From Apophysomyces variabilis (taxonomy: Eukaryota > Mucoromycota > Mucoromycetes > Mucorales > Mucoraceae), in the NCBI GenBank assembly GCA_002749535.1, contig MZZL01000134.1, positions 421,328 through 485,327 of the forward strand: 64,000 nucleotides of DNA, read 5' to 3'. The translations under genes and the position numbers were made by a program. The notes under the pieces were generated by a model. That model saw only the letters and a program-made list of their open reading frames with translations, was not told the origin of the DNA and searched no databases. Positions 1 to 64,000 of this stretch are shown piece after piece (position 1 is the first letter of the stretch; each line of letters starts with the position of its first letter).

Positions 1-246
1 GCTTTAAGCGGATCAGATACTAGCAACAAAATCTGTTTTAACATGGCCAAATTGCCAGCTGATGCCGCAGTTCGTAAGTTTGTTTGTTTGCTTTTAATGT
101 TGGTTGGACTGTTGGACTTGGGTGCTGTAGTCAAGTGAGGCAGCTTGATGAAGTTATTATGAGAGAATCCATAGTATTGGTGTGATTCGCCAGGTACAGG
201 AGGCGTACAAAACTCAATGACCGAACCGAGAGTCATGCCAGCGTGA
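1..246 (+). CDS. 3' end of an unknown gene (partial, two exons)
   Basis: The window opens in an open frame (frame 1) that reads to position 73, where a strong donor GTAAGTTT follows codon phase 1. A plausible acceptor (TTCGCCAG) ends at 193. Joining 1-73 to 194-246 keeps the frame and gives a roughly 41-residue C-terminus ending in VMPA and a TGA stop. I do not recognise the sequence and the rest of the gene lies outside the window. The support is only open frame plus matching splice signals, so this could be chance. Confidence 0.3.
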
Positions 247-1693
247 AGAAAGCAAGAACCGCAAGGAAGAGAAAGACAGAACAGATTACCCGGGGTTTTA
301 AATGCCAACTGCAATGACCTGAATGCCAAACGTCAACAATCGGCATGCTCGGGACTCACGTGCCGGTTCTAATGTCATCGTTGCCACTGAGGTGCCGCTG
401 TATCGAATAAAAAGGGGCTACAGGGCATAACAAAAGCATAATAATGTATAATCCCAAACGCTGGATGTCAAGCTCAAAGCCGCCTCTAACGGTCGTAGGG
501 AGAGATGTAAAAGATTTGCAGAACAGTAATCGCCGGATTCTCCGGTGGGGGACACCCCGCGGAGAGATAACGTCACGTCCCATTGAATGATGCGCTGTTC
601 CCTTTTGAAGGGTATTCAGCACGTGCATGCATCTAGAACATTACCAGAACATGAGTTCTATCTAAACGCCGTTCATTAGAATAACAACGACGAAGATAGA
701 GGTACCTCTCTTATTTTCCCTGATATGATTTGTTAAGACTGACATTAAGGAAATCCATTCCTGGAATAATGTTGTTGTTGTGGGCAACAGGTACAACTTA
801 AAATGCCACGTTTTGCATCGTCTAAATTAACATTCTAGCGTAATACAGAGAGAATGTATGTTAGTAAGCAACGTGCAGATTAGAGATTACAGTATAAGAC
901 TTGCTAGATTAGGCTTTAGACGAAGGAGTCTTTGTGCTATCAGAACACTTTGGTCATTCCTTTTTGAAGCATGGATCTATCAAATTTGCGACAATTGCAG
1001 TATATATCCTCTGATAGTTAGCTGTGATCCATTTATAGGCGGACGAGATGTTGACATTGCATTCGCCCTGAAACTGCGTGATTTGCCAACCTGCCCGAAA
1101 TTTTTTGTTTCAGGTACCGTTTAGCATATTGCTGATCGAACTGAAATGATCAAATCAGGTATTACTGTCTTTTATTCTTTTCCCAATCTTTGGATTGCTT
1201 GAAATGCTCACATAGGCCTTGACTGTTTCCTATCGGTAATGGTTTGTAAACACAAGTATTTGTTATCCAGGTTGAACTTTTATGCCCAGCGCAGAAGCGG
1301 ATCCTTTGTTGTGTCGTTGAAGATGTTGTTTATGTATGCCCCTGGGTCATATCTGTTGTATAGCACCGCGGGCAATGTGCGATCGTTCACTCTGCTGATC
1401 CCTATCAGTTGCATGCAGTGTATCATTTCCCTGATTAAATCGTGTTCCAACCAAAGTCTATCCATCAGGTACGGGGATCACCTTTTTTTTGGGCAATAAA
1501 CCAGTCGACGCTTTCGGGTAATCCGTAGCTTAGGAAACGAAGTATCCAATCAGTTAGTCCATTGATGTCATTGTTTAGGGTAGGGTGCAAATAGCGAACT
1601 TCTACACAACTATATATAGAACGTATCGGTCTTTTTCTTTTTTTTTTTCTTTGCGAAGAACCATACCATCGCCAAGTTTTTATAATTACGAGA
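247..1693. other. Intergenic, nothing recognised
   Basis: Several short open frames are present (for example 858-1124 on +), but none shows family motifs, splice logic or a recognisable product. The last 60 bases before the next gene are T-rich (TTTCTTTTTTTTTTTCTTTG) with a TATATATAG at about 1612, so this end probably serves as the promoter of the ankyrin/DIL gene. Confidence 0.5.
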
Positions 1694-4315
1694 ATGGATG
1701 CTTCCACAATACCAACCACTCAAGAAATACTTACTATGCCTCAATCTAAGCCAGAATCTATGTTGAATAAAGACGAAGAGGACACCGAACAAGTACGAAA
1801 TGAATATGAAAATATGACCTATGACGAAATGTCACAACGTATGGCCGAAAATTACAAGCAATTGACGGAAATGCTTGGTCATCGTATTAGTACGCCCTCT
1901 GCTACATCTTCCGACAAGACTGATGCACATGTGTACGACATACCCACCTCGGGTGATCTGAATGAGATAGCTGACCTGGATGATGAGGCAAAGATGGTCA
2001 AATTGGCCAAAATATTCTCCCGCGCAGCATCGAGCGGCGATGTGGATAAAGTCACACAGTTATTGAATGACGAGACACTGAGACCTTTGATTGATATTGA
2101 CGCGAAGGATGAAGATGGAACAACTCCCTTGATTTATGCCGCCTGCTTTGGCAAAACGGATATCGCTAAAGTCTTACTAGAAGCTAATGCTAAAGTCGAT
2201 ATTCAAGATTCAGGTACACTCCCTTCCTCTTTTTTCTTTCCTATTTCCTGCCGACCTTTCAAGGCATATATTATACACAACTTTTCTTCTTTTCTGCATT
2301 TGTTATAAATTAGATTTAATGAATGAAATCATGTAGTGGGCTGGACGGCTTTGATGTGGGCAACAACCAACAACCATGAGGCTCTAGTCAAGCTATTGTT
2401 AGCCCATGGTGCCTCCCCGCAAACGAGATCTGCCAAAGGCTTGACTGTGTACGATGTTGCACGCACGGACAATCAAAAGATGGCCGATATTCTGCCAACC
2501 AATCCGCGAGACAGCTACTCGTCCACTTCAAGTCTCATGGCCCGCAGCGCATCGTCGGCATCATCCACAGCTGGAGATCTGGACTTTTATTACCAAACTA
2601 CTCTTGAAGGCTTTGATTCCTTTATGGCCGAGGAAGCAGATCGCCGTCAAAAATTGTTAGAGACGGCTCTTGCTCTTGCAGGTGATAATTTCTCGGATCA
2701 AGACGACTCTGAGTACGAGGAATCCACGAACGAAGAAGGATCGCACGATTTTTTCTGGGATAAATGTTTGCCTGACCAAATGTTTGTGTTTGGCGCTGAT
2801 GATCTACCTAATATTCTGAATATGGTCATTACCGATATGCAATTACCAGTACAATCGCGACAGGAAATATGTGTGCCAGCGAACGTTGTGTTCCTAAGCG
2901 CTCGTTTTGCTCACTATTACTCTACCAATGACTTACTTCATGAAGTGTTGGAAGGGGCTTTGTCACGCATGAGTCAGGCTATTAAGGTTGGCGAAACGAA
3001 AAACAAAAAATGAGGCGCAAAAGCAATAACCAAGCGCTTTTCTCATTTGTAGGGCAATGCGCACAATGTTCACGTTCTTGCTTTCTGGATTACCAACTTT
3101 ACCCAACTTTTGTACTACCTGAAAAAGGACTCCGGTCTTGTTATGGACACGGCTATATACCAGTTACGCTTGTCCGAATTGATATCAGAAACATATACCA
3201 TGATAGTTAATGATACCGAGCAAAGATTGTGCAAAGTATTAGGTCCGGCTATGCTGGAATTTGAGCAAATTCCAGGAATGGAAGACATCAACTTTGCTGA
3301 TGATTGGCAGCGATTTTTCAGACGGAGCAACAGCCGACGATCCGTCATCATGGAAGGGACACAGATGCGACGGAACGCTAGTATGCCTGTTCACGGTTCT
3401 AACGAGACAGCGAGTGGCGTTTCGCCGCGTTCAATTACAAGCCTGTTGACCTCCACCTTTTTTGTCCTACAATCGTACGAGGTTCATCCTACCATCATTA
3501 TTCAAGCTTTGGCGCAGTTCTTCCACTACATGTCGTGCGAGTTATTTAACCGTATTTTGACCAACAAAAAGTTGCTCAACCGTTCAAAGGCAGTCCAGAT
3601 ACGTATGAATCTGTCTCATGTTGAGGATTGGATTCGTCATAACCATTTACCATCGAGCCTGATCAGTTACCTGCATCCGACGACGCAGCTTTTACAGCTT
3701 CTTCAATGTCTATCGCAGTTGGATGATATGGAAAGCTTTATGTCTACTGTCGAAAAATTTGACGCTCTGAATTCCCTTCAAATTAAGCGTTGCGTTGTCA
3801 ATTATCGTTATGAAGTCAACGAACGTCGATTGCCCGAAGAGATTGAGAAGTATGTACTTCAGACGGCTGCCAACACGGTACGATTGAAACAATCGCGAAA
3901 GTCCAAGTCTAAATCATATGAACATTCTCGTAAGAGTGCGCCACCCATGGCACGCGCCCAAAGTGTGTCCATGCGACGAGAGCGTTCACGCCCTGAAAGC
4001 ATGTCAAGTCTTGTGGGTTCGATTATGTCCAGCGTTGGCATGTCAACGTCGACATCGCTACCTCTCACAGTGCCATGTGCGCCAACGACGGAAGAATCTT
4101 CTAAGGTGAAGGATTCGGCAGAGGAAGAATGTGAGCCTGAGATCGAATCGACACATGAAACGAAGGATCCGAAGTTCATGCTACCCTTCTCGGTTCCAAC
4201 GACAGCACACATGGTATACATCAGTGGGTGGGCACCGGACGATTCTAAAAGAGAAAAGGTGGTTGTGCCAATCATACCCGAAGAATGGATGGAAAGACTA
4301 GACAAAGACAACTAG
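1694..4315 (+). CDS. Ankyrin-repeat and DIL (dilute) domain protein
   Basis: Three exons, join(1694..2213, 2337..2986, 3053..4315), give an in-frame 810-aa protein. Residues about 98-230 hold two to three ankyrin repeats (DGTTPLIYAACFGKTDIAKV, then GWTALMWATTNNHEALVKLL after intron 1). Exon 3 opens with the typical DIL signature FWITNFTQLLYYLKKDSG and continues through a helical DIL domain to about residue 640. The C-terminal tail is basic and Ser-rich. The ankyrin-plus-DIL arrangement is a known fungal architecture (fission yeast has one). DIL domains in class V myosins bind cargo, so a role in transport or cytoskeletal anchoring is inferred, not shown. The second donor (GTTGGC) is weak but phase and similarity across the junction support it. 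The gene is convergent with the PRKRIP1-like gene. Confidence 0.9.
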
Positions 4316-4601
4316 ACGAACCCAAAAACTCCGTGTATGAAAAGTTAACAACGATCTTCAGTTCTCATCTTTCTAGTCATGTATCTCTTTTTCTTTTCCT
4401 TTTCTTATTGCCCTTGTCCTCTTTGCCTCACTTATTTTCTTTTTCTTTTCCCACAATTTTCCGTCATACCTATGTAAATCTACTGCACTATGCCAAATCC
4501 CTTTTCATCTGATACTAATGAGAACAACGTAAAAAGAGGGGTCCGAAAACAAAATAAACAAAAAAAGACCTATATATATCTGGACTTGCATAGCGTCGAT
4601 T

Positions 4602-5295
4602 TTATTCAATGTCATGGATGGCAATTTCATCTTTGTTCTTCGTATCCGCATCATCTCCTGATTGTTCAATTACAGTTTTAGTGTCAGGTTTCTCTTCCGT
4701 TGCAGGAATTTCAGCATCCGTTTTTTGCTTTTTGCTTTGATTCTCATCGCCCTTCTTATTGTCTCGCTGCATTTTACGCTTTTGTCGTCTAGCTCTATTC
4801 TTTGCTGTCTTCTGTTCGCTCTCCTCTTTTAACCGTTTCATTTTCTCTTCATATTCACGCTTCTCTCTTTCCTGGAGTGTTCTTCTTTTAGCATAAAAAT
4901 GGACAATATATAGGGTGAGTAGTTGTCTACCTTGCGTTCTTGTTCATTCATTTCTCTGATCCGCGCGTACTCGCGTCGTCGATGTGCTCTGTACACGTGG
5001 AAATCGCCACTACCAGCGCCCGCACTGGAGCCTACAGATCCTCCAAGTTTAGATGACTCATGCCGTGTTTCAATCCTCTTTTCGTCTAACCTGGCACGTT
5101 GCGGACGAAATCTTTAGGTTGTTTCAAGATTGATTTTTCTTTAGGTCGTTCCGGAATATGTACTGGTTTGTCGATGTTATCGAACAATCTTCCCAGTTGC
5201 CGTTGCTGTATTTCTGCGGGAGTCAAATTGTGCCTTTTTGCCTTGACAGCATTGTTATTATTGTTATTATCGTTTTGTTCCTCGAAATCGCTCAT
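4602..5295 (-). CDS. PRKRIP1-like spliceosomal protein
   Basis: Exons complement(join(4602..4871, 4931..5031, 5091..5295)) give 191 aa. The family core is clear: HIPERPKEKSILKQPKDFVR, then across intron 1 GSSAGAGSGDFHVYR, then HRRREYARIREMN, followed by a long charged coiled-coil-like stretch (EREKREYEEKMKRLKEE) and a Lys-rich tail with basic nuclear-signal-like runs. Animal PRKRIP1 is a small nuclear protein found in spliceosome structures as a long helix bridging components, and the same role is expected here. The acceptors were chosen because they restore the conserved V-x-G-SSAGAG junction and keep phase; a nearer AG before exon 3 would run into a stop. The N-terminus carries a short Asn run (NDNNNNNN). 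The gene is convergent with the ankyrin/DIL gene, 286 bp away. Confidence 0.9.
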
Positions 5296-8200
5296 GGTAT
5301 GCCAACTCTGGAGGGTAAAAGAAAGAAAAAGAACTTGATTTTTGCGCCTCCGCCTCCAAATCAGGCAAGTTAAAGTCACGACTGATTTCCATTTGCTGTT
5401 TGCCATCGACCGATAGTAGGAGTAAACCATGGTGCAGGCTTTACAATGAACTTTTACTTAGATTTTTACTCTATATATATATTCAACAAATTGCTGCTAG
5501 TCGAACATTTATCTTCATGTTACACCATAAAATCGGGGGAAGGAGCAATGTTGCCTGAATGATCTATAAACGTCTGAATGTAGTATCGCATAGGTTTGAA
5601 AATAAAAAAAAATTGATCAGAAATCTAAAACTCAATCCACTGTTGTATCAGCATTTTGCTACAACATAATTCCATAATGGACGCTGTTCATGGAGAATAG
5701 ACAAATTAGCCTAGGCAAAGGTACAGGTTTTCTCTTAAAGAAGCTAGCCTTCATGTACCTGTCCCTGTTTTACTAAAGATATTTGTCTTAAAGACTGTTC
5801 AACAATTGCTCTAGTGATAGTAAGGGCGTGCGGCATACCTCAGGACCGTTCCCTTTATGGACTTTCTCTCGTCCTGGGACCCATTACCGAGAACGTCAGA
5901 AAGTATCTGATAAACCAACCCATCTTGCATAATCCAATTTCTTTGGTTTGTTTTGCTTAGTATTGCTCACCATACACGTGGTTCAACGTTCCTTTCGTCA
6001 TCTAGAGCCAACAAGTTATTGCTCGTATTTCAATGCACGCAAAAACGAATCACAGAGAGATTGCCAATTGATTGAGGAAAAGAAATCAATCAATGACGAT
6101 ACGTTGTGTCGCTTCAGGCTTAGACTGTCAGACAAAAAGATATGGTAACAAAAGGCATCAGCGTCATCATGGTGTTAATATTTGTTCCAGTTCCGGTAAG
6201 TATGACAACCTACCAATAGCTTTATCAGTTGAACGAGATAGATCATGACACAGATCGAGATCACAACGCTTCGGGTACAATGTGCGAAAATGGGGCACCT
6301 GGACAATACAGTAAACAATAAATAAAAAGAAGTTGGGATTGTAGGCTTAACATCGTTTAAGCCAATGATTTCCATTCTGAGAAAGCTGTGCAATGAACCA
6401 GGAAAAACTTAATCGTCAAATTGAATATAGCAATTATCTCCTACTGTATCGATTATGATGTTTTCCATACATGATTGTGTATTGTATTCAGGTATTGGGA
6501 TCAATGACTTGGGCAGGTCGTGATGTTCAAGGTACAAAATGGGAAAGGATGACACCACCATATCCTGCATGCTGGATCGTTGCATTGTGGCATAGTTTTT
6601 TATAGTAAGACACTCTAAAGATCAAAAAGCAACTGGCTAATTGCGTTCAACAAACCCAGTTCGTAATGAATCGAGCGAAAGGTATGACAGGATGGCATGA
6701 TATCGCCATATTCAATGAGCGATTCCATTACGGACCCTTCTTCTTCTTCTCTTCTTGTTACAAATTATCTTTTAGACTCTCTCTGTAAACTACTATCGGT
6801 ATCCTACCATATAGGTTTGCTCGTCCGAATGTAGGACAAATCAATAGATGAGTAAACCGTAGAATGATATGCTTTCTTAATATTCCACAAGATGAAAAAA
6901 AAAAAATCAAAGCCAACATTTCGGAATGGGTGGACGCAAAGAAGAGACGATCGCTACATGGAATTTAGGGTGGAGAAAGAGCGATCACAGCCCAGCAGCG
7001 AATAGCAGAAACGACGCTCGTGCGGGACAGCTGTAAATCTTTACTTTTATTTATCGGAAAATCCTCTCCGGTCGTTTATCCGACTGGACAACGTTGGCTA
7101 CCGTCTCCTAGGTCACACCAGGAAAGAGCTAACCAAGTAACCCTACTGATTGATGTAGACACAATGCTTTTTTCTTTTTTAGTTGGAAATGGTCCTTGTT
7201 TGTCTTTGGCTAATCCACATTTATTTTTTCGTTTTTGATGTGCTAACATTAGACTTCACCGAGATACTACGTAAATCCGTCAAAAAGGAACAAGAACCGA
7301 CCAGGATCTGAAACAATGCGCTCGGAAAGCACGAACGGAAACATTAGGTTGTTTAGTAGAGTCGATAAACGACGAACCGAAGGAAGGTATTTATCTTCCC
7401 GTAGGACAAAAATTGCAACCAGCACGTTCGTTGCAACGGTCCTCATTCCGGTATTGATAGGCTCCTTTTTTTTTTTTTTTTTTTTNNNNNNNNNNNNNNN
7501 NNNNNNNNNNNNNNNNNNNNNNNNNNNNNNNNNNNNNNNNNNNNNNNNNNNNNNNNNNNNNNNNNNNNNNNNNNNNNNNNNNNNNNNNNNNNNNNNNNNN
7601 NNNNNNNNNNNNNNNNNNNNNNNNNNNTTTTTTTTTTTTTTTTTTTTGCAACGGCAGCATTGGCAGACTCGTACATCTGAACAAGGGGTTCCTAGTTTAT
7701 TATTATTGTTGTTGTTGACGGACCTGTAATTCGGAAGCCGTGCATAGCCGCTCTGGAAACGATGAACGCTTTCTTCTATGTACTTTAGATAAAACATGTA
7801 CGTCATGTCCCTACGTTATAAACTAGAAAGCTCTTTAGAGAAGATTAGCAAGCTAGCAGAAGGGGAAAAAAACAAAGGTAAATAAAGCTCTCTCCTTCTA
7901 TACAAAGAATATCATTGAACTCTTCTATGGCAGCTTTTGGTTACTGTTTCCTTAAATAAACTGGCTACAACGACATTGGATGGTTGGGAAGCAGGAACCG
8001 CGTCATACCACCTCCCTGGTCAAATTATGGCCTTTTCTCTTTTGTTACCCTAGGCTCATGTAGTAAACTATCTGCATAACCTTCCTACTTTTGGAAAGTT
8101 ATGCTGCAGTCTTACGAAAAGGTTATAGTAAGAATAGAACGCGTTACCATTGGAGAAACATATGTTATTACCAATCAAATGGATCGCGGCTTACCATGGG

Positions 8201-9976
8201 CCATTCATTATTTTGCGGATGATAAGATTTCCACCTTTATTTGTCAATAAAACCATGGTTCCGTCCACTTTTATGGCAAGATGAGTTATCTTAGCTTTTA
8301 CATTCAACGCAAAGAAAGTTTCCACGGAGTCAGCGAAAAGGCGATCTTGGAACCTGTTCCTAAGCTGCCAAACATTTGACATCAAGCATTTTGCCTAATC
8401 ACAATTTATTTGTTTTATCAAAGCTCTACTAGTCTCGGACCCTACCAAAGTATCATTATTTAGCCCATATTGGCTTAGACCAAAGGTCTCTAGAGTACTT
8501 GCTTGTATGCCATAGTTACGCTAAGTCATTTAATGAAAAAAAAACGTGGAATTTACCTACGTAAGACGGTACAGAAAAAAAAAGAATACTATGAATGGTG
8601 CAACCTTTAGCCTCTGACGTTAGATAATGGCAGGGAGCGAGGTACAAAATAAATGCACACAACATTAATAAATAAGAATAAGCCAAGACAGTGAGCCATG
8701 TTTCCTCCCCCCAGTGAGCTTCCGAGTTACACTACTTTCTCGTTTTTCTTTTCTTTTCTTTTTTTTGTTCCTCGCAAATACATTGCTTTGGTAAAGAAAG
8801 AAAATGGATGTGGTGAGGATTGATGCCAAGCTTTAATACTTTCTTCGATCCATTTGAACAATTCTTGGCAGTAACTTTAGGAAGAGACCTAATATGTTGT
8901 TACTAGATGGAGGTGGATCCGACACGGGTTATTCTTGTATCACCATAAAAGTTAGGTTGATGATCCTTAGCTGAGGAGAAGAGGCAACGAGATGGAAAGA
9001 AAAAAAAGAACGAGAAAAGAAGTGTCTCTATTAGGGAATGTCTCTTTCCTAGCCACTGCAATTAAAGGGAGAGGTGAAAGGGGCACAATAGGATCACCTT
9101 AATGGTTTAAGGTTAATGTGATACATGCTTTGTGCCAACTTTAAAAAATCCCAATCGTACCATTGGCCTTCCTCGCGTGGTAAGCTGAACCTTGTTCTGG
9201 TACCTGAAGTTAGATGGTCCTTTTTTCTTCGGCCGAGGATATCCGAAAAAAAAAGGTAGGATCCGACTATACCGTAAACGTGAATTGCTTGGTAAGTCTG
9301 TTGTGTTCTACGCGTGTGCCACAAAAGTAAAACTGTTTCCCTACTGGAATGGAGATGATCGACTCGTTTTTTTTATTTCTCTCCGTCTAAATTAGAACGG
9401 TACTGTATATCGCGCCGGTACATTAGAAAAACATAAAGGCCGCCATGGGCAGATCTGAATAACCGATCTGGCACAAGCGAGATTAAATAAAATAACCGGT
9501 TATTTTATTTGTTCAGTTTCCATAATTACAGTACTGTAGGAAAGTAAGTATGAGATGAAGAGAAAAAAATGTAAGAAAAAACAAGAGATTAGAAAGCATA
9601 TAGAATGTTTGGTGTTTTTTTCCAGAAAAAAGATGAGATCAATCGATTGATGGGTTGAGTTATAAGAAACAAAGTAGATAGGTAGGCTAGATAGTTTTAG
9701 ATGTCAAATGTTCAAAGAGAGAATCGGAGAAAAGATATATAGTTAGATAGCAAAATAGATAGCAAGATAGAGAATGGGATGGGGTGAGATGGGGTTGAAG
9801 GATTGCGGAAACATGTCGACATGAGGAAGAATAAAGGGGAAGTAGAAGAGAAGAGAAAAAAAAAGATGAAAGAGAGAGAAAGAGAATGAGAGGACAAATC
9901 AAGCATGATGATAGTTTAAAGAGAAGGTACACAATGATTTAGACTTTTTGTTTTGAAAGGGAATAGACCAGCTTGT
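5296..9976. other. Gene-poor 4.7-kb stretch
   Basis: I see no confident gene on either strand. The stretch is rich in A and T tracts and includes the assembly gap near 7.5 kb. One minus-strand open segment (8191-8385, beginning MSNVWQLRNRFQDRL after the first Met) ends at a good donor (GTAAGC) and could be a lone or decayed exon, but no partner exon was found. From about 9700 to 9960 the plus strand is purine-rich (AGAGAGAAAGAG), which is the pyrimidine-rich 3' flank of the WWE-like gene at 9977 read on its coding strand. Confidence 0.5.
7466..7647. repeat. Poly-T tracts flanking an assembly gap
   Basis: A run of 20 T (7466-7485) meets 142 N (7486-7627) and then another run of about 20 T (7628-7647). 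The gap most likely marks a long homopolymer or simple repeat that broke the assembly, not a missing gene. Open frames across the gap (runs of K or F with X) are artefacts. Confidence 0.9.
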
Positions 9977-10189
9977 TCAATAGTAGGTACGTGCAATTGG
10001 ATAGGTATAGCCTCCGTACATCAACAGCATTTCGGACGTGTCGACATAGACATCTTGATTACCAAAGGAACGACTAGTGATCCAGCTAGCAGATTCACGG
10101 GACCAGAGGACTTCCAGATGTTGTTGTGATTCGTTGTCAAACACGATCCACTGGGATCCAGAAGCGTAAACCCATCGAATAGTAGACAT
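9977..10189 (-). CDS. WWE-like single-domain microprotein, locus 1
   Basis: Intronless 70-aa protein, one of six related loci in the window. It reads as one minimal WWE-type domain: Trp6 in RWVYASGSQW, Trp14, the following FD, then QQHLE with Glu26, the block SRSFGNQDVYVD, and a final IARTYY. The WWE family is named for two Trp and one Glu in this order and often ends in an I-x-R strand. WWE domains in RNF146, Deltex and some PARPs bind ADP-ribose forms; binding here is only inferred. The start ATG is shared in position with the paralogues, and a TATA box lies about 110 bp upstream. Nothing else is encoded: no signal peptide, membrane segment or second domain. Confidence 0.8.
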   Translation of the reverse strand: MSTIRWVYASGSQWIVFDNESQQHLEVLWSRESASWITSRSFGNQDVYVDTSEMLLMYGGYTYPIARTYY

Positions 10190-10298
10190 TGTTCGCTTTG
10201 CTGTTAGAACAGTTTGTTTTTCTTGATCTGTAAGAAGGTTAAAGAAGAGAATCTTTTGTTTTCTGATCTAAAACCCTGAAATAAAAAACTAGCAGGGC

Positions 10299-10308
10299 CT
10301 TTTATATG
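10299..10308 (-). promoter_or_regulatory. TATA box of WWE-like locus 1
   Basis: The minus strand reads CATATAAAAG here, about 110 bp upstream of the ATG at 10189. Comparable boxes occur at similar distance before the other four intact WWE-like genes. Confidence 0.6.
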
Positions 10309-10780
10309 CTATTTATTTTTTATTTAGCGCTTCATCTGTCAGGGTGTTCTAAGCCATGAAGCAAGGACAGATGGCCATGCCATTTCCTCTAAATAACCTA
10401 TATTTGGTATCATGAATAGGAAAAAAAAGCTTTTTTTTTATTCTGGGCTGAGCACGAAGGGTACACAAAGCACAAAAGAGAGGCCGCTTTCTAAGCGGAG
10501 GGTCGCATGATCTAAAACTCTAACCAGCCGTTTCCGCCGCCACGCACAGCACAACGACCCAAAAAACAGGGCCCAACAATATTAGGCTTGCTGGCAGAAA
10601 AAAAAGTTCAGCGTCACCTTACTGTTGTTCACAGGCTGTTATTTTTCGCCATTGACCGGTGTTCATCCCTTAGCCAAATCTAAACTCAGCCCACACTGCA
10701 AAAAAGTGTGGCCCACGCGACTCTCCTAAAAAGCAAAAAAGCCTTTTGTAGGCTAGTATAACAATAAAAAAGTACCTGAC

Positions 10781-11236
10781 ATGACTTCGCATGAGCATGA
10801 TTACGATTTGGTCAATGCCAAAGAGATAACAAAGGACTGGGGCAACGATCCTACCGCGTTCCTTCCTCGTTATTATACAATGTACCATCACCAACAAGAT
10901 CCCATTTACGTCCGCCAGTCGCCCAGCAAAGTCTGTGTTGTGGGATTGCTCCCAAACCATGCCATTCTGAAAGACGCCTCTTCGAAATCGGAAATCAAGG
11001 TCACCCAAAAAGTGACATGCGGAGCCAAAGTGCAACCACACACTGTGATCTGCGAACTAATGGCTGGCGATCAAGTCTATCCGATCAAAGCAGCCATGCA
11101 TGGCAAACTCTTGGAAGTAAACCCACGTATCTCGGAATTACTTTACACGCGACCCCTAGACAACGGATTTATTGCAGTCATTATGTCAAGATGGGAGGAC
11201 CCTGAGACCCAATTGAAAGATTTTGTCAAACAATAA
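10781..11236 (+). CDS. Abitram (Simiate/FAM206) family protein
   Basis: Intronless 151-aa protein. The family blocks are recognisable: FLPRYYTMYH near residue 27, VRQSPSKVCVVGLLPNHAIL, VKVTCGAK-type lipoyl-like strands, AAMHGKLLEVNPRISE (animal form: VRGRLMEVNENIL) and NGFIAVIMSRWEDPE (animal form: EGYIAVVLPKFEE). Animal Abitram is a small actin- and filament-associated protein with a fold related to glycine cleavage H protein, and the molecular role in fungi is unknown to me. The length is slightly below the animal protein. The gene is preceded by a roughly 590-bp intergenic region after WWE-like locus 1 and is convergent with the 2-oxoglutarate dehydrogenase gene 251 bp downstream. Confidence 0.85.
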   Translation: MTSHEHDYDLVNAKEITKDWGNDPTAFLPRYYTMYHHQQDPIYVRQSPSKVCVVGLLPNHAILKDASSKSEIKVTQKVTCGAKVQPHTVICELMAGDQVYPIKAAMHGKLLEVNPRISELLYTRPLDNGFIAVIMSRWEDPETQLKDFVKQ

Positions 11237-11487
11237 GGGTTTATGCCACGACAAACACGAACACAACCACGCACAGACGCGAACAAAAAATCAACCATCT
11301 CCTTATACACCATCAGTTCCCCATCAATGATATAGCTTGTATATCTTTACTGCCCAGGCTGATCACTGCAATAGCACTCTATGTATTGTTTTTGTTTTAA
11401 AATGGTTATATAAATTAAGGATGCATAACAATGTAAAAAAGTTTATTCATGGTTTTTGGCTTGGTTTGTTTTCTTCATTGGTTGTCT

Positions 11488-14400
11488 TTACCAGACGGGG
11501 ATACCAGATTCAATCTCCTTGGGCTTGGTAGGTTCACCCAACAAAGCAGCACTCAAGAAATCGTATTCTTCCAAGAAGTGCTTCTTCTTGTTACCAGTGG
11601 CAACGGATGCAGAAGGCTCACGGCCGGTGTATTTGACGGATTTACCAGCATGATGTGTGGTTTGAGATAATGAGGTCGTGATTCTTGATTGGACGTGTTG
11701 CCATGCACCCATGTTCATTGGCTCTTCTTGACACCAGATCACTTCGGCGTTGGGATATTTATCAGCATGCTCCTTAACTTGCTCGTAAGGGAAGGGGTTC
11801 AATTGTTCCACACGGGAGATGGCAACATTATTGAGCTTGTTCTGCTCACGGGCACGTAACAAAGCATAGTACACCTGGCCTGTGCACAGCACGTGTTTCG
11901 TGATCTTTTCAGCAGACTCCAAGTGTTCGGGATGAGGATCCGGAAGGTACAACTGGAAGTGAGTTTCGCCAGTCATTTCAGCCAAGCTGGATCTGGCCAA
12001 GGGATGACGAAGCATGGCCTTGGAGAAAGGCAAGATCAACTAGAAATAACAAAGACATAGTGAGTAAAACCATGTTGCTCTTTGATGCAAAAAGGTTCTT
12101 CTATGCTTACAGGCTTTCTGAATTCACGGCAGATCTGACGGCGAAGGACGTGGAAGTACTGGGCGGGGGTGGAAGCGTAGACAACCTGCATGTTGCAGTC
12201 CTGGTGCTGACGTGAAAGTTTCTCGGGCGAGGGGTAGATGTATGGGTTGTCATCGCACATCTGCAAGTAACGTTCAATTCTAGCAGAAGAGTGTTCAGGA
12301 CCTTGACCGTCGTAACCATGGGGAAGGGACATCACAAGGCCAGAGCGCTGAAGCCACTTCTGCTCACCGGCAGAAATGAATTGGTCAACAATACATTGGG
12401 CGTTGTTGGCAAAGTCACCGAATTGAGCTTCCCACATCACCAAAGCGTTGGGATCCACAAGGGAGTAACCCAGCTCGAAACCAAGTACACCGAACTCGGA
12501 CAAGGAGGAGTTGGAGATAGACAAAGCACCTTGCTCGGGAGAAATATGGTTCAACAAGGTATATTTGTTGGCATTCTCTTGATCGTGCAAAACAGCATGA
12601 CGCTGAGAGAAGGTACCACGTTCGACATCCTGACCGGAAACGCGTACGTGCTTGCCCTCCAAAAGCAAAGATCCCCAAGCCAAAGCTTCGGCAGTCGACC
12701 AGTCAATGTCCTTGCCTTCCTTCAAGTTCTTCTCGCGGTTGTTGATGATTCTCTTCAAGTTACGGTGAACGTTAAAGTTCTGGGGAAGAGTGGTCAAAGC
12801 CTTGCCAACTTGGTGCAAGGTCTCTTCGGAAACACCAGTGGGGAAGTGATCCAAGACTTCTTCAGCCAATTCCTTAGGCGATTTGAAGCCTGCCAAGCAG
12901 TTAGTTTTTTGTTTTGCGCAATCTTCTTATTTATCTCATTTCACTTACCAGGCCATGAGCTGGACAACCATTCGCGGGAAGTGGGTTTGTAGTCCTTGCT
13001 TCTAGCATAGCTCTCCTCAAGGATTTCCCAGACACGCTTCTTGTTTGCATTGATCTCCTCTTCGGTAAAGGTACCTTCCTTCTTCAACTGTTCGGTGTAC
13101 TTCTCAGCAACAGGCTTTTGCTTGGAGATGGCTTGATACATCTTGGGCTGAGTGAAGCTGGGCTGATCAGTTTCGTTGTGACCATGCTTTCTGTAGCAGA
13201 CAAGGTCAATGACGACGTCTCTGTGGAAGGTCTGACGCCAGTCAGCGGCAAGTTGCATGACATAAGTCACGGCTTCAACATCATCACCATTGACGTGGAA
13301 GACAGGGGCATTAATGGACTTGGCGATATCGGTACAGTAGGGGGTGGAACGGCCATAACGGGGATCGGTGGTGAAACCAATCTGATTGTTCACAACGATG
13401 TGGATGGTACCACCAGTAGAGTAGGCAGGCAAATCATGGAAGCCCATGGTTTCGTACACAACACCTTGTCCAGCAAAGGCAGCATCACCGTGCATCAAGA
13501 CAGCCATGGAGTGCTTGCCCTCAATGTCGTTGCTGTAGTATTGCAAAGCTCTGGTCTTACCAAGAACGACAGGGTCAACGGCTTCCAAGTGAGAGGGATT
13601 GGCGACCAAAGAAAGGTGGACACGTTTACCGGAAGGAGTAGGACGAACATAGTTCATACCGAGATGGTACTTGACGTCACCGGAACCTTCCTCAGAAGGA
13701 GCAAGAGAACCGCTGAATTCGCAGAAAATAGATTCGTTGGGCTTGCGGACAACGTTGCTGAGGACGTTCAAACGACCACGGTGAGGCATACCAATAACGA
13801 TGGACTCGACGCCAAGGTCAACCGAACGGTCAATCTAACCCAACTAGATAAGTTCACAAAACACGACCAAAACCAACACGTTACTCACCATGGCCTTCAT
13901 ACCAGGGATAAGGGATTCACCACCCTCAAGACCGAAACGCTTCTCAGAGGGGTACTTAGATGCAACAAAACGTTCAAAGCTGTCAGACCATGTGAGACGG
14001 TCGAGGATCATACGCTTTTCATCCACAGAAAACTTGTAGGGTTGAGGGTTCTCGATACGCGAACGGATCCAGTCGCACTGTGCACGATCAGGGATGTGAA
14101 TGTACTCAATACCGATGGAACCGCCTAAATAACATCCATTATCAGTAAACTCAATCACCTCCTTTTTTTTGCCTTTCCCAAAAAAGTGGACTTGTCCTAC
14201 TTACAGTAGATTTTCTGCAAGACATCAATGATTTCGCGCAATGTCAATTCCTTGTTAGTCTGACCAAGAGCGGGCAAGATACCGGGACCAAGAGTGAATT
14301 TACGATCAAGGTCTCTTTCAGTAAAACCGTAGAAGGAGTATTGAAGCTCGGGAGGAGAGCTGTGCTTAAGGTCGGCATGCTGAATACCCAAGGGGTCCAA

Positions 14401-14868
14401 ATTGGCGATATGATGACCGCGCACCTGATAGGCTCTCACGAGGAGCTGAATCTTCATATGGTCAATGACTTCCTTGGACGATGCGTTTGCAGGGTCAGTG
14501 ATAGTGGCACCGGGCAAGTCGGGGAGGCGTGCACTTGCGGAGGGGAACAAGGTAGGTGGAGGAGTGTAAGCCTGACTGGGAGGCACGCCGTTGGCCATAT
14601 TCTTAAAGTAGATTTGCCATGACAAATGGACACTGGAGGGTTCTCGCAACCAGGCCTCATACATTTCCTCGATATAATTTGCGGCATTACCTTGCAGAAA
14701 CACGTCATTTGCTTCGGGTGCAGTTTTGGTAGCAGCCAAGCGCGATTTGCCAGTATGGAAAGCACCCACCGAAGCGGGTGTTCGTACAGCCAAAGGTTTG
14801 ACTGTCTGTGGAATATGCCGAGAAACAAGAGGTCGTGCGGCACGAGATAGCGCCGTCAAACGATACAT
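11488..14868 (-). CDS. KGD1: 2-oxoglutarate dehydrogenase E1, mitochondrial
   Basis: Five exons, complement(join(11488..12039, 12111..12889, 12949..13834, 13889..14124, 14205..14868)), total 3117 bp and 1038 aa, the usual size for this enzyme. It is the thiamine-diphosphate-dependent E1 that decarboxylates 2-oxoglutarate and passes the succinyl group to E2 in the TCA cycle. The N-terminus ([17 protein letters not shown]) is Arg/Ser/Ala-rich without acidic residues, like a mitochondrial transit peptide. Family blocks follow in order: [47 protein letters not shown] with VNNQIGFTT (cofactor region), [57 protein letters not shown] and [12 protein letters not shown]. The start at 14868 is preferred over an upstream in-frame codon at 14952 because only the later one begins the transit-like sequence. 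All junctions keep phase. Confidence 0.97.
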
Positions 14869-17800
14869 GGTTTTAATAGAGTGGAGAAGGGAGAAAAGAG
14901 AAGCGAAAAGAGTGGGGTAAACAAGGGAAAACCACACGGGCACACGGTACAATCAAAAACGTCGCTAAATAATAAAAAATTGTTGTGTGGCGGATTATTC
15001 CGATTTCAATCTCCATGAGTCCCCGTTTGCTAGCGAAAGCGGGTAAATGTTTGTTGATATCTACCACTCTAAAACCCATTTCATCTCTTTTCCTCCCCTT
15101 TTCGATGAACATAAAAGCAAAATAAACAGCTTGACAAATCATGTTACCTTGTCTATCATCCTCTTTTCCATGTCTGATATACATACTCGCTGTCTATGAA
15201 AAAGGTTTTCTTATCCCTACTCTAAAGCACCGACCATTTACAACCCCGGCAACTGTAGTCATTCCGTAACTTTCCTTTCGTACCGGACCGTTCCCCCCTT
15301 TTCCGACGCGCCCTATGACGTCGACAAGTTGACCAAAAAAAGATTGCCCCAGCCACTTACGCTTTTAAATCGATCGACAGATCATCAAAGGACCAATTTC
15401 ACCAAAGATATGCCCCATTTAAACCTGTATGCTTTCGATCCTGGCCTCCATCTTTCTTTAGCATGTTGGAGATTTAATGAAATCCCGCATAGACACATCC
15501 TGCGGGAAGAAGCGCTTACCAAATACTGAAACCAGTGCCCCACCAGCGTCTCCCTAATCCGGAAATTCGTCATGTTTTGTATCACAAACTAACAAATGTC
15601 AACGTGGAGGCAATTGTTACTTGCTCTTCTACTTTGGAAATAATCTGGGGGAAAACTCCTACCCAGAGGCAGTAGTTTATTGAAGCAAACGCGGAAACCA
15701 TTACCCGGGAAGCTAGCACCAAACAGAACAACAGTCACCACTTATGGTGATGACCAACTCCAGTTCATTATGACCCTTCACGCATCCAACAATATGAACA
15801 CAAGAAGAACAAAGAATTCATGGGGCGACGATATGACACTCTACTAAACCCCTCTAACACTCAGCCGTTGGACTAAAACAGGAACAAGTTTTGCAGGCGG
15901 AGATTCTTTTTCGCGTTCTGATGCTTCCGAGGAAATCTTGAGAGGACCTGCATATGGTTAGCTCCTCGACCCATCTCTTGCTGACCGTAATCGATTGGCC
16001 AAGTTGCTGATCTTTTAAGCCAATTAGATCTATTTGTTTCGGATAAGCTGGTGCAGTTACACAGCGCGGAAAGAAAAGGTCGCCGATCCATTTTCCCTCT
16101 GTTGCGGTTTTCCAAAGTAGGTTTAAAAAGGATCGCTTGTAGAGTTTCGGTCAGGTTTGCCTTTAAACACGTCCAATATGGTATCCCATTGTTCATGGAA
16201 GCGTTTATTCAATGCATTTGCAAAAAAGTATATCGATGCCAAAACCAGATAGATGCCACAAGACACTTGCATGGTTGTGATAAACGGTGCAAGAAACTGA
16301 TAATGTCTCTACGCGTGATGATAGAGCTAGAACAAAAACTATCCCGTCATTCTCTGAAAAAAAAGTTTGAAGCGGTACAAAAGCCGGGAATAGGATTTTG
16401 ATGGATGAGCTGCCACTATTGATGTGGTGGTGAAGAGCAATTCGGGCAAATGTCCACTTTTTGCCGACCTCGTCATGCTGAAGCGTCAATCAAAAGCACT
16501 TGCTGAAAACAAAGAGTTCATAAAGATCGTCGTCGCTTTTGTGAACAGTTTTCCTACTGAAATGCACTATATCTACCAAATGCTGTCAAATATACTGATG
16601 AGTTGCTAACCATGAAAGCAATGCCAACTCACTTTCTGTTCGTATCCGTTTGAAGCGAACCTGGTGCCAACTGGGTTTCCAATGCTATGCATATTTTTGA
16701 TCGACAATATCGCTAAGTCCGCCGCCAGTACGTTAATCTCTATTATCTGCCTACAAGGCTTGACAGAAGTTGAATAAAGTAATTAGATTTAAACTAACTA
16801 TTCAAGCCTATAGGGGCACTTGATGATATGCCACGTTTCTATTTGCAAATGTAACTGCAGGATCGGCGATCGAGATCTCATATGGAACTTGGATGGCGAG
16901 TGTTAAGGGAGAATTAGTGGACTCCAGATAAAGTTAATGATGTAGGCGCCGACATCCACACCAAAAATTGAGCGGACTGTAAGTTAGTTAATAAGGAGCT
17001 GATTGCGCTAACTGGGAAAAAATCAGCATGGAGCTTTCAACATAACCAACAGACTTTGAACAGATCTTGCATACTACGTGCCTGAAAGCCATAAGCAGCA
17101 AGCAAACAATCTCATAAACAGATTGTGTGAGCAGCTGGCTGTTTTTCTATCAGAAATCAATCAGTTAGAAAATGGATATGATAGGCTTGAACCTCGATAC
17201 GAAGGTAATGTTGATTGAAAGCAGACAGGAGTTTGCGGATCGTGGTGCAAAAGGGGCTTATTATTAGTAAAATTCATTTTAAGCCGGGGCAAAGTACAAA
17301 CCTTAAGTGAGTTTATCTTGAAAAGAAATGGTTTGGCCAAAATAATCTAAGGAGACTTGTTTAGCAGACGTTTGCTTGCTTTAATTCTTTCTGTGGTTGG
17401 AGTTTGGTTTCATTCTATCCAAACCAAAAATAAAGCAAAATCTGTAGAGTACGGCTATCGCCCAAGAACCCTATGTACACAAAAATATGCGAATCCAAGT
17501 GTGTAGCGCAGGTAGCCAATGGAAAGCAATTTAACCGCCGGACTGTCTCGTGCGTTTTGCCTCCAACATCCCTTTTTTCTTATGGGGGGGGGGCGAGTAG
17601 ATTACTCCGTCCATTGACAACAACTTGTTTAAAAGTCATCCTAACAATTAACTCGAATACTAAGTGCGATTATCTCATTGCTTATATGGAACTTATCCCG
17701 CAAATAAGCACTACGAGTTGAACGAAGAAAGTGCCTAAAACCTAGTATTATCTTGTAAGGTTGACTACGGAGAGAAGAGCGTACTCATACTATTTGCTGG

Positions 17801-18340
17801 CGGACCATGTCAGCATTGACAAATAAGCAAATATTAGTTATTGACAAGATCCCGATAAAGTATAAGGCTTATGATAGTCTTCCCTATCCGTTTTCCTCTT
17901 TTTCTTCCCCTTAGCCAACAAAGAAAGCCTATTTTCTTATTTCTTCGTTCTGAAAGAACAATGGATGGTAAATCAGGAGTTAATTTTTTTTTTAGGAAGG
18001 GTGAGCCGATCGGGACAATGCCAAAGAAAGATCGGTAAAGTTTCGTTCTCCTCCTCCTCCTTCCTCCGTCAGAAACTGGTTTGATCAACGATCAGCATTT
18101 TATTGTTATTATTTGAGTTAAACAAACTTTCATTGTCATTGACGTGTAAAAAAAAAAAAAAAAGCTTAAGCGCCTGTCTTTCAACGCATATAAATCAGGA
18201 AGGTGGGGGGAGGGAAGAACAGTAAGCAAAAGCATAGATGCATAAAATCAGAAAGGTATGGATTGACCTACTCTGGAACTATAAACATAAGAAGGGATAA
18301 ATAAATGAAACAATGTGTTGATGATAAATGTTAATTGCTA

Positions 18341-18377
<37 letters not shown>

Positions 18378-18535
18378 TGATGGGTATGATATATGGTATA
18401 TGGGTATATGGGTATATAGTGGTGAAAGAGAGCAAGAAATTTACAAATAAATAAAAACCAGAGAGATTGTGCATGCGTGCGTGCTGATTGCATGGAAATG
18501 TGCGTACAATGAAAATGAGAGGCTGCAATGCAAGT
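14869..18535. other. Gene-poor stretch with possible decayed coding remnants
   Basis: No intact gene is supported. Between about 16,050 and 16,750 on the plus strand there are short coding-like patches (for example the 61-residue frame at 16424-16609, with KCPLFADLVMLKRQ), broken by stops and frame changes, that look like a worn-out gene of unknown family. The remainder is AT-rich. The first 300 bp upstream of the 2-oxoglutarate dehydrogenase ATG probably hold its promoter. Confidence 0.4.
18343..18382. repeat. GATGAC microsatellite
   Basis: About six to seven tandem copies of the hexamer GATGAC, ending in GATGATGATGG, followed by a short GGTATAT-type degenerate repeat to about 18,420. It lies about 155 bp downstream of the stop codon of WWE-like locus 2, in its presumed 3' flank. 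Confidence 0.9.
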
Positions 18536-18745
18536 TTAAGAATAAGTTCGGACGATGCAGTATGCGAAACCGTTGCATATCAATGTCAATTCCGATGTGT
18601 TGACATAGACGTGTCCGTTGCCAAAGGAGCGACTGACAACCCAAGCGGCACCTTCACAGTACCAGAGTTTCTCGATCGTCTGCTGCGTAGCTGGATCTAA
18701 CGCGATCCAACAAGATCCAGAAGCATACAACCATTGTACGTGCAT
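18536..18745 (-). CDS. WWE-like single-domain microprotein, locus 2
   Basis: Intronless 69-aa protein. Trp5 (QWLYASGSCW), Trp13 and Glu25 (TQQTIEKLW) match the WWE triad; the second half has RSFGNGHVYVNTSEL and ends IVRTYS. An in-frame upstream Met (18808) exists, but MHVQWLYASG at 18745 matches the starts of the paralogues and lies downstream of the TATA box, whereas the upstream Met would leave only about 25 bp. It is divergent from locus 3, whose ATG is 1.2 kb away, so the two may share a regulatory region. Confidence 0.8.
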   Translation of the reverse strand: MHVQWLYASGSCWIALDPATQQTIEKLWYCEGAAWVVSRSFGNGHVYVNTSELTLICNGFAYCIVRTYS

Positions 18746-18832
18746 GATTAAGTTAGTAGATAAAAAGGATATTAACTGAAATAAAATAGAAAAGAGAGGA
18801 GAACGCAAGTGTAAAACGTTGGGTTTTTGTGG

Positions 18833-18841
18833 CCTTTATAA
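18833..18841 (-). promoter_or_regulatory. TATA box of WWE-like locus 2
   Basis: The minus strand reads TTATAAAGG, about 90 bp upstream of the ATG at 18745. Confidence 0.55.
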
Positions 18842-19861
18842 CAGCCTCTCTCTTTCTAATTACATTTACGGTAGATTCTTATTTTTACTTTTTTCCTTAT
18901 CCTCGTGCGTATCCTCTCTATATTCATGTAGTAATTCAAACCCCTCGCTTAAAATGATGCCGTCTATGGTTGACAGCCGAAAAAGGGGGGAGTCTCCGTG
19001 GTTTTTTTTTGTGCGTGTGGTTTGAGATCACCGGAAGAAATGGTTAAGGAAAGATAAGAAAAAGGATCTGCGAGATAAGGCAACTTGGTAGCCATGTTTT
19101 CATTATTCCACAAGTTTTTTTTTTCAGTTGCTGGACTGATCCCACTTTAGACTTGCCAAACAACTGCAAACACAAGATCGAGCATCATTTTCATTCTTTG
19201 TTTGGTGTTGTGGAAAGATGCACCAGTTTTCATACGTTAATACATGCTATTCATTGTCTAAACTGAAGGGCTGAACAGGTACATAAACATTAAAACAAAA
19301 AGAGCTGTCAAGTGGTTATAGTTGTAAGATCTGATCACAAATATTCACTCAGACAACAAAAGCAACTAGATCATGTGCCGTTGCAATGGCCTGTTCTCTT
19401 GTAAAATTTCAATGAGAGAATCATGTTTTATGCTAATCCGTTACCTGACTCAATTTTGCCATAACAAAGAATAAAAGATCGAGGATAAATGTAGTCGCAT
19501 CAAGTAGGCAAATTAAAGTTATCTACAATCAAATACGATAACCGTCTTTATTGATTGTGTGTAGAAATGGCATTTACTATGGCAACACAGAAAGGGCTGC
19601 ATACCGAACTTTTTTTAGCTTGTTTTTTTTTGGTGGCACCTATAAACCAGAATTTTCTTAGTGCCATTAGTTATGAGCGGAAGTAAAAAGAGGAAGAAGC
19701 TTATAGTTTATGCTGCGGAACCCGGTATGTTTACGTTCAGTCGCCGGATTGTGATCCTCCATTCCATAACCAAGCGATATCTTCTTTATTCTTCTGATTG
19801 TGATACGATAGCATGTTGACTTGATACATGCTGCTGCAAAAGTGGCACTTCATTTCACCGG

Positions 19862-19870
19862 ATATAAAAG
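19862..19870 (+). promoter_or_regulatory. TATA box of WWE-like locus 3
   Basis: ATATAAAAG about 100 bp upstream of the ATG at 19967, preceded by a C/G-containing stretch (TTTCACCGG). Confidence 0.6.
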
Positions 19871-19966
19871 CAAGTTCACATTATGTGAACTCAGCTATAT
19901 CTCTTAACAAACAAAAAAGAAAGAAAAAGAAAACCGATCACTAACTACGAATCTGACTATCGTATC

Positions 19967-20182
19967 ATGCCTGCCGTTCATTGGTTATACCGCGCTGGTT
20001 CTTGCTGGCTTGCTATCGATCAGGAAACTCAACAAGTCATTGAAAAGTTATGGTTTTCCTCTGACGCCTGCTGGGTTATCAGCAGAACATTTGGAAATCA
20101 GCAAGTCTATGTTGATCCTACTCAAGCCGTCCTCCGACTAGCGAACGGATGCCAGATTCCTATTGTTCGTACCTATCAATAA
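19967..20182 (+). CDS. WWE-like single-domain microprotein, locus 3
   Basis: Intronless 71-aa protein. The WWE-like triad is Trp6 (HWLYRAGSCW), Trp14 and Glu26 (TQQVIEKLW), followed by SRTFGNQQVYVDPTQ and the terminal IVRTYQ. It has Arg in place of the usual small residue after the aromatic pair (LYRAG against LYASG), otherwise it is close to locus 2. The 3' flank is strongly pyrimidine-rich (20,183 to about 20,350). Function is inferred only from the domain resemblance. Confidence 0.8.
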   Translation: MPAVHWLYRAGSCWLAIDQETQQVIEKLWFSSDACWVISRTFGNQQVYVDPTQAVLRLANGCQIPIVRTYQ

Positions 20183-21972
20183 GTTCGTTTTCTTTTTTTT
20201 TTCTAGTTTACATTCGTGTCATTCCCTCTTCAAGTATTGTTACAATTCCTATTATATTCATCTGCAATCTATATACCTTTTTTTTTTTTTCTATGCCACT
20301 TCATTCATTTTTCTACAATCGTTTTTCTTTGCGATTGGTCCATGATTTCCCTTTTCTACTTTATGCTCCTTTGACTTCTCTTTTTATCACTATGGAGCGA
20401 TTCGCTTATTGTAAAATTTGGCCGTTTTACAACAGTTTAAGTTCTTACAAGTGAAATATATGCCTTATAAGCAAACTTAACGATCATAATTCAATGCTAT
20501 TGAGGAAATATGTTGCGTATTATCCTTAGTAAAGAAACATAAGCCTGGCATTGTGAGGAACCTATTTTTCATTAAAACAAGCTGTGTAGTTTTGCCAAGT
20601 GACTCACTGTGTCCATATTGCGTATTGCTTCCTTACGGTCTAGACAGTTCCCGCGCAGAAGGTCTTTCTCCGCTTAAAGCAATGCTAAAATTCATATAAT
20701 CACTCGCCTTTATCCATATATATCCAATATATGTGAAAAATGTACGGAATAAACCTTGAGCAGAAGGATTCTAAATGATTCAAGTCGAGTCACTATATCG
20801 GTTCTTACAAGAAGCTTTTACGATAGGGCGTTCGTTTTATCTAAATTTAAATAAGATTCTCTTCGATATCACGAATTCTATGCTTGATAAATCTCAGATC
20901 CATACGTATTTAGCATACATTTGTAAAATATAGTAAGGGATCAATTATTGAGATCGATTTCCATTATGTTTCCTAGGTCGTCGAATTCTTTGACTTGAGG
21001 ATTTCTTCGACCAATGTCTTTTGACCATGTTGCTTCCATTGCTCATTTCATTTTAGACTGTCGTTGAATTAAGATACGCCATTATTTTAAACTTGTTATA
21101 ACGCCACTTCCGACATGTGTGGCACCTTTTCGATCCCGATGTTTTATAGTGGTAGCTACACTCCGATAGTATTATCTTCAGATAGTTCTGGAAGAAATAA
21201 TCAATTGCAGTTATCCTTTAAATCGAACCTAGTAAAGACATGGATTAGAGACGTTCATTTTGTTCCCACCTCGTTCTCGCATCTTTGTTTAATGTTTGGC
21301 TAAGTGGAAAAGCATAGCGTAGCACCATCCAGACTAGGCTTCTCAGAACAATGAATAGCGCCAAGCTTCCTACCCACACATGTTTAGAATAAAGGGGATC
21401 GCAAGGCTGATTGAGATTATGGGTATCACAAGCATTCGCTGCAAGCCAATGTGACAGCTCAGCTTCCAAAACGAGATAATGCTTTCTTTGTTACCCAGCC
21501 ACCCCGTTTTCTGGATCGGCTGCTTCCATGATTGATGTCATGTCAGCCCAATTTCTGATAGTCAGTGTTACTACTCCCATCTCTATTTGTCCAACCGAAT
21601 AATCCCCCTATGTTCTATTTCTTTTCCTTACTTGTCATTACTGAGACTAAGAAATCCCTGTCATGGAAAATAACCGGATAAAGACATGACTCTATCAAGT
21701 TTGTTGCAATGTGTCATAGGGGTAACACATGAGTAAAGAAAAAAGGTAAAGCCAATCTCCATAGCCCATTCCATGAATAATCAAATTGCAAACAATGAAA
21801 ATGAAGCGATAAGCAAAACCAAAAAGATACTCTCTCTACCTCTCTTGTGAGAATCTTTCCTTTCTTTTTTCCCTCTTCCTTCTCTTTATATTCACAAGCA
21901 AAATATTAATCACGTGTATAGAGGAATCCGAAAGAAAATCATCATCCCACCCAGGAATCCGGTGCATCTTGT
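20183..21972. other. Intergenic, one possible remnant
   Basis: The first 200 bp are C/T-rich, typical of the 3' flanks of this gene family. On the minus strand 21,245-21,550 reads as a continuous coding-like stretch interrupted by one stop, with a hydrophobic segment (VGSLALFIVLRSLVWMVLRY). It may be the remnant of a membrane protein. No other feature is supported. Confidence 0.35.
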
Positions 21973-22861
<889 letters not shown>

Positions 22862-22862
22862 A

Positions 22863-22975
22863 CTAAAAGATCCATCCACAATAAAATATTCATCGGTTAG
22901 CGATCCGGAATGAATTGATCTCTTCCTATTATCGTTCGGTCTGCAAACTAAAGTCTCTATCTGGTCTTTACTCAC
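22863..22975 (-). other. Intron in the 5' UTR of RPS5
   Basis: The minus strand shows a consensus donor (CTAG|GTGAGT) and an acceptor ending TTTTAG one base before the ATG of RPS5. Leader introns are common in highly expressed fungal ribosomal protein genes. Without it, an upstream in-frame Met would add 38 unrelated residues to the conserved N-terminus. Confidence 0.6.
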
Positions 22976-23734
22976 CTAGTGGGATGGATGCACCTGGTGA
23001 ATAAAGAGGCCCGAATAACTTCACGCCTGCGCGGCCATCATAAAACCGGGGAACAGCCTGAAGAGCGATGTGACGTCTTTGTTAACCCGGCTTTCATCCC
23101 CGGATATGCCGGACTATGTCCGAACAGTAATCTTTAAGCGTAATTCTTCTGCAATTACCTAGACCTCCACGAGGTATTCACATGCTAAATGTCGTCATTT
23201 TCCATATATACTAAATTTTACCTCTTGGCTACTGAGGTTTTTATGTATTGGTAATTTGGAAAGAAAGCCCGCGTTTTCTGCTTGTCGTATGCCGTCTAAC
23301 CATTCAATGAGCAGAGAAAAGTATATACCGTATTTTCCAAAAATAATTACGCAAATACGAAAATCAAAAAGTCGCAGCCCATTATAATTGAAATTTATAT
23401 ATGCATCTTGCATTCACTTGGCGGGGATATGGGTATGGCATCGTCAGTTTACTGACAGGTATGTAAACTTGGATCCATTCAAACTCTTATAACACGACAA
23501 TTGATATGATTTGTTAGCGTCAAGCACATTTTCCAAAATGCGCCAAGTGAATTTGCTTGATGCGACTTAAATTTTTGGAAATAAAGTACCTTTATCATTA
23601 TCATTATATTATTAAAGAGATAAGAGAAAAAAAAAGCATGTAACTACACAGGGAAATATGTATTCAATCAGGAGGGAAAAATAGGAGTGAGGCTTCTAGT
23701 ATTGATTGTTTCGTTCCTCAGACCATCCAGAGCA
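22976..23734. other. Intergenic, RPS5 promoter side
   Basis: About 760 bp between RPS5 and the end of the arrestin gene. No gene is supported. The part closest to RPS5 is GC-richer than the rest. Confidence 0.5.
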
Positions 23735-25121
23735 TTATTGCACAGCCACTTGGCTTGATCCAGAGTCTGATGGGATGATGTTGATTTCAATGTTACAGTC
23801 ACTTGCAACTAATGTTGAACTTGTCGAAACGCGCCGAGAAAGGCTATCCGAGAAAGAAGGTACCATCAAATGGCCTGTGTCATCCTGCAACATCCTAGAT
23901 GTATCACCTTCTAAGGGCGATGGCTCTACTGGACTACCTAACCAGCTACCTTCCACAGAAAACGGGCTAACCGGACTAGGTGTTGGCGAATCCACAAAAG
24001 GGATGAAGGATGGTACTTCCTGTTGTTCAGAAAACGATTGTAACGGAATTTGAAGCTGTGGCAGACCGCACGTGGCAGGAACAGTTGCGACGGTGAGAGG
24101 TAAGGTGATCGTCAGGTTATCGTTCAACTTGGATGAAAAAGGCCATATGTTGGAGGATGAGGATGACTTTGCTGGTACACTGACGATGACGTGATAAGAC
24201 AAATGGACGCAGTCATTCGAAGGAAGACAAGTGGAAGGGATGGGGAAGCGGAAAATAGAATGGTTGTTTCTGGTATTTTTTGGAATGGAAACGAAGAAGG
24301 TTTCGTTGTGGATAGTGTGTTGTTTTTTTTTGTCGCTTTTCGAGATTAAAGCGATGTGAACATGAGTGAGTCGTCGGTTGGATTGATTATGGATGGTTAA
24401 TTTCACGGTACACATGTCGCCTAAACGGGAAGGGTCAAGAGGTCAGGATTTTTTTTTCTTAAATTAGAAAATTTCTCCTTTTTCCGTTTAGCTAACCTGG
24501 TAGATACGCCGGTTGGACCAGCTCAGCCGTCATCTCAATGTCGCTTTGTTTAGCCTGATCTTTAGGTGGTTCTTCCGTGCCACAGCCCACCAGTGGAAGA
24601 TAGATGACTTGCAATTTCTTGGTTTCAGCTGCGCCAGACTCCAAATCTAAAAAGCCTTGCAGACTGTACTCAACCTTATGGCCGAAACTCGTATCATGTA
24701 TGGAAGGCGGATAGTTGACATTGGGAAGTTTGATGGCAAAAAGATACAAATGCTCTCCGGAACTCATCAATCCAGGAATATCATCTATGTAATCAGATCA
24801 GATTAAAGGCACTGAATAACACGGCGCTGCTGCTTGCTTTTGTCCTTTCTCACACACTTCTCTTTTACTTTACCTCTAGCATTCCACACCACATTTTCAA
24901 CGGAAAATAGAGTATTCGTTTGTTTGTTTGATAGATGTTCTTCGCATTTAAACACAACCCGAAGTCGCCGAGCTAACAGTTGTTTATTCAGTGCCAAGAA
25001 TACGGACCCTAAAGCATTTTATGTGAGTCGTAGGTTCTGGTGCTGTTTAGTTGATTAATATACCGTTGACAACCGATCCTGGACCAAAGGCGACTGGCTT
25101 ATTAAGACCGCTCGATGTCAT
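23735..25121 (-). CDS. Alpha-arrestin-like protein
   Basis: Four exons, complement(join(23735..24420, 24497..24784, 24874..25008, 25064..25121)), give 388 aa. The N-terminal arrestin sandwich is recognisable: PGSVVNGSVFLALNKQLLAR, RRLRVVFKCEEH, then PPSIHDTSFGHKVEYSLQG. The C-terminal arrestin domain starts near residue 155 (YLPGDMCTVKLTIHNQSNRR). The last 120 residues are Pro/Ser-rich. Fungal alpha-arrestins link membrane proteins to Rsp5-type ubiquitin ligases through PPxY motifs; I see no PPxY here, so an adaptor role for Rsp5 is uncertain. Exon 1 is 58 bp and the splice junctions restore the conserved G-S-V strand. No signal peptide or membrane segment. Confidence 0.85.
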
Positions 25122-26984
25122 TGACAAACGAAACGACTGAACAGAGTTGTGCTTGACAAATAGCATAGTACAGAAAAAAGAGCGAAAGAAAAAAGTTATG
25201 GGCAAAGAATTGGGGAAAAAGAAGGAAAGAAAACGATCGGTAAAAAATGAACTTGAATCGGAACCAACAATCCACCAATTACAATCGAGATTAATTGACT
25301 ATTTTGGTGGTCGTTTGCTGTGCGTAAAATGGATTTGTTTTGCGCTGTCTACGAGCGTTGGCACGTCAGATGGCCGTAGCTCGTAGCTAAGCAATGCTAA
25401 GTCTATAGCTGCATAAGATTATAAAAGCTCGTCTTATATCCATTAGTGGGAAAGAACTGCAATCCAGATACAACCGTGTCGTGAGAGCAAAAGATAGTCA
25501 AGCGTAATCGGCGGTCTCCGAAATTTACGTGCAAAGGGGTTTTCGCTGCATCTCTCCATAGCCAAAAACAACTTGAACCACCATTTACCGTTATTCGGAC
25601 TATGTTACACTTATAAGAAAATCAGATATGCCTCGGCAGAGATTAAAATTTATGTCTGATAATACTGAAGCAGTCGTTGGTTAACGATTGTGGTACTTTA
25701 GCATCACCGTAGCCCTTGCAACCACAGCAAGCAGGGATGACGCACAGCGCGTATTAACAGTCTTTGCTCGCTATCTCTCGGTAGACGAGCAGTAAGGACT
25801 ACAGTCTTGAAGATCTTGTAAACAGGTTTCCGTCACATGATGCAAGGTTGTCAGGTCTATGCCATTTTCTCTGCTAGTTAGGACGTCTCTGCCTGGTTAA
25901 ACCTCCTTTGTAATCCTTCACGGATCCAAACAGTTCGCTATGCAATAGCTGTGTTTGCTTTGAACTATGATCATCCTAAGTCTAAATTGATAGAAGTGCC
26001 TAAAATGTTGACCAATTACAGCCTTCCTTAACGGTTCTTTCCACAAATACAGACTTACACAACAAAAGGCATTTTGAGCATATTATTAAGCAATACATGC
26101 AGAGCGTACGTAGTGAGCTGAAACATACTCAAGGGAGCCCTAAAGTGATCACGTCTATCCATGGTGCGACATCTGTATGATGTTTCAAGCTGCTTCGAGA
26201 TAAGATGTTTCTCTCTTGGTATGGATGCGTATGACTTGACGTTCTGTCACGGACGAGGGATTAAAACTTCTTAATTTTGTTCTAGAAAAAAAGACTCACT
26301 TTTTCCATTTCCTCTTGACTGCGCATACAAGAAGAACATGTACTGGTACATACATCTACAGTACGTTATCTATGCTATGCTCTAGCAAATTATTCAAGTC
26401 TCTCCATTGCATAGCCAGTTATATTGTCCAACCATAGCAAGAAACAAGTCAAATAGCAACGACTACCGAACAAGTCTAATAGCCTCCTATGTATGTTACC
26501 TGCAGTATGATCAAATGACAACTGCGTGGTAATGCAGGTGTCTGTTTCTAACCTGCCTAAAAGTCGCCTAAATATTCTAAATTATGTAAATAACTGAAAT
26601 ATGGCTTTTGAAGGATTAAACCAAACCTACCGTGATTTGATGGTACTTGGTCAATGGGCTGTTTTAAGCATATTCAGTATGGATTCAACCAGGATTAAAG
26701 GCGACTATTGCTGGCAGTAGTGAACGAGAGTATGTTACTCATGTTGTATCCAGACATGTTTATAATGTATATCTGTAAACTAGTTCGGTCTTGCGCAGAC
26801 AATGTACTGTTTCTCTCTTTGTCTTTATTCTGTAAAATAATGGGCAAATGGGAAGAGTCTGCCTCCCGGTTATATCCGTCCAATCATAAGTGATTATTTG
26901 ACAGAGGAAAAAAATGACCCGCATGAATTTGTGGAAATGGCAGCAAGTGGCAATTAATCTACTTGGCCTTTTTTCCCTTTTGTT
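25122..26984. other. Intergenic, gene-poor
   Basis: About 1.9 kb without a supported gene. A lysine-rich open frame starting near 25,198 (MGKELGKKKERKR, then HQLQSRLIDYFGG) is divergent from the arrestin start and ends near a possible donor, but no continuation was found. The rest is AT-rich with no repeat or RNA gene that I can recognise. Confidence 0.45.
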
Positions 26985-27320
26985 ATGGACCAAACGTCAT
27001 CTACAGATATTAAGATCTCTCCCTATCCTCGACCTAATTCATTGGCGGACGATTACGAGTATCGTATATATGATAAAGGAATCAGTCCTACAGCGACGGA
27101 ATGTGGACCATGTCCTGTTGTAGTCATGTCTCGTCATCAGGGATTCCAATGGAATGAAGAATTGTTTGTTGGGCCTTACCGTCGAGAAGCAGGATTTGAA
27201 TGTCATAAAAGTTTTGGCCGTCGGAAACGAGAAGAAAAGGTGTCTAATGCTGTCAAGTCAAGGTATCGAGAAGTAGTGGACATTAGATTGTCGCAGGCTG
27301 AGAGTGATATCTGGCCATGA
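26985..27320 (+). CDS. Unknown 111-aa protein
   Basis: Single open frame beginning MDQTSSTDIKISPYPRPNS. The body has TECGPCPVVVMSRHQGFQWN, FVGPYRREAGFECHKSFGRR and a C-terminus rich in Lys, Arg and Glu that ends ESDIWP. Four Cys/His-type residues (CGPCP, and later ECHK) are spaced too irregularly to call a zinc site. No signal peptide or membrane segment. Composition and lack of simple repeats suggest real coding sequence, but I do not recognise the family. It lies 171 bp upstream of a 46-aa microprotein gene on the same strand. Confidence 0.55.
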   Translation: MDQTSSTDIKISPYPRPNSLADDYEYRIYDKGISPTATECGPCPVVVMSRHQGFQWNEELFVGPYRREAGFECHKSFGRRKREEKVSNAVKSRYREVVDIRLSQAESDIWP

Positions 27321-27491
27321 AAAGATAATAATACCCCTGCGGCATTCCAATCGCGGGCCGTGCTTTTGCCTCACTTTTTTTCCCGCTCTTTCCCGTTGCT
27401 CATATTTTTTTTCCGTCAAACGAAATAAATAAATCTTTTCGTTCTTGCTCTTAACTTCTTCTTCTACTTCTCTTAAATAATCTTGCTACGA

Positions 27492-27632
27492 ATGTACTCC
27501 CGTCTGACTCGTTTGGCCTTTCTGTCTCAAGTCGGCAAGAAGTTCGTTTTTCTCTCCGGGACTGGCGCACTGTTCTACGCCTACGCACAAGAATGCAAGA
27601 ACGACGTGTTGTACTATACCAAGGCCAACTAG
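27492..27632 (+). CDS. 46-aa single-span membrane microprotein
   Basis: A short open frame with a T/C-rich leader (CTTCTTCTTCTACTTCTC just upstream) typical of fungal promoters and 5' ends. The protein starts MYSRLTRLAFLSQVGKK (basic, no acid), has one hydrophobic stretch FVFLSGTGALFYAYA, and ends in a polar tail ECKNDVLYYTKAN. This layout resembles small mitochondrial inner-membrane subunits or assembly factors, but I cannot assign it to one. It is too short for most gene callers. Downstream it faces the StuA-type gene. Confidence 0.5.
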   Translation: MYSRLTRLAFLSQVGKKFVFLSGTGALFYAYAQECKNDVLYYTKAN

Positions 27633-28152
27633 AACATATTACTTTTATTACATAAGCAACTTAGACACAATATCCTACATACTTTGCATCCTTCTACATG
27701 TCTACATGATCCATAATATAAACTTTCTTATTCTTACTACCACTTACACTCAAATAGGCACGCGTCTATCGTTTGGTATATCTACCTGCGCGTTTATCTG
27801 GTTTAATGTAATGGATTTGTCGATCTGATAACAGAACCATATATGATAAACCAAATTTATTTCTTTTTGTTTTGCGTAAGGGAAAAAAGAAAAAAGCGTT
27901 ATCCTTAAAAATCATTAGAACATAAGACTAACATAGAAAGGAAAAGAAAAACAAGACAGGTTAAGAGAAAAAAAAAGCAGTCGAAAAAATTAAGAGTTCC
28001 TTTGTTTTGTTTTTTTTTCTTGGTATAAAAAAAAAGAATAAGAACGCGATAACATTGCAATAAACGAAAAAACAAGTAAGAAAAGAAAGGAGGAACAACG
28101 TACAACGATGAAGAGGAAAACATAAAGAGAAAGTGAGCTGTAATATTTATTC

Positions 28153-30098
28153 CTACCAAGGCTGTTGGGAATTGACAATATCATCTGTGGCAAAACCTGT
28201 CCTATTACCACTATTGGTGCTGTTACTGTTACTGTTGCTATTGTTGTTGTTGTTCTTCGTCGAGGTATTTTCGTGTTCGGTTGTTTCTTGTTCTGCCTTT
28301 ACAGGACGGTAGTTCAGTGATCCAGGCAATGCAGACATCATCGAAGGCGGGTGCATCTTATTATTGACTGAGTAAGGATGATGTCGTGGACTACCCATAC
28401 GCCCTGGAACATTCATTAATAGACTGTTTCGACGCATCGTGGGCGAAGAGCCCATTGTATTCGAGTCCACATCCGTTGCAGTCGACGAATAGTACCGTTC
28501 TCTGGCATCTGCCATTTTAAAACTAGAGAGTTGCTGAAGAGACGATCGTTTAAGATTGGGCGAGTTGGGCTGCGATAAACCTGTTTCTGACGAATGAGCG
28601 TTAGAATTTTGTCGTGCTTATTGCTCTCATTTTTCTGTCTTTTTGCACCGTTGTACCTTCTTTTATTCCCGATGCGTCTTGTTTTGCTGTCTCTTGTCTT
28701 TTAGAATCATCCAAAGAGGATGGCTCGTAATACATGCTCTTGGAAGCGGATAGGCGGTGATTATGATAGGAATCACCCACCATACCACCCACGCCTGGGA
28801 TTGCCCCAGATGAAGATCGGTAATCAACAGATTGGTAAGAACCATACATATCATCCATAGATGAACGATACACTAGACAAGTCGGTAACGAATTTATGGT
28901 TAGTCTTCTTTTACGTTGACATTCTGCTCCTTTTTTTTCATCTTCGGTGTTTTCTACCTTGTTGCTGCTGTTGACCAAGTGTGTCATGGTATGTATTTGG
29001 ATCCCAGTTAGAGATCGGTGGTCTAAACGCGCTCGGCATGAAACGGTTCGAGCCGATAGGATAATGCTGGAACGGCGAAGTGTACATGAACATACTGGGG
29101 TCGTCGGCAAATAATGGATACAAGATATCCTGGATCTTATATTGCGCTGCTAGTGCTTTCGCTCGGGTAAAAGTGATCCTATAAAAGTGTTGTCTAAACC
29201 AAGCTGTTTTCTTTTTTAAAGCAAAAGAAAAGAAAACAATGTGTCAAGTTACCATACTCCTTTAAGATGCATGGCTCCAACTTTCACCACCACACGGCCT
29301 TTCTCGTTCTTGAGTATCCCATCTCGTTTGCCACGCGACATGCCGGCCACATTCAGTAATTTGGTGCCATTGACCATATCGTTATCTAGTGAAAATAAAA
29401 GATGTTTGTTTCAATGTAAGGATAAGAACGATGAAAGGGGCGGGTAGTTTACCTTGCCTTCTCGCAACACAAATTCCTTTCGCATCGACTTGATAGCAGA
29501 GAGTAGCTTCATCCTCCCAAAGAGTCGTTGTCAACTTGGGCCGAGGGATTAAACCATGGTTGGACAGGTAAGATAAACCGTAGGGACTGGATGAGTAATG
29601 ATGATGTGAAGATGATGTTTGAAAGCCATCACCGTTCTGTTGTGTTGTTGTTTGTGCCACAAAATAATGCGGCGAAGTGGTATAGGACGCTGCAGTTGCA
29701 CTCATCGGTGGTGAGGTTGGCGTAGGCGAACCTATCAAACTATTGGGCTCACTGTTATTGCTTGCGGTTGCCGTGGCGAAATCTTGTTGTGGTGGTGGGG
29801 CTTGTCGATGATGTTGTTGATGCCATCCTATGTTTTCTTTTCTATTAGTAACAACGCCTTCGATTATGCCAAATCTCTCCACATGCTATCCTGTATTTCA
29901 CTCTCTCCATTTCCTAGTTGTTTGCTCGAGTCTACTCTTATTACCTCCACCATAACTTTGATAAAGTGAGGGCATTGATGCCGGTCTTCCAAGCGCGTGG
30001 GGACTCGTCTCAGTACTACTATTGTCATGTGGTACTTTCATCTGCGGGTGGTTCTCGTAGTGATAATGTGGCGTCTGCGGAGAAGGATTTGGATACAT
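28153..30098 (-). CDS. APSES-family transcription factor, StuA/EFG1 type
   Basis: Six exons, complement(join(28153..28586, 28657..28872, 28958..29178, 29253..29385, 29453..29827, 29945..30098)), give 510 aa. The APSES DNA-binding domain (residues about 150-245) is well kept: [20 protein letters not shown], then [44 protein letters not shown] and [11 protein letters not shown]. Family members in other fungi bind an A/TCGCG-type box and control filamentous growth, sporulation and morphogenesis. Flanking regions are low-complexity and rich in Ser, Gln, His and Asn, including an Asn/Ser run near the C-terminus, as usual for this family. The ATG at 30098 is used; an earlier start reported by simple translation needs a non-ATG codon. 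The long gene-free leader region upstream is also typical of StuA genes. Confidence 0.93.
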
Positions 30099-31380
30099 CG
30101 TCAAGACTATATTCTTTTCCCTTTTAGTCAGTATCGAAGAAGATTAAGGTCCTTGATCTAGCAACTAAGCAACGAAGTGGTTTCCTCGATTTTTAGATCT
30201 CGAACAGAGAAAGCACTATGATCGATATCAAAGAAAAAAAGTGTTAGCAACGAAAAGGCTTTTTCTTATTCATTAACATGTACAAGCCCAGAGAAATAGC
30301 AAGTAAAGGGGAAGAAGAGAGAAGACAAAAAGTGACGGAAGATAATTTTTTTTGTTTGTAGGAGGCAGGGGACAGGAGGCGGCAGCAAAAAAAAAACTGC
30401 TACTACTACTAAAATGAGAAGCAGATTTGAAAGATCAAAGAACAGAGCGGGTGAGGGAAAAAAAAGAGTGTGCGTGGAAGAGAGAGAAGTCCTTTTTGCC
30501 CAAGGGTTTCAAGGGGTTGGAGAGAGGATGGAAGGGAGAAATATTCAGAAGGAGAGGGCAGACTTACGTCCTTCAAATGTTGGGATATATTTGCGTACTC
30601 GTGTTTGTGTATATTTGTCGAGACGTATGTGGATTGAAGTAGATGTATTTGAACGTATCGTCACGTATCTTGCAGAGAAGCAGAAAAGAAGGAAAGCCAA
30701 AGTTAGGATGCCCTACTTTTGATACTTTATACCCCTTGTCTTGATGACGGCAAAGCAGCTCATAGATCTGATGATGTCAGGTGAAAAAGCTTCTTTTTTT
30801 CTCTTCTGTTTTTTTACTTATTTTTCGAAGGGAGATGCCGGCATTGCCGCCCCGGTGAGTGAGGCTCTAAATGACAGAATTTTAAATACGACCAATCTGG
30901 GCTCATAGGACGCCATAGCGGCCGTAGAAAAAAAACAGTGACTCTGAGAGAGGCAAATCGGGTCGCTATGATCGCTGCCATGTTATGCACATTTACGCTT
31001 GCTCTCTTCATGCAACCGTGGAATAAGGCCACAGGGGTTAATCAAGCATGGGACTATGATACAAAGAACTAAAAATTAACAGGAAAAAGGGTCCAAAATA
31101 ACAGTTTGACCTAATTTCTTTATCGTGGAAACATAACAAGTGTTGACGGGTAGATCGGCATAATGAGATACTTGGTTGGTCATTTTTGCCTTTGGAATAG
31201 CCGAATTACTTTTTTACCATTTCTTATGCAACTAGACGAGAGGAAAAAGTTCCCGGGCCGAGAAGTTTAATTCACCCAAATGTCATACACACAAACAATG
31301 CAACCCTTTTATACGAAGAAAAAGAAACTCATGCAGAGGGAGACTGAAAAGAAGCGATTTTTAGTCTGCATCAGGGCCAT
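30099..31380. other. Upstream region of the StuA-type gene
   Basis: About 1.3 kb with purine-rich tracts (for example 30,300-30,560), T runs and no supported gene. Short lysine- and arginine-rich frames on the plus strand come from the purine-rich composition. It probably contains the promoter and a long 5' leader of the StuA-type gene. Confidence 0.5.
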
Positions 31381-31589
31381 TTACCATTGAGCAAAGTCAG
31401 TTCTCCTCGCCAAATAGCAGCATGTCATTGCCGCCCCGACCACTGAACCAGCTAGCATAAATGGACCTTTACCCTTGTTAGCGTATCGGTAAATTAGAAA
31501 AAGGGGAAGCGAAGGATGGAACCCAAGGCTTTTTCTTGGTGCAGGAGAAACTCCACTGAGGTTTTGTGCTACGTACCTAAGGGAGTCAT
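31381..31589 (-). CDS. 32-aa spliced membrane microprotein
   Basis: Two exons, complement(join(31381..31466, 31577..31589)), are inferred. The first carries ATG plus three codons and ends at a strong donor (TTAG|GTACGT); the acceptor (GGTAAAG|GT) restores the frame. The product is MTPLGPFMLAGSVVGAAM, then TCCYLARRTDFAQW and stop: a single hydrophobic segment with a short charged tail. Size and shape recall tiny subunits of mitochondrial or ER membrane complexes, but I cannot name it. The start lies 294 bp from the divergent MIT-domain gene, so the two may share a promoter. The alternative is an unspliced fragment beginning at the internal Met. Confidence 0.4.
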
Positions 31590-31882
31590 TCAGTTCTCCG
31601 ACTCTCTCTCTCCCAATACTTTGTGCCTTTTGTTGTCACTTTTAGTTGTTGCGGGATTGTATGACAAAAGATTGAAGCCATTAACGGAAGGCGTCGCACT
31701 TGTGTTGCTGCCCAACTAAAAAGACTATCTCTTCCACACACACGCGCACCGCACATACGAACCAAAAAAAAATTGAGATAGCCCAACAAGTACCTGGTTA
31801 CTTGACTCTTTTTTATTTTTCTTCCTTCTTTTGTTAACCACCAGTTTTTTTCTACCTCTCTTTCCTCATTGGAAACAAGACA

Positions 31883-34268
31883 ATGAGTCATGACGCATCG
31901 CCCTTGTCTGCACTTATACCTGACACGGCACGCGCGTTACCATCATCATCACCACCAACACCAGCCCCTCAACCACCATCATCTTCCTCTTCAAGACACT
32001 TGTCCAGGGTCATCTTACGTACAGCACTGCAGAAAGCTAATTCAGCAGTATTGTGCGATTCATCCAACGATGTAGCAGGTGCTATTGACGCCTATACAGA
32101 AGCCATCAATTTACTCAACAGAGTGTTGGAAACGGTTGATAAGGACAACGATCGACGAAGGCTGCAGGAAATTGTGAGTTAAAATAAGTCCCTTTATTTC
32201 AGGAAGGAAGGGAAAAAAAGGAATTGATAAGAGAACGAGCCAGTGAGGAAAAGGAAAAAGAGGGATGCAAAGATGATCTTTTTGCATGAAACTAATACGT
32301 TTTATTTACATTTTTTTATAGCATGATTCATACTCGGAGCGTATACAATTGTTAACAGCATTATCACCAAAGTCAAATCTAGACGACCCCTACGAAGCGT
32401 TAAACGACGATGTCCCTGACGACCCTAAATCATCATGGCTATCGAAGCCTGCAAAAAGAAAATATTCTCGCGGTAATATACGCCCTTCCCATATTCGACG
32501 AACGACCTCCACATCTTCTATCGATAGTCTGATTACAGCCGATTTGAAAAATTCACACGACCTGGCTTTGCTGTCGCCCCCACCGTCTGCTCGATCCGGA
32601 CGCAATTTTGGATCATCACGTATCACATCACGTATACCGGCACAGCCTCCTCCTGGTGTAATACAACCCTCAAAAAGTACACCTGTCCAAACAAGGCCTA
32701 TTGTTGAACGCAAGGCAAAACGACGTAGCAACGGTTACACCGATCTATATGAAAACCCGCGGGTCCGACAGGGTTCCGTAGCAACTACCTTAACCTTGAA
32801 CCAGTCAAAAAATCGATCCTCAACCTCCTCCACTTCTTCCGCCTGTTCCACATGTTCTGCAAAAGATGAAAATCTCAATCAGATGCCTACCGACACGCTA
32901 CCGACCATGGCCTTGCCGCCATTACCTCCAAATGAACAAACGCCAGCTTCCACAAAGAAAACGGATTCGCCAGGAGTTGAAAAGCAAGAGGTTGATGACG
33001 AGGAAGATGAAGACGAAGGAGCGGACTTAAAGCCTCAAATAGCGATTCGTGTCCGAACAAGTAGTCTCCCAAAGCTTCATCTGGTAAGACCAAATACACC
33101 TGCCACTGCGCCTGTGCCTGTGCCTGAACGGGAAGCCCCGACAGCGCGACGAACCATAACACCCATACCCACATCCCGACAACCCGAGCCGCGACCATCC
33201 ATGATTCGCCAAGGAAGTGGGTTAGGAAGTATGCGAAAGAAAGCAAATCGTTTATCGAGATCAAGTCTAGATGGTGTGCCGCGAAAAGATAAAGTCCAAC
33301 CTATCTTTGCTTTATTTACAAAGGACACGATGTCACCTCGCTCCACCGCATCTTCCTCTTCCTCTATAGACTATTTTTGCACCAGACATAACAGCATCAC
33401 AACCCATTCAATCGGTACGACACAGCATCTCCAGTTAATCTTGTCTCTCGAAAGAAGCATGATGTATGGTGGTTATGTTACACAACGACTTTATATCCCT
33501 AAAAGTATATGGTAAAAAAAGCAAATGCAATAGTTGGAACTTGATGCTGACTCCCGGTTATTGAAAAAAAAAAAAGGCAACAACCTAACATTCGATTACC
33601 ATCGATGGATACTAAAATGGCCGCATGTGAGACGTTAATGGGTGACATAGCAAGACTGGAACAATGGACAGCATTAGAAAATATCGTAGAGAGCCTGAAG
33701 CTAGTCCAAGGCTTAGAGGAAGCGGTCGATTTGCTTCAAACAAACATGTCCAAAAAGTTAAAACGTGATAGTATGGTGGATCATCCATCCCCCACGCAAC
33801 ATGCCCATGAAACCAAAAAAAGCCAAAGCTTCATGTCGTGGGGTACTAAGTTGAGCAAATCAGTGGAACGCATGAATGCATTTAGTCTTACTAAAGCGTA
33901 AGTACAAGTCTAGAAAGTGGTATAAACGATAACAGTCGTCACTGAACTCTTTGCAGGGAAGACCAGTATCGTCATTATACAGAGAATTTACAAAAATTAT
34001 TTCTAAAAATTCATGTCCTGGGTAAAGGAATATAGATCCCCATCCGGCGTATTTACTTACTGCGTTTCTAACGTTAGAGGATTGGATCGAATACTATACA
34101 AATATGAGAACTGAGGAAAACAGTCATCCACAGTGTGATGTTTTACTCCAAAAATTAATCAAGATTTGCGACGTGATTAGTGTCGTCGTTGGAGGATTTG
34201 TGCTACGCGACGTTGCCGTCTTACTTGGGAAATGGCTAAAACGTGGTGGATCTTGGGCCAATGAATGA
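31883..34268 (+). CDS. MIT-domain protein with fungal C-terminal region
   Basis: Exons join(31883..32173, 32322..33511, 33577..33897, 33957..34021, 34036..34268) give 699 aa in one frame. Residues about 40-110 match an MIT three-helix domain (KANSAVLCDSSNDVAGAIDA, then EAINLLNRVLETVDKDNDRR, YSERIQLL), which binds ESCRT-III tails. A long Ser/Pro-rich disordered region follows. The C-terminal part resembles the conserved region of fungal MIT proteins (LERSMMYGGYVTQRLYIP, KMAACETLMGDIARLEQW, SVVVGGFVLRDVAVLLGKWL). Endosomal or septal ESCRT function is inferred. Odd: the last two blocks are separated by just 14 nt that begin GT and end AG and hold an in-frame TAG if retained. That is too short for a normal intron and may be a sequence error. 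Confidence 0.8.
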
Positions 34269-34821
34269 CAACAACAAGAAAAAAAGAATCTGCTTATGAA
34301 TAATTTTATGGCTGAAGAGCATCGAATGCAAGGGTGCCCTTTTTCTTGAAATAATTACTGTTTTTTTTCTACTTTTACTATTTCGTTATTATTATTTATC
34401 TTTTTTAGTACTTCACTTGGTTACTTGTATCTTGCTTGTGCGGGTTTTAAAGACATCTTAATAGATCGTCCAATTTTTCCCTTTCTATTAATCTCTAGCG
34501 TTATTGACAAAGAATATGTTCAATATTTCAAAACAATGATTGTGAAAAAAATAACTCACTTAGGCCATTGTTCGAAGAACACTGATACAGCCGCTATCGT
34601 AAAATTTTGCCGTCACATATGCAGAACGGTAACAGAAAGTATTTGTTAGCATGAAGCATGTTTACAGATGCTAGTATTCCTTCTCTTATCCTTGTAGCGT
34701 ATGTGCTTATTTATGTTTTATTACCCCGCATATCCGGTCTGAAGACCAGTATGTATTAGCATGGAACGCAAGAAAGAACCAATCACTTTACGGATAGAGA
34801 CTGTGTAATATCCTTTATGTT
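34269..34821. other. Intergenic between MIT gene and FPGS copy 1
   Basis: About 550 bp, T-rich in the first third, no supported gene. The two flanking genes are convergent, so this holds both 3' ends. Confidence 0.5.
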
Positions 34822-36800
34822 TTATGCAATAGGTATGCCAAGTACGACCATAAGGTTACCAACTAAACGTAAGCTTCCAGTTGTAAGCACTTGAACTTGT
34901 CGTCCCTGCCGATTAGTATAATCTACCAAACATTCTACAGCTTCCTCGGTGCTAGATGTGACGGTAATATTGCTCTCATCAAACGAAGGACGTAGTGTCC
35001 TCCAGCAGTTCACAAGTTTCGTCTGCATCTCCTGAACTTCTTCGTCGGTAAATAATTGGTACATATTATCTATAGATTCACATCCTTATGGATTAAAGAA
35101 CTGCTAGCAGTTTATATTGATGTTTACAACGTACCCAGGCTATAGCCTTTCCGATACGTTGTGTTGTCAGAAAACACTACGTAGTCAAAAGATAATCCGT
35201 TCAAACAGTTTAACAATGTCGGTCCATCTCGGTCGGCCAAGCAATTAAAGATCAGCACTTGTAAAGCTGCCGGATTGACCAGAGTCGAATACCAGTCAGA
35301 GCAAACTTGTAGGCTTTCAATGGTATGAGCGCAATCCATGTATAGCAAAAGTCTTTGGGTGATCCGGTTAGCGTAGGTTGTCTCAGCTATATCGACTGTT
35401 TGTGCACGTCCTGGCCATTGCACGCGACGGAGACCTTCCTTGAAGTTGGCAGGTACCGCATCAGCAAGTTTTATGTCTCGGCATTTCTCCAACCATATCC
35501 TACATAATTCAATAGCCACCAAAGCGTTTTGTTTCTGGTACACACCAGACAAGCCTAGATACTACGTTAACATATATTGATTTTGGCGAGTCTCTTTGAC
35601 TCATAAGCTTTTTCTTACCAATTTCCACATCATCCAACAGATGCGCTTGACTTGTCTCCATAACATGAAGAGTAGCCTGTGAAAATACAGGTGATTTTTC
35701 CAAATCCGGGAATTAACAGGTTAAGTTACCTCTTTTTCTTTTGCTCTCCGTTTGATCACTTCCAAGGCTTTCGGCACTTGCTCAAATGTTACAACAGGGA
35801 CATGATGCTGGAAAACCGCAAAGAAGGAAGCGATTAATTGGGACACAATGAAAGTATTTTCACGGTTAAACTACCTTAATAATGCCCGCTTTGTGCCATG
35901 CAATCTTGTCGACCGTGCTACCCAGTTCGTCCATATGATCAAATCCCACAGCGGCAATACCACATGCGATTGGTTGTGTAACCACATTGGTGGCATCATA
36001 CTCACCGCCAAGGTTTACTTCCAAAACGACCACGTCTACCTGTCATGTAATGATTGAATAGTCTTTTTTTTTTCATATTAGCACTTGTATATTTACCTTC
36101 TCGGAAATAAAACTGTGTAGAGCCATTAAAACAAAAAATTGGCGGTGTGTTAGTTTATCCAGGAGTTCTGGGTGATAGTCAAGGTGAGGTTTGAAAGTTT
36201 GAGTCTAGATTGATTCATTTTAGTTGATTGCACATAAACAAATAGTGAGCTTACTGTTTCATCATGTGCTGATCTGCCAACTTCTTTAGTTTCCTCTAGC
36301 CGCTTCCAAACTTCTTCCGAGTAGAGCGCAAATTTTTCTTCACTTATAGGAATTCCATCGATTCGGATGCGTTCTCGCATTGTCTTAAGATGAGGAGTTG
36401 TAAACAGCCCGGTACGTAGACCTCTTTCTTTTATTGGGTAGTGTTTCAAGATAGCTTGAGATATAGCACAGATAGATCCTTTACCCTTCGTTCCAGTGAC
36501 GTGAATAACCTTCAAGTCGTTAAAATCCTTGTCCTAGGAATGCAAAATGTTTGGTTTCTTTATACGATGACTGCATTGCTTGTCTCTTACATCATAGCCA
36601 ATCCGTTTCATATAGTATCTCATATGTGGGAGATTGTATTCGTCAACCGTCGGATCATTCTTTCGCAACTGATTCAGAAGCAAAAGATTTGACTGCAAGG
36701 CATTCACTTTTTTAACCGCGCTCTATTACATATAACGTATGAACATTAGCTTGAAAAGGAAAAAAGAATGTTGCTGTTCTACTTCGTAGGTGAGCGTCAT
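34822..36800 (-). CDS. Folylpolyglutamate synthase, divergent copy 1
   Basis: Nine exons, complement(join(34822..35069, 35135..35554, 35619..35676, 35730..35807, 35875..36039, 36097..36204, 36255..36533, 36591..36722, 36783..36800)), give 501 aa. FPGS adds glutamates to folates so that they stay in the cell. The Mur-ligase P-loop VTGTKGKGS is intact and the exon structure is the same as in copies 2 and 3, including a first exon of just six codons (MTLTYE). Two family motifs are altered: [13 protein letters not shown] replaces the usual [10 protein letters not shown], and MDCAHTIES replaces LDGAHTLES. The frame is open throughout, so the gene is not an obvious pseudogene, but activity could be changed. 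It is clearly an older duplicate than copies 2 and 3. Confidence 0.88.
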
Positions 36801-39671
36801 TGGAAAAAATGGTATTGATAATGTTCAGAAGAAGGTGAGGAATAATAGTATTGACAAAGTTCAGAAGAAGGTGAAGAAAAACTCTCGATAACACGGATGT
36901 AATGTTCTATTCCAGTCACATACACCATGCATTTAAGCCAAATATTTACACAACGCTTAAACTATTTGAGCAACATGCATAGATACTCCTACATTCACCT
37001 GCTTACAGACTGAGTCTCTCAAACTGATAGAAAGGTAACCGAGAAGTTGTTAAAGTGCTTCCAAACATAAGATATAAGATAAAGAGCAGACATATATCTT
37101 CACTTTTAAGGTATTAATACAAGGTGCGGTGCCAATGATATCCTTCATTCTTGGAAGCATAATGTTCGCCCCCAAACTGGAGACGACGTTGCTTATATGC
37201 TGCTACCAATGCAGGTTGGGTGTGCTGTATTATATGATTAAGTAGCTTCCAGGCGCAGGTAGTTCTGGTCATGCCTAAACGCACGTTTGCTTTTCCTGTT
37301 GTTAAACGTTTCTCTTGTGATGCAGAAACGATTGTTTTGACTCACGCTTTACGCTACGACGATGAGTCTGAACGTCTGTTGTGGTTAACTTCATTAATAT
37401 TCTGCACCTTTTCTTCGAGTCAGCTGAACTATTGCTTATTATTTTTACTACTGTTAAATGCAGGAATGCCTGTTTCGTCTGACACGGGCTCTCTGCAAAC
37501 GTCATGCTCATGAAGTCTAATTACGCCAGAACCAACAAACTCTGAGAATTCCCCGCCAAGTCTATAGTTCATCTACTAAGACCGCTTAACAGCGTACTTA
37601 GTGACGTTTCAGGATGAAGACAGACGAACACAAAGGCTAAAGAGATATCAATCGTCAAGAGTAGTGCATGTATGCAGAAAGGAGCTTGTATAAGTGTATT
37701 TTCATTTTAAATGGCTGCATACGGTCTCTCCTTTCCTGTGATCGATCATGTCTCAGAACTTCTATGTATTTTGCAATAGTAAGCACGGACGCTCTTTCTT
37801 TTTACACATGTAATGCATAGTAGCATATATCCAGTCTCACTTATTTGTAGTCTGTGATCCTCTTTTCCTACTCATTTGCGGCATTCTGCAAACTTACGAT
37901 CTAAGGAGTGAATCGGTATAGACTTAGCACTTAACTGCCGAAAAGCCACGCACGTGTGCTACCATGTTCTATCCATACGTACAAGGCTAACGATCTTGGA
38001 ACAAGTATATTGCCCAAAGAGTAGACATAAGGTCAAGATAACCTAATAAACAAAGGATTTCCAATGCATGTATGGTTAGAATCGATTACAATAAGTCAGA
38101 TATATGTGCGCTAGAGGATAAGTTAGCGACTGTGCCTGAAATAGATTCGATGGGCATGAACTGTTCTTATTAGTGATATGTAAGGTGCAGCTATTTCTCC
38201 TTCCTATTTTACTTTTGCACTTCTTCGTCTAGCATTTTTAGCTTCATACTATCAATCTATCCGTGTAAGCAAGCTCCATTGGCGGCATTGCCTAAGAGTC
38301 ATCTGCATTAGTGTTTTAATCGAAGGCGCATCTCGCAGATTTGCTTGACACATCTTATAAACTGAGCTCGACACTAACAAACCATGTCGGGTCAAACGGC
38401 CATTCGGGTGACATCAACTCTATTAGAAAGAAAAGAATACATAATGATACCCTTTATTGATCTTTTTGCAAGGACATCTTGACGACTAGCAGTGAATCTC
38501 GAATTCTAAAATTAAGAAATCGATTTCTCAGATAATAGATAGTTAAGACTGTTAGATACGTTACTATTCTGGTTTGTAAACCCTGTAGTCGTCTTATAGA
38601 AGTTTGGGGATCACTTTTACTTTCCCAGCGATTGGATTCTGCGCAAGAGAAGTGAACGACACTGAATCTACAGCTTTGCGACATTTGACTTTCACACATT
38701 GAGAAGCTATTATTAGGAAAGTGTATTAATCCGTAAACCTGCTTTCAGAGTATGACAACTTATGCTGACTCTCTGGCTGGGCTTTGGTTGTCCTTCTACA
38801 CTTCGGCGACCATCGGTGAACAGCGTAGGAACCGAGTCAAAACGTAGCTTTATGTTTCATCACCATCCTAACCATATCCTACCTTTGGTCCATATTATTT
38901 CAATGGCAGTTCACGAAACTGCTCAGCATTTTTGCAAAACGTTTAATTAAATCGGCAGGTTTTGACGTATCATTACCAGCAGTGTATCAGTGTCTCTATC
39001 AGAAGATGAACTTGCAGGATCAAAAAATTAGCAGTTGTGTTTTTGCTAGCAATTTTTTCGCTTTGACAACTATCATGTCTTTGTGAATCGTCGAACCAAG
39101 TTGATCTTTGATTTGGGAACGCAAAGTTACACTAGGAAGACCTGCCATCCATCTGATAGTGTATAGGATTCCGAAGTCATTGCCCTTCCAAAAGCTCAGC
39201 AGTTCATGCAATACATATTATCGGAACTTGATGCTTTGTCCTCATGAGATCATTGATTTCTACTCTTTCCTTTTGACAGTGTGATACAAAGGATGCAATA
39301 AAAAGGAAAGGCAGCCAATTTGTGGGATTTCTAGTGCAACAAGAGCCGGAATCAATAGTCACAGTAATGGCCATTTGCATCGGATTCCTTCGTGCGACTC
39401 GCATCAACGTGGCACATGTGGCTAGATTCATCTTGGCGCCACTATTCGTTGTCCATTTATGGATGCGTCGGATTCACTAGTGGCGCTCTATGAAATCCAA
39501 AAGAGAGATGCCTTGGCTTTTCGGTGATCATTCTGATAATGTCAACGAGACGATCCCCTTCGGACTACTTTTACTTTTCATTGGTGTAGAGTGTACTGTT
39601 CTTCTTGGTAGCCATGATACATAGTACTAACACATTCTACACATCCTTGGCAAACGGCCATCAAGATGTAG
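36801..39671. other. Gene-poor stretch upstream of FPGS copy 1
   Basis: About 2.9 kb with no confident gene. It starts with a short two-copy tandem repeat and otherwise holds scattered short frames without motifs, such as 37,271-37,513 on + (MPKRTFAFPVVKRFSCDAET), which I cannot support as a gene. Confidence 0.45.
36812..36878. repeat. Two-copy tandem repeat, 36-bp period
   Basis: GTATTGATAATGTTCAGAAG followed by AAGGTGAGG at 36,812 recurs at 36,848 with a few changes (GTATTGACAAAGTTCAGAAG, AAGGTGAAG). It sits just upstream of the start codon of FPGS copy 1, in its leader or promoter. Confidence 0.75.
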
Positions 39672-39681
39672 TATATATAAG
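39672..39681 (+). promoter_or_regulatory. TATA box of WWE-like locus 4
   Basis: TATATATAAG about 100 bp upstream of the ATG at 39774. About 30 bp further upstream is TCCTTGGCA, which also occurs upstream of the TATA box of locus 6. Confidence 0.65.
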
Positions 39682-39773
39682 CGCGTTTAGACGCGTCTAT
39701 CTTGTAGTAACTTCATCAAGTCAGACTATCACACCGTAACCAAATCAAAGAAATCAAATCTGCATAAAAAACA

Positions 39774-39986
39774 ATGGCCGTTCAATGGGTTTACGCCGCT
39801 GGTTCCTGCTGGATCACTTTCGATGCTACCTCGCAAAAAAATATCGAACAACTCTGGTTCCATGGGTCCGATGGTCGATTTGCTAGCCCTTCGTTTGATA
39901 ACCGTGAAGTCTACATCTACCTGTCCGAATTGACTCTGATCTGCGATGACGGGACAACCTATAGCATCATGCGAACCTTTGAATAA
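39774..39986 (+). CDS. WWE-like single-domain microprotein, locus 4
   Basis: Intronless 70-aa protein with the WWE-like triad Trp5 (VQWVYAAGSCW), Trp13 and Glu25 (SQKNIEQLW), then SFDNREVYIYLSELTLICDD and the terminal IMRTFE. It is closest to locus 6 and to the truncated locus 5, which is identical where present. The third aromatic block reads DGRFASPSFDN where others have SRSFGN, so this member has drifted at a conserved Gly. It lies in opposite orientation to the FPGS genes. Confidence 0.8.
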   Translation: MAVQWVYAAGSCWITFDATSQKNIEQLWFHGSDGRFASPSFDNREVYIYLSELTLICDDGTTYSIMRTFE

Positions 39987-41088
39987 TTGCAACAATCAAG
40001 CACTCGGCACAATTCGGTATTGTGTCCGTCTTACGTCGTACAAACTCTTTCCGACTTCTTATTTACTATGATTTTTCTATCTTTCTTTGTATGCCTCCCT
40101 TCGTTCTATTGTTTTTTATGTCCATTTTTAGATATACTTTTTTTCTCGATTTTTCTTCCATGACGTACGTGTATTAATCTGTATATTTTCCTCTAATCCC
40201 GTTTCAATATCTCTCCCTTCCCTTTTTGCTTCTTCCTACATTCCAAATTTCCCATCAGCTGTATGTTCAATCTCTTTGCTATTGTCAGATGAAACTATCG
40301 TTTATTACCAAACAGGACAGTCATGTAAAATAAATATGCATTCTCAAAACTAGTTCTCTGCTTTTTCTATGTCGAATACGCTATTACTCTCTCCCTGTTT
40401 ATTTACCATCGAGAGATTCCATGTACTAGTTTGTAAACATTTTTCAATATCCCTCCCAGGAAATCCATGTAGCAATGCCTTGAATCTCTCTCTTTTTTTG
40501 CACTTCTTCACGCAAGAATGGGAACATGTAATTGGCGTATTTACTGTTTGATTATATACGTTTACCGTTTTCGATCTTTGACATGATTCGCAGCTGCATG
40601 TGACTACGTGCAAACACATCTGTCCGCATATTCACTTTTATAATCATATAACAGGGTGCCTTTCAATACGAATAGAAACAGCGTGTTAACAACATTTAGT
40701 TGTATCTTTGCTTCAAATTTTTAGTGGAGACTGACAATCTCGGCTTGATCCAAGAAAAAGTCCATGCAACAAGACAGCACGAAAAGAGGAGTTTGGGAGT
40801 TGAAAATCACTTATGAAATTAGCCTTTGGTTAAACAATGAACTGCATCTCTCCTAGTTAAACGCACTAGTACTCAAAAAAAATTGTATGACTGCCATCAA
40901 CTATATACCTGTGAATCCAGGGTAGCAAGACGTTCGGTATCTTGAAGCAGGTTATATGTGTTGACAACAGTTTATTTTTTCGGCATAATAGTGGACATTA
41001 AATAGAACAAAATTATTTGCATGCAAAACCAAAGCATAAATAAATAAATGGAGAGTTTTTCCGGAGAAGGGAAAATAAGACTCCTTCA
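39987..41088. other. Intergenic between WWE-like locus 4 and FPGS copy 2
   Basis: The first 250 bp are pyrimidine-rich with GACGTACGTGTAT at about 40,162, a string that recurs in the 3' flank of locus 5. From 40,051 on the sequence is repeated at 44,315. No gene is supported; the short frames at 40,350-40,619 on both strands overlap each other and lack motifs. Confidence 0.5.
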
Positions 41089-43115
41089 CTATTTACAGGG
41101 CATATCAAGGACAGCCATGATGTTGCCAACCATCAACATACTACCTGTACTTAGGACTTGTACTCTCTTATCGGCTTGGTTAGCATGGCTGACTACCCAC
41201 TCCACAGCATCCTCGAGGCTCGGTGTGACATGAATCTTATTAATATCAAAGGAAGGATGCAGCTCCTTCCAGCCCTCAGCCAGCTTGATCTGCGTTTCTT
41301 GGATCTCTTCAGCCGAAGTTGTCTTGTCGGCGTTATCTGGAAATTGTTTTTGTTTAGAGCAAAGCCCGCATAACGAAGATCTCTTTCTTTGGCATTTTAC
41401 CTGAAGCATATCCCTGACGATATGTGACATTACTGGAGAAGATAACGTGATCGAACGACAGTTTGCTTAATGAGCTTAGCAACTTGGCACCGTCTCGTCC
41501 ATGGGTACAATTAAAAATCAGAACGCGTGAGGCAGCCTGATCCACCTGAGTGGAGAACCAGTCAGAGCAGACATCCAAGCTTTCCAGAGTATGAGCTCCG
41601 TCAAGGTACCACGAAAGTTCTTGAGAAACCTTGCCGGCATACTTTGTCTCACTTATGTCAACTTTCTGGCCTCGTCCTGGCCATTGTACGCGTCGGAGTC
41701 CCTCCGTGAACTCGGCAGGCACCGGGTTAGTAGATAGCTTCAGGCCCCGGCATTTTTCCAACCATATCCGACATAATTCAATGGCCACCAAGGCATTGTA
41801 TTTTTGATGGATACCCGCTAAACCTAAACGACCCAAGCAAAAATAAATAAACGCAACTATTTTTCTCGCCAACTTCTTGTTTCTTTTACCAATCTCAATA
41901 TCTTTCAACCGGTCGATGTCACGAGCTTGAATAACTTGAAGAGGGGCCTGCAATGGTGAAACTTTGTGTCAGGGTACATCCATTGCATAGTCTAAACTTA
42001 AAAAGAAATCTTTGTACCTCCTTTTCTTTTGCTCTCTGTTCAATCACCGCCAAAGCTTCGGGCACTTGGTCAAATGTGACAGCGGGGACTCCGTGCTAAG
42101 AATTCATCGTTATTAATTCGCTGCTTGAAAGAAAAACTTAATGATTGCATCATACCTTGATAATACCTGCTTTGTGCCATGCTATCTGATCGATTGTGTT
42201 GCCAAGTACGTTCACATGGTCAAGTCCGAGGGCAGTGATACCGCAAACCACCGGGCGTTCAACTACATTCGTAGAGTCATACTCGCCACCAATACCAACT
42301 TCTAATATGGCCACATCCACCTATCCAACGCGAATGAACATCTATTCCACGGAACAGGAACTCTTACGTTTTCTCGGATGAACGTATGAAGAGCTACCAA
42401 AGTAAGATAACGGAAATAAACGGGTTTATCCGGATGTTCTCTGTTATTCTTCATAGCTGCTCTGAGATCCTAGAACTTTTTAGTTAGTATAGGTACACAA
42501 GCTTTTTTTTCCCCTTGGTAACCCACCATTCCATCTTTAGCAGCCCTCTCCTCCATGGCGGCCAAGGCTTCACTTTTCGTGTCTTCTAAGCGTTGCCAAA
42601 CTTCCTCCGAGTACTTGGCAAATTTTTCTTCGCTTAGTGGCCGGCCATTAATACGAATACGTTCTCTCACAGCTACCAAATGTGGTGATGTGAAGAGACC
42701 GGTGCGGAGCGGCTTATCGCCTGTAGGAAAATGTTCCAGGATAGACTGAGTTATAGCAGAGGTAGATCCTTTGCCTTTCGTCCCAGTAATATGGATAACG
42801 TTCAATCGATCAAATTCCTTGCACTACAGAATCAATAAAACGAAAATAAAGAACATACTTAATATACGACAAGACGCTTTCACGCGTTCTTTTGGCGTTT
42901 AGATACCTCATAACCAATTCTTTTGAAATATTCTCTCATTTCTGGGAGGCTACGCTCATTCATTCTTGGGCCAGCTTTTCGTAACTGGCTGAGAAGGGCC
43001 GCGTTCGACTGCAATGAGTTGATTTTCTCAACGGCTTCCTGCAATGAAGATCGAATAAACAAAAGGAAACGTCCCGGATTCAAGGTGAATGACTTACTTT
43101 GTATGTAATTGTCAT
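41089..43115 (-). CDS. Folylpolyglutamate synthase, copy 2
   Basis: Nine exons, complement(join(41089..41336, 41401..41823, 41890..41947, 42018..42095, 42156..42320, 42368..42469, 42527..42823, 42907..43038, 43098..43115)), give 506 aa, normal for a eukaryotic FPGS. The enzyme ligates glutamate to tetrahydrofolates using ATP. Motifs in order: first exon MTITYK, P-loop [10 protein letters not shown] (residues 61-70), [64 protein letters not shown] and LDGAHTLES. All catalytic-type motifs look intact, unlike copy 1. No transit-like extension is present at this start, although an alternative mitochondrial start upstream cannot be excluded. Confidence 0.93.
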
Positions 43116-43517
43116 TGTCGAGTAAGAACGCGATAATATTCGAAAAGAAAATCTTGAGGAGAGGTGCATCTATTACGCGCTTTGCGCCTAAACTCCCTTT
43201 TCAGATAGACACACACGGACACACATATACAACGCATGACGGAGATGCAAAAAGACAAGATCAGATGGCTTATTGGCCAATCACCGGCCGGGATCTGCAT
43301 TGGGCAAATTGCTATGACCCATGCAGCGACGTAAAACTGTGATGGCTTATGATAAGATCCAATAAGAGTAACATAGAGTATGTTTTCAAACTAAGGAGTA
43401 CTGCGATATCCCTTCTTAGTTTGTTCTCAGAAGCTGCGGTATGAGATCATATACCATTTTTCACTGTAGGGCAACGGAAGAGGTGGAAAAGGAAACCACC
43501 ACCAAAGGAGACACAGA

Positions 43518-43712
43518 ATGACGGACTTTAAATACCCGTACTATCCAATGAAGTCTTATTGCAGGCGTGGCGCTGAGTGTGGCGAGATCGTCTTGGCCGC
43601 TTTCTATTCGCCAATGGTTGTGTTGCCTCCCGTGGCTGTCATCGCTTTCCGAAATAATACAATGGAGAAGACCACCGGGACTTGGCTCTCGGTGATCTGT
43701 CTCATATTGTAG
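43518..43712 (+). CDS. Short Pmp3-like membrane protein (doubtful)
   Basis: A 64-aa frame starting MTDFKYPYYPMKSYCRRGAE. It has one clear hydrophobic span and a LPPVAV motif (VVLPPVAVIAFRN) followed by a second hydrophobic piece (WLSVICLIL) and a stop. Pmp3/UPF0057 proteins are about 55 aa with two spans around L-PP-VAV, but they continue beyond this point with a GYIPG-type segment that is missing here. It could be a truncated member or a chance frame. A second copy is at 47782. Confidence 0.35.
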   Translation: MTDFKYPYYPMKSYCRRGAECGEIVLAAFYSPMVVLPPVAVIAFRNNTMEKTTGTWLSVICLIL

Positions 43713-43779
43713 AAGCACGTCTTCCCTTAAGGTCCTTCTCACATATGATTGGTTCATGGCCTCTTTGTCTTCGTAGTAG

Positions 43780-43780
43780 N
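43780..43780. other. Single-N scaffold join
   Basis: One N separates the end of the first 3.73-kb block from a short segment that begins inside the WWE-like coding sequence. It most likely stands for a gap of unknown size. Confidence 0.85.
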
Positions 43781-43935
43781 CGCAAAAAAATATCGAACAA
43801 CTCTGGTTCCATGGGTCCGATGGTCGATTTGCTAGCCCTTCGTTTGATAACCGTGAAGTCTACATCTACCTGTCCGAATTGACTCTGATCTGCGATGACG
43901 GGACAACCTATAGCATCATGCGAACCTTTGAATAA
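43781..43935 (+). pseudogene. WWE-like locus 5, 5' part lost at a gap
   Basis: The sequence starts mid-gene at the codon for Ser/Gln in SQKNIEQLW and reads to the stop. All 51 residues match locus 4, with constant offset 3949. The first 20 codons are missing because of the N at 43780, so this is an incomplete assembly of a gene and not necessarily a broken gene. Its 3' flank agrees with locus 4 only to about position 43,999 and then diverges, which shows it is not simply a copy of the same contig. Confidence 0.7.
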
Positions 43936-44313
43936 TTGCAACAATCAAGCACTCGGCACAATTCGGTATTGTGTCCGTCTTACGTCGTACAAACTCTTTT
44001 CCGTTCCTTTGTGTAATGTTTTCGCTTCTCACATTCGGTTTTCTCTCGTTTTCTCCCTTTTCTTTGAACATATGCTTGAACTGTTCTGTTGTTGTCTTAT
44101 ATGTATTTATTATGATTTTTTTCTCTCGCTTTTTATATGACGTACGTGTATGATTTTGTCTAGAACAACTTGCTTGTCTTTCAATATCCTCTCCCCTGTT
44201 ATATTCAATTTGTCACCTACCATCCCTCTTCAAACACAATGTGCATCTTTGACCCTTTTTCTCGTTCTGTGATAATACGGATATTTGCAAACAAGGCAAC
44301 TATTATGTATAAT
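43936..44313. other. Private 3' flank of WWE-like locus 5
   Basis: After the shared stretch the sequence differs from the locus 4 flank but keeps landmarks in the same order (TTATGATTTTT, GACGTACGTGTAT, CAATATC-CTCTCCC). It looks like a diverged paralogous 3' UTR. No gene is supported. Confidence 0.6.
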
Positions 44314-44314
44314 N
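44314..44314. other. Single-N scaffold join
   Basis: One N separates the short locus 5 segment from the second 3.73-kb block, which starts at the base equivalent to 40051. Confidence 0.85.
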
Positions 44315-45352
44315 CCGACTTCTTATTTACTATGATTTTTCTATCTTTCTTTGTATGCCTCCCTTCGTTCTATTGTTTTTTATGTCCATTTTTAGATATA
44401 CTTTTTTTCTCGATTTTTCTTCCATGACGTACGTGTATTAATCTGTATATTTTCCTCTAATCCCGTTTCAATATCTCTCCCTTCCCTTTTTGCTTCTTCC
44501 TACATTCCAAATTTCCCATCAGCTGTATGTTCAATCTCTTTGCTATTGTCAGATGAAACTATCGTTTATTACCAAACAGGACAGTCATGTAAAATAAATA
44601 TGCATTCTCAAAACTAGTTCTCTGCTTTTTCTATGTCGAATACGCTATTACTCTCTCCCTGTTTATTTACCATCGAGAGATTCCATGTACTAGTTTGTAA
44701 ACATTTTTCAATATCCCTCCCAGGAAATCCATGTAGCAATGCCTTGAATCTCTCTCTTTTTTTGCACTTCTTCACGCAAGAATGGGAACATGTAATTGGC
44801 GTATTTACTGTTTGATTATATACGTTTACCGTTTTCGATCTTTGACATGATTCGCAGCTGCATGTGACTACGTGCAAACACATCTGTCCGCATATTCACT
44901 TTTATAATCATATAACAGGGTGCCTTTCAATACGAATAGAAACAGCGTGTTAACAACATTTAGTTGTATCTTTGCTTCAAATTTTTAGTGGAGACTGACA
45001 ATCTCGGCTTGATCCAAGAAAAAGTCCATGCAACAAGACAGCACGAAAAGAGGAGTTTGGGAGTTGAAAATCACTTATGAAATTAGCCTTTGGTTAAACA
45101 ATGAACTGCATCTCTCCTAGTTAAACGCACTAGTACTCAAAAAAAATTGTATGACTGCCATCAACTATATACCTGTGAATCCAGGGTAGCAAGACGTTCG
45201 GTATCTTGAAGCAGGTTATATGTGTTGACAACAGTTTATTTTTTCGGCATAATAGTGGACATTAAATAGAACAAAATTATTTGCATGCAAAACCAAAGCA
45301 TAAATAAATAAATGGAGAGTTTTTCCGGAGAAGGGAAAATAAGACTCCTTCA

Positions 45353-47379
45353 CTATTTACAGGGCATATCAAGGACAGCCATGATGTTGCCAACCATCAA
45401 CATACTACCTGTACTTAGGACTTGTACTCTCTTATCGGCTTGGTTAGCATGGCTGACTACCCACTCCACAGCATCCTCGAGGCTCGGTGTGACATGAATC
45501 TTATTAATATCAAAGGAAGGATGCAGCTCCTTCCAGCCCTCAGCCAGCTTGATCTGCGTTTCTTGGATCTCTTCAGCCGAAGTTGTCTTGTCGGCGTTAT
45601 CTGGAAATTGTTTTTGTTTAGAGCAAAGCCCGCATAACGAAGATCTCTTTCTTTGGCATTTTACCTGAAGCATATCCCTGACGATATGTGACATTACTGG
45701 AGAAGATAACGTGATCGAACGACAGTTTGCTTAATGAGCTTAGCAACTTGGCACCGTCTCGTCCATGGGTACAATTAAAAATCAGAACGCGTGAGGCAGC
45801 CTGATCCACCTGAGTGGAGAACCAGTCAGAGCAGACATCCAAGCTTTCCAGAGTATGAGCTCCGTCAAGGTACCACGAAAGTTCTTGAGAAACCTTGCCG
45901 GCATACTTTGTCTCACTTATGTCAACTTTCTGGCCTCGTCCTGGCCATTGTACGCGTCGGAGTCCCTCCGTGAACTCGGCAGGCACCGGGTTAGTAGATA
46001 GCTTCAGGCCCCGGCATTTTTCCAACCATATCCGACATAATTCAATGGCCACCAAGGCATTGTATTTTTGATGGATACCCGCTAAACCTAAACGACCCAA
46101 GCAAAAATAAATAAACGCAACTATTTTTCTCGCCAACTTCTTGTTTCTTTTACCAATCTCAATATCTTTCAACCGGTCGATGTCACGAGCTTGAATAACT
46201 TGAAGAGGGGCCTGCAATGGTGAAACTTTGTGTCAGGGTACATCCATTGCATAGTCTAAACTTAAAAAGAAATCTTTGTACCTCCTTTTCTTTTGCTCTC
46301 TGTTCAATCACCGCCAAAGCTTCGGGCACTTGGTCAAATGTGACAGCGGGGACTCCGTGCTAAGAATTCATCGTTATTAATTCGCTGCTTGAAAGAAAAA
46401 CTTAATGATTGCATCATACCTTGATAATACCTGCTTTGTGCCATGCTATCTGATCGATTGTGTTGCCAAGTACGTTCACATGGTCAAGTCCGAGGGCAGT
46501 GATACCGCAAACCACCGGGCGTTCAACTACATTCGTAGAGTCATACTCGCCACCAATACCAACTTCTAATATGGCCACATCCACCTATCCAACGCGAATG
46601 AACATCTATTCCACGGAACAGGAACTCTTACGTTTTCTCGGATGAACGTATGAAGAGCTACCAAAGTAAGATAACGGAAATAAACGGGTTTATCCGGATG
46701 TTCTCTGTTATTCTTCATAGCTGCTCTGAGATCCTAGAACTTTTTAGTTAGTATAGGTACACAAGCTTTTTTTTCCCCTTGGTAACCCACCATTCCATCT
46801 TTAGCAGCCCTCTCCTCCATGGCGGCCAAGGCTTCACTTTTCGTGTCTTCTAAGCGTTGCCAAACTTCCTCCGAGTACTTGGCAAATTTTTCTTCGCTTA
46901 GTGGCCGGCCATTAATACGAATACGTTCTCTCACAGCTACCAAATGTGGTGATGTGAAGAGACCGGTGCGGAGCGGCTTATCGCCTGTAGGAAAATGTTC
47001 CAGGATAGACTGAGTTATAGCAGAGGTAGATCCTTTGCCTTTCGTCCCAGTAATATGGATAACGTTCAATCGATCAAATTCCTTGCACTACAGAATCAAT
47101 AAAACGAAAATAAAGAACATACTTAATATACGACAAGACGCTTTCACGCGTTCTTTTGGCGTTTAGATACCTCATAACCAATTCTTTTGAAATATTCTCT
47201 CATTTCTGGGAGGCTACGCTCATTCATTCTTGGGCCAGCTTTTCGTAACTGGCTGAGAAGGGCCGCGTTCGACTGCAATGAGTTGATTTTCTCAACGGCT
47301 TCCTGCAATGAAGATCGAATAAACAAAAGGAAACGTCCCGGATTCAAGGTGAATGACTTACTTTGTATGTAATTGTCAT
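45353..47379 (-). CDS. Folylpolyglutamate synthase, copy 3 (same as copy 2)
   Basis: Nine exons, complement(join(45353..45600, 45665..46087, 46154..46211, 46282..46359, 46420..46584, 46632..46733, 46791..47087, 47171..47302, 47362..47379)), encode the same 506 aa as copy 2, introns included. With intact P-loop, GIGG and DGAHT motifs, it should be active if it exists as a separate locus. Complete identity in introns suggests either an extremely recent event or an assembly duplicate, so it may not be a third gene. Confidence 0.85.
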
Positions 47380-47781
47380 TGTCGAGTAAGAACGCGATAA
47401 TATTCGAAAAGAAAATCTTGAGGAGAGGTGCATCTATTACGCGCTTTGCGCCTAAACTCCCTTTTCAGATAGACACACACGGACACACATATACAACGCA
47501 TGACGGAGATGCAAAAAGACAAGATCAGATGGCTTATTGGCCAATCACCGGCCGGGATCTGCATTGGGCAAATTGCTATGACCCATGCAGCGACGTAAAA
47601 CTGTGATGGCTTATGATAAGATCCAATAAGAGTAACATAGAGTATGTTTTCAAACTAAGGAGTACTGCGATATCCCTTCTTAGTTTGTTCTCAGAAGCTG
47701 CGGTATGAGATCATATACCATTTTTCACTGTAGGGCAACGGAAGAGGTGGAAAAGGAAACCACCACCAAAGGAGACACAGA

Positions 47782-47976
47782 ATGACGGACTTTAAATACC
47801 CGTACTATCCAATGAAGTCTTATTGCAGGCGTGGCGCTGAGTGTGGCGAGATCGTCTTGGCCGCTTTCTATTCGCCAATGGTTGTGTTGCCTCCCGTGGC
47901 TGTCATCGCTTTCCGAAATAATACAATGGAGAAGACCACCGGGACTTGGCTCTCGGTGATCTGTCTCATATTGTAG
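47782..47976 (+). CDS. Short Pmp3-like membrane protein, second copy (doubtful)
   Basis: Repeat of the 64-aa frame at 43518, with the same hydrophobic span and LPPVAV motif. The same doubts apply: the C-terminal half of a normal Pmp3 protein is missing. Confidence 0.33.
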   Translation: MTDFKYPYYPMKSYCRRGAECGEIVLAAFYSPMVVLPPVAVIAFRNNTMEKTTGTWLSVICLIL

Positions 47977-48097
47977 AAGCACGTCTTCCCTTAAGGTCCT
48001 TCTCACATATGATTGGTTCATGGCCTCTTTGTCTTCGTAGTAGACATGGTAAACTAGAAAGCGTTTTGCTTCCTTGGCATTACAACGAAATACATTG

Positions 48098-48105
48098 TAT
48101 ATAAG
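48098..48105 (+). promoter_or_regulatory. TATA box of WWE-like locus 6
   Basis: TATATAAG about 115 bp upstream of the ATG at 48216. A TCCTTGGCA string lies about 30 bp further upstream, as at locus 4. Confidence 0.6.
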
Positions 48106-48215
48106 CACCCGGAAATTGAAATCGATGTCGAGTCAAACCAAGCAAACTCACTATGCAACCAAGAAAAACCGTTCATTGCTCAATGCAGAAATTGCCCAAG
48201 ACGATGTTCCACACT

Positions 48216-48428
48216 ATGTCGGTTCAATGGTACTATTCTGCCGGTTCCAACTGGATTCCTTTTGACAAGACGTCACAAGAAAACATCGAACAGCTCTGGT
48301 TCAATGGATCTGATGGGTGGATCTTTAGCCCTTGTTTTGGTAACACTGAAGTTTTCATTGATACATCTGAACTTGTGGTGACCCGTCGTGACGGATCGGC
48401 GCACAGCATCATGCGAACCTTCAGATAA
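48216..48428 (+). CDS. WWE-like single-domain microprotein, locus 6
   Basis: Intronless 70-aa protein starting MSVQWYYSAGSNWIPFD. This member is the closest to canonical WWE sequences (RNF146 has WYYEGRNGWWQYD): Trp5, Tyr-Tyr, Trp13, Phe-Asp, then Glu25 in SQENIEQLW, the strand TEVFIDTSEL, and the terminal IMRTFR. An in-frame Met at 48153 would add 21 residues with no counterpart in the other members, so the later start is chosen. It borders the second 3.73-kb block. Confidence 0.8.
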   Translation: MSVQWYYSAGSNWIPFDKTSQENIEQLWFNGSDGWIFSPCFGNTEVFIDTSELVVTRRDGSAHSIMRTFR

Positions 48429-48908
48429 ATTTTTCTCAGCAGCAATGAGCGCACAGACACTCACGTGTCTTGCGTTGCACAAACCATTCCATTCCTTTTC
48501 TATGTTTTATTCAATCCTTTTCGCTATTGTCATTCCTTCATCTCTACCTTCTTATACACACCGTTCTTTCTTATTGTTATGCCCCTTTTCTTTTTCTATA
48601 ATTGATACATGACTTGTTTCCCTGCTTAATAACTTTCGCTATGATGTACGTCTATGGAAGATTTGTTTATCTATCTATGTTTATCACTTAATCCAAAATC
48701 TCGCACACGCGCTCATCTATGCTACAATAAATACATCCTTTTCTAATTTCATGGTAAAATAATCTTGTTATTGATCATGCCCAACTGGGGTCAGAGTAAG
48801 GATGCGGTATTACAAAAAGGAAGAAAAAAAAAGAACTATAACGACAATATATTAACAATATGAAATAAGAAGGAAAAAAAAATATCGACTTGTCCATTTC
48901 ATGAGATA
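48429..48908. other. Intergenic between locus 6 and GID4
   Basis: Pyrimidine-rich in the first 150 bp, then AT-rich with AATAAA-like strings near 48,727. The two flanking genes are convergent. No gene is supported. Confidence 0.5.
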
Positions 48909-49950
48909 TCAACGGAATTCAAAATTACCAAAATAACGCTCCTCGACATGATCCAGTATCAATTCTTGATACCTAAGAACCAAATGTCAGAATTCAAATT
49001 TCACCTGTCTCTTTTCTTCTCCCTTCTCGCTTACATCTCGGTATGATGACGGAAGAAATAAAATCCGTTGATTTTGTTCGTAGATCTTTGATAGCAAATA
49101 TAGTAAAATCCTGCAAAACTAGCACCGTCAATGGTATCCACACGATGATCTGGCACTAGGAATTTCTCTTTCCATCGCATATATATAAAATCATTATCTG
49201 TCGGATCATATACAAAGCCATCCTGGTTAAATACAGAAATATAAGGTTGGAAGGAGGGAAATCGTTTCTGTTGTTGTTAGTTTTTTTTTTCAATTAGTAT
49301 CAGGAACATGGTAAGCATACGTAATCTTTTCCTTCAATTTACCCAATGCTGTACATCGGTAGAATGCTGGGCTTGCCATTTACGAGTCAAAAATGAGTAC
49401 TTCGGACCGATGATTTCTCCTTCGAAATAAGTCTTCCATGAGAGTGATTGTGAGTTTTACATTTTCAGAGAGAATAGATACGTACCGTCAATTCGGGAAA
49501 CTCGTCTGTCAAGCCCGAAATATTAAGGTAACCACTTATCATGCTGTCATTCAGATTGACATGCTAATTCAATGCAATCTGTAAAAAACCGCAATCTGTT
49601 TTTCCTTTTACAATGTGCTCTTTTTATACCTGGATGTCTACTGTTACTTCGTAGCTTTTATTTCCACATTTTTGGATGCCCTGAAACTTTGATCCAGCGT
49701 AAAGTGCACCTAAACGAGAACTACGTATACGTCTATCAGACAAGTCGACCCAATGTTCGTCTTCTGCACGACTAGTTAATAGTGGAGCTTTCCGTTGGTG
49801 CTTCAAGGAGGGTGTCGGTCGATTCGACTTCTGAAGGGTTTTCGATTTGCATCGCATGATATGTTTCTGATGAAGGCATAAATCATTGCAATTATTGGCA
49901 TTGACACATGCTGAGGAAGGATTACGGTTTTGAGCGGATGGAATAGGCAT
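48909..49950 (-). CDS. GID4: GID4/VID24, substrate receptor of the GID/CTLH ubiquitin ligase
   Basis: Five exons, complement(join(48909..48972, 49035..49267, 49343..49432, 49486..49563, 49630..49950)), give 261 aa. Gid4 recognises N-terminal proline degrons of gluconeogenic enzymes and brings them to the GID E3 ligase. The beta-barrel signature is clear: [67 protein letters not shown] and the C-terminal [11 protein letters not shown]. The N-terminal 80 residues are poorly conserved and Cys/Asn-rich, as usual. The start [11 protein letters not shown] is chosen over a longer upstream frame because that frame runs through sequence with no similarity. The protein's own N-terminus starts Met-Pro. 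Confidence 0.93.
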
Positions 49951-52217
49951 GGCGTATAGGGAAGAAGAGCAAAAAGAAGAGTCCCAAAAACGGTGTGAGC
50001 AAGTCTTTTTTGTCACGGGACCTCCCAGTTGTTGGAAAAAAAAAAGTCGGTGGCCCCACATCTTCAGCGGGAAATTTTTTGGGCATTGCTTTCGAACACC
50101 GACAGACCAACGTGACACAAATGCTAAGACAAACGCACAAAAATGCTGCTAACGAGGGTTTGGCGCTCCAATACCCAATGTTTCTAGTTTTTGCCAGTTC
50201 TGCGCACTCAAAAATCATGATCAATGAAATAGCCGAAGAGTTTGCGCTATTGCATGAAATACAGTGATCTCACGACGACTGCACAGTAGGACTGAATGTA
50301 ACAATGCAAATATTATCAGTAAAAAGTACGATCTCGGGAATGACGAATAGACACTTTTACTACAAGGAAAAAATTTGGTTTGTCGTCCACTCACACTCTA
50401 GCACTTTTTTGGAAACTAAAGCAGCCGTTTGGTTCTTCATAAAGGTTATCGTATGTTGATGACTTTCGATGTTTAGCTTGTTTTAAGCTAGGTATGTTCA
50501 TCGACGGCAGTCAGCATTACTGCGAAGGCGGATCGTTACTGGCATATATCTGTTTTTCCCCCTTTCAAAACTTTATTTATTAAATTGATGTTGGCTTTAC
50601 GGAAAGTCTTCGTAAGTTCGGCTTGATGAACGTATGGTGTGGGTTGGCGCTCATTCAGACCCCGAGAAAGCCAATATGTTTTCTGTCAGTGACACAGAAA
50701 TTTTTTCATTAGTCTAAATGAGTATACAGTTTGTTTACAAAAAGATGGGCATGGCAACGTGTTTGATGCAAAGGGAAACTATCCATTTGACGTGGAGATA
50801 ATTTATTATGATCAATCTTAAAGATTATGCTGAAATAGTTCGAAAGCCAGCCCACTTTGACCCAGCCAAGATTGGACCAACTCAGATAAACCTGGCCGAT
50901 TTCAAGCCCTAAGCGAAGCTATGATCAAGTTGGTTCCATCGAAGTATAGCACCTATGTCCCGACCCCACCGACAAGAACTGCTCTAAGAATCTGTAAATA
51001 TCCATGGTAAGGAACAATACCAACATCCCCATATCTTCTTGGGTTGCTGATCGTTTTTTTATGTGGAACCTTCAAATTCAATTCTCAATGAAAGCCTGTC
51101 CGCAACCACCAATACTTCAAGCAACTCCGTGCAATCCAACTTAGGTGAGCAGAGACATGCTCAACCTTCATTATATACATCGACTTTTTTTTCTATGCCT
51201 CTTTATCCCATCGGACTATAGCAAGACATCAATCCTGGAGCTAGTCAAGGACATCTTTTTCCATACTGATCCTTTCGACAGCGAATTGTTCGAATACCTC
51301 TTTTTGAACAAATGCCGAAATGTATGCAATTCTGAGGAAGCATTTGCCGAAAATCACCAGGAAGCGAAATCTTTCGAAACTCATGCCCGCCTGTTGCAAG
51401 CAATGATCATGCGTCTCTGCAGACGCTTCTTTGTGTGCGAGTTCTTTGTCTCTCTCTCTTCAAGTTAGTCAATGCCATTACTGGACCGTGTCTTTGGCAA
51501 CCAACAGAAATTGGGTGATGATGGTGCGCAGGGTAAAAGAGAAGGTCCATGTGGACAGATCTTACTCTTTTTTTTTATATGGACCCTTCCATTTTCTCCC
51601 CATCTGCGCCAAGTTCCTTCGCCTTTGTTGCATTGATTATGCTCGTTTTTCCAATGATCTGGATGATGTCAAGCAAACCATCAGGCACCTGAACTAAGTA
51701 TACAGTGTCAGGGATTTTGACTATCGTGTTTCCTTAATATTAGACTGCATCAAGGAAGTTCCCATTACTTGTTGTTACCGCAGTGAAGTCTTGTCAAGGT
51801 ATGAACTCCTGCAACACAAATCATGCATAGTGTTCACCACTTACTCGCGAGCAAGCTGAGTCGAGTCAAACTGTTTGGTCAGTTATAAAAGGAAAGGGTA
51901 GCCATAAGGTTTATTGAAGTAGTAGACAGTATTTATCTTTATCTGATCAGAAAAGCAAATACATGCATATACAAGCCTAATTGTCCATTTGTGACCATAT
52001 TGCCAGCTTCGTTATGCTTGCACGTCCCACACACAAGTACTTCTGTATGCAATGGAGGCGTATCCAGACAATTCTTGGACATCTCTTACATATATGTCAT
52101 TCAGACTTGCGGCGTATGCAATCGCAACGTGACTTGGCAACGTAGGCTTTTCCGATATTTGCAGGTAAAATGCAATTTTGGAAACATCCCCATTGCGCAT
52201 AGAACCAGTACTTCTTC
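49951..52217. other. Intergenic, contains a probable decayed gene
   Basis: No intact gene is supported. The first few hundred bases probably hold the GID4 promoter. A coding-like but broken stretch near 50.87-51.8 kb is described separately. Confidence 0.45.
50869..51799 (+). pseudogene. Probable decayed multi-exon gene, family unknown
   Basis: Coding-like patches follow one another on the plus strand with intron-like borders: GRFQALSEAMIKLVPSKYST to a GTAAGG at about 51,006; a patch ending in a GTGAGC donor at about 51,145; SKTSILELVKDIFFHTDPFD and onward after an acceptor at about 51,221; and LRLCCIDYARFSNDLDDVKQ, a TAA, then FDYRVSLILDCIKEV up to a GTATGA donor. No set of joins gives one open frame, and at least one stop interrupts the last patch. 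It looks like an old gene losing function. I do not recognise the family. Confidence 0.35.
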
Positions 52218-52838
52218 ATGGCGGAAGAGGTATATTGTAACTTCTCCTTCTTTCATCATGTCCGTTACATTGCTTATTTTTCTTACAGCGATTGAAAACA
52301 ACGGTTTGGTACATTGTCGATCAAATTGCTCAGAAAGAAGGTATACAGGATCATCAGATGGACGAATTAAATACATGCTTTAGCGGAGAGCCTTGGCAAA
52401 GCCGTATCGAAGGACTGCGTGGCCGCCCTCGCTGACATCGTCTACAAACAAATGGGTAATATGGAAATTAGGGCTCTAGTATCCTTTCCAGTCTGATACC
52501 GAAACATTAGAAATCATGGCATTGGACCTCGAGGCGTTTGCAAAGTAAAGAGAATTCATAACGTCATGCTTTCTCTAATTTTCATGGCAGGCACGGAAAG
52601 CGATCAGCCATTTCCATGGAAGATGTCAAAGTAAGCTATTCCCGTTTTCTGTTTGTTCACTGTACTGATAGATCGGTCTTCCCTATTTAGCTTTGTGCTC
52701 GCAGGAACGATTACTTGGTAAGGGACCATCAACAGCACGGTAGTGCTTTTTTCCAGGATTTTTATTCAGGCGAATTAGTTGGAAACGCTTTCTGAGGCTG
52801 CAGCTCGCATTAGTTCGAAGACACAGAAAAAAAAATAA
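52218..52838 (+). CDS. CENP-S / MHF1 histone-fold protein
   Basis: Seven small exons, join(52218..52229, 52289..52340, 52384..52455, 52511..52544, 52591..52630, 52691..52717, 52779..52838), add up to 98 aa in one frame, so no long open frame exists. Residues: MAEE, then RLKTTVWYIVDQIAQKEAES, DCVAALADIVYKQM, EIMALDLEAFAKHGKRSAIS, MEDVKLCARRNDYLLETLSE and a Lys tail. This follows human MHF1 (RLKAAVHYTVG, QCENFAKDLEMFARHAKRTT, TEDVKLLARR) with equal spacing in the histone fold. CENP-S pairs with CENP-X in the inner kinetochore and with FANCM at stalled forks. The first exon has only 12 coding bases. Acceptors were chosen by phase and by spacing of the fold. The gene is convergent with an unknown gene 68 bp away. 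Confidence 0.85.
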
Positions 52839-52906
52839 GAGCCTGTCATCAATGTAAAAACCGATATTATATAGATACAAAGCAACACACTTGTCCTTCG
52901 TCATGA

Positions 52907-53443
52907 CTACCGTTCCTTCACAATTCTGGATTCGCCACCCTGAGCCAGATTATGGTGGAACTGAATCATATCATTCCTCAGTTCCTCTGTATGGGTGCAT
53001 TTTACAGCAGCATGAGGATCCCCTATCCCAGGGAAAAGACCTGTCACGGCTTCCACCAAGGGCGACCTTGCCCGCTCGGGTTCAGCAGGTTTGGATTGTT
53101 GTTCTGGAAGCGGTGCAGAGGAAGCACGCTCTTGTCGCTCTTTTTCCTCTTGAGAACTTCGTCGTTTCGTTGACGTTCGATCGCGTGCTTCATACACAGC
53201 ATCCTTGACAAAACCAGCGACATCTTTTACGTAACCAACAACGCCAAGTTTTTCTGGAGACAAACTATGTCGAGATACATGACGCTGGTCCTCTTCGATA
53301 TGCTGTGGACGGATCTTGTGTGTCTGTCCGAAGGGATGCTGTTGCGGCGCCAACGCCATATCCACAGGGATGTGTTCCGGAAACATAGGATCATCATCGC
53401 TTTCTTCGTGATCTATCTTGGCCATTGGTTCTGCTGGCTGCAT
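52907..53443 (-). CDS. Unknown 178-aa charged protein
   Basis: Single open frame starting MQPAEPMAKIDHEESDDDPM. It is acidic at the N-terminus, has a possible short amphipathic helix (GVVGYVKDVAGFVKDAVYEA), then a run of charged residues (KRRSSQEEKERQERASSAPL) and a C-terminus with LVEAVTGLFPGIGDPHA. No signal peptide, membrane span or family motif is recognised. The frame's codon use and absence of repeats make it plausible. Its 3' end nearly meets the CENP-S gene. Confidence 0.5.
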   Translation of the reverse strand: MQPAEPMAKIDHEESDDDPMFPEHIPVDMALAPQQHPFGQTHKIRPQHIEEDQRHVSRHSLSPEKLGVVGYVKDVAGFVKDAVYEARDRTSTKRRSSQEEKERQERASSAPLPEQQSKPAEPERARSPLVEAVTGLFPGIGDPHAAVKCTHTEELRNDMIQFHHNLAQGGESRIVKER

Positions 53444-54751
53444 CTTTGGTTGCTTTTGTCGTAATGGAAAGAAAGAGGGAAAAAGGTTGTTTAGCGGCTA
53501 TAAATGCGTTTTGGACATATTGGAAGACAATTTACGGTCACATATGGAACATCACCAGACATTTGGCGGGAGGATTGAGAAAAGGCTTTAAAAAACGAAC
53601 CATGCTGCTTTTCACAAGTCTCATGATCCAATAGTCGGTGTTTGATTATGATATGAGAAGCTAATCATGATTAGAGAAATTCATGCGAAATCACTCTTTT
53701 TTACTGCCTAGCAGTGATAGCTTGTTATCTCAATATAAATTGAGCAAGAGTAGAAGAAGCTGGTCTAACATTACTGGCAGCGTTAACATGTCACTTGGAT
53801 ATGGTGGAAACGGGAAATGACAAACATATTAAGTATTGAAGTAGTCGGGTCAATGTTTCAGACACGTCAAGTAGCTCCGAAGCGTTGGCGGAGATTTCAA
53901 TATTCAGCTAAAGACGAAAAGTCAATGACAAGGATAGAGTATGCTAAGGAAACGTATGTAGTAATCATTGACCTTCAACGGTACTGATATTAGTCAAGAC
54001 CAAAAGATCCTTTGCGAAGGTGGATTTACGCATAGGCTAAATCCGTCAAGATAAGCTACCACATGGTTTAAGTAGCATGCATATAGAGAGCGCATACGAT
54101 TGGTCAACAAAGTTAGCCGTGTGCAAATGGTAGTTGTCGATGGACAACAGCACTCAGAAATTTCACACGCATGGTACCATGCAGAGACGGCGTCAGATTA
54201 GCTCAGAGTAACATTTTTGTAGATCATTACCAATCTTGCTCTGTTTACTCTATGCACACTTTTTTTTTCTCTTGCAGGTAGTAAGTAATCATGTAAATCA
54301 ACTTCAAAGTACGCAATCCTTTATCGCCTATCCTCTATTTTTGTCCCAAGTATTTACTAGTCTAGTCAATGATAAAGACAATGGTAACAAATGTGCTATC
54401 TGGTTTCCTGTAATAAAGGTAAATCCACTTGTAACAACTTGTCGATAGAATAGTAATCTTTATAGAAACAAAGCAGTATTAAAGCAAAATATGGAAAAAC
54501 TTGCTACAGGGACAAAGAGCTGCCGGCCGTCCTGAAAGACGGAGGGATATCAACGGATGAAATTTTTAGATGCTGTTATCTCTTTGCATATGCACGAAAA
54601 AAATAATTTTTTTCTTTTGATGGACCTCTTGATTTGGTTAAGTTGCATTAAGGATACAAAAAAACGTGGAGGAGAAGAAATGATACTTGATACACACGGA
54701 TATTAAGACAGATGAGAATTAAGAAAAGGAAAAAAAAATAAGGGGGAGTAA
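53444..54751. other. Intergenic, nothing recognised
   Basis: A 56-residue plus-strand frame begins near 53,465 (MERKREKGCLAAINAFWTYW), but it has no splice partner or family match. The rest is AT-rich. The last 150 bp hold the 3' flank of the chitin deacetylase gene. Confidence 0.45.
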
Positions 54752-56270
54752 TTAAGCCAACAGGTAAGAGGCGGCGATAGCGAGAGCCAAACCAGCGCCA
54801 GTGGCTGTCAAGTGGTTACCAGCATTCTGAGGCTTCTGTTCGCCAGACTGCTGGCCAGCGTTGGAGGCATTGGGGCTGGCAGGCGAGGATCCGGCAGGTG
54901 CAGAAGTGGCGGAACCGGCGGGAGTGGTAGAGGTAGCAGTGGTATTAGAGGCGGCAGTAGTAGTAGAAGTAGCAGTAGCAGTTCCGTTGGTAGCGGCACC
55001 GTTACCTTCCTTGTAAGATTGCTGACCGGTACATTGACCAACGGTTGTCACCTTGTAGGCCTTTTGCAGAGTGGGCAACACGCGAATAGCAGCATCGACA
55101 GTGACCTTGTAAAGATCGTGCTCAAGAGAGATACCGCCCACTTTGGCGGTCTTAGCTTCCTGAGCCCAGGAAGTAACATTGCTATCAATCCATTCAGGCT
55201 TGAAGGAGGTGCTTTCACCGGCCTAGACAAAAGGAAATAGATCAGATTAACTACTGTAATTTACCGAACGGAAAAACCTTAAGCAAGCATACCTTCCAGT
55301 CATCGGTATCGTGGTTCCAAATAACAGCTGGAATGGGTTAATTGGGTTGATTAGTAAACTCTAAGTCTGTTTTACCAAAATACTTACGAGTGAAACCGAG
55401 AGCCTTGGCAACATCACGAACACGGTCATCAATATCACCATAGGGCTATTGAAAAAATAAGTTAGAATGTTTTCTGGAAAACATAGACGGATGTCTTTTT
55501 TTTTCCCTCCTGGAAGGAGGTATATTGTTTGTACTGCAACTTACAGGTCTGAAGAATCTGGGAGAAACACCTGTCACTTCCTTGATAGCCAACTCATTCC
55601 ACTTCAATTCGGCAACGAGTTGTTCATTGGTCAAGGTAGTCATGTAGGAGTGAGACCTGAGTGAAGCAAAATGATTTAATATACAATAAACGGTGGTAAA
55701 CGGATCAATTCATTTCTTACCAGGTGTGCATGGCCAATTCGTGTCCAGTCTTGTAAGCACGCAAGGTAAGGTCGGGGAAACGGACGACCTGACCACCAAT
55801 CATGAAAAGAGTGGCCTTCTGTTGAGTTTTATCAAGGAAATCGTACAATGCTGGGCTGAATTCGGTAGGACCATCATCGTAGGTGATACCCCACTGTCCC
55901 TTAGGGCAAGCAACAATATCAGTATCACGGGTACAACCGGTGAAAGTCCAGTCGCAGTAGGGGTCAGCACTGCCCTTTTGCTGGGGACCTGAAATTGCAA
56001 AGGAAGCGAATTCAATAACAAAGGATAGGTATAAACGATCCATCTAATTTGTTTTTGTTTATTGGAAATTTAGGGCTTACCGTCATCACCATTGGCCTTG
56101 AGAACAGGTGCGTTGCTGATATTGGCGTTCTTCAATAACTCCATCCATTCAGGCTTAGGCTTGGGCACACTGCCGGGATCAGGGTAGGTTTCTTTGAATT
56201 GGAATTTTCCAGCTTGAGCATTAACGGCTGAAAGAGCGACTGCGGCAAGAACGAAGAGCTTGGGCAACAT
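54752..56270 (-). CDS. Chitin/polysaccharide deacetylase, probably GPI-anchored
   Basis: Six exons, complement(join(54752..55222, 55293..55327, 55388..55445, 55545..55656, 55721..55988, 56081..56270)), give 377 aa. It removes acetyl groups from chitin to make chitosan, a main wall polymer in Mucorales. A signal peptide covers residues 1-20 (MLPKLFVLAAVALSAVNAQA). The carbohydrate esterase 4 motifs are complete: TYDDGP (catalytic Asp101, metal Asp102), HTWSH (His151 and His155), RFFRPPYGD (around 186-194), DTDDW (216-220) and SLEHD (253-257). After residue 300 a Ser/Thr/Ala-rich linker leads to a hydrophobic C-terminus (ATGAGLALAIAASYLLA), the layout of a GPI-anchor signal. Exon 5 is only 35 bp. 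Confidence 0.95.
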
Positions 56271-59200
56271 GGTGAATAGGGCAGGGAAAGGGAAACGAGT
56301 TAAGACTTCAACAGTAACTAAAAAAGAAAAACGCTATGCTTTTATAGTTCATCCTTTTGGCTGCTGCCCTATATTTTTTTTTGCCTTTTACCGGCACCCG
56401 CACGCGCGTGGGCCATTTCACAGAAGCTATTTTTGCATGTAAGGTAGGACAAGATGAATTCCAGGAACAAGACAAACATATCCCCTTTTTGACCGGACCG
56501 ATGTAACACCCTTTTGTCTCATTGGCTATCGTGTTGGAGATTTTATCCTACTTTGGCTCTAGTCGGCCTTATTTAGCCCTTTTCTTAGACAGACAAAGCC
56601 CTCTATCTTCCTATGTTTTGCCTATTTCTGTCATCCAAGGCATCGATCATGTTGCCTAAAAAGTATTTTTTTGTACTTGCGCCTGTTAACCGTCGGAATA
56701 CCAAAATATAGGCTGTTCTTTCATTTTCCCTCTCTCCCAGCTCCCTCACAGCCACCGAAATGATGACATTTTTTCACCCTATAGGCGCCACCAAGCCAAA
56801 ATTACCGCGTGCTTTATATCCATTTTCGTCTCAATTTTCTTCTTTCGAAGACGAAATGGTAAGATAAGGTAATCTTATTTTTACCCATACTGAAACATAT
56901 CGTGGGTAAGAAAATACGACAAATACTGTTTTCTTGTTCTATTTGCTTTGCCCTTTCTTCTTTCTTACTTCGATTACCAAGGTATGCCGCAGCCCTAACA
57001 GTGCTGCTATGCCACGTGCATTGCAAGGCAACGGAAATGCGGAGCAACGGAGGTGCAAAAACGCTACACCGAATCAATCAAATAAGGTATCCTTTCCCAA
57101 AAACCTTGAGTTCAACTCAAAATACCTGTACAATCGGAGAAGAATACATGGAAAGTAGAAAACAGATCGCATCGACACAAGGCTGATTACCTTGTTCAGT
57201 CATTTCAGAGTTCATATTATCACTAACCGGAAAGCTGACTTCGGGTAACGGAGCTGCAAAGTTTTTTTTTGGTCTGAAGTTGATGTATATATGCTTACCA
57301 GCAACAATCGGTACTTTTCGTCTGTTATCGACCGCCCCCAAAACGCAACAGCGGCAAAACTATCAGACGTTACCGGGTACTTCCTTGAAAAACTCAGGTG
57401 CGATTAATAATTGCAATTCGGATGACATAGAACGAATTCGTTCATTTTAATAGTGAAAAAGAGGGCCCTTTTAAAAACAATGAACCAAGTCTAAGACATG
57501 GTAGCACGTAATTAGGAATCAGGTGTTAATGTAACCTTACGTGCGGATTCAAATCGTGTTAATCTTAAGCGTGATGCCTAAGTGGATCTTCCTTTGCTCT
57601 TTTTCGCGTTCCGCCATCTTGCGATCTTCTAGTGTCATTCGGCTGTCGCAGGCTGTTTAACCGTACGACAAAACGGATTGGTGTCCTAATATCGCTCTTT
57701 ATCCGGTTTCTGAGATTTCTATTGTTGCCGTGACAATGGGAATAAATTCCCTTGGCATGGCAATATCATTCTGGAAATTCCCTTTTGCAGTTAAAAATCC
57801 CATTCATCACGTAAACTCCCTGTCCGGATTACCGCGTTTCACATATTCTGTACGCAAAAAAGGTGTTCTTTATATTCTTCTTTTGTTGATTTGTCCAATA
57901 TAAATGTACCATTCAGAGTCCAATGACCAGTAATAGTAGTTCCCTGTCAATGACCCAAAGAATGGTTTAACTATTCTATGGGAAGCTCAGAGATGTGAGA
58001 TATAGTCATTGTGTCCCTTGGAATGAAAGCTGGGCCGAGTTCATAGTTGGTAAGGATATCGATTGGCTATGTGAAGCTGGGAAACCAAAATAAATCATTT
58101 TCTGCCGATTTGGAACGAACCTTCTTTTTTCTAATGGAGGGGTGAAGTGGTTATATCCCCCGAATCTCATTTTGTCTTCCCAACTTACCTTCCTCCGGTT
58201 TCTAAGAGTGAACCGGCGTGCACCGAAGGTCATTATTTGTGGCTACACGCAGGTTTGCTGCTGATGATCCCTTCCCGAGTATTAACACCGCTATGCAAGC
58301 CGTAATTGATAATTAAACCAAAAGCGATTTGTATACATAGTAACAAGCAACATATTTTGTCTCTTTGATAACATGCTTTGAAAGTAATGGTAACGACAGA
58401 AGACGGGCCGCTTCAATGAAGTGGCTGTGAAGAGTAAAGTTTTGGATTCTGAGATCCAACCTTGTTGTAACTCCGGTTTCTGCGTAAACCAGGAATAGAA
58501 CAAGCACCACTTATAGTAAATCATCCTTAACGAAGGCGAAGCAAGATTACATTTTATGCAGATGCAAAGAAATCAAAGATGCTAAGTTAGAATTGACAAA
58601 TGCTGCAAGTGTTTATGTAATGCAGTTTGATATCGTGGAAACACACCTTTTTAACCAAGAACGGTGTGGTAAAAGAAATAGAAGGGGTTGTGCTGCTTTG
58701 CATAGCTCACTCCGAAAATAACTTAAACGTATAATTCGGCTGCGTAAATATGCGCATGTGGCTACAAGCATCTGTCACTTTTAACAGCATGTAAACAAAA
58801 GAAGTAGTACCTAAGAGTCCCGAATCATGCTTTTATGGGATTCTTTTTTCATTTCTGCTAAATACGTATAGGATTCCTCCATTGCTTATTGATAGCAGTT
58901 CCCTTTGGTAATTGAAGTATGAAAATTCGGCAGACGTTCAGTTTACGTACTGTATCACTCATAGACCCAGTGGAACACCGCCATCATCTACTGTCTATTA
59001 AAACTGTAGGACTTTTCGATTAGAACCTTTTGTACTAGATAAGAATACACGGGAAAAGAAGCAATGAGAGGTAAACGGTTTAAACACAATAACATGGTGA
59101 AATGGAGTAGAAAAGGCACCTTGTCTCAAGACCGGTCGTTTTATTAAAATCGCTGTACCTGTACAAAAGGAATATGCATATGTGCATGTGTGTCAGAGCT

Positions 59201-61596
59201 TTTTCAGTTTCTTTGAGGAAAGTGAAGAAGTGGACGGCGGTAATGGCGAAGTGGGCAATGGGGAAGGTGTTGATGCAGTTGGCATGAAATTCGGAGGCAG
59301 GATGCAGTGCTTCGTTGAATCGAGACTCCTGGGCGTTCCCGAACGGTATATAACAATCGAAGAGTATCTTCCACGCTGGATCTCCCAACAAGCGTCATTT
59401 CGAGCAATGGGAGCATCCTTGCTAATATAGGTCTCATTGAAGATGAGGAAATCCATCGCTTTCGCTCGGCTAAGACGGAACGTAAGTAGAATCTTTTTTA
59501 ACTATTTTGCGCTTACTGATGGTAATCGCAGGTCAAAGCAACGTTGACAACCTCGTGCTCGACGGACATAGGCTCCGTTCCACCTTGCTCAGCTTGCTGT
59601 TTACCAGCTTTTAACAAGCCTAAAAATTGTTCGGATCGAAATTTTTATAGGCTGTCTCAAGTTCGGAACAGGACCGTGGGCAAAGTTTAACTTTCAGAGA
59701 GGACGAAGAGCTAGAAATCTGTGAACGTGATGCAGACTTTGTAGATGCAGTTTGAACCGTTTGCTCTTCTATAATCAACTCCATGCCCGCCTGTTCAACC
59801 TTCAACACGATGGTTTATCCATGTTCTTCCACGAGGAGCCTATTCAATCTCGAACTGACCGGCATTGCTATTCAGCAGACCGATTTTGATCTGTCAACAC
59901 CTGCCACGTCTGCTTAGAGATTGGTAGAACACTCGCTCTAAGATGCATTTGTATGATTCTCCTTATGAACGAATAGTAGCATCAGTTTAATGTTTGAGCC
60001 TACCGTTCATTGAATGTTATCTAAGGCTAGTTTAAATAGGCTTCGCGTTTAAGGAAGAGTCAGTTTACGCTAAAAAGAATATAAATATGCAACATTAGGA
60101 AGCAGGTTATGTGGAAAGTATATATTTTACTTACATGAACTCCGCCATCCAGTGACATTAATGGTTAGTAAAGAAGGATGTTATGCTTACTGTCTTCTTA
60201 GTTAACCCCGAATGGTATTCTTGACGTGCGTCAGGTGCACACCCGTAGCTGTTTTGGTGAGAGCGCCAAAAGGACATCAACTGATATATAGAGACCAGGA
60301 TAAGGAGTCACTGCAGAGGATTTGAAGCACAGCGGTATAAGTGACACCGTGATTGGATGGAAATGGTCTGTTATTCACTTACTGAATGGACTGCAGGAAG
60401 CTTAATCACACAATCAAGGTGCTTGGGGGCGAAGGTCATACGTCTATGGAGATGAAGGACATGGCTCATCTTGTACGTCTACAAGCCAGATGCTTACCGG
60501 AGATATTTGTGAAGAATAGAACCAAAGAGTGGAAAAAATTCAAAGGTGCCCCTTCCATTTTAAATGATTTGCCTCAGTAACAGCCGAAAACGACTCATTG
60601 ATATGGAATCCATGCACGTCTTTATCAGTGATCAAACGGAACAAGTAAATCAAAAGTTAAGATTTGCATGACTTGGTTTATAATACAAATGAAAAAAGTT
60701 ACAACATCACATTTTATGTGGATGGACGGTGTATGCAAGGGAGAAAACACCTTTGAATCGAAGGTAAAGAGGACACCCTTCAGCCACTATGCATCTTAAA
60801 CCCAACCATAGCTCATTTACTGTGGCAAATTCAATATCCGTACAAGCAATGAAGAAGTACTCGGTGTACAACAAGCTTCTGCAGATTTCGCTTGTTCGAT
60901 ACGCACATCTGAATCAATGTGAAAAGATTTGACGCGTCTATTCTCGTAAAATTTCTGCTGATAAGAATAAAAACAGAAGCAGAATTAAAATCCGGGATCT
61001 TGTATACTAGTAAACGCTTTAGTTTTATCCGTATTGGCGTGTTTAGAATAACTGGTAAAGGGAATCACTTGAGACTATGCTCTGCTCTGTTTGGCCGCTT
61101 CGTTGAAGATTATATGCTCATGACGTCGTGCCCTCTTAGATGGGTGATCTTCGTATATCATGTCAGATCCCGCCAAAAAGCAGCTGTCGTCTTGTTTGTT
61201 TCAATCTCTTCCTTGGGTGTGCAATCTTGATTTACGCATGCATGGCGCAGTGCAGCATGCTGCACGTCAGGATATAAACACTGATCGCTTACTATACAGA
61301 CAATAGACTTTCAACAACTTGTTTCTAGAAGCATTTTAAAATGGGATAACTGTCGTTATTAATTAGCCCAGATTGTAGGGCAAGTTTGTCATGGTTGAGG
61401 TCAGCCAGGAAAATGTCTTCAAACGTTACTGGGATTTTCTCCAACCCCATCGATATCAAGCGGTAGAACATTTTACCTTTTCCCAACGCAACTTGTGTCC
61501 CAGATCGTGACGGGTTTTCTCGTATCGGGATCCGTTCGTCCCGCCAGTACCCTTTGTTTTCCCTTGTTTTTCTTCCGCATAGCAGACTCTTAAACT
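56271..61596. other. Gene-poor 5.3-kb stretch with possible exon remnants
   Basis: No confident gene. Two spots look like exons. On the minus strand a start at 57,428 (MSSELQLLIAPEFFKEVP) ends at a GTAACG donor. On the plus strand, around 59,350-59,610, SVISSNGSILANIGLIEDEE continues over a GTAAGT..GCAG intron to QSNVDNLVLDGHRLRSTLLS and a stop. Neither could be extended to a whole gene. The rest is AT-rich. The first 300 bp probably contain the chitin deacetylase promoter. Confidence 0.4.
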
Positions 61597-63319
61597 ATGT
61601 TTCGTGTTGTCGGTCGTTTTGTTGGCACAAAGCAAGTCTATGCGTCCGGTAACTAGTCTTATGAAATATAACAAGCAGTAGCCTAATAATCTTTCACAGG
61701 ATTTCACACATCGGTAGCGCGTACGGCCATCACAAAGTTCAACTTGCCCGCCATGAGTCCAACGATGACCGAAGGCACTATCCATAAGTGGATGAAGAAA
61801 GAAGGTTTTATCCTTTGTTTATTTCACGCATTAGCGCAAGGATAACTTATCTATCATCATTACTAGGCGAAGCTTTCTCTGCGGGTGATGTTCTTCTTGA
61901 GCTGGAGACCGATAAAGCTCAAATTGATGTGGAGGCCCAGGAGGATGGCGTGCTTGCAAAGATCATCGTACGTATAAAATGTTGGAAAATATTAGGAAAT
62001 AGATCATTATCCAACAATGCATTGTTTATGTATGTATTTCTAGCTCGCGGAGGGTACGAAGGCACCTGTAAATACCCCCATTGCCTTGCTGGCCGAGGAA
62101 GGAGACGATCTGTCAAACTTGGAAGTACCGGAAGACGAGCCTGCACAAGTTGCTGAAAAGAAAGGTAACACCGATAAAGACTAGCATGTTCGGCGATGAC
62201 CAAAACGTATCAATGCAGAGGAGCAACCCGCACCTACATCGGCACCTAAGCAACCGATCGTTGCGTCCATGGACCACCACGATCTCGATACCAGCAAACT
62301 GAAGAAACCTCTGTCACCTGCTGTACTGAGTCTGGTGTTGAAGCATCACATCAAGGATCTAGATGCTATTAAAGCATCTGGTCCTGCAGGACGTATATTG
62401 AAGGGCGATGTCCTTGCTCATTTAGGCATGATCCCATACAAGCCGGCACCCAAGTTCAAGACATCTGCAGCTCCCCCAAGAGACGAAATTGTTATTGTCA
62501 AGGTATTATAAGAGCTAATTTGGATCGGTGTAGATGTATGCTTATTGATATGGCGTTGTCATTTAGCCGGCAGCACCTCTTGTCAAGGAAGAAAAGAAGA
62601 TAGTCCTTCCTAATTTCATTAGCAAGCAAGTTGCTGTGAATGACTTGCTACAATTGCGTCGCACATTGAATGGTGAGTTCTAGTTAGGTAATTAAGCGTA
62701 GATGGCTAAAACGTCGTGACAAAAAAGAACAACATCGAACCAATGTGAGCGTGAATGATTTCATCGAAAAGGCTGCTGCTCGTGCATTGCAGGATGTCAC
62801 AGCGGGACATGTATCAAAAACCGGTAACAGTGGGATTGTGCACAAGACAAGTGCAGCTTCCTTCTCGGAGACCTACAAGGGTGGTGCATTTAAGTAGGTT
62901 ATCCTATAGATATCCTTCATCAAGATTAATCTTTTATTTGCAGAGTTTTCCATCTTGCACCTCCAGTTTACGACTTTATTTCCGATTCCTACGAACCATG
63001 CAAGCCTTATACTCTTAATGTGAGTCCTGCTCAGCGTATTGATCTCAGCACGCCCAGATCACGATCAGGTGATGATGAGATGTTGGACTTGATCGATTAT
63101 CTTGGAGGCACCCGTTCTACAACCCAGCCGCGAGCTGTTAAGCTAACTACGTCAGATTGTCGAATCAATTTCTCCGAGCAAAAGCCAAGACACAGTTACA
63201 ACATTGAATTAAAGTTGCAAGGAGATGCCCCGGGTAAGATCTTGAATGATAAGAAAGCGGCGGCGTTCTTGGATCGGGTGGAATTCTATATTAAGAGCCC
63301 GACCGAACTCGTTCAGTAA
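61597..63319 (+). CDS. PDX1: Pyruvate dehydrogenase complex protein X (E3-binding protein)
   Basis: Eight exons, join(61597..61648, 61700..61804, 61867..61967, 62044..62164, 62219..62502, 62567..62672, 62728..62893, 62944..63319), give 436 aa. Protein X tethers dihydrolipoamide dehydrogenase (E3) to the E2 core in mitochondria. [18 protein letters not shown] is a likely transit peptide. The lipoyl domain (residues about 27-105) has [19 protein letters not shown] and the lipoylated Lys69 in ETDKAQID. A Pro/Ala-rich linker leads to the subunit-binding domain (about 157-197: [29 protein letters not shown]). The C-terminal part keeps a trace of the E2 fold ([18 protein letters not shown]) but I see no HxxxDG acyltransferase motif. 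That points to protein X and not to E2. The donor of intron 2 (GTTTTA) is weak. Confidence 0.9.
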
Positions 63320-64000
63320 GAAAGGACCCTATAACTTATGCCTAATAAATTACATTACACACGAAATTTACTTGTACTTCATGCTCCACATATATTGGAA
63401 AGCACATTGGTAAATTATAGCATAAGATTAGCGAAGTGAAATACAAGACATGACAAAGACAGAGAGCAATCCAGCGCATCCTATCTCGTAAACGGTTCTT
63501 TTCACGGATAGTTGTAAACAAGAGATATAATCCTATGATCTGACTATTTAAGTAAACGCTGACCGTTGTTTTCGATGTTCACGGCACATTTGCCACTCTC
63601 AGATGTATCTAACCTGAGCGCACGCGTTTCTTCGTATGCTCTTTTCCACATAGAGTAGACGTGGAATGCTAATAGTCGCGCCATAGAAAGGTAATAATAA
63701 ACCCCCCCAGGCACAAAGGTTTTTAATAAGATAGTAAATTTCAGCATCATTAAAATAAGAAGCTCTAGCCTATGACCCGTGTAGTTTTTGCTGGCCGAAT
63801 GCGTTCCGCGGTGGGCTTGCCTCTTCATATTGTAGGCAGTCGAGGTGAACCTTGAGGCGTCACCGGTAAGACGAAACGTTCCAGTACGATCACCGAGTGA
63901 CAAAGGATGGCATGACAGGCATCCGAGTATCAATGATCGCAAATGAAAGAAAATAAGAGAAACCAAAAGACCATCGAGTGACAAAGGATGGCATGACAGG
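63320..64000. other. Window end: open minus-strand frame and an 81-bp repeat
   Basis: A minus-strand frame of 146 codons (63,544-63,984) stays open towards the window edge; its last part has a hydrophobic stretch (GGVYYYLSMARLLAFHVYSM) and could be the final exon of a gene that starts outside. The repeat described separately runs through its upstream part and may itself keep the frame open. No family is recognised. Confidence 0.25.
63894..64000. repeat. Direct repeat with 81-bp period
   Basis: CGAGTGACAAAGGATGGCAT plus GACAGG (26 bp) occurs at 63,894-63,919 and again at 63,975-64,000, exactly at the window edge, so the array may continue. Eighty-one bases equal 27 codons, which keeps the minus-strand frame open through both copies. 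Confidence 0.8.

Follow-up and report, generated by a model that had tools for sequence, protein, structure and literature searches.

A multiplied family of predicted one-domain WWE proteins with an altered ADP-ribose pocket in Apophysomyces

Small WWE genes in the window and beyond

Published accounts place WWE domains inside ubiquitin ligases, PARPs, lipases, and lipid-transfer proteins. The stretch of Apophysomyces variabilis DNA analyzed here (64,000 nucleotides, referred to from here on as the window) contains small ORFs whose products resemble one such domain and nothing more, which raises the questions of what these ORFs encode, whether their products would recognize ADP-ribose, and whether they are genes in their own right. 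An earlier note on this DNA had listed six loci for proteins of 69-71 amino acids. We found five distinct, complete ORFs (at 9977, 18536, 19967, 39774, and 48216) that encode related proteins of this size; the sixth, at 43781, is an exact copy of part of one of them (p4). With the five proteins as tblastn queries against the window, all pairs were mutually matched (E ≤3e-14; best 2e-26), and protein identity among these paralogues is 38-64%. The motif that the note had quoted is present in all five complete copies (W, Tyr at the second position after it, GS, W, D, Gln, [IL]-E, V-[YF]-[VI], and a terminal I-x-R-T-[YF]), but the position given there as Tyr or Arg is Tyr in each of them. The solo WWE genes and the features that bear on them are as follows (the Pfam WWE cut-off is 21.1 bits).

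9977-10189, minus strand: p1, solo WWE gene, 70 aa (Pfam WWE 18.7 bits, E 0.0023, below cut-off)
18536-18745, minus strand: p2, solo WWE gene, 69 aa from the ATG at 18745 (15.1 bits, E 0.031, below cut-off)
19967-20182, plus strand: p3, solo WWE gene, 71 aa (15.9 bits, E 0.017, below cut-off)
34825-36722, minus strand: folylpolyglutamate synthase (FolC-like) gene 1, with p4 to its right
39774-39986, plus strand: p4, solo WWE gene, 70 aa (19.4 bits, E 0.0014, below cut-off)
41092-43200, minus strand: folylpolyglutamate synthase (FolC-like) gene 2, with p6 to its right
43780-48043, no strand assigned: apparent scaffold-overlap duplicate (exact repeats and single Ns), holding the partial 43781 copy of p4 up to a stop at 43935
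48216-48428, plus strand: p6, solo WWE gene, 70 aa (25.4 bits, above cut-off; AlphaFold2 pLDDT 95.1)

We rejected 43781 as an independent sixth member because it repeats part of p4 without a single base difference and has single-N joints. Positions 43781-43999 are 100% identical to 39832-40050 over 219 nt, and positions 44315-48043 are 100% identical to 40051-43779 over 3729 nt; single Ns at 43780 and 44314 bound the duplicate pieces, and a 314-nt insert occupies 44000-44313. Because the true paralogues in the window are just 38-64% identical in protein, the region from 43780 to 48043 looks like overlapping contigs that were scaffolded side by side. The insert resembles the 3' flank of p4 (73% identity over 86 nt), and thus the region may instead represent another allele or a very recently arisen copy.

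We then count at least seven solo WWE genes, on three contigs, in the genome searched (38.7 Mb, 126 contigs). A search with p3 returned eight places, namely the five window copies, the duplicate, and new copies on the contigs that we call C95 and C83, and a search with the C83 copy returned seven (the five window copies, C83, and C95). The C83 and C95 copies encode 68 aa each and are 66% identical to each other. The family is thus multiplied, as had been claimed, with five rather than six members in the window and seven copies genome-wide. When the genome was searched with the Pfam WWE family at E ≤1, the solo copies matched were p6, p4, p1, and the C83 copy (4 of 7), and p2, p3, and the C95 copy were unmatched; the latter three are placed in the family by their similarity to the other solo copies. 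In the ~8 kb around the C83 and C95 copies (~4-kb flanks), the WWE gene is the sole gene in common with the window.

Protein searches found four distinct homologues, every one from Apophysomyces, a genus of Mucorales: P0007, an annotated 70-aa hypothetical protein of Apophysomyces ossiformis that shares 97% identity with p1, and P0008, P0009, and P0010, which are marked partial. By search, the yields were two matches among seven candidates (A1), two among three (A4), and two among two (A6, the same two as A1). No homologue outside Apophysomyces was found in these searches, a method that requires shared five-residue words and meets small ORFs that are often unannotated. Copies thus exist outside this scaffold, both on other contigs and in other Apophysomyces species, and the family appears, from the protein matches, to be lineage-specific and restricted to this genus.

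Predicted fold of the solo proteins

For comparison with known WWE domains, we used nine sequences, the seven genomic copies together with P0007 and P0009; P0007 is orthologue-like to p1 and P0009 to the C83 copy, so that these pairs are not independent within the nine. P0008 and P0010 were left out of the pocket alignment because the pocket region is missing from them. A Pfam scan gave WWE (PF02825) as the top family for all nine, with p6 above the cut-off (25.4 bits) and the other eight below it (15.1-19.4 bits). In the alignment, the equivalents of RNF146 Trp-105, Trp-113, and Glu-125 are W, W, and E in nine of nine. Two AlphaFold2 models (pLDDT 95) were compared with solved structures, and the first 19 listed PDB entries were all WWE domains, clearly above the next rows. 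The p6 model, with the element order β-β-helix-β-β-β-β, superimposes on solved WWE structures at 1.3-2.0 Å over 64-67 residues. A single-sequence PDB search with p4 returned antibody chains only (E 0.56-0.66), which we took as noise. We conclude that the solo proteins are predicted to have the WWE fold, with a helix packed on a curved β sheet; the profile matches and the models both bear out the relationship that the earlier note had drawn from the motif.

The solo proteins resemble the PF02825 domains of RNF146, HUWE1, TRIP12, Deltex, and PARP11/13/14 in the W/W/E positions, in length, and in a terminal I/V/L-x-R. They differ from these in that one domain makes up the entire product, in that eight of the nine score below the Pfam cut-off, and in the absence of two pocket residues (the equivalents of Gln-153 and Arg-163). 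Small proteins named WWE are also found in giant viruses: in a viral fold library, no match was obtained at E ≤0.001, and the top matches were WWE-named giant-virus proteins of 100-135 aa at E 0.002-0.004. These (e.g. a 101-aa protein of Aureococcus anophagefferens virus) are likewise small and matched by fold, but they are viral, longer, and 10-18% identical to the solo proteins, and they are known from names and fold matches. Because such proteins exist, the solo form has some precedent.

The ADP-ribose pocket and possible functions

In RNF146, Gln-153 and Tyr-107 are described as contacting the adenine and Arg-163 and Tyr-144 the phosphate (PMC8853533), and these four residues are called crucial for recognition in PMC11088682. 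Conserved Gln, Tyr, and Arg contacts are likewise reported across the ligand-bound WWE structures compared in PMC11269756. We numbered residues by an RNF146 reference sequence confirmed against the PDB. The Tyr-107 equivalent is Tyr in nine of nine sequences, and the Tyr-144 equivalent, placed by anchor, is Tyr in eight and Phe in one (the MAFFT column, shifted by one residue, shows Val or Ala). A Gln equivalent to Gln-153 was found in none of the nine by alignment or anchors, even with a one-residue slip allowed, and an Arg equivalent to Arg-163 in none of the nine; this position is Tyr in four, Met in two, and Ile, His, and Val in one each. The end points of the structure alignments (residue 70 of p6 with RNF146 170, and 67 of P0009 with 169) agree with the register at Arg-163 if the alignment is gap-free near its end. 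It follows from this register that the family's final I-x-R, which had been likened to that of known WWE domains together with the W, W, E order, corresponds to RNF146 Ile-165-x-Arg-167 and not to Arg-163; the W, W, E order itself holds throughout. This shows, at the level of aligned residues, that the polar half of the classical pocket (adenine and phosphate contacts) is lost and the aromatic lining kept. Gly-10, Asp-17, Gln-21, Trp-28, and Phe-41 are invariant in an alignment of nine sequences, and a counterpart of Gln-21 also occurs in a larger WWE ORF on C83.

The WWE domain of PARP14 (1x4r), which is embedded in a large PARP, is alike in that it is without the Gln-153 and Arg-163 equivalents and keeps Tyr-107 and the last Arg; it is unlike the solo proteins in having a residue other than Trp aligned at the second W position. 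In PMC10877565, the PARP14 domain is reported not to bind a tracer of iso-ADP-ribose, which is weak evidence because the tracer also failed there on the WWE domains of PARP11, HUWE1, TiPARP, and DTX2. Binding ability is described as varying among WWE domains, and PARP13 WWE1 seems to be without ADP-ribose binding in the statements of PMC10789625 that concern it. Because two key residues that grip ADP-ribose are missing, the solo proteins probably do something else, and we consider it likely, judging from the alignments, that they do not bind ADP-ribose in the classical way. WWE domains without the pocket residues might bind nucleotides weakly even so.

Other genes of this genome bear on the question. 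We found one PARP locus, one macrodomain match, one ADP-ribosylglycohydrolase locus, and five DDHD loci. The PARP gene (L038, C11:405500-414500, minus strand) has ankyrin-like and WGR-like upstream exons, and the gene resembles the ankyrin-type Clade 1 PARPs described in PMC4245714; all but its PARP domain was judged by eye. Clade 1 PARPs are reported from two of three Mucorales genomes in PMC2964712, and according to PMC4245714 Mucor circinelloides and Rhizopus delemar are both without an obvious PARG. In the genome searched here, a PARG search gave no match, and its control likewise matched nothing. The PARP, macrodomain, and ADP-ribosylglycohydrolase genes make it possible that this fungus uses ADP-ribose signalling; the solo proteins do not appear, by their aligned residues, to be equipped like known ADP-ribose readers.

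There are also larger WWE candidates. The WWE ORF on C83 (L035, C83:615500-624500; 4296-5210 of its reverse strand) encodes 290 aa, with a Pfam WWE E value of 2.1e-7; Pfam reports one WWE stretch and no other domain above cut-off, and a second WWE domain in it is likely. This ORF is a further WWE-only candidate in the genome. On C108, a DDHD lipase gene is preceded, at ~1.7 kb, by a WWE-like segment that scores 20.1 bits and falls short of the cut-off. The C83 and C108 sequences share with the solo proteins a W-[IL]-P-[FC] motif, extended on C83 by the D that follows and by S-Q-x-x-L-E, but these proteins are larger and the profile similarity is weak (E 2.4e-4 at best, within a small set). We also noted a WWE match of 24.2 bits, above cut-off, at L011 (C84:547314-547547, minus strand), on a contig without a DDHD match; two stop codons lie inside the match, perhaps in an intron.

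As the best explanation of the whole, we propose lineage-specific one-domain WWE genes whose products have a re-shaped pocket and serve as interaction modules in trans, a reading that in our judgment stands evenly balanced. The solo proteins would be intracellular protein-interaction modules that act as adaptors for, or competitors with, the WWE domains of larger proteins, the candidates in this genome being the C83 290-aa ORF and the C108 segment near the DDHD gene. We put the adaptor or competitor role forward tentatively, a little short of an even chance; the statements of PMC10789625 favour partner binding in general and do not speak to the solo family specifically. Whether these genus-restricted, duplicated, free domains, by acting on larger WWE proteins, amount to a WWE analogue of microProteins, which are small competitors made of a single domain, is doubtful.

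Two other functions have to be weighed against this. The pocket could have been re-purposed for another small ligand (another nucleotide, the head group of a lipid, or the end of a peptide), making the solo proteins small-molecule sensors. The aromatics at Tyr-107 and Tyr-144 are selectively kept while the polar pair is lost, and there are the extra invariant residues listed above, but the kept residues may be purely structural and no co-conserved enzyme gene was found within ~4 kb on either side of the C83 and C95 copies; we regard this as rather unlikely. The earlier note had favoured free ADP-ribose readers or inhibitors, which would cap poly- or mono-ADP-ribose and so block ligase recruitment. 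The modelled WWE fold, the retained adenine-stacking Tyr and the aromatic at the phosphate Tyr position, and the three ADP-ribose-related genes are in keeping with such a role. Against it, the Gln-153 and Arg-163 equivalents are absent from all nine sequences, whereas Gln, Tyr, and Arg contacts are conserved in the complexes described in PMC11269756, and the PARP14 domain, also without both residues, is not bound by the tracer in PMC10877565 (again, weak evidence). We therefore think it distinctly improbable that the solo proteins read or inhibit ADP-ribose signals.

If the interaction-module reading is true, a WWE fold can exist as a separate protein and give up the recognition of ADP-ribose, and the stand-alone form would offer a small system in which to ask what a WWE domain does apart from reading ADP-ribose. 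The same question applies to embedded domains such as PARP13 WWE1, going by the statements on it in PMC10789625. WWE domains themselves are already known; in the open-licence literature searched, we found no report of solo fungal WWE genes in this multiplied, pocket-altered form.

Gene anatomy and a possible local duplication

The C83 and C95 copies have an ATG four residues ahead of the first W and a stop three residues past the conserved Arg, and the reading frame of every one of the seven genomic copies opens and closes at the edges of the WWE domain. Upstream of the ATG, at a distance of 67-118 nt, seven of seven copies have a TATAWA motif. The stricter TATAWAWR is found upstream of five of the seven; its background in the -130 to -75 interval is 1.6-1.8% of window positions, a figure that refers to TATAWAWR only and not to the looser TATAWA. 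In the window, the boxes, each a consensus match only, are the following.

10299-10306, minus strand: TATA-like box TATAAAAG, 117 nt upstream of the p1 ATG
18833-18840, minus strand: TATA-like box TATAAAGG, 95 nt upstream of the p2 ATG
19863-19870, plus strand: TATA-like box TATAAAAG, 104 nt upstream of the p3 ATG
39672-39681, plus strand: TATA-like box TATATATAAG, 102-100 nt upstream of the p4 ATG
48098-48105, plus strand: TATA-like box TATATAAG, 118 nt upstream of the p6 ATG at 48216

Each solo gene thus probably has its own TATA-type promoter. At the ORF level, with ATG and stop at the domain edges and its own TATA-like box, no solo protein carries a catalytic domain. Non-synonymous change is lower than synonymous change in 21 of 21 pairs of solo copies, with pS at 0.61-0.99, which indicates that the copies are old and under protein-level constraint. 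That the ORFs are exons or decayed pieces of a larger WWE protein is highly improbable: the genes were found by ORF alone, and p6 has an open in-frame stretch upstream, with an ATG at 48153 from which its product would possibly be 91 aa, but against this stand seven copies on three contigs with the same domain edges at start and end, the TATA-like box at every copy, the flanks of the dispersed copies without any other ORF in common with the window, the constraint in 21 of 21 pairs, and the annotated 70-aa protein of A. ossiformis. Sequence, gene anatomy, and high-confidence structure models support genuine one-domain genes, each for a predicted free WWE-fold protein of 68-71 aa. Profile, predicted fold, and gene anatomy thus agree with the minimal, multiplied single-domain proteins that had been proposed, and we are nearly certain of the combination of WWE fold and stand-alone genes.

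Within the window, p4 and p6 are mutual closest relatives (64% identity), and each has a FolC-like gene on its left, one of a tandem pair that is 42-74% identical in aligned minus-strand pieces. Taken together, this suggests that a two-gene block of a FolC-like gene and a solo WWE gene may have been duplicated once. Genes p2 and p3 lie next to each other in divergent orientation, with 1.2 kb between them. Between p1 and p2, a 2-oxoglutarate dehydrogenase E1 gene lies in pieces on the minus strand at 12039-14952 (Pfam 2-oxogl_dehyd_N, E1_dh, and Transket_pyr), and ankyrin repeats followed by a DIL domain at 1694-4312 (plus strand) probably belong to one spliced gene.
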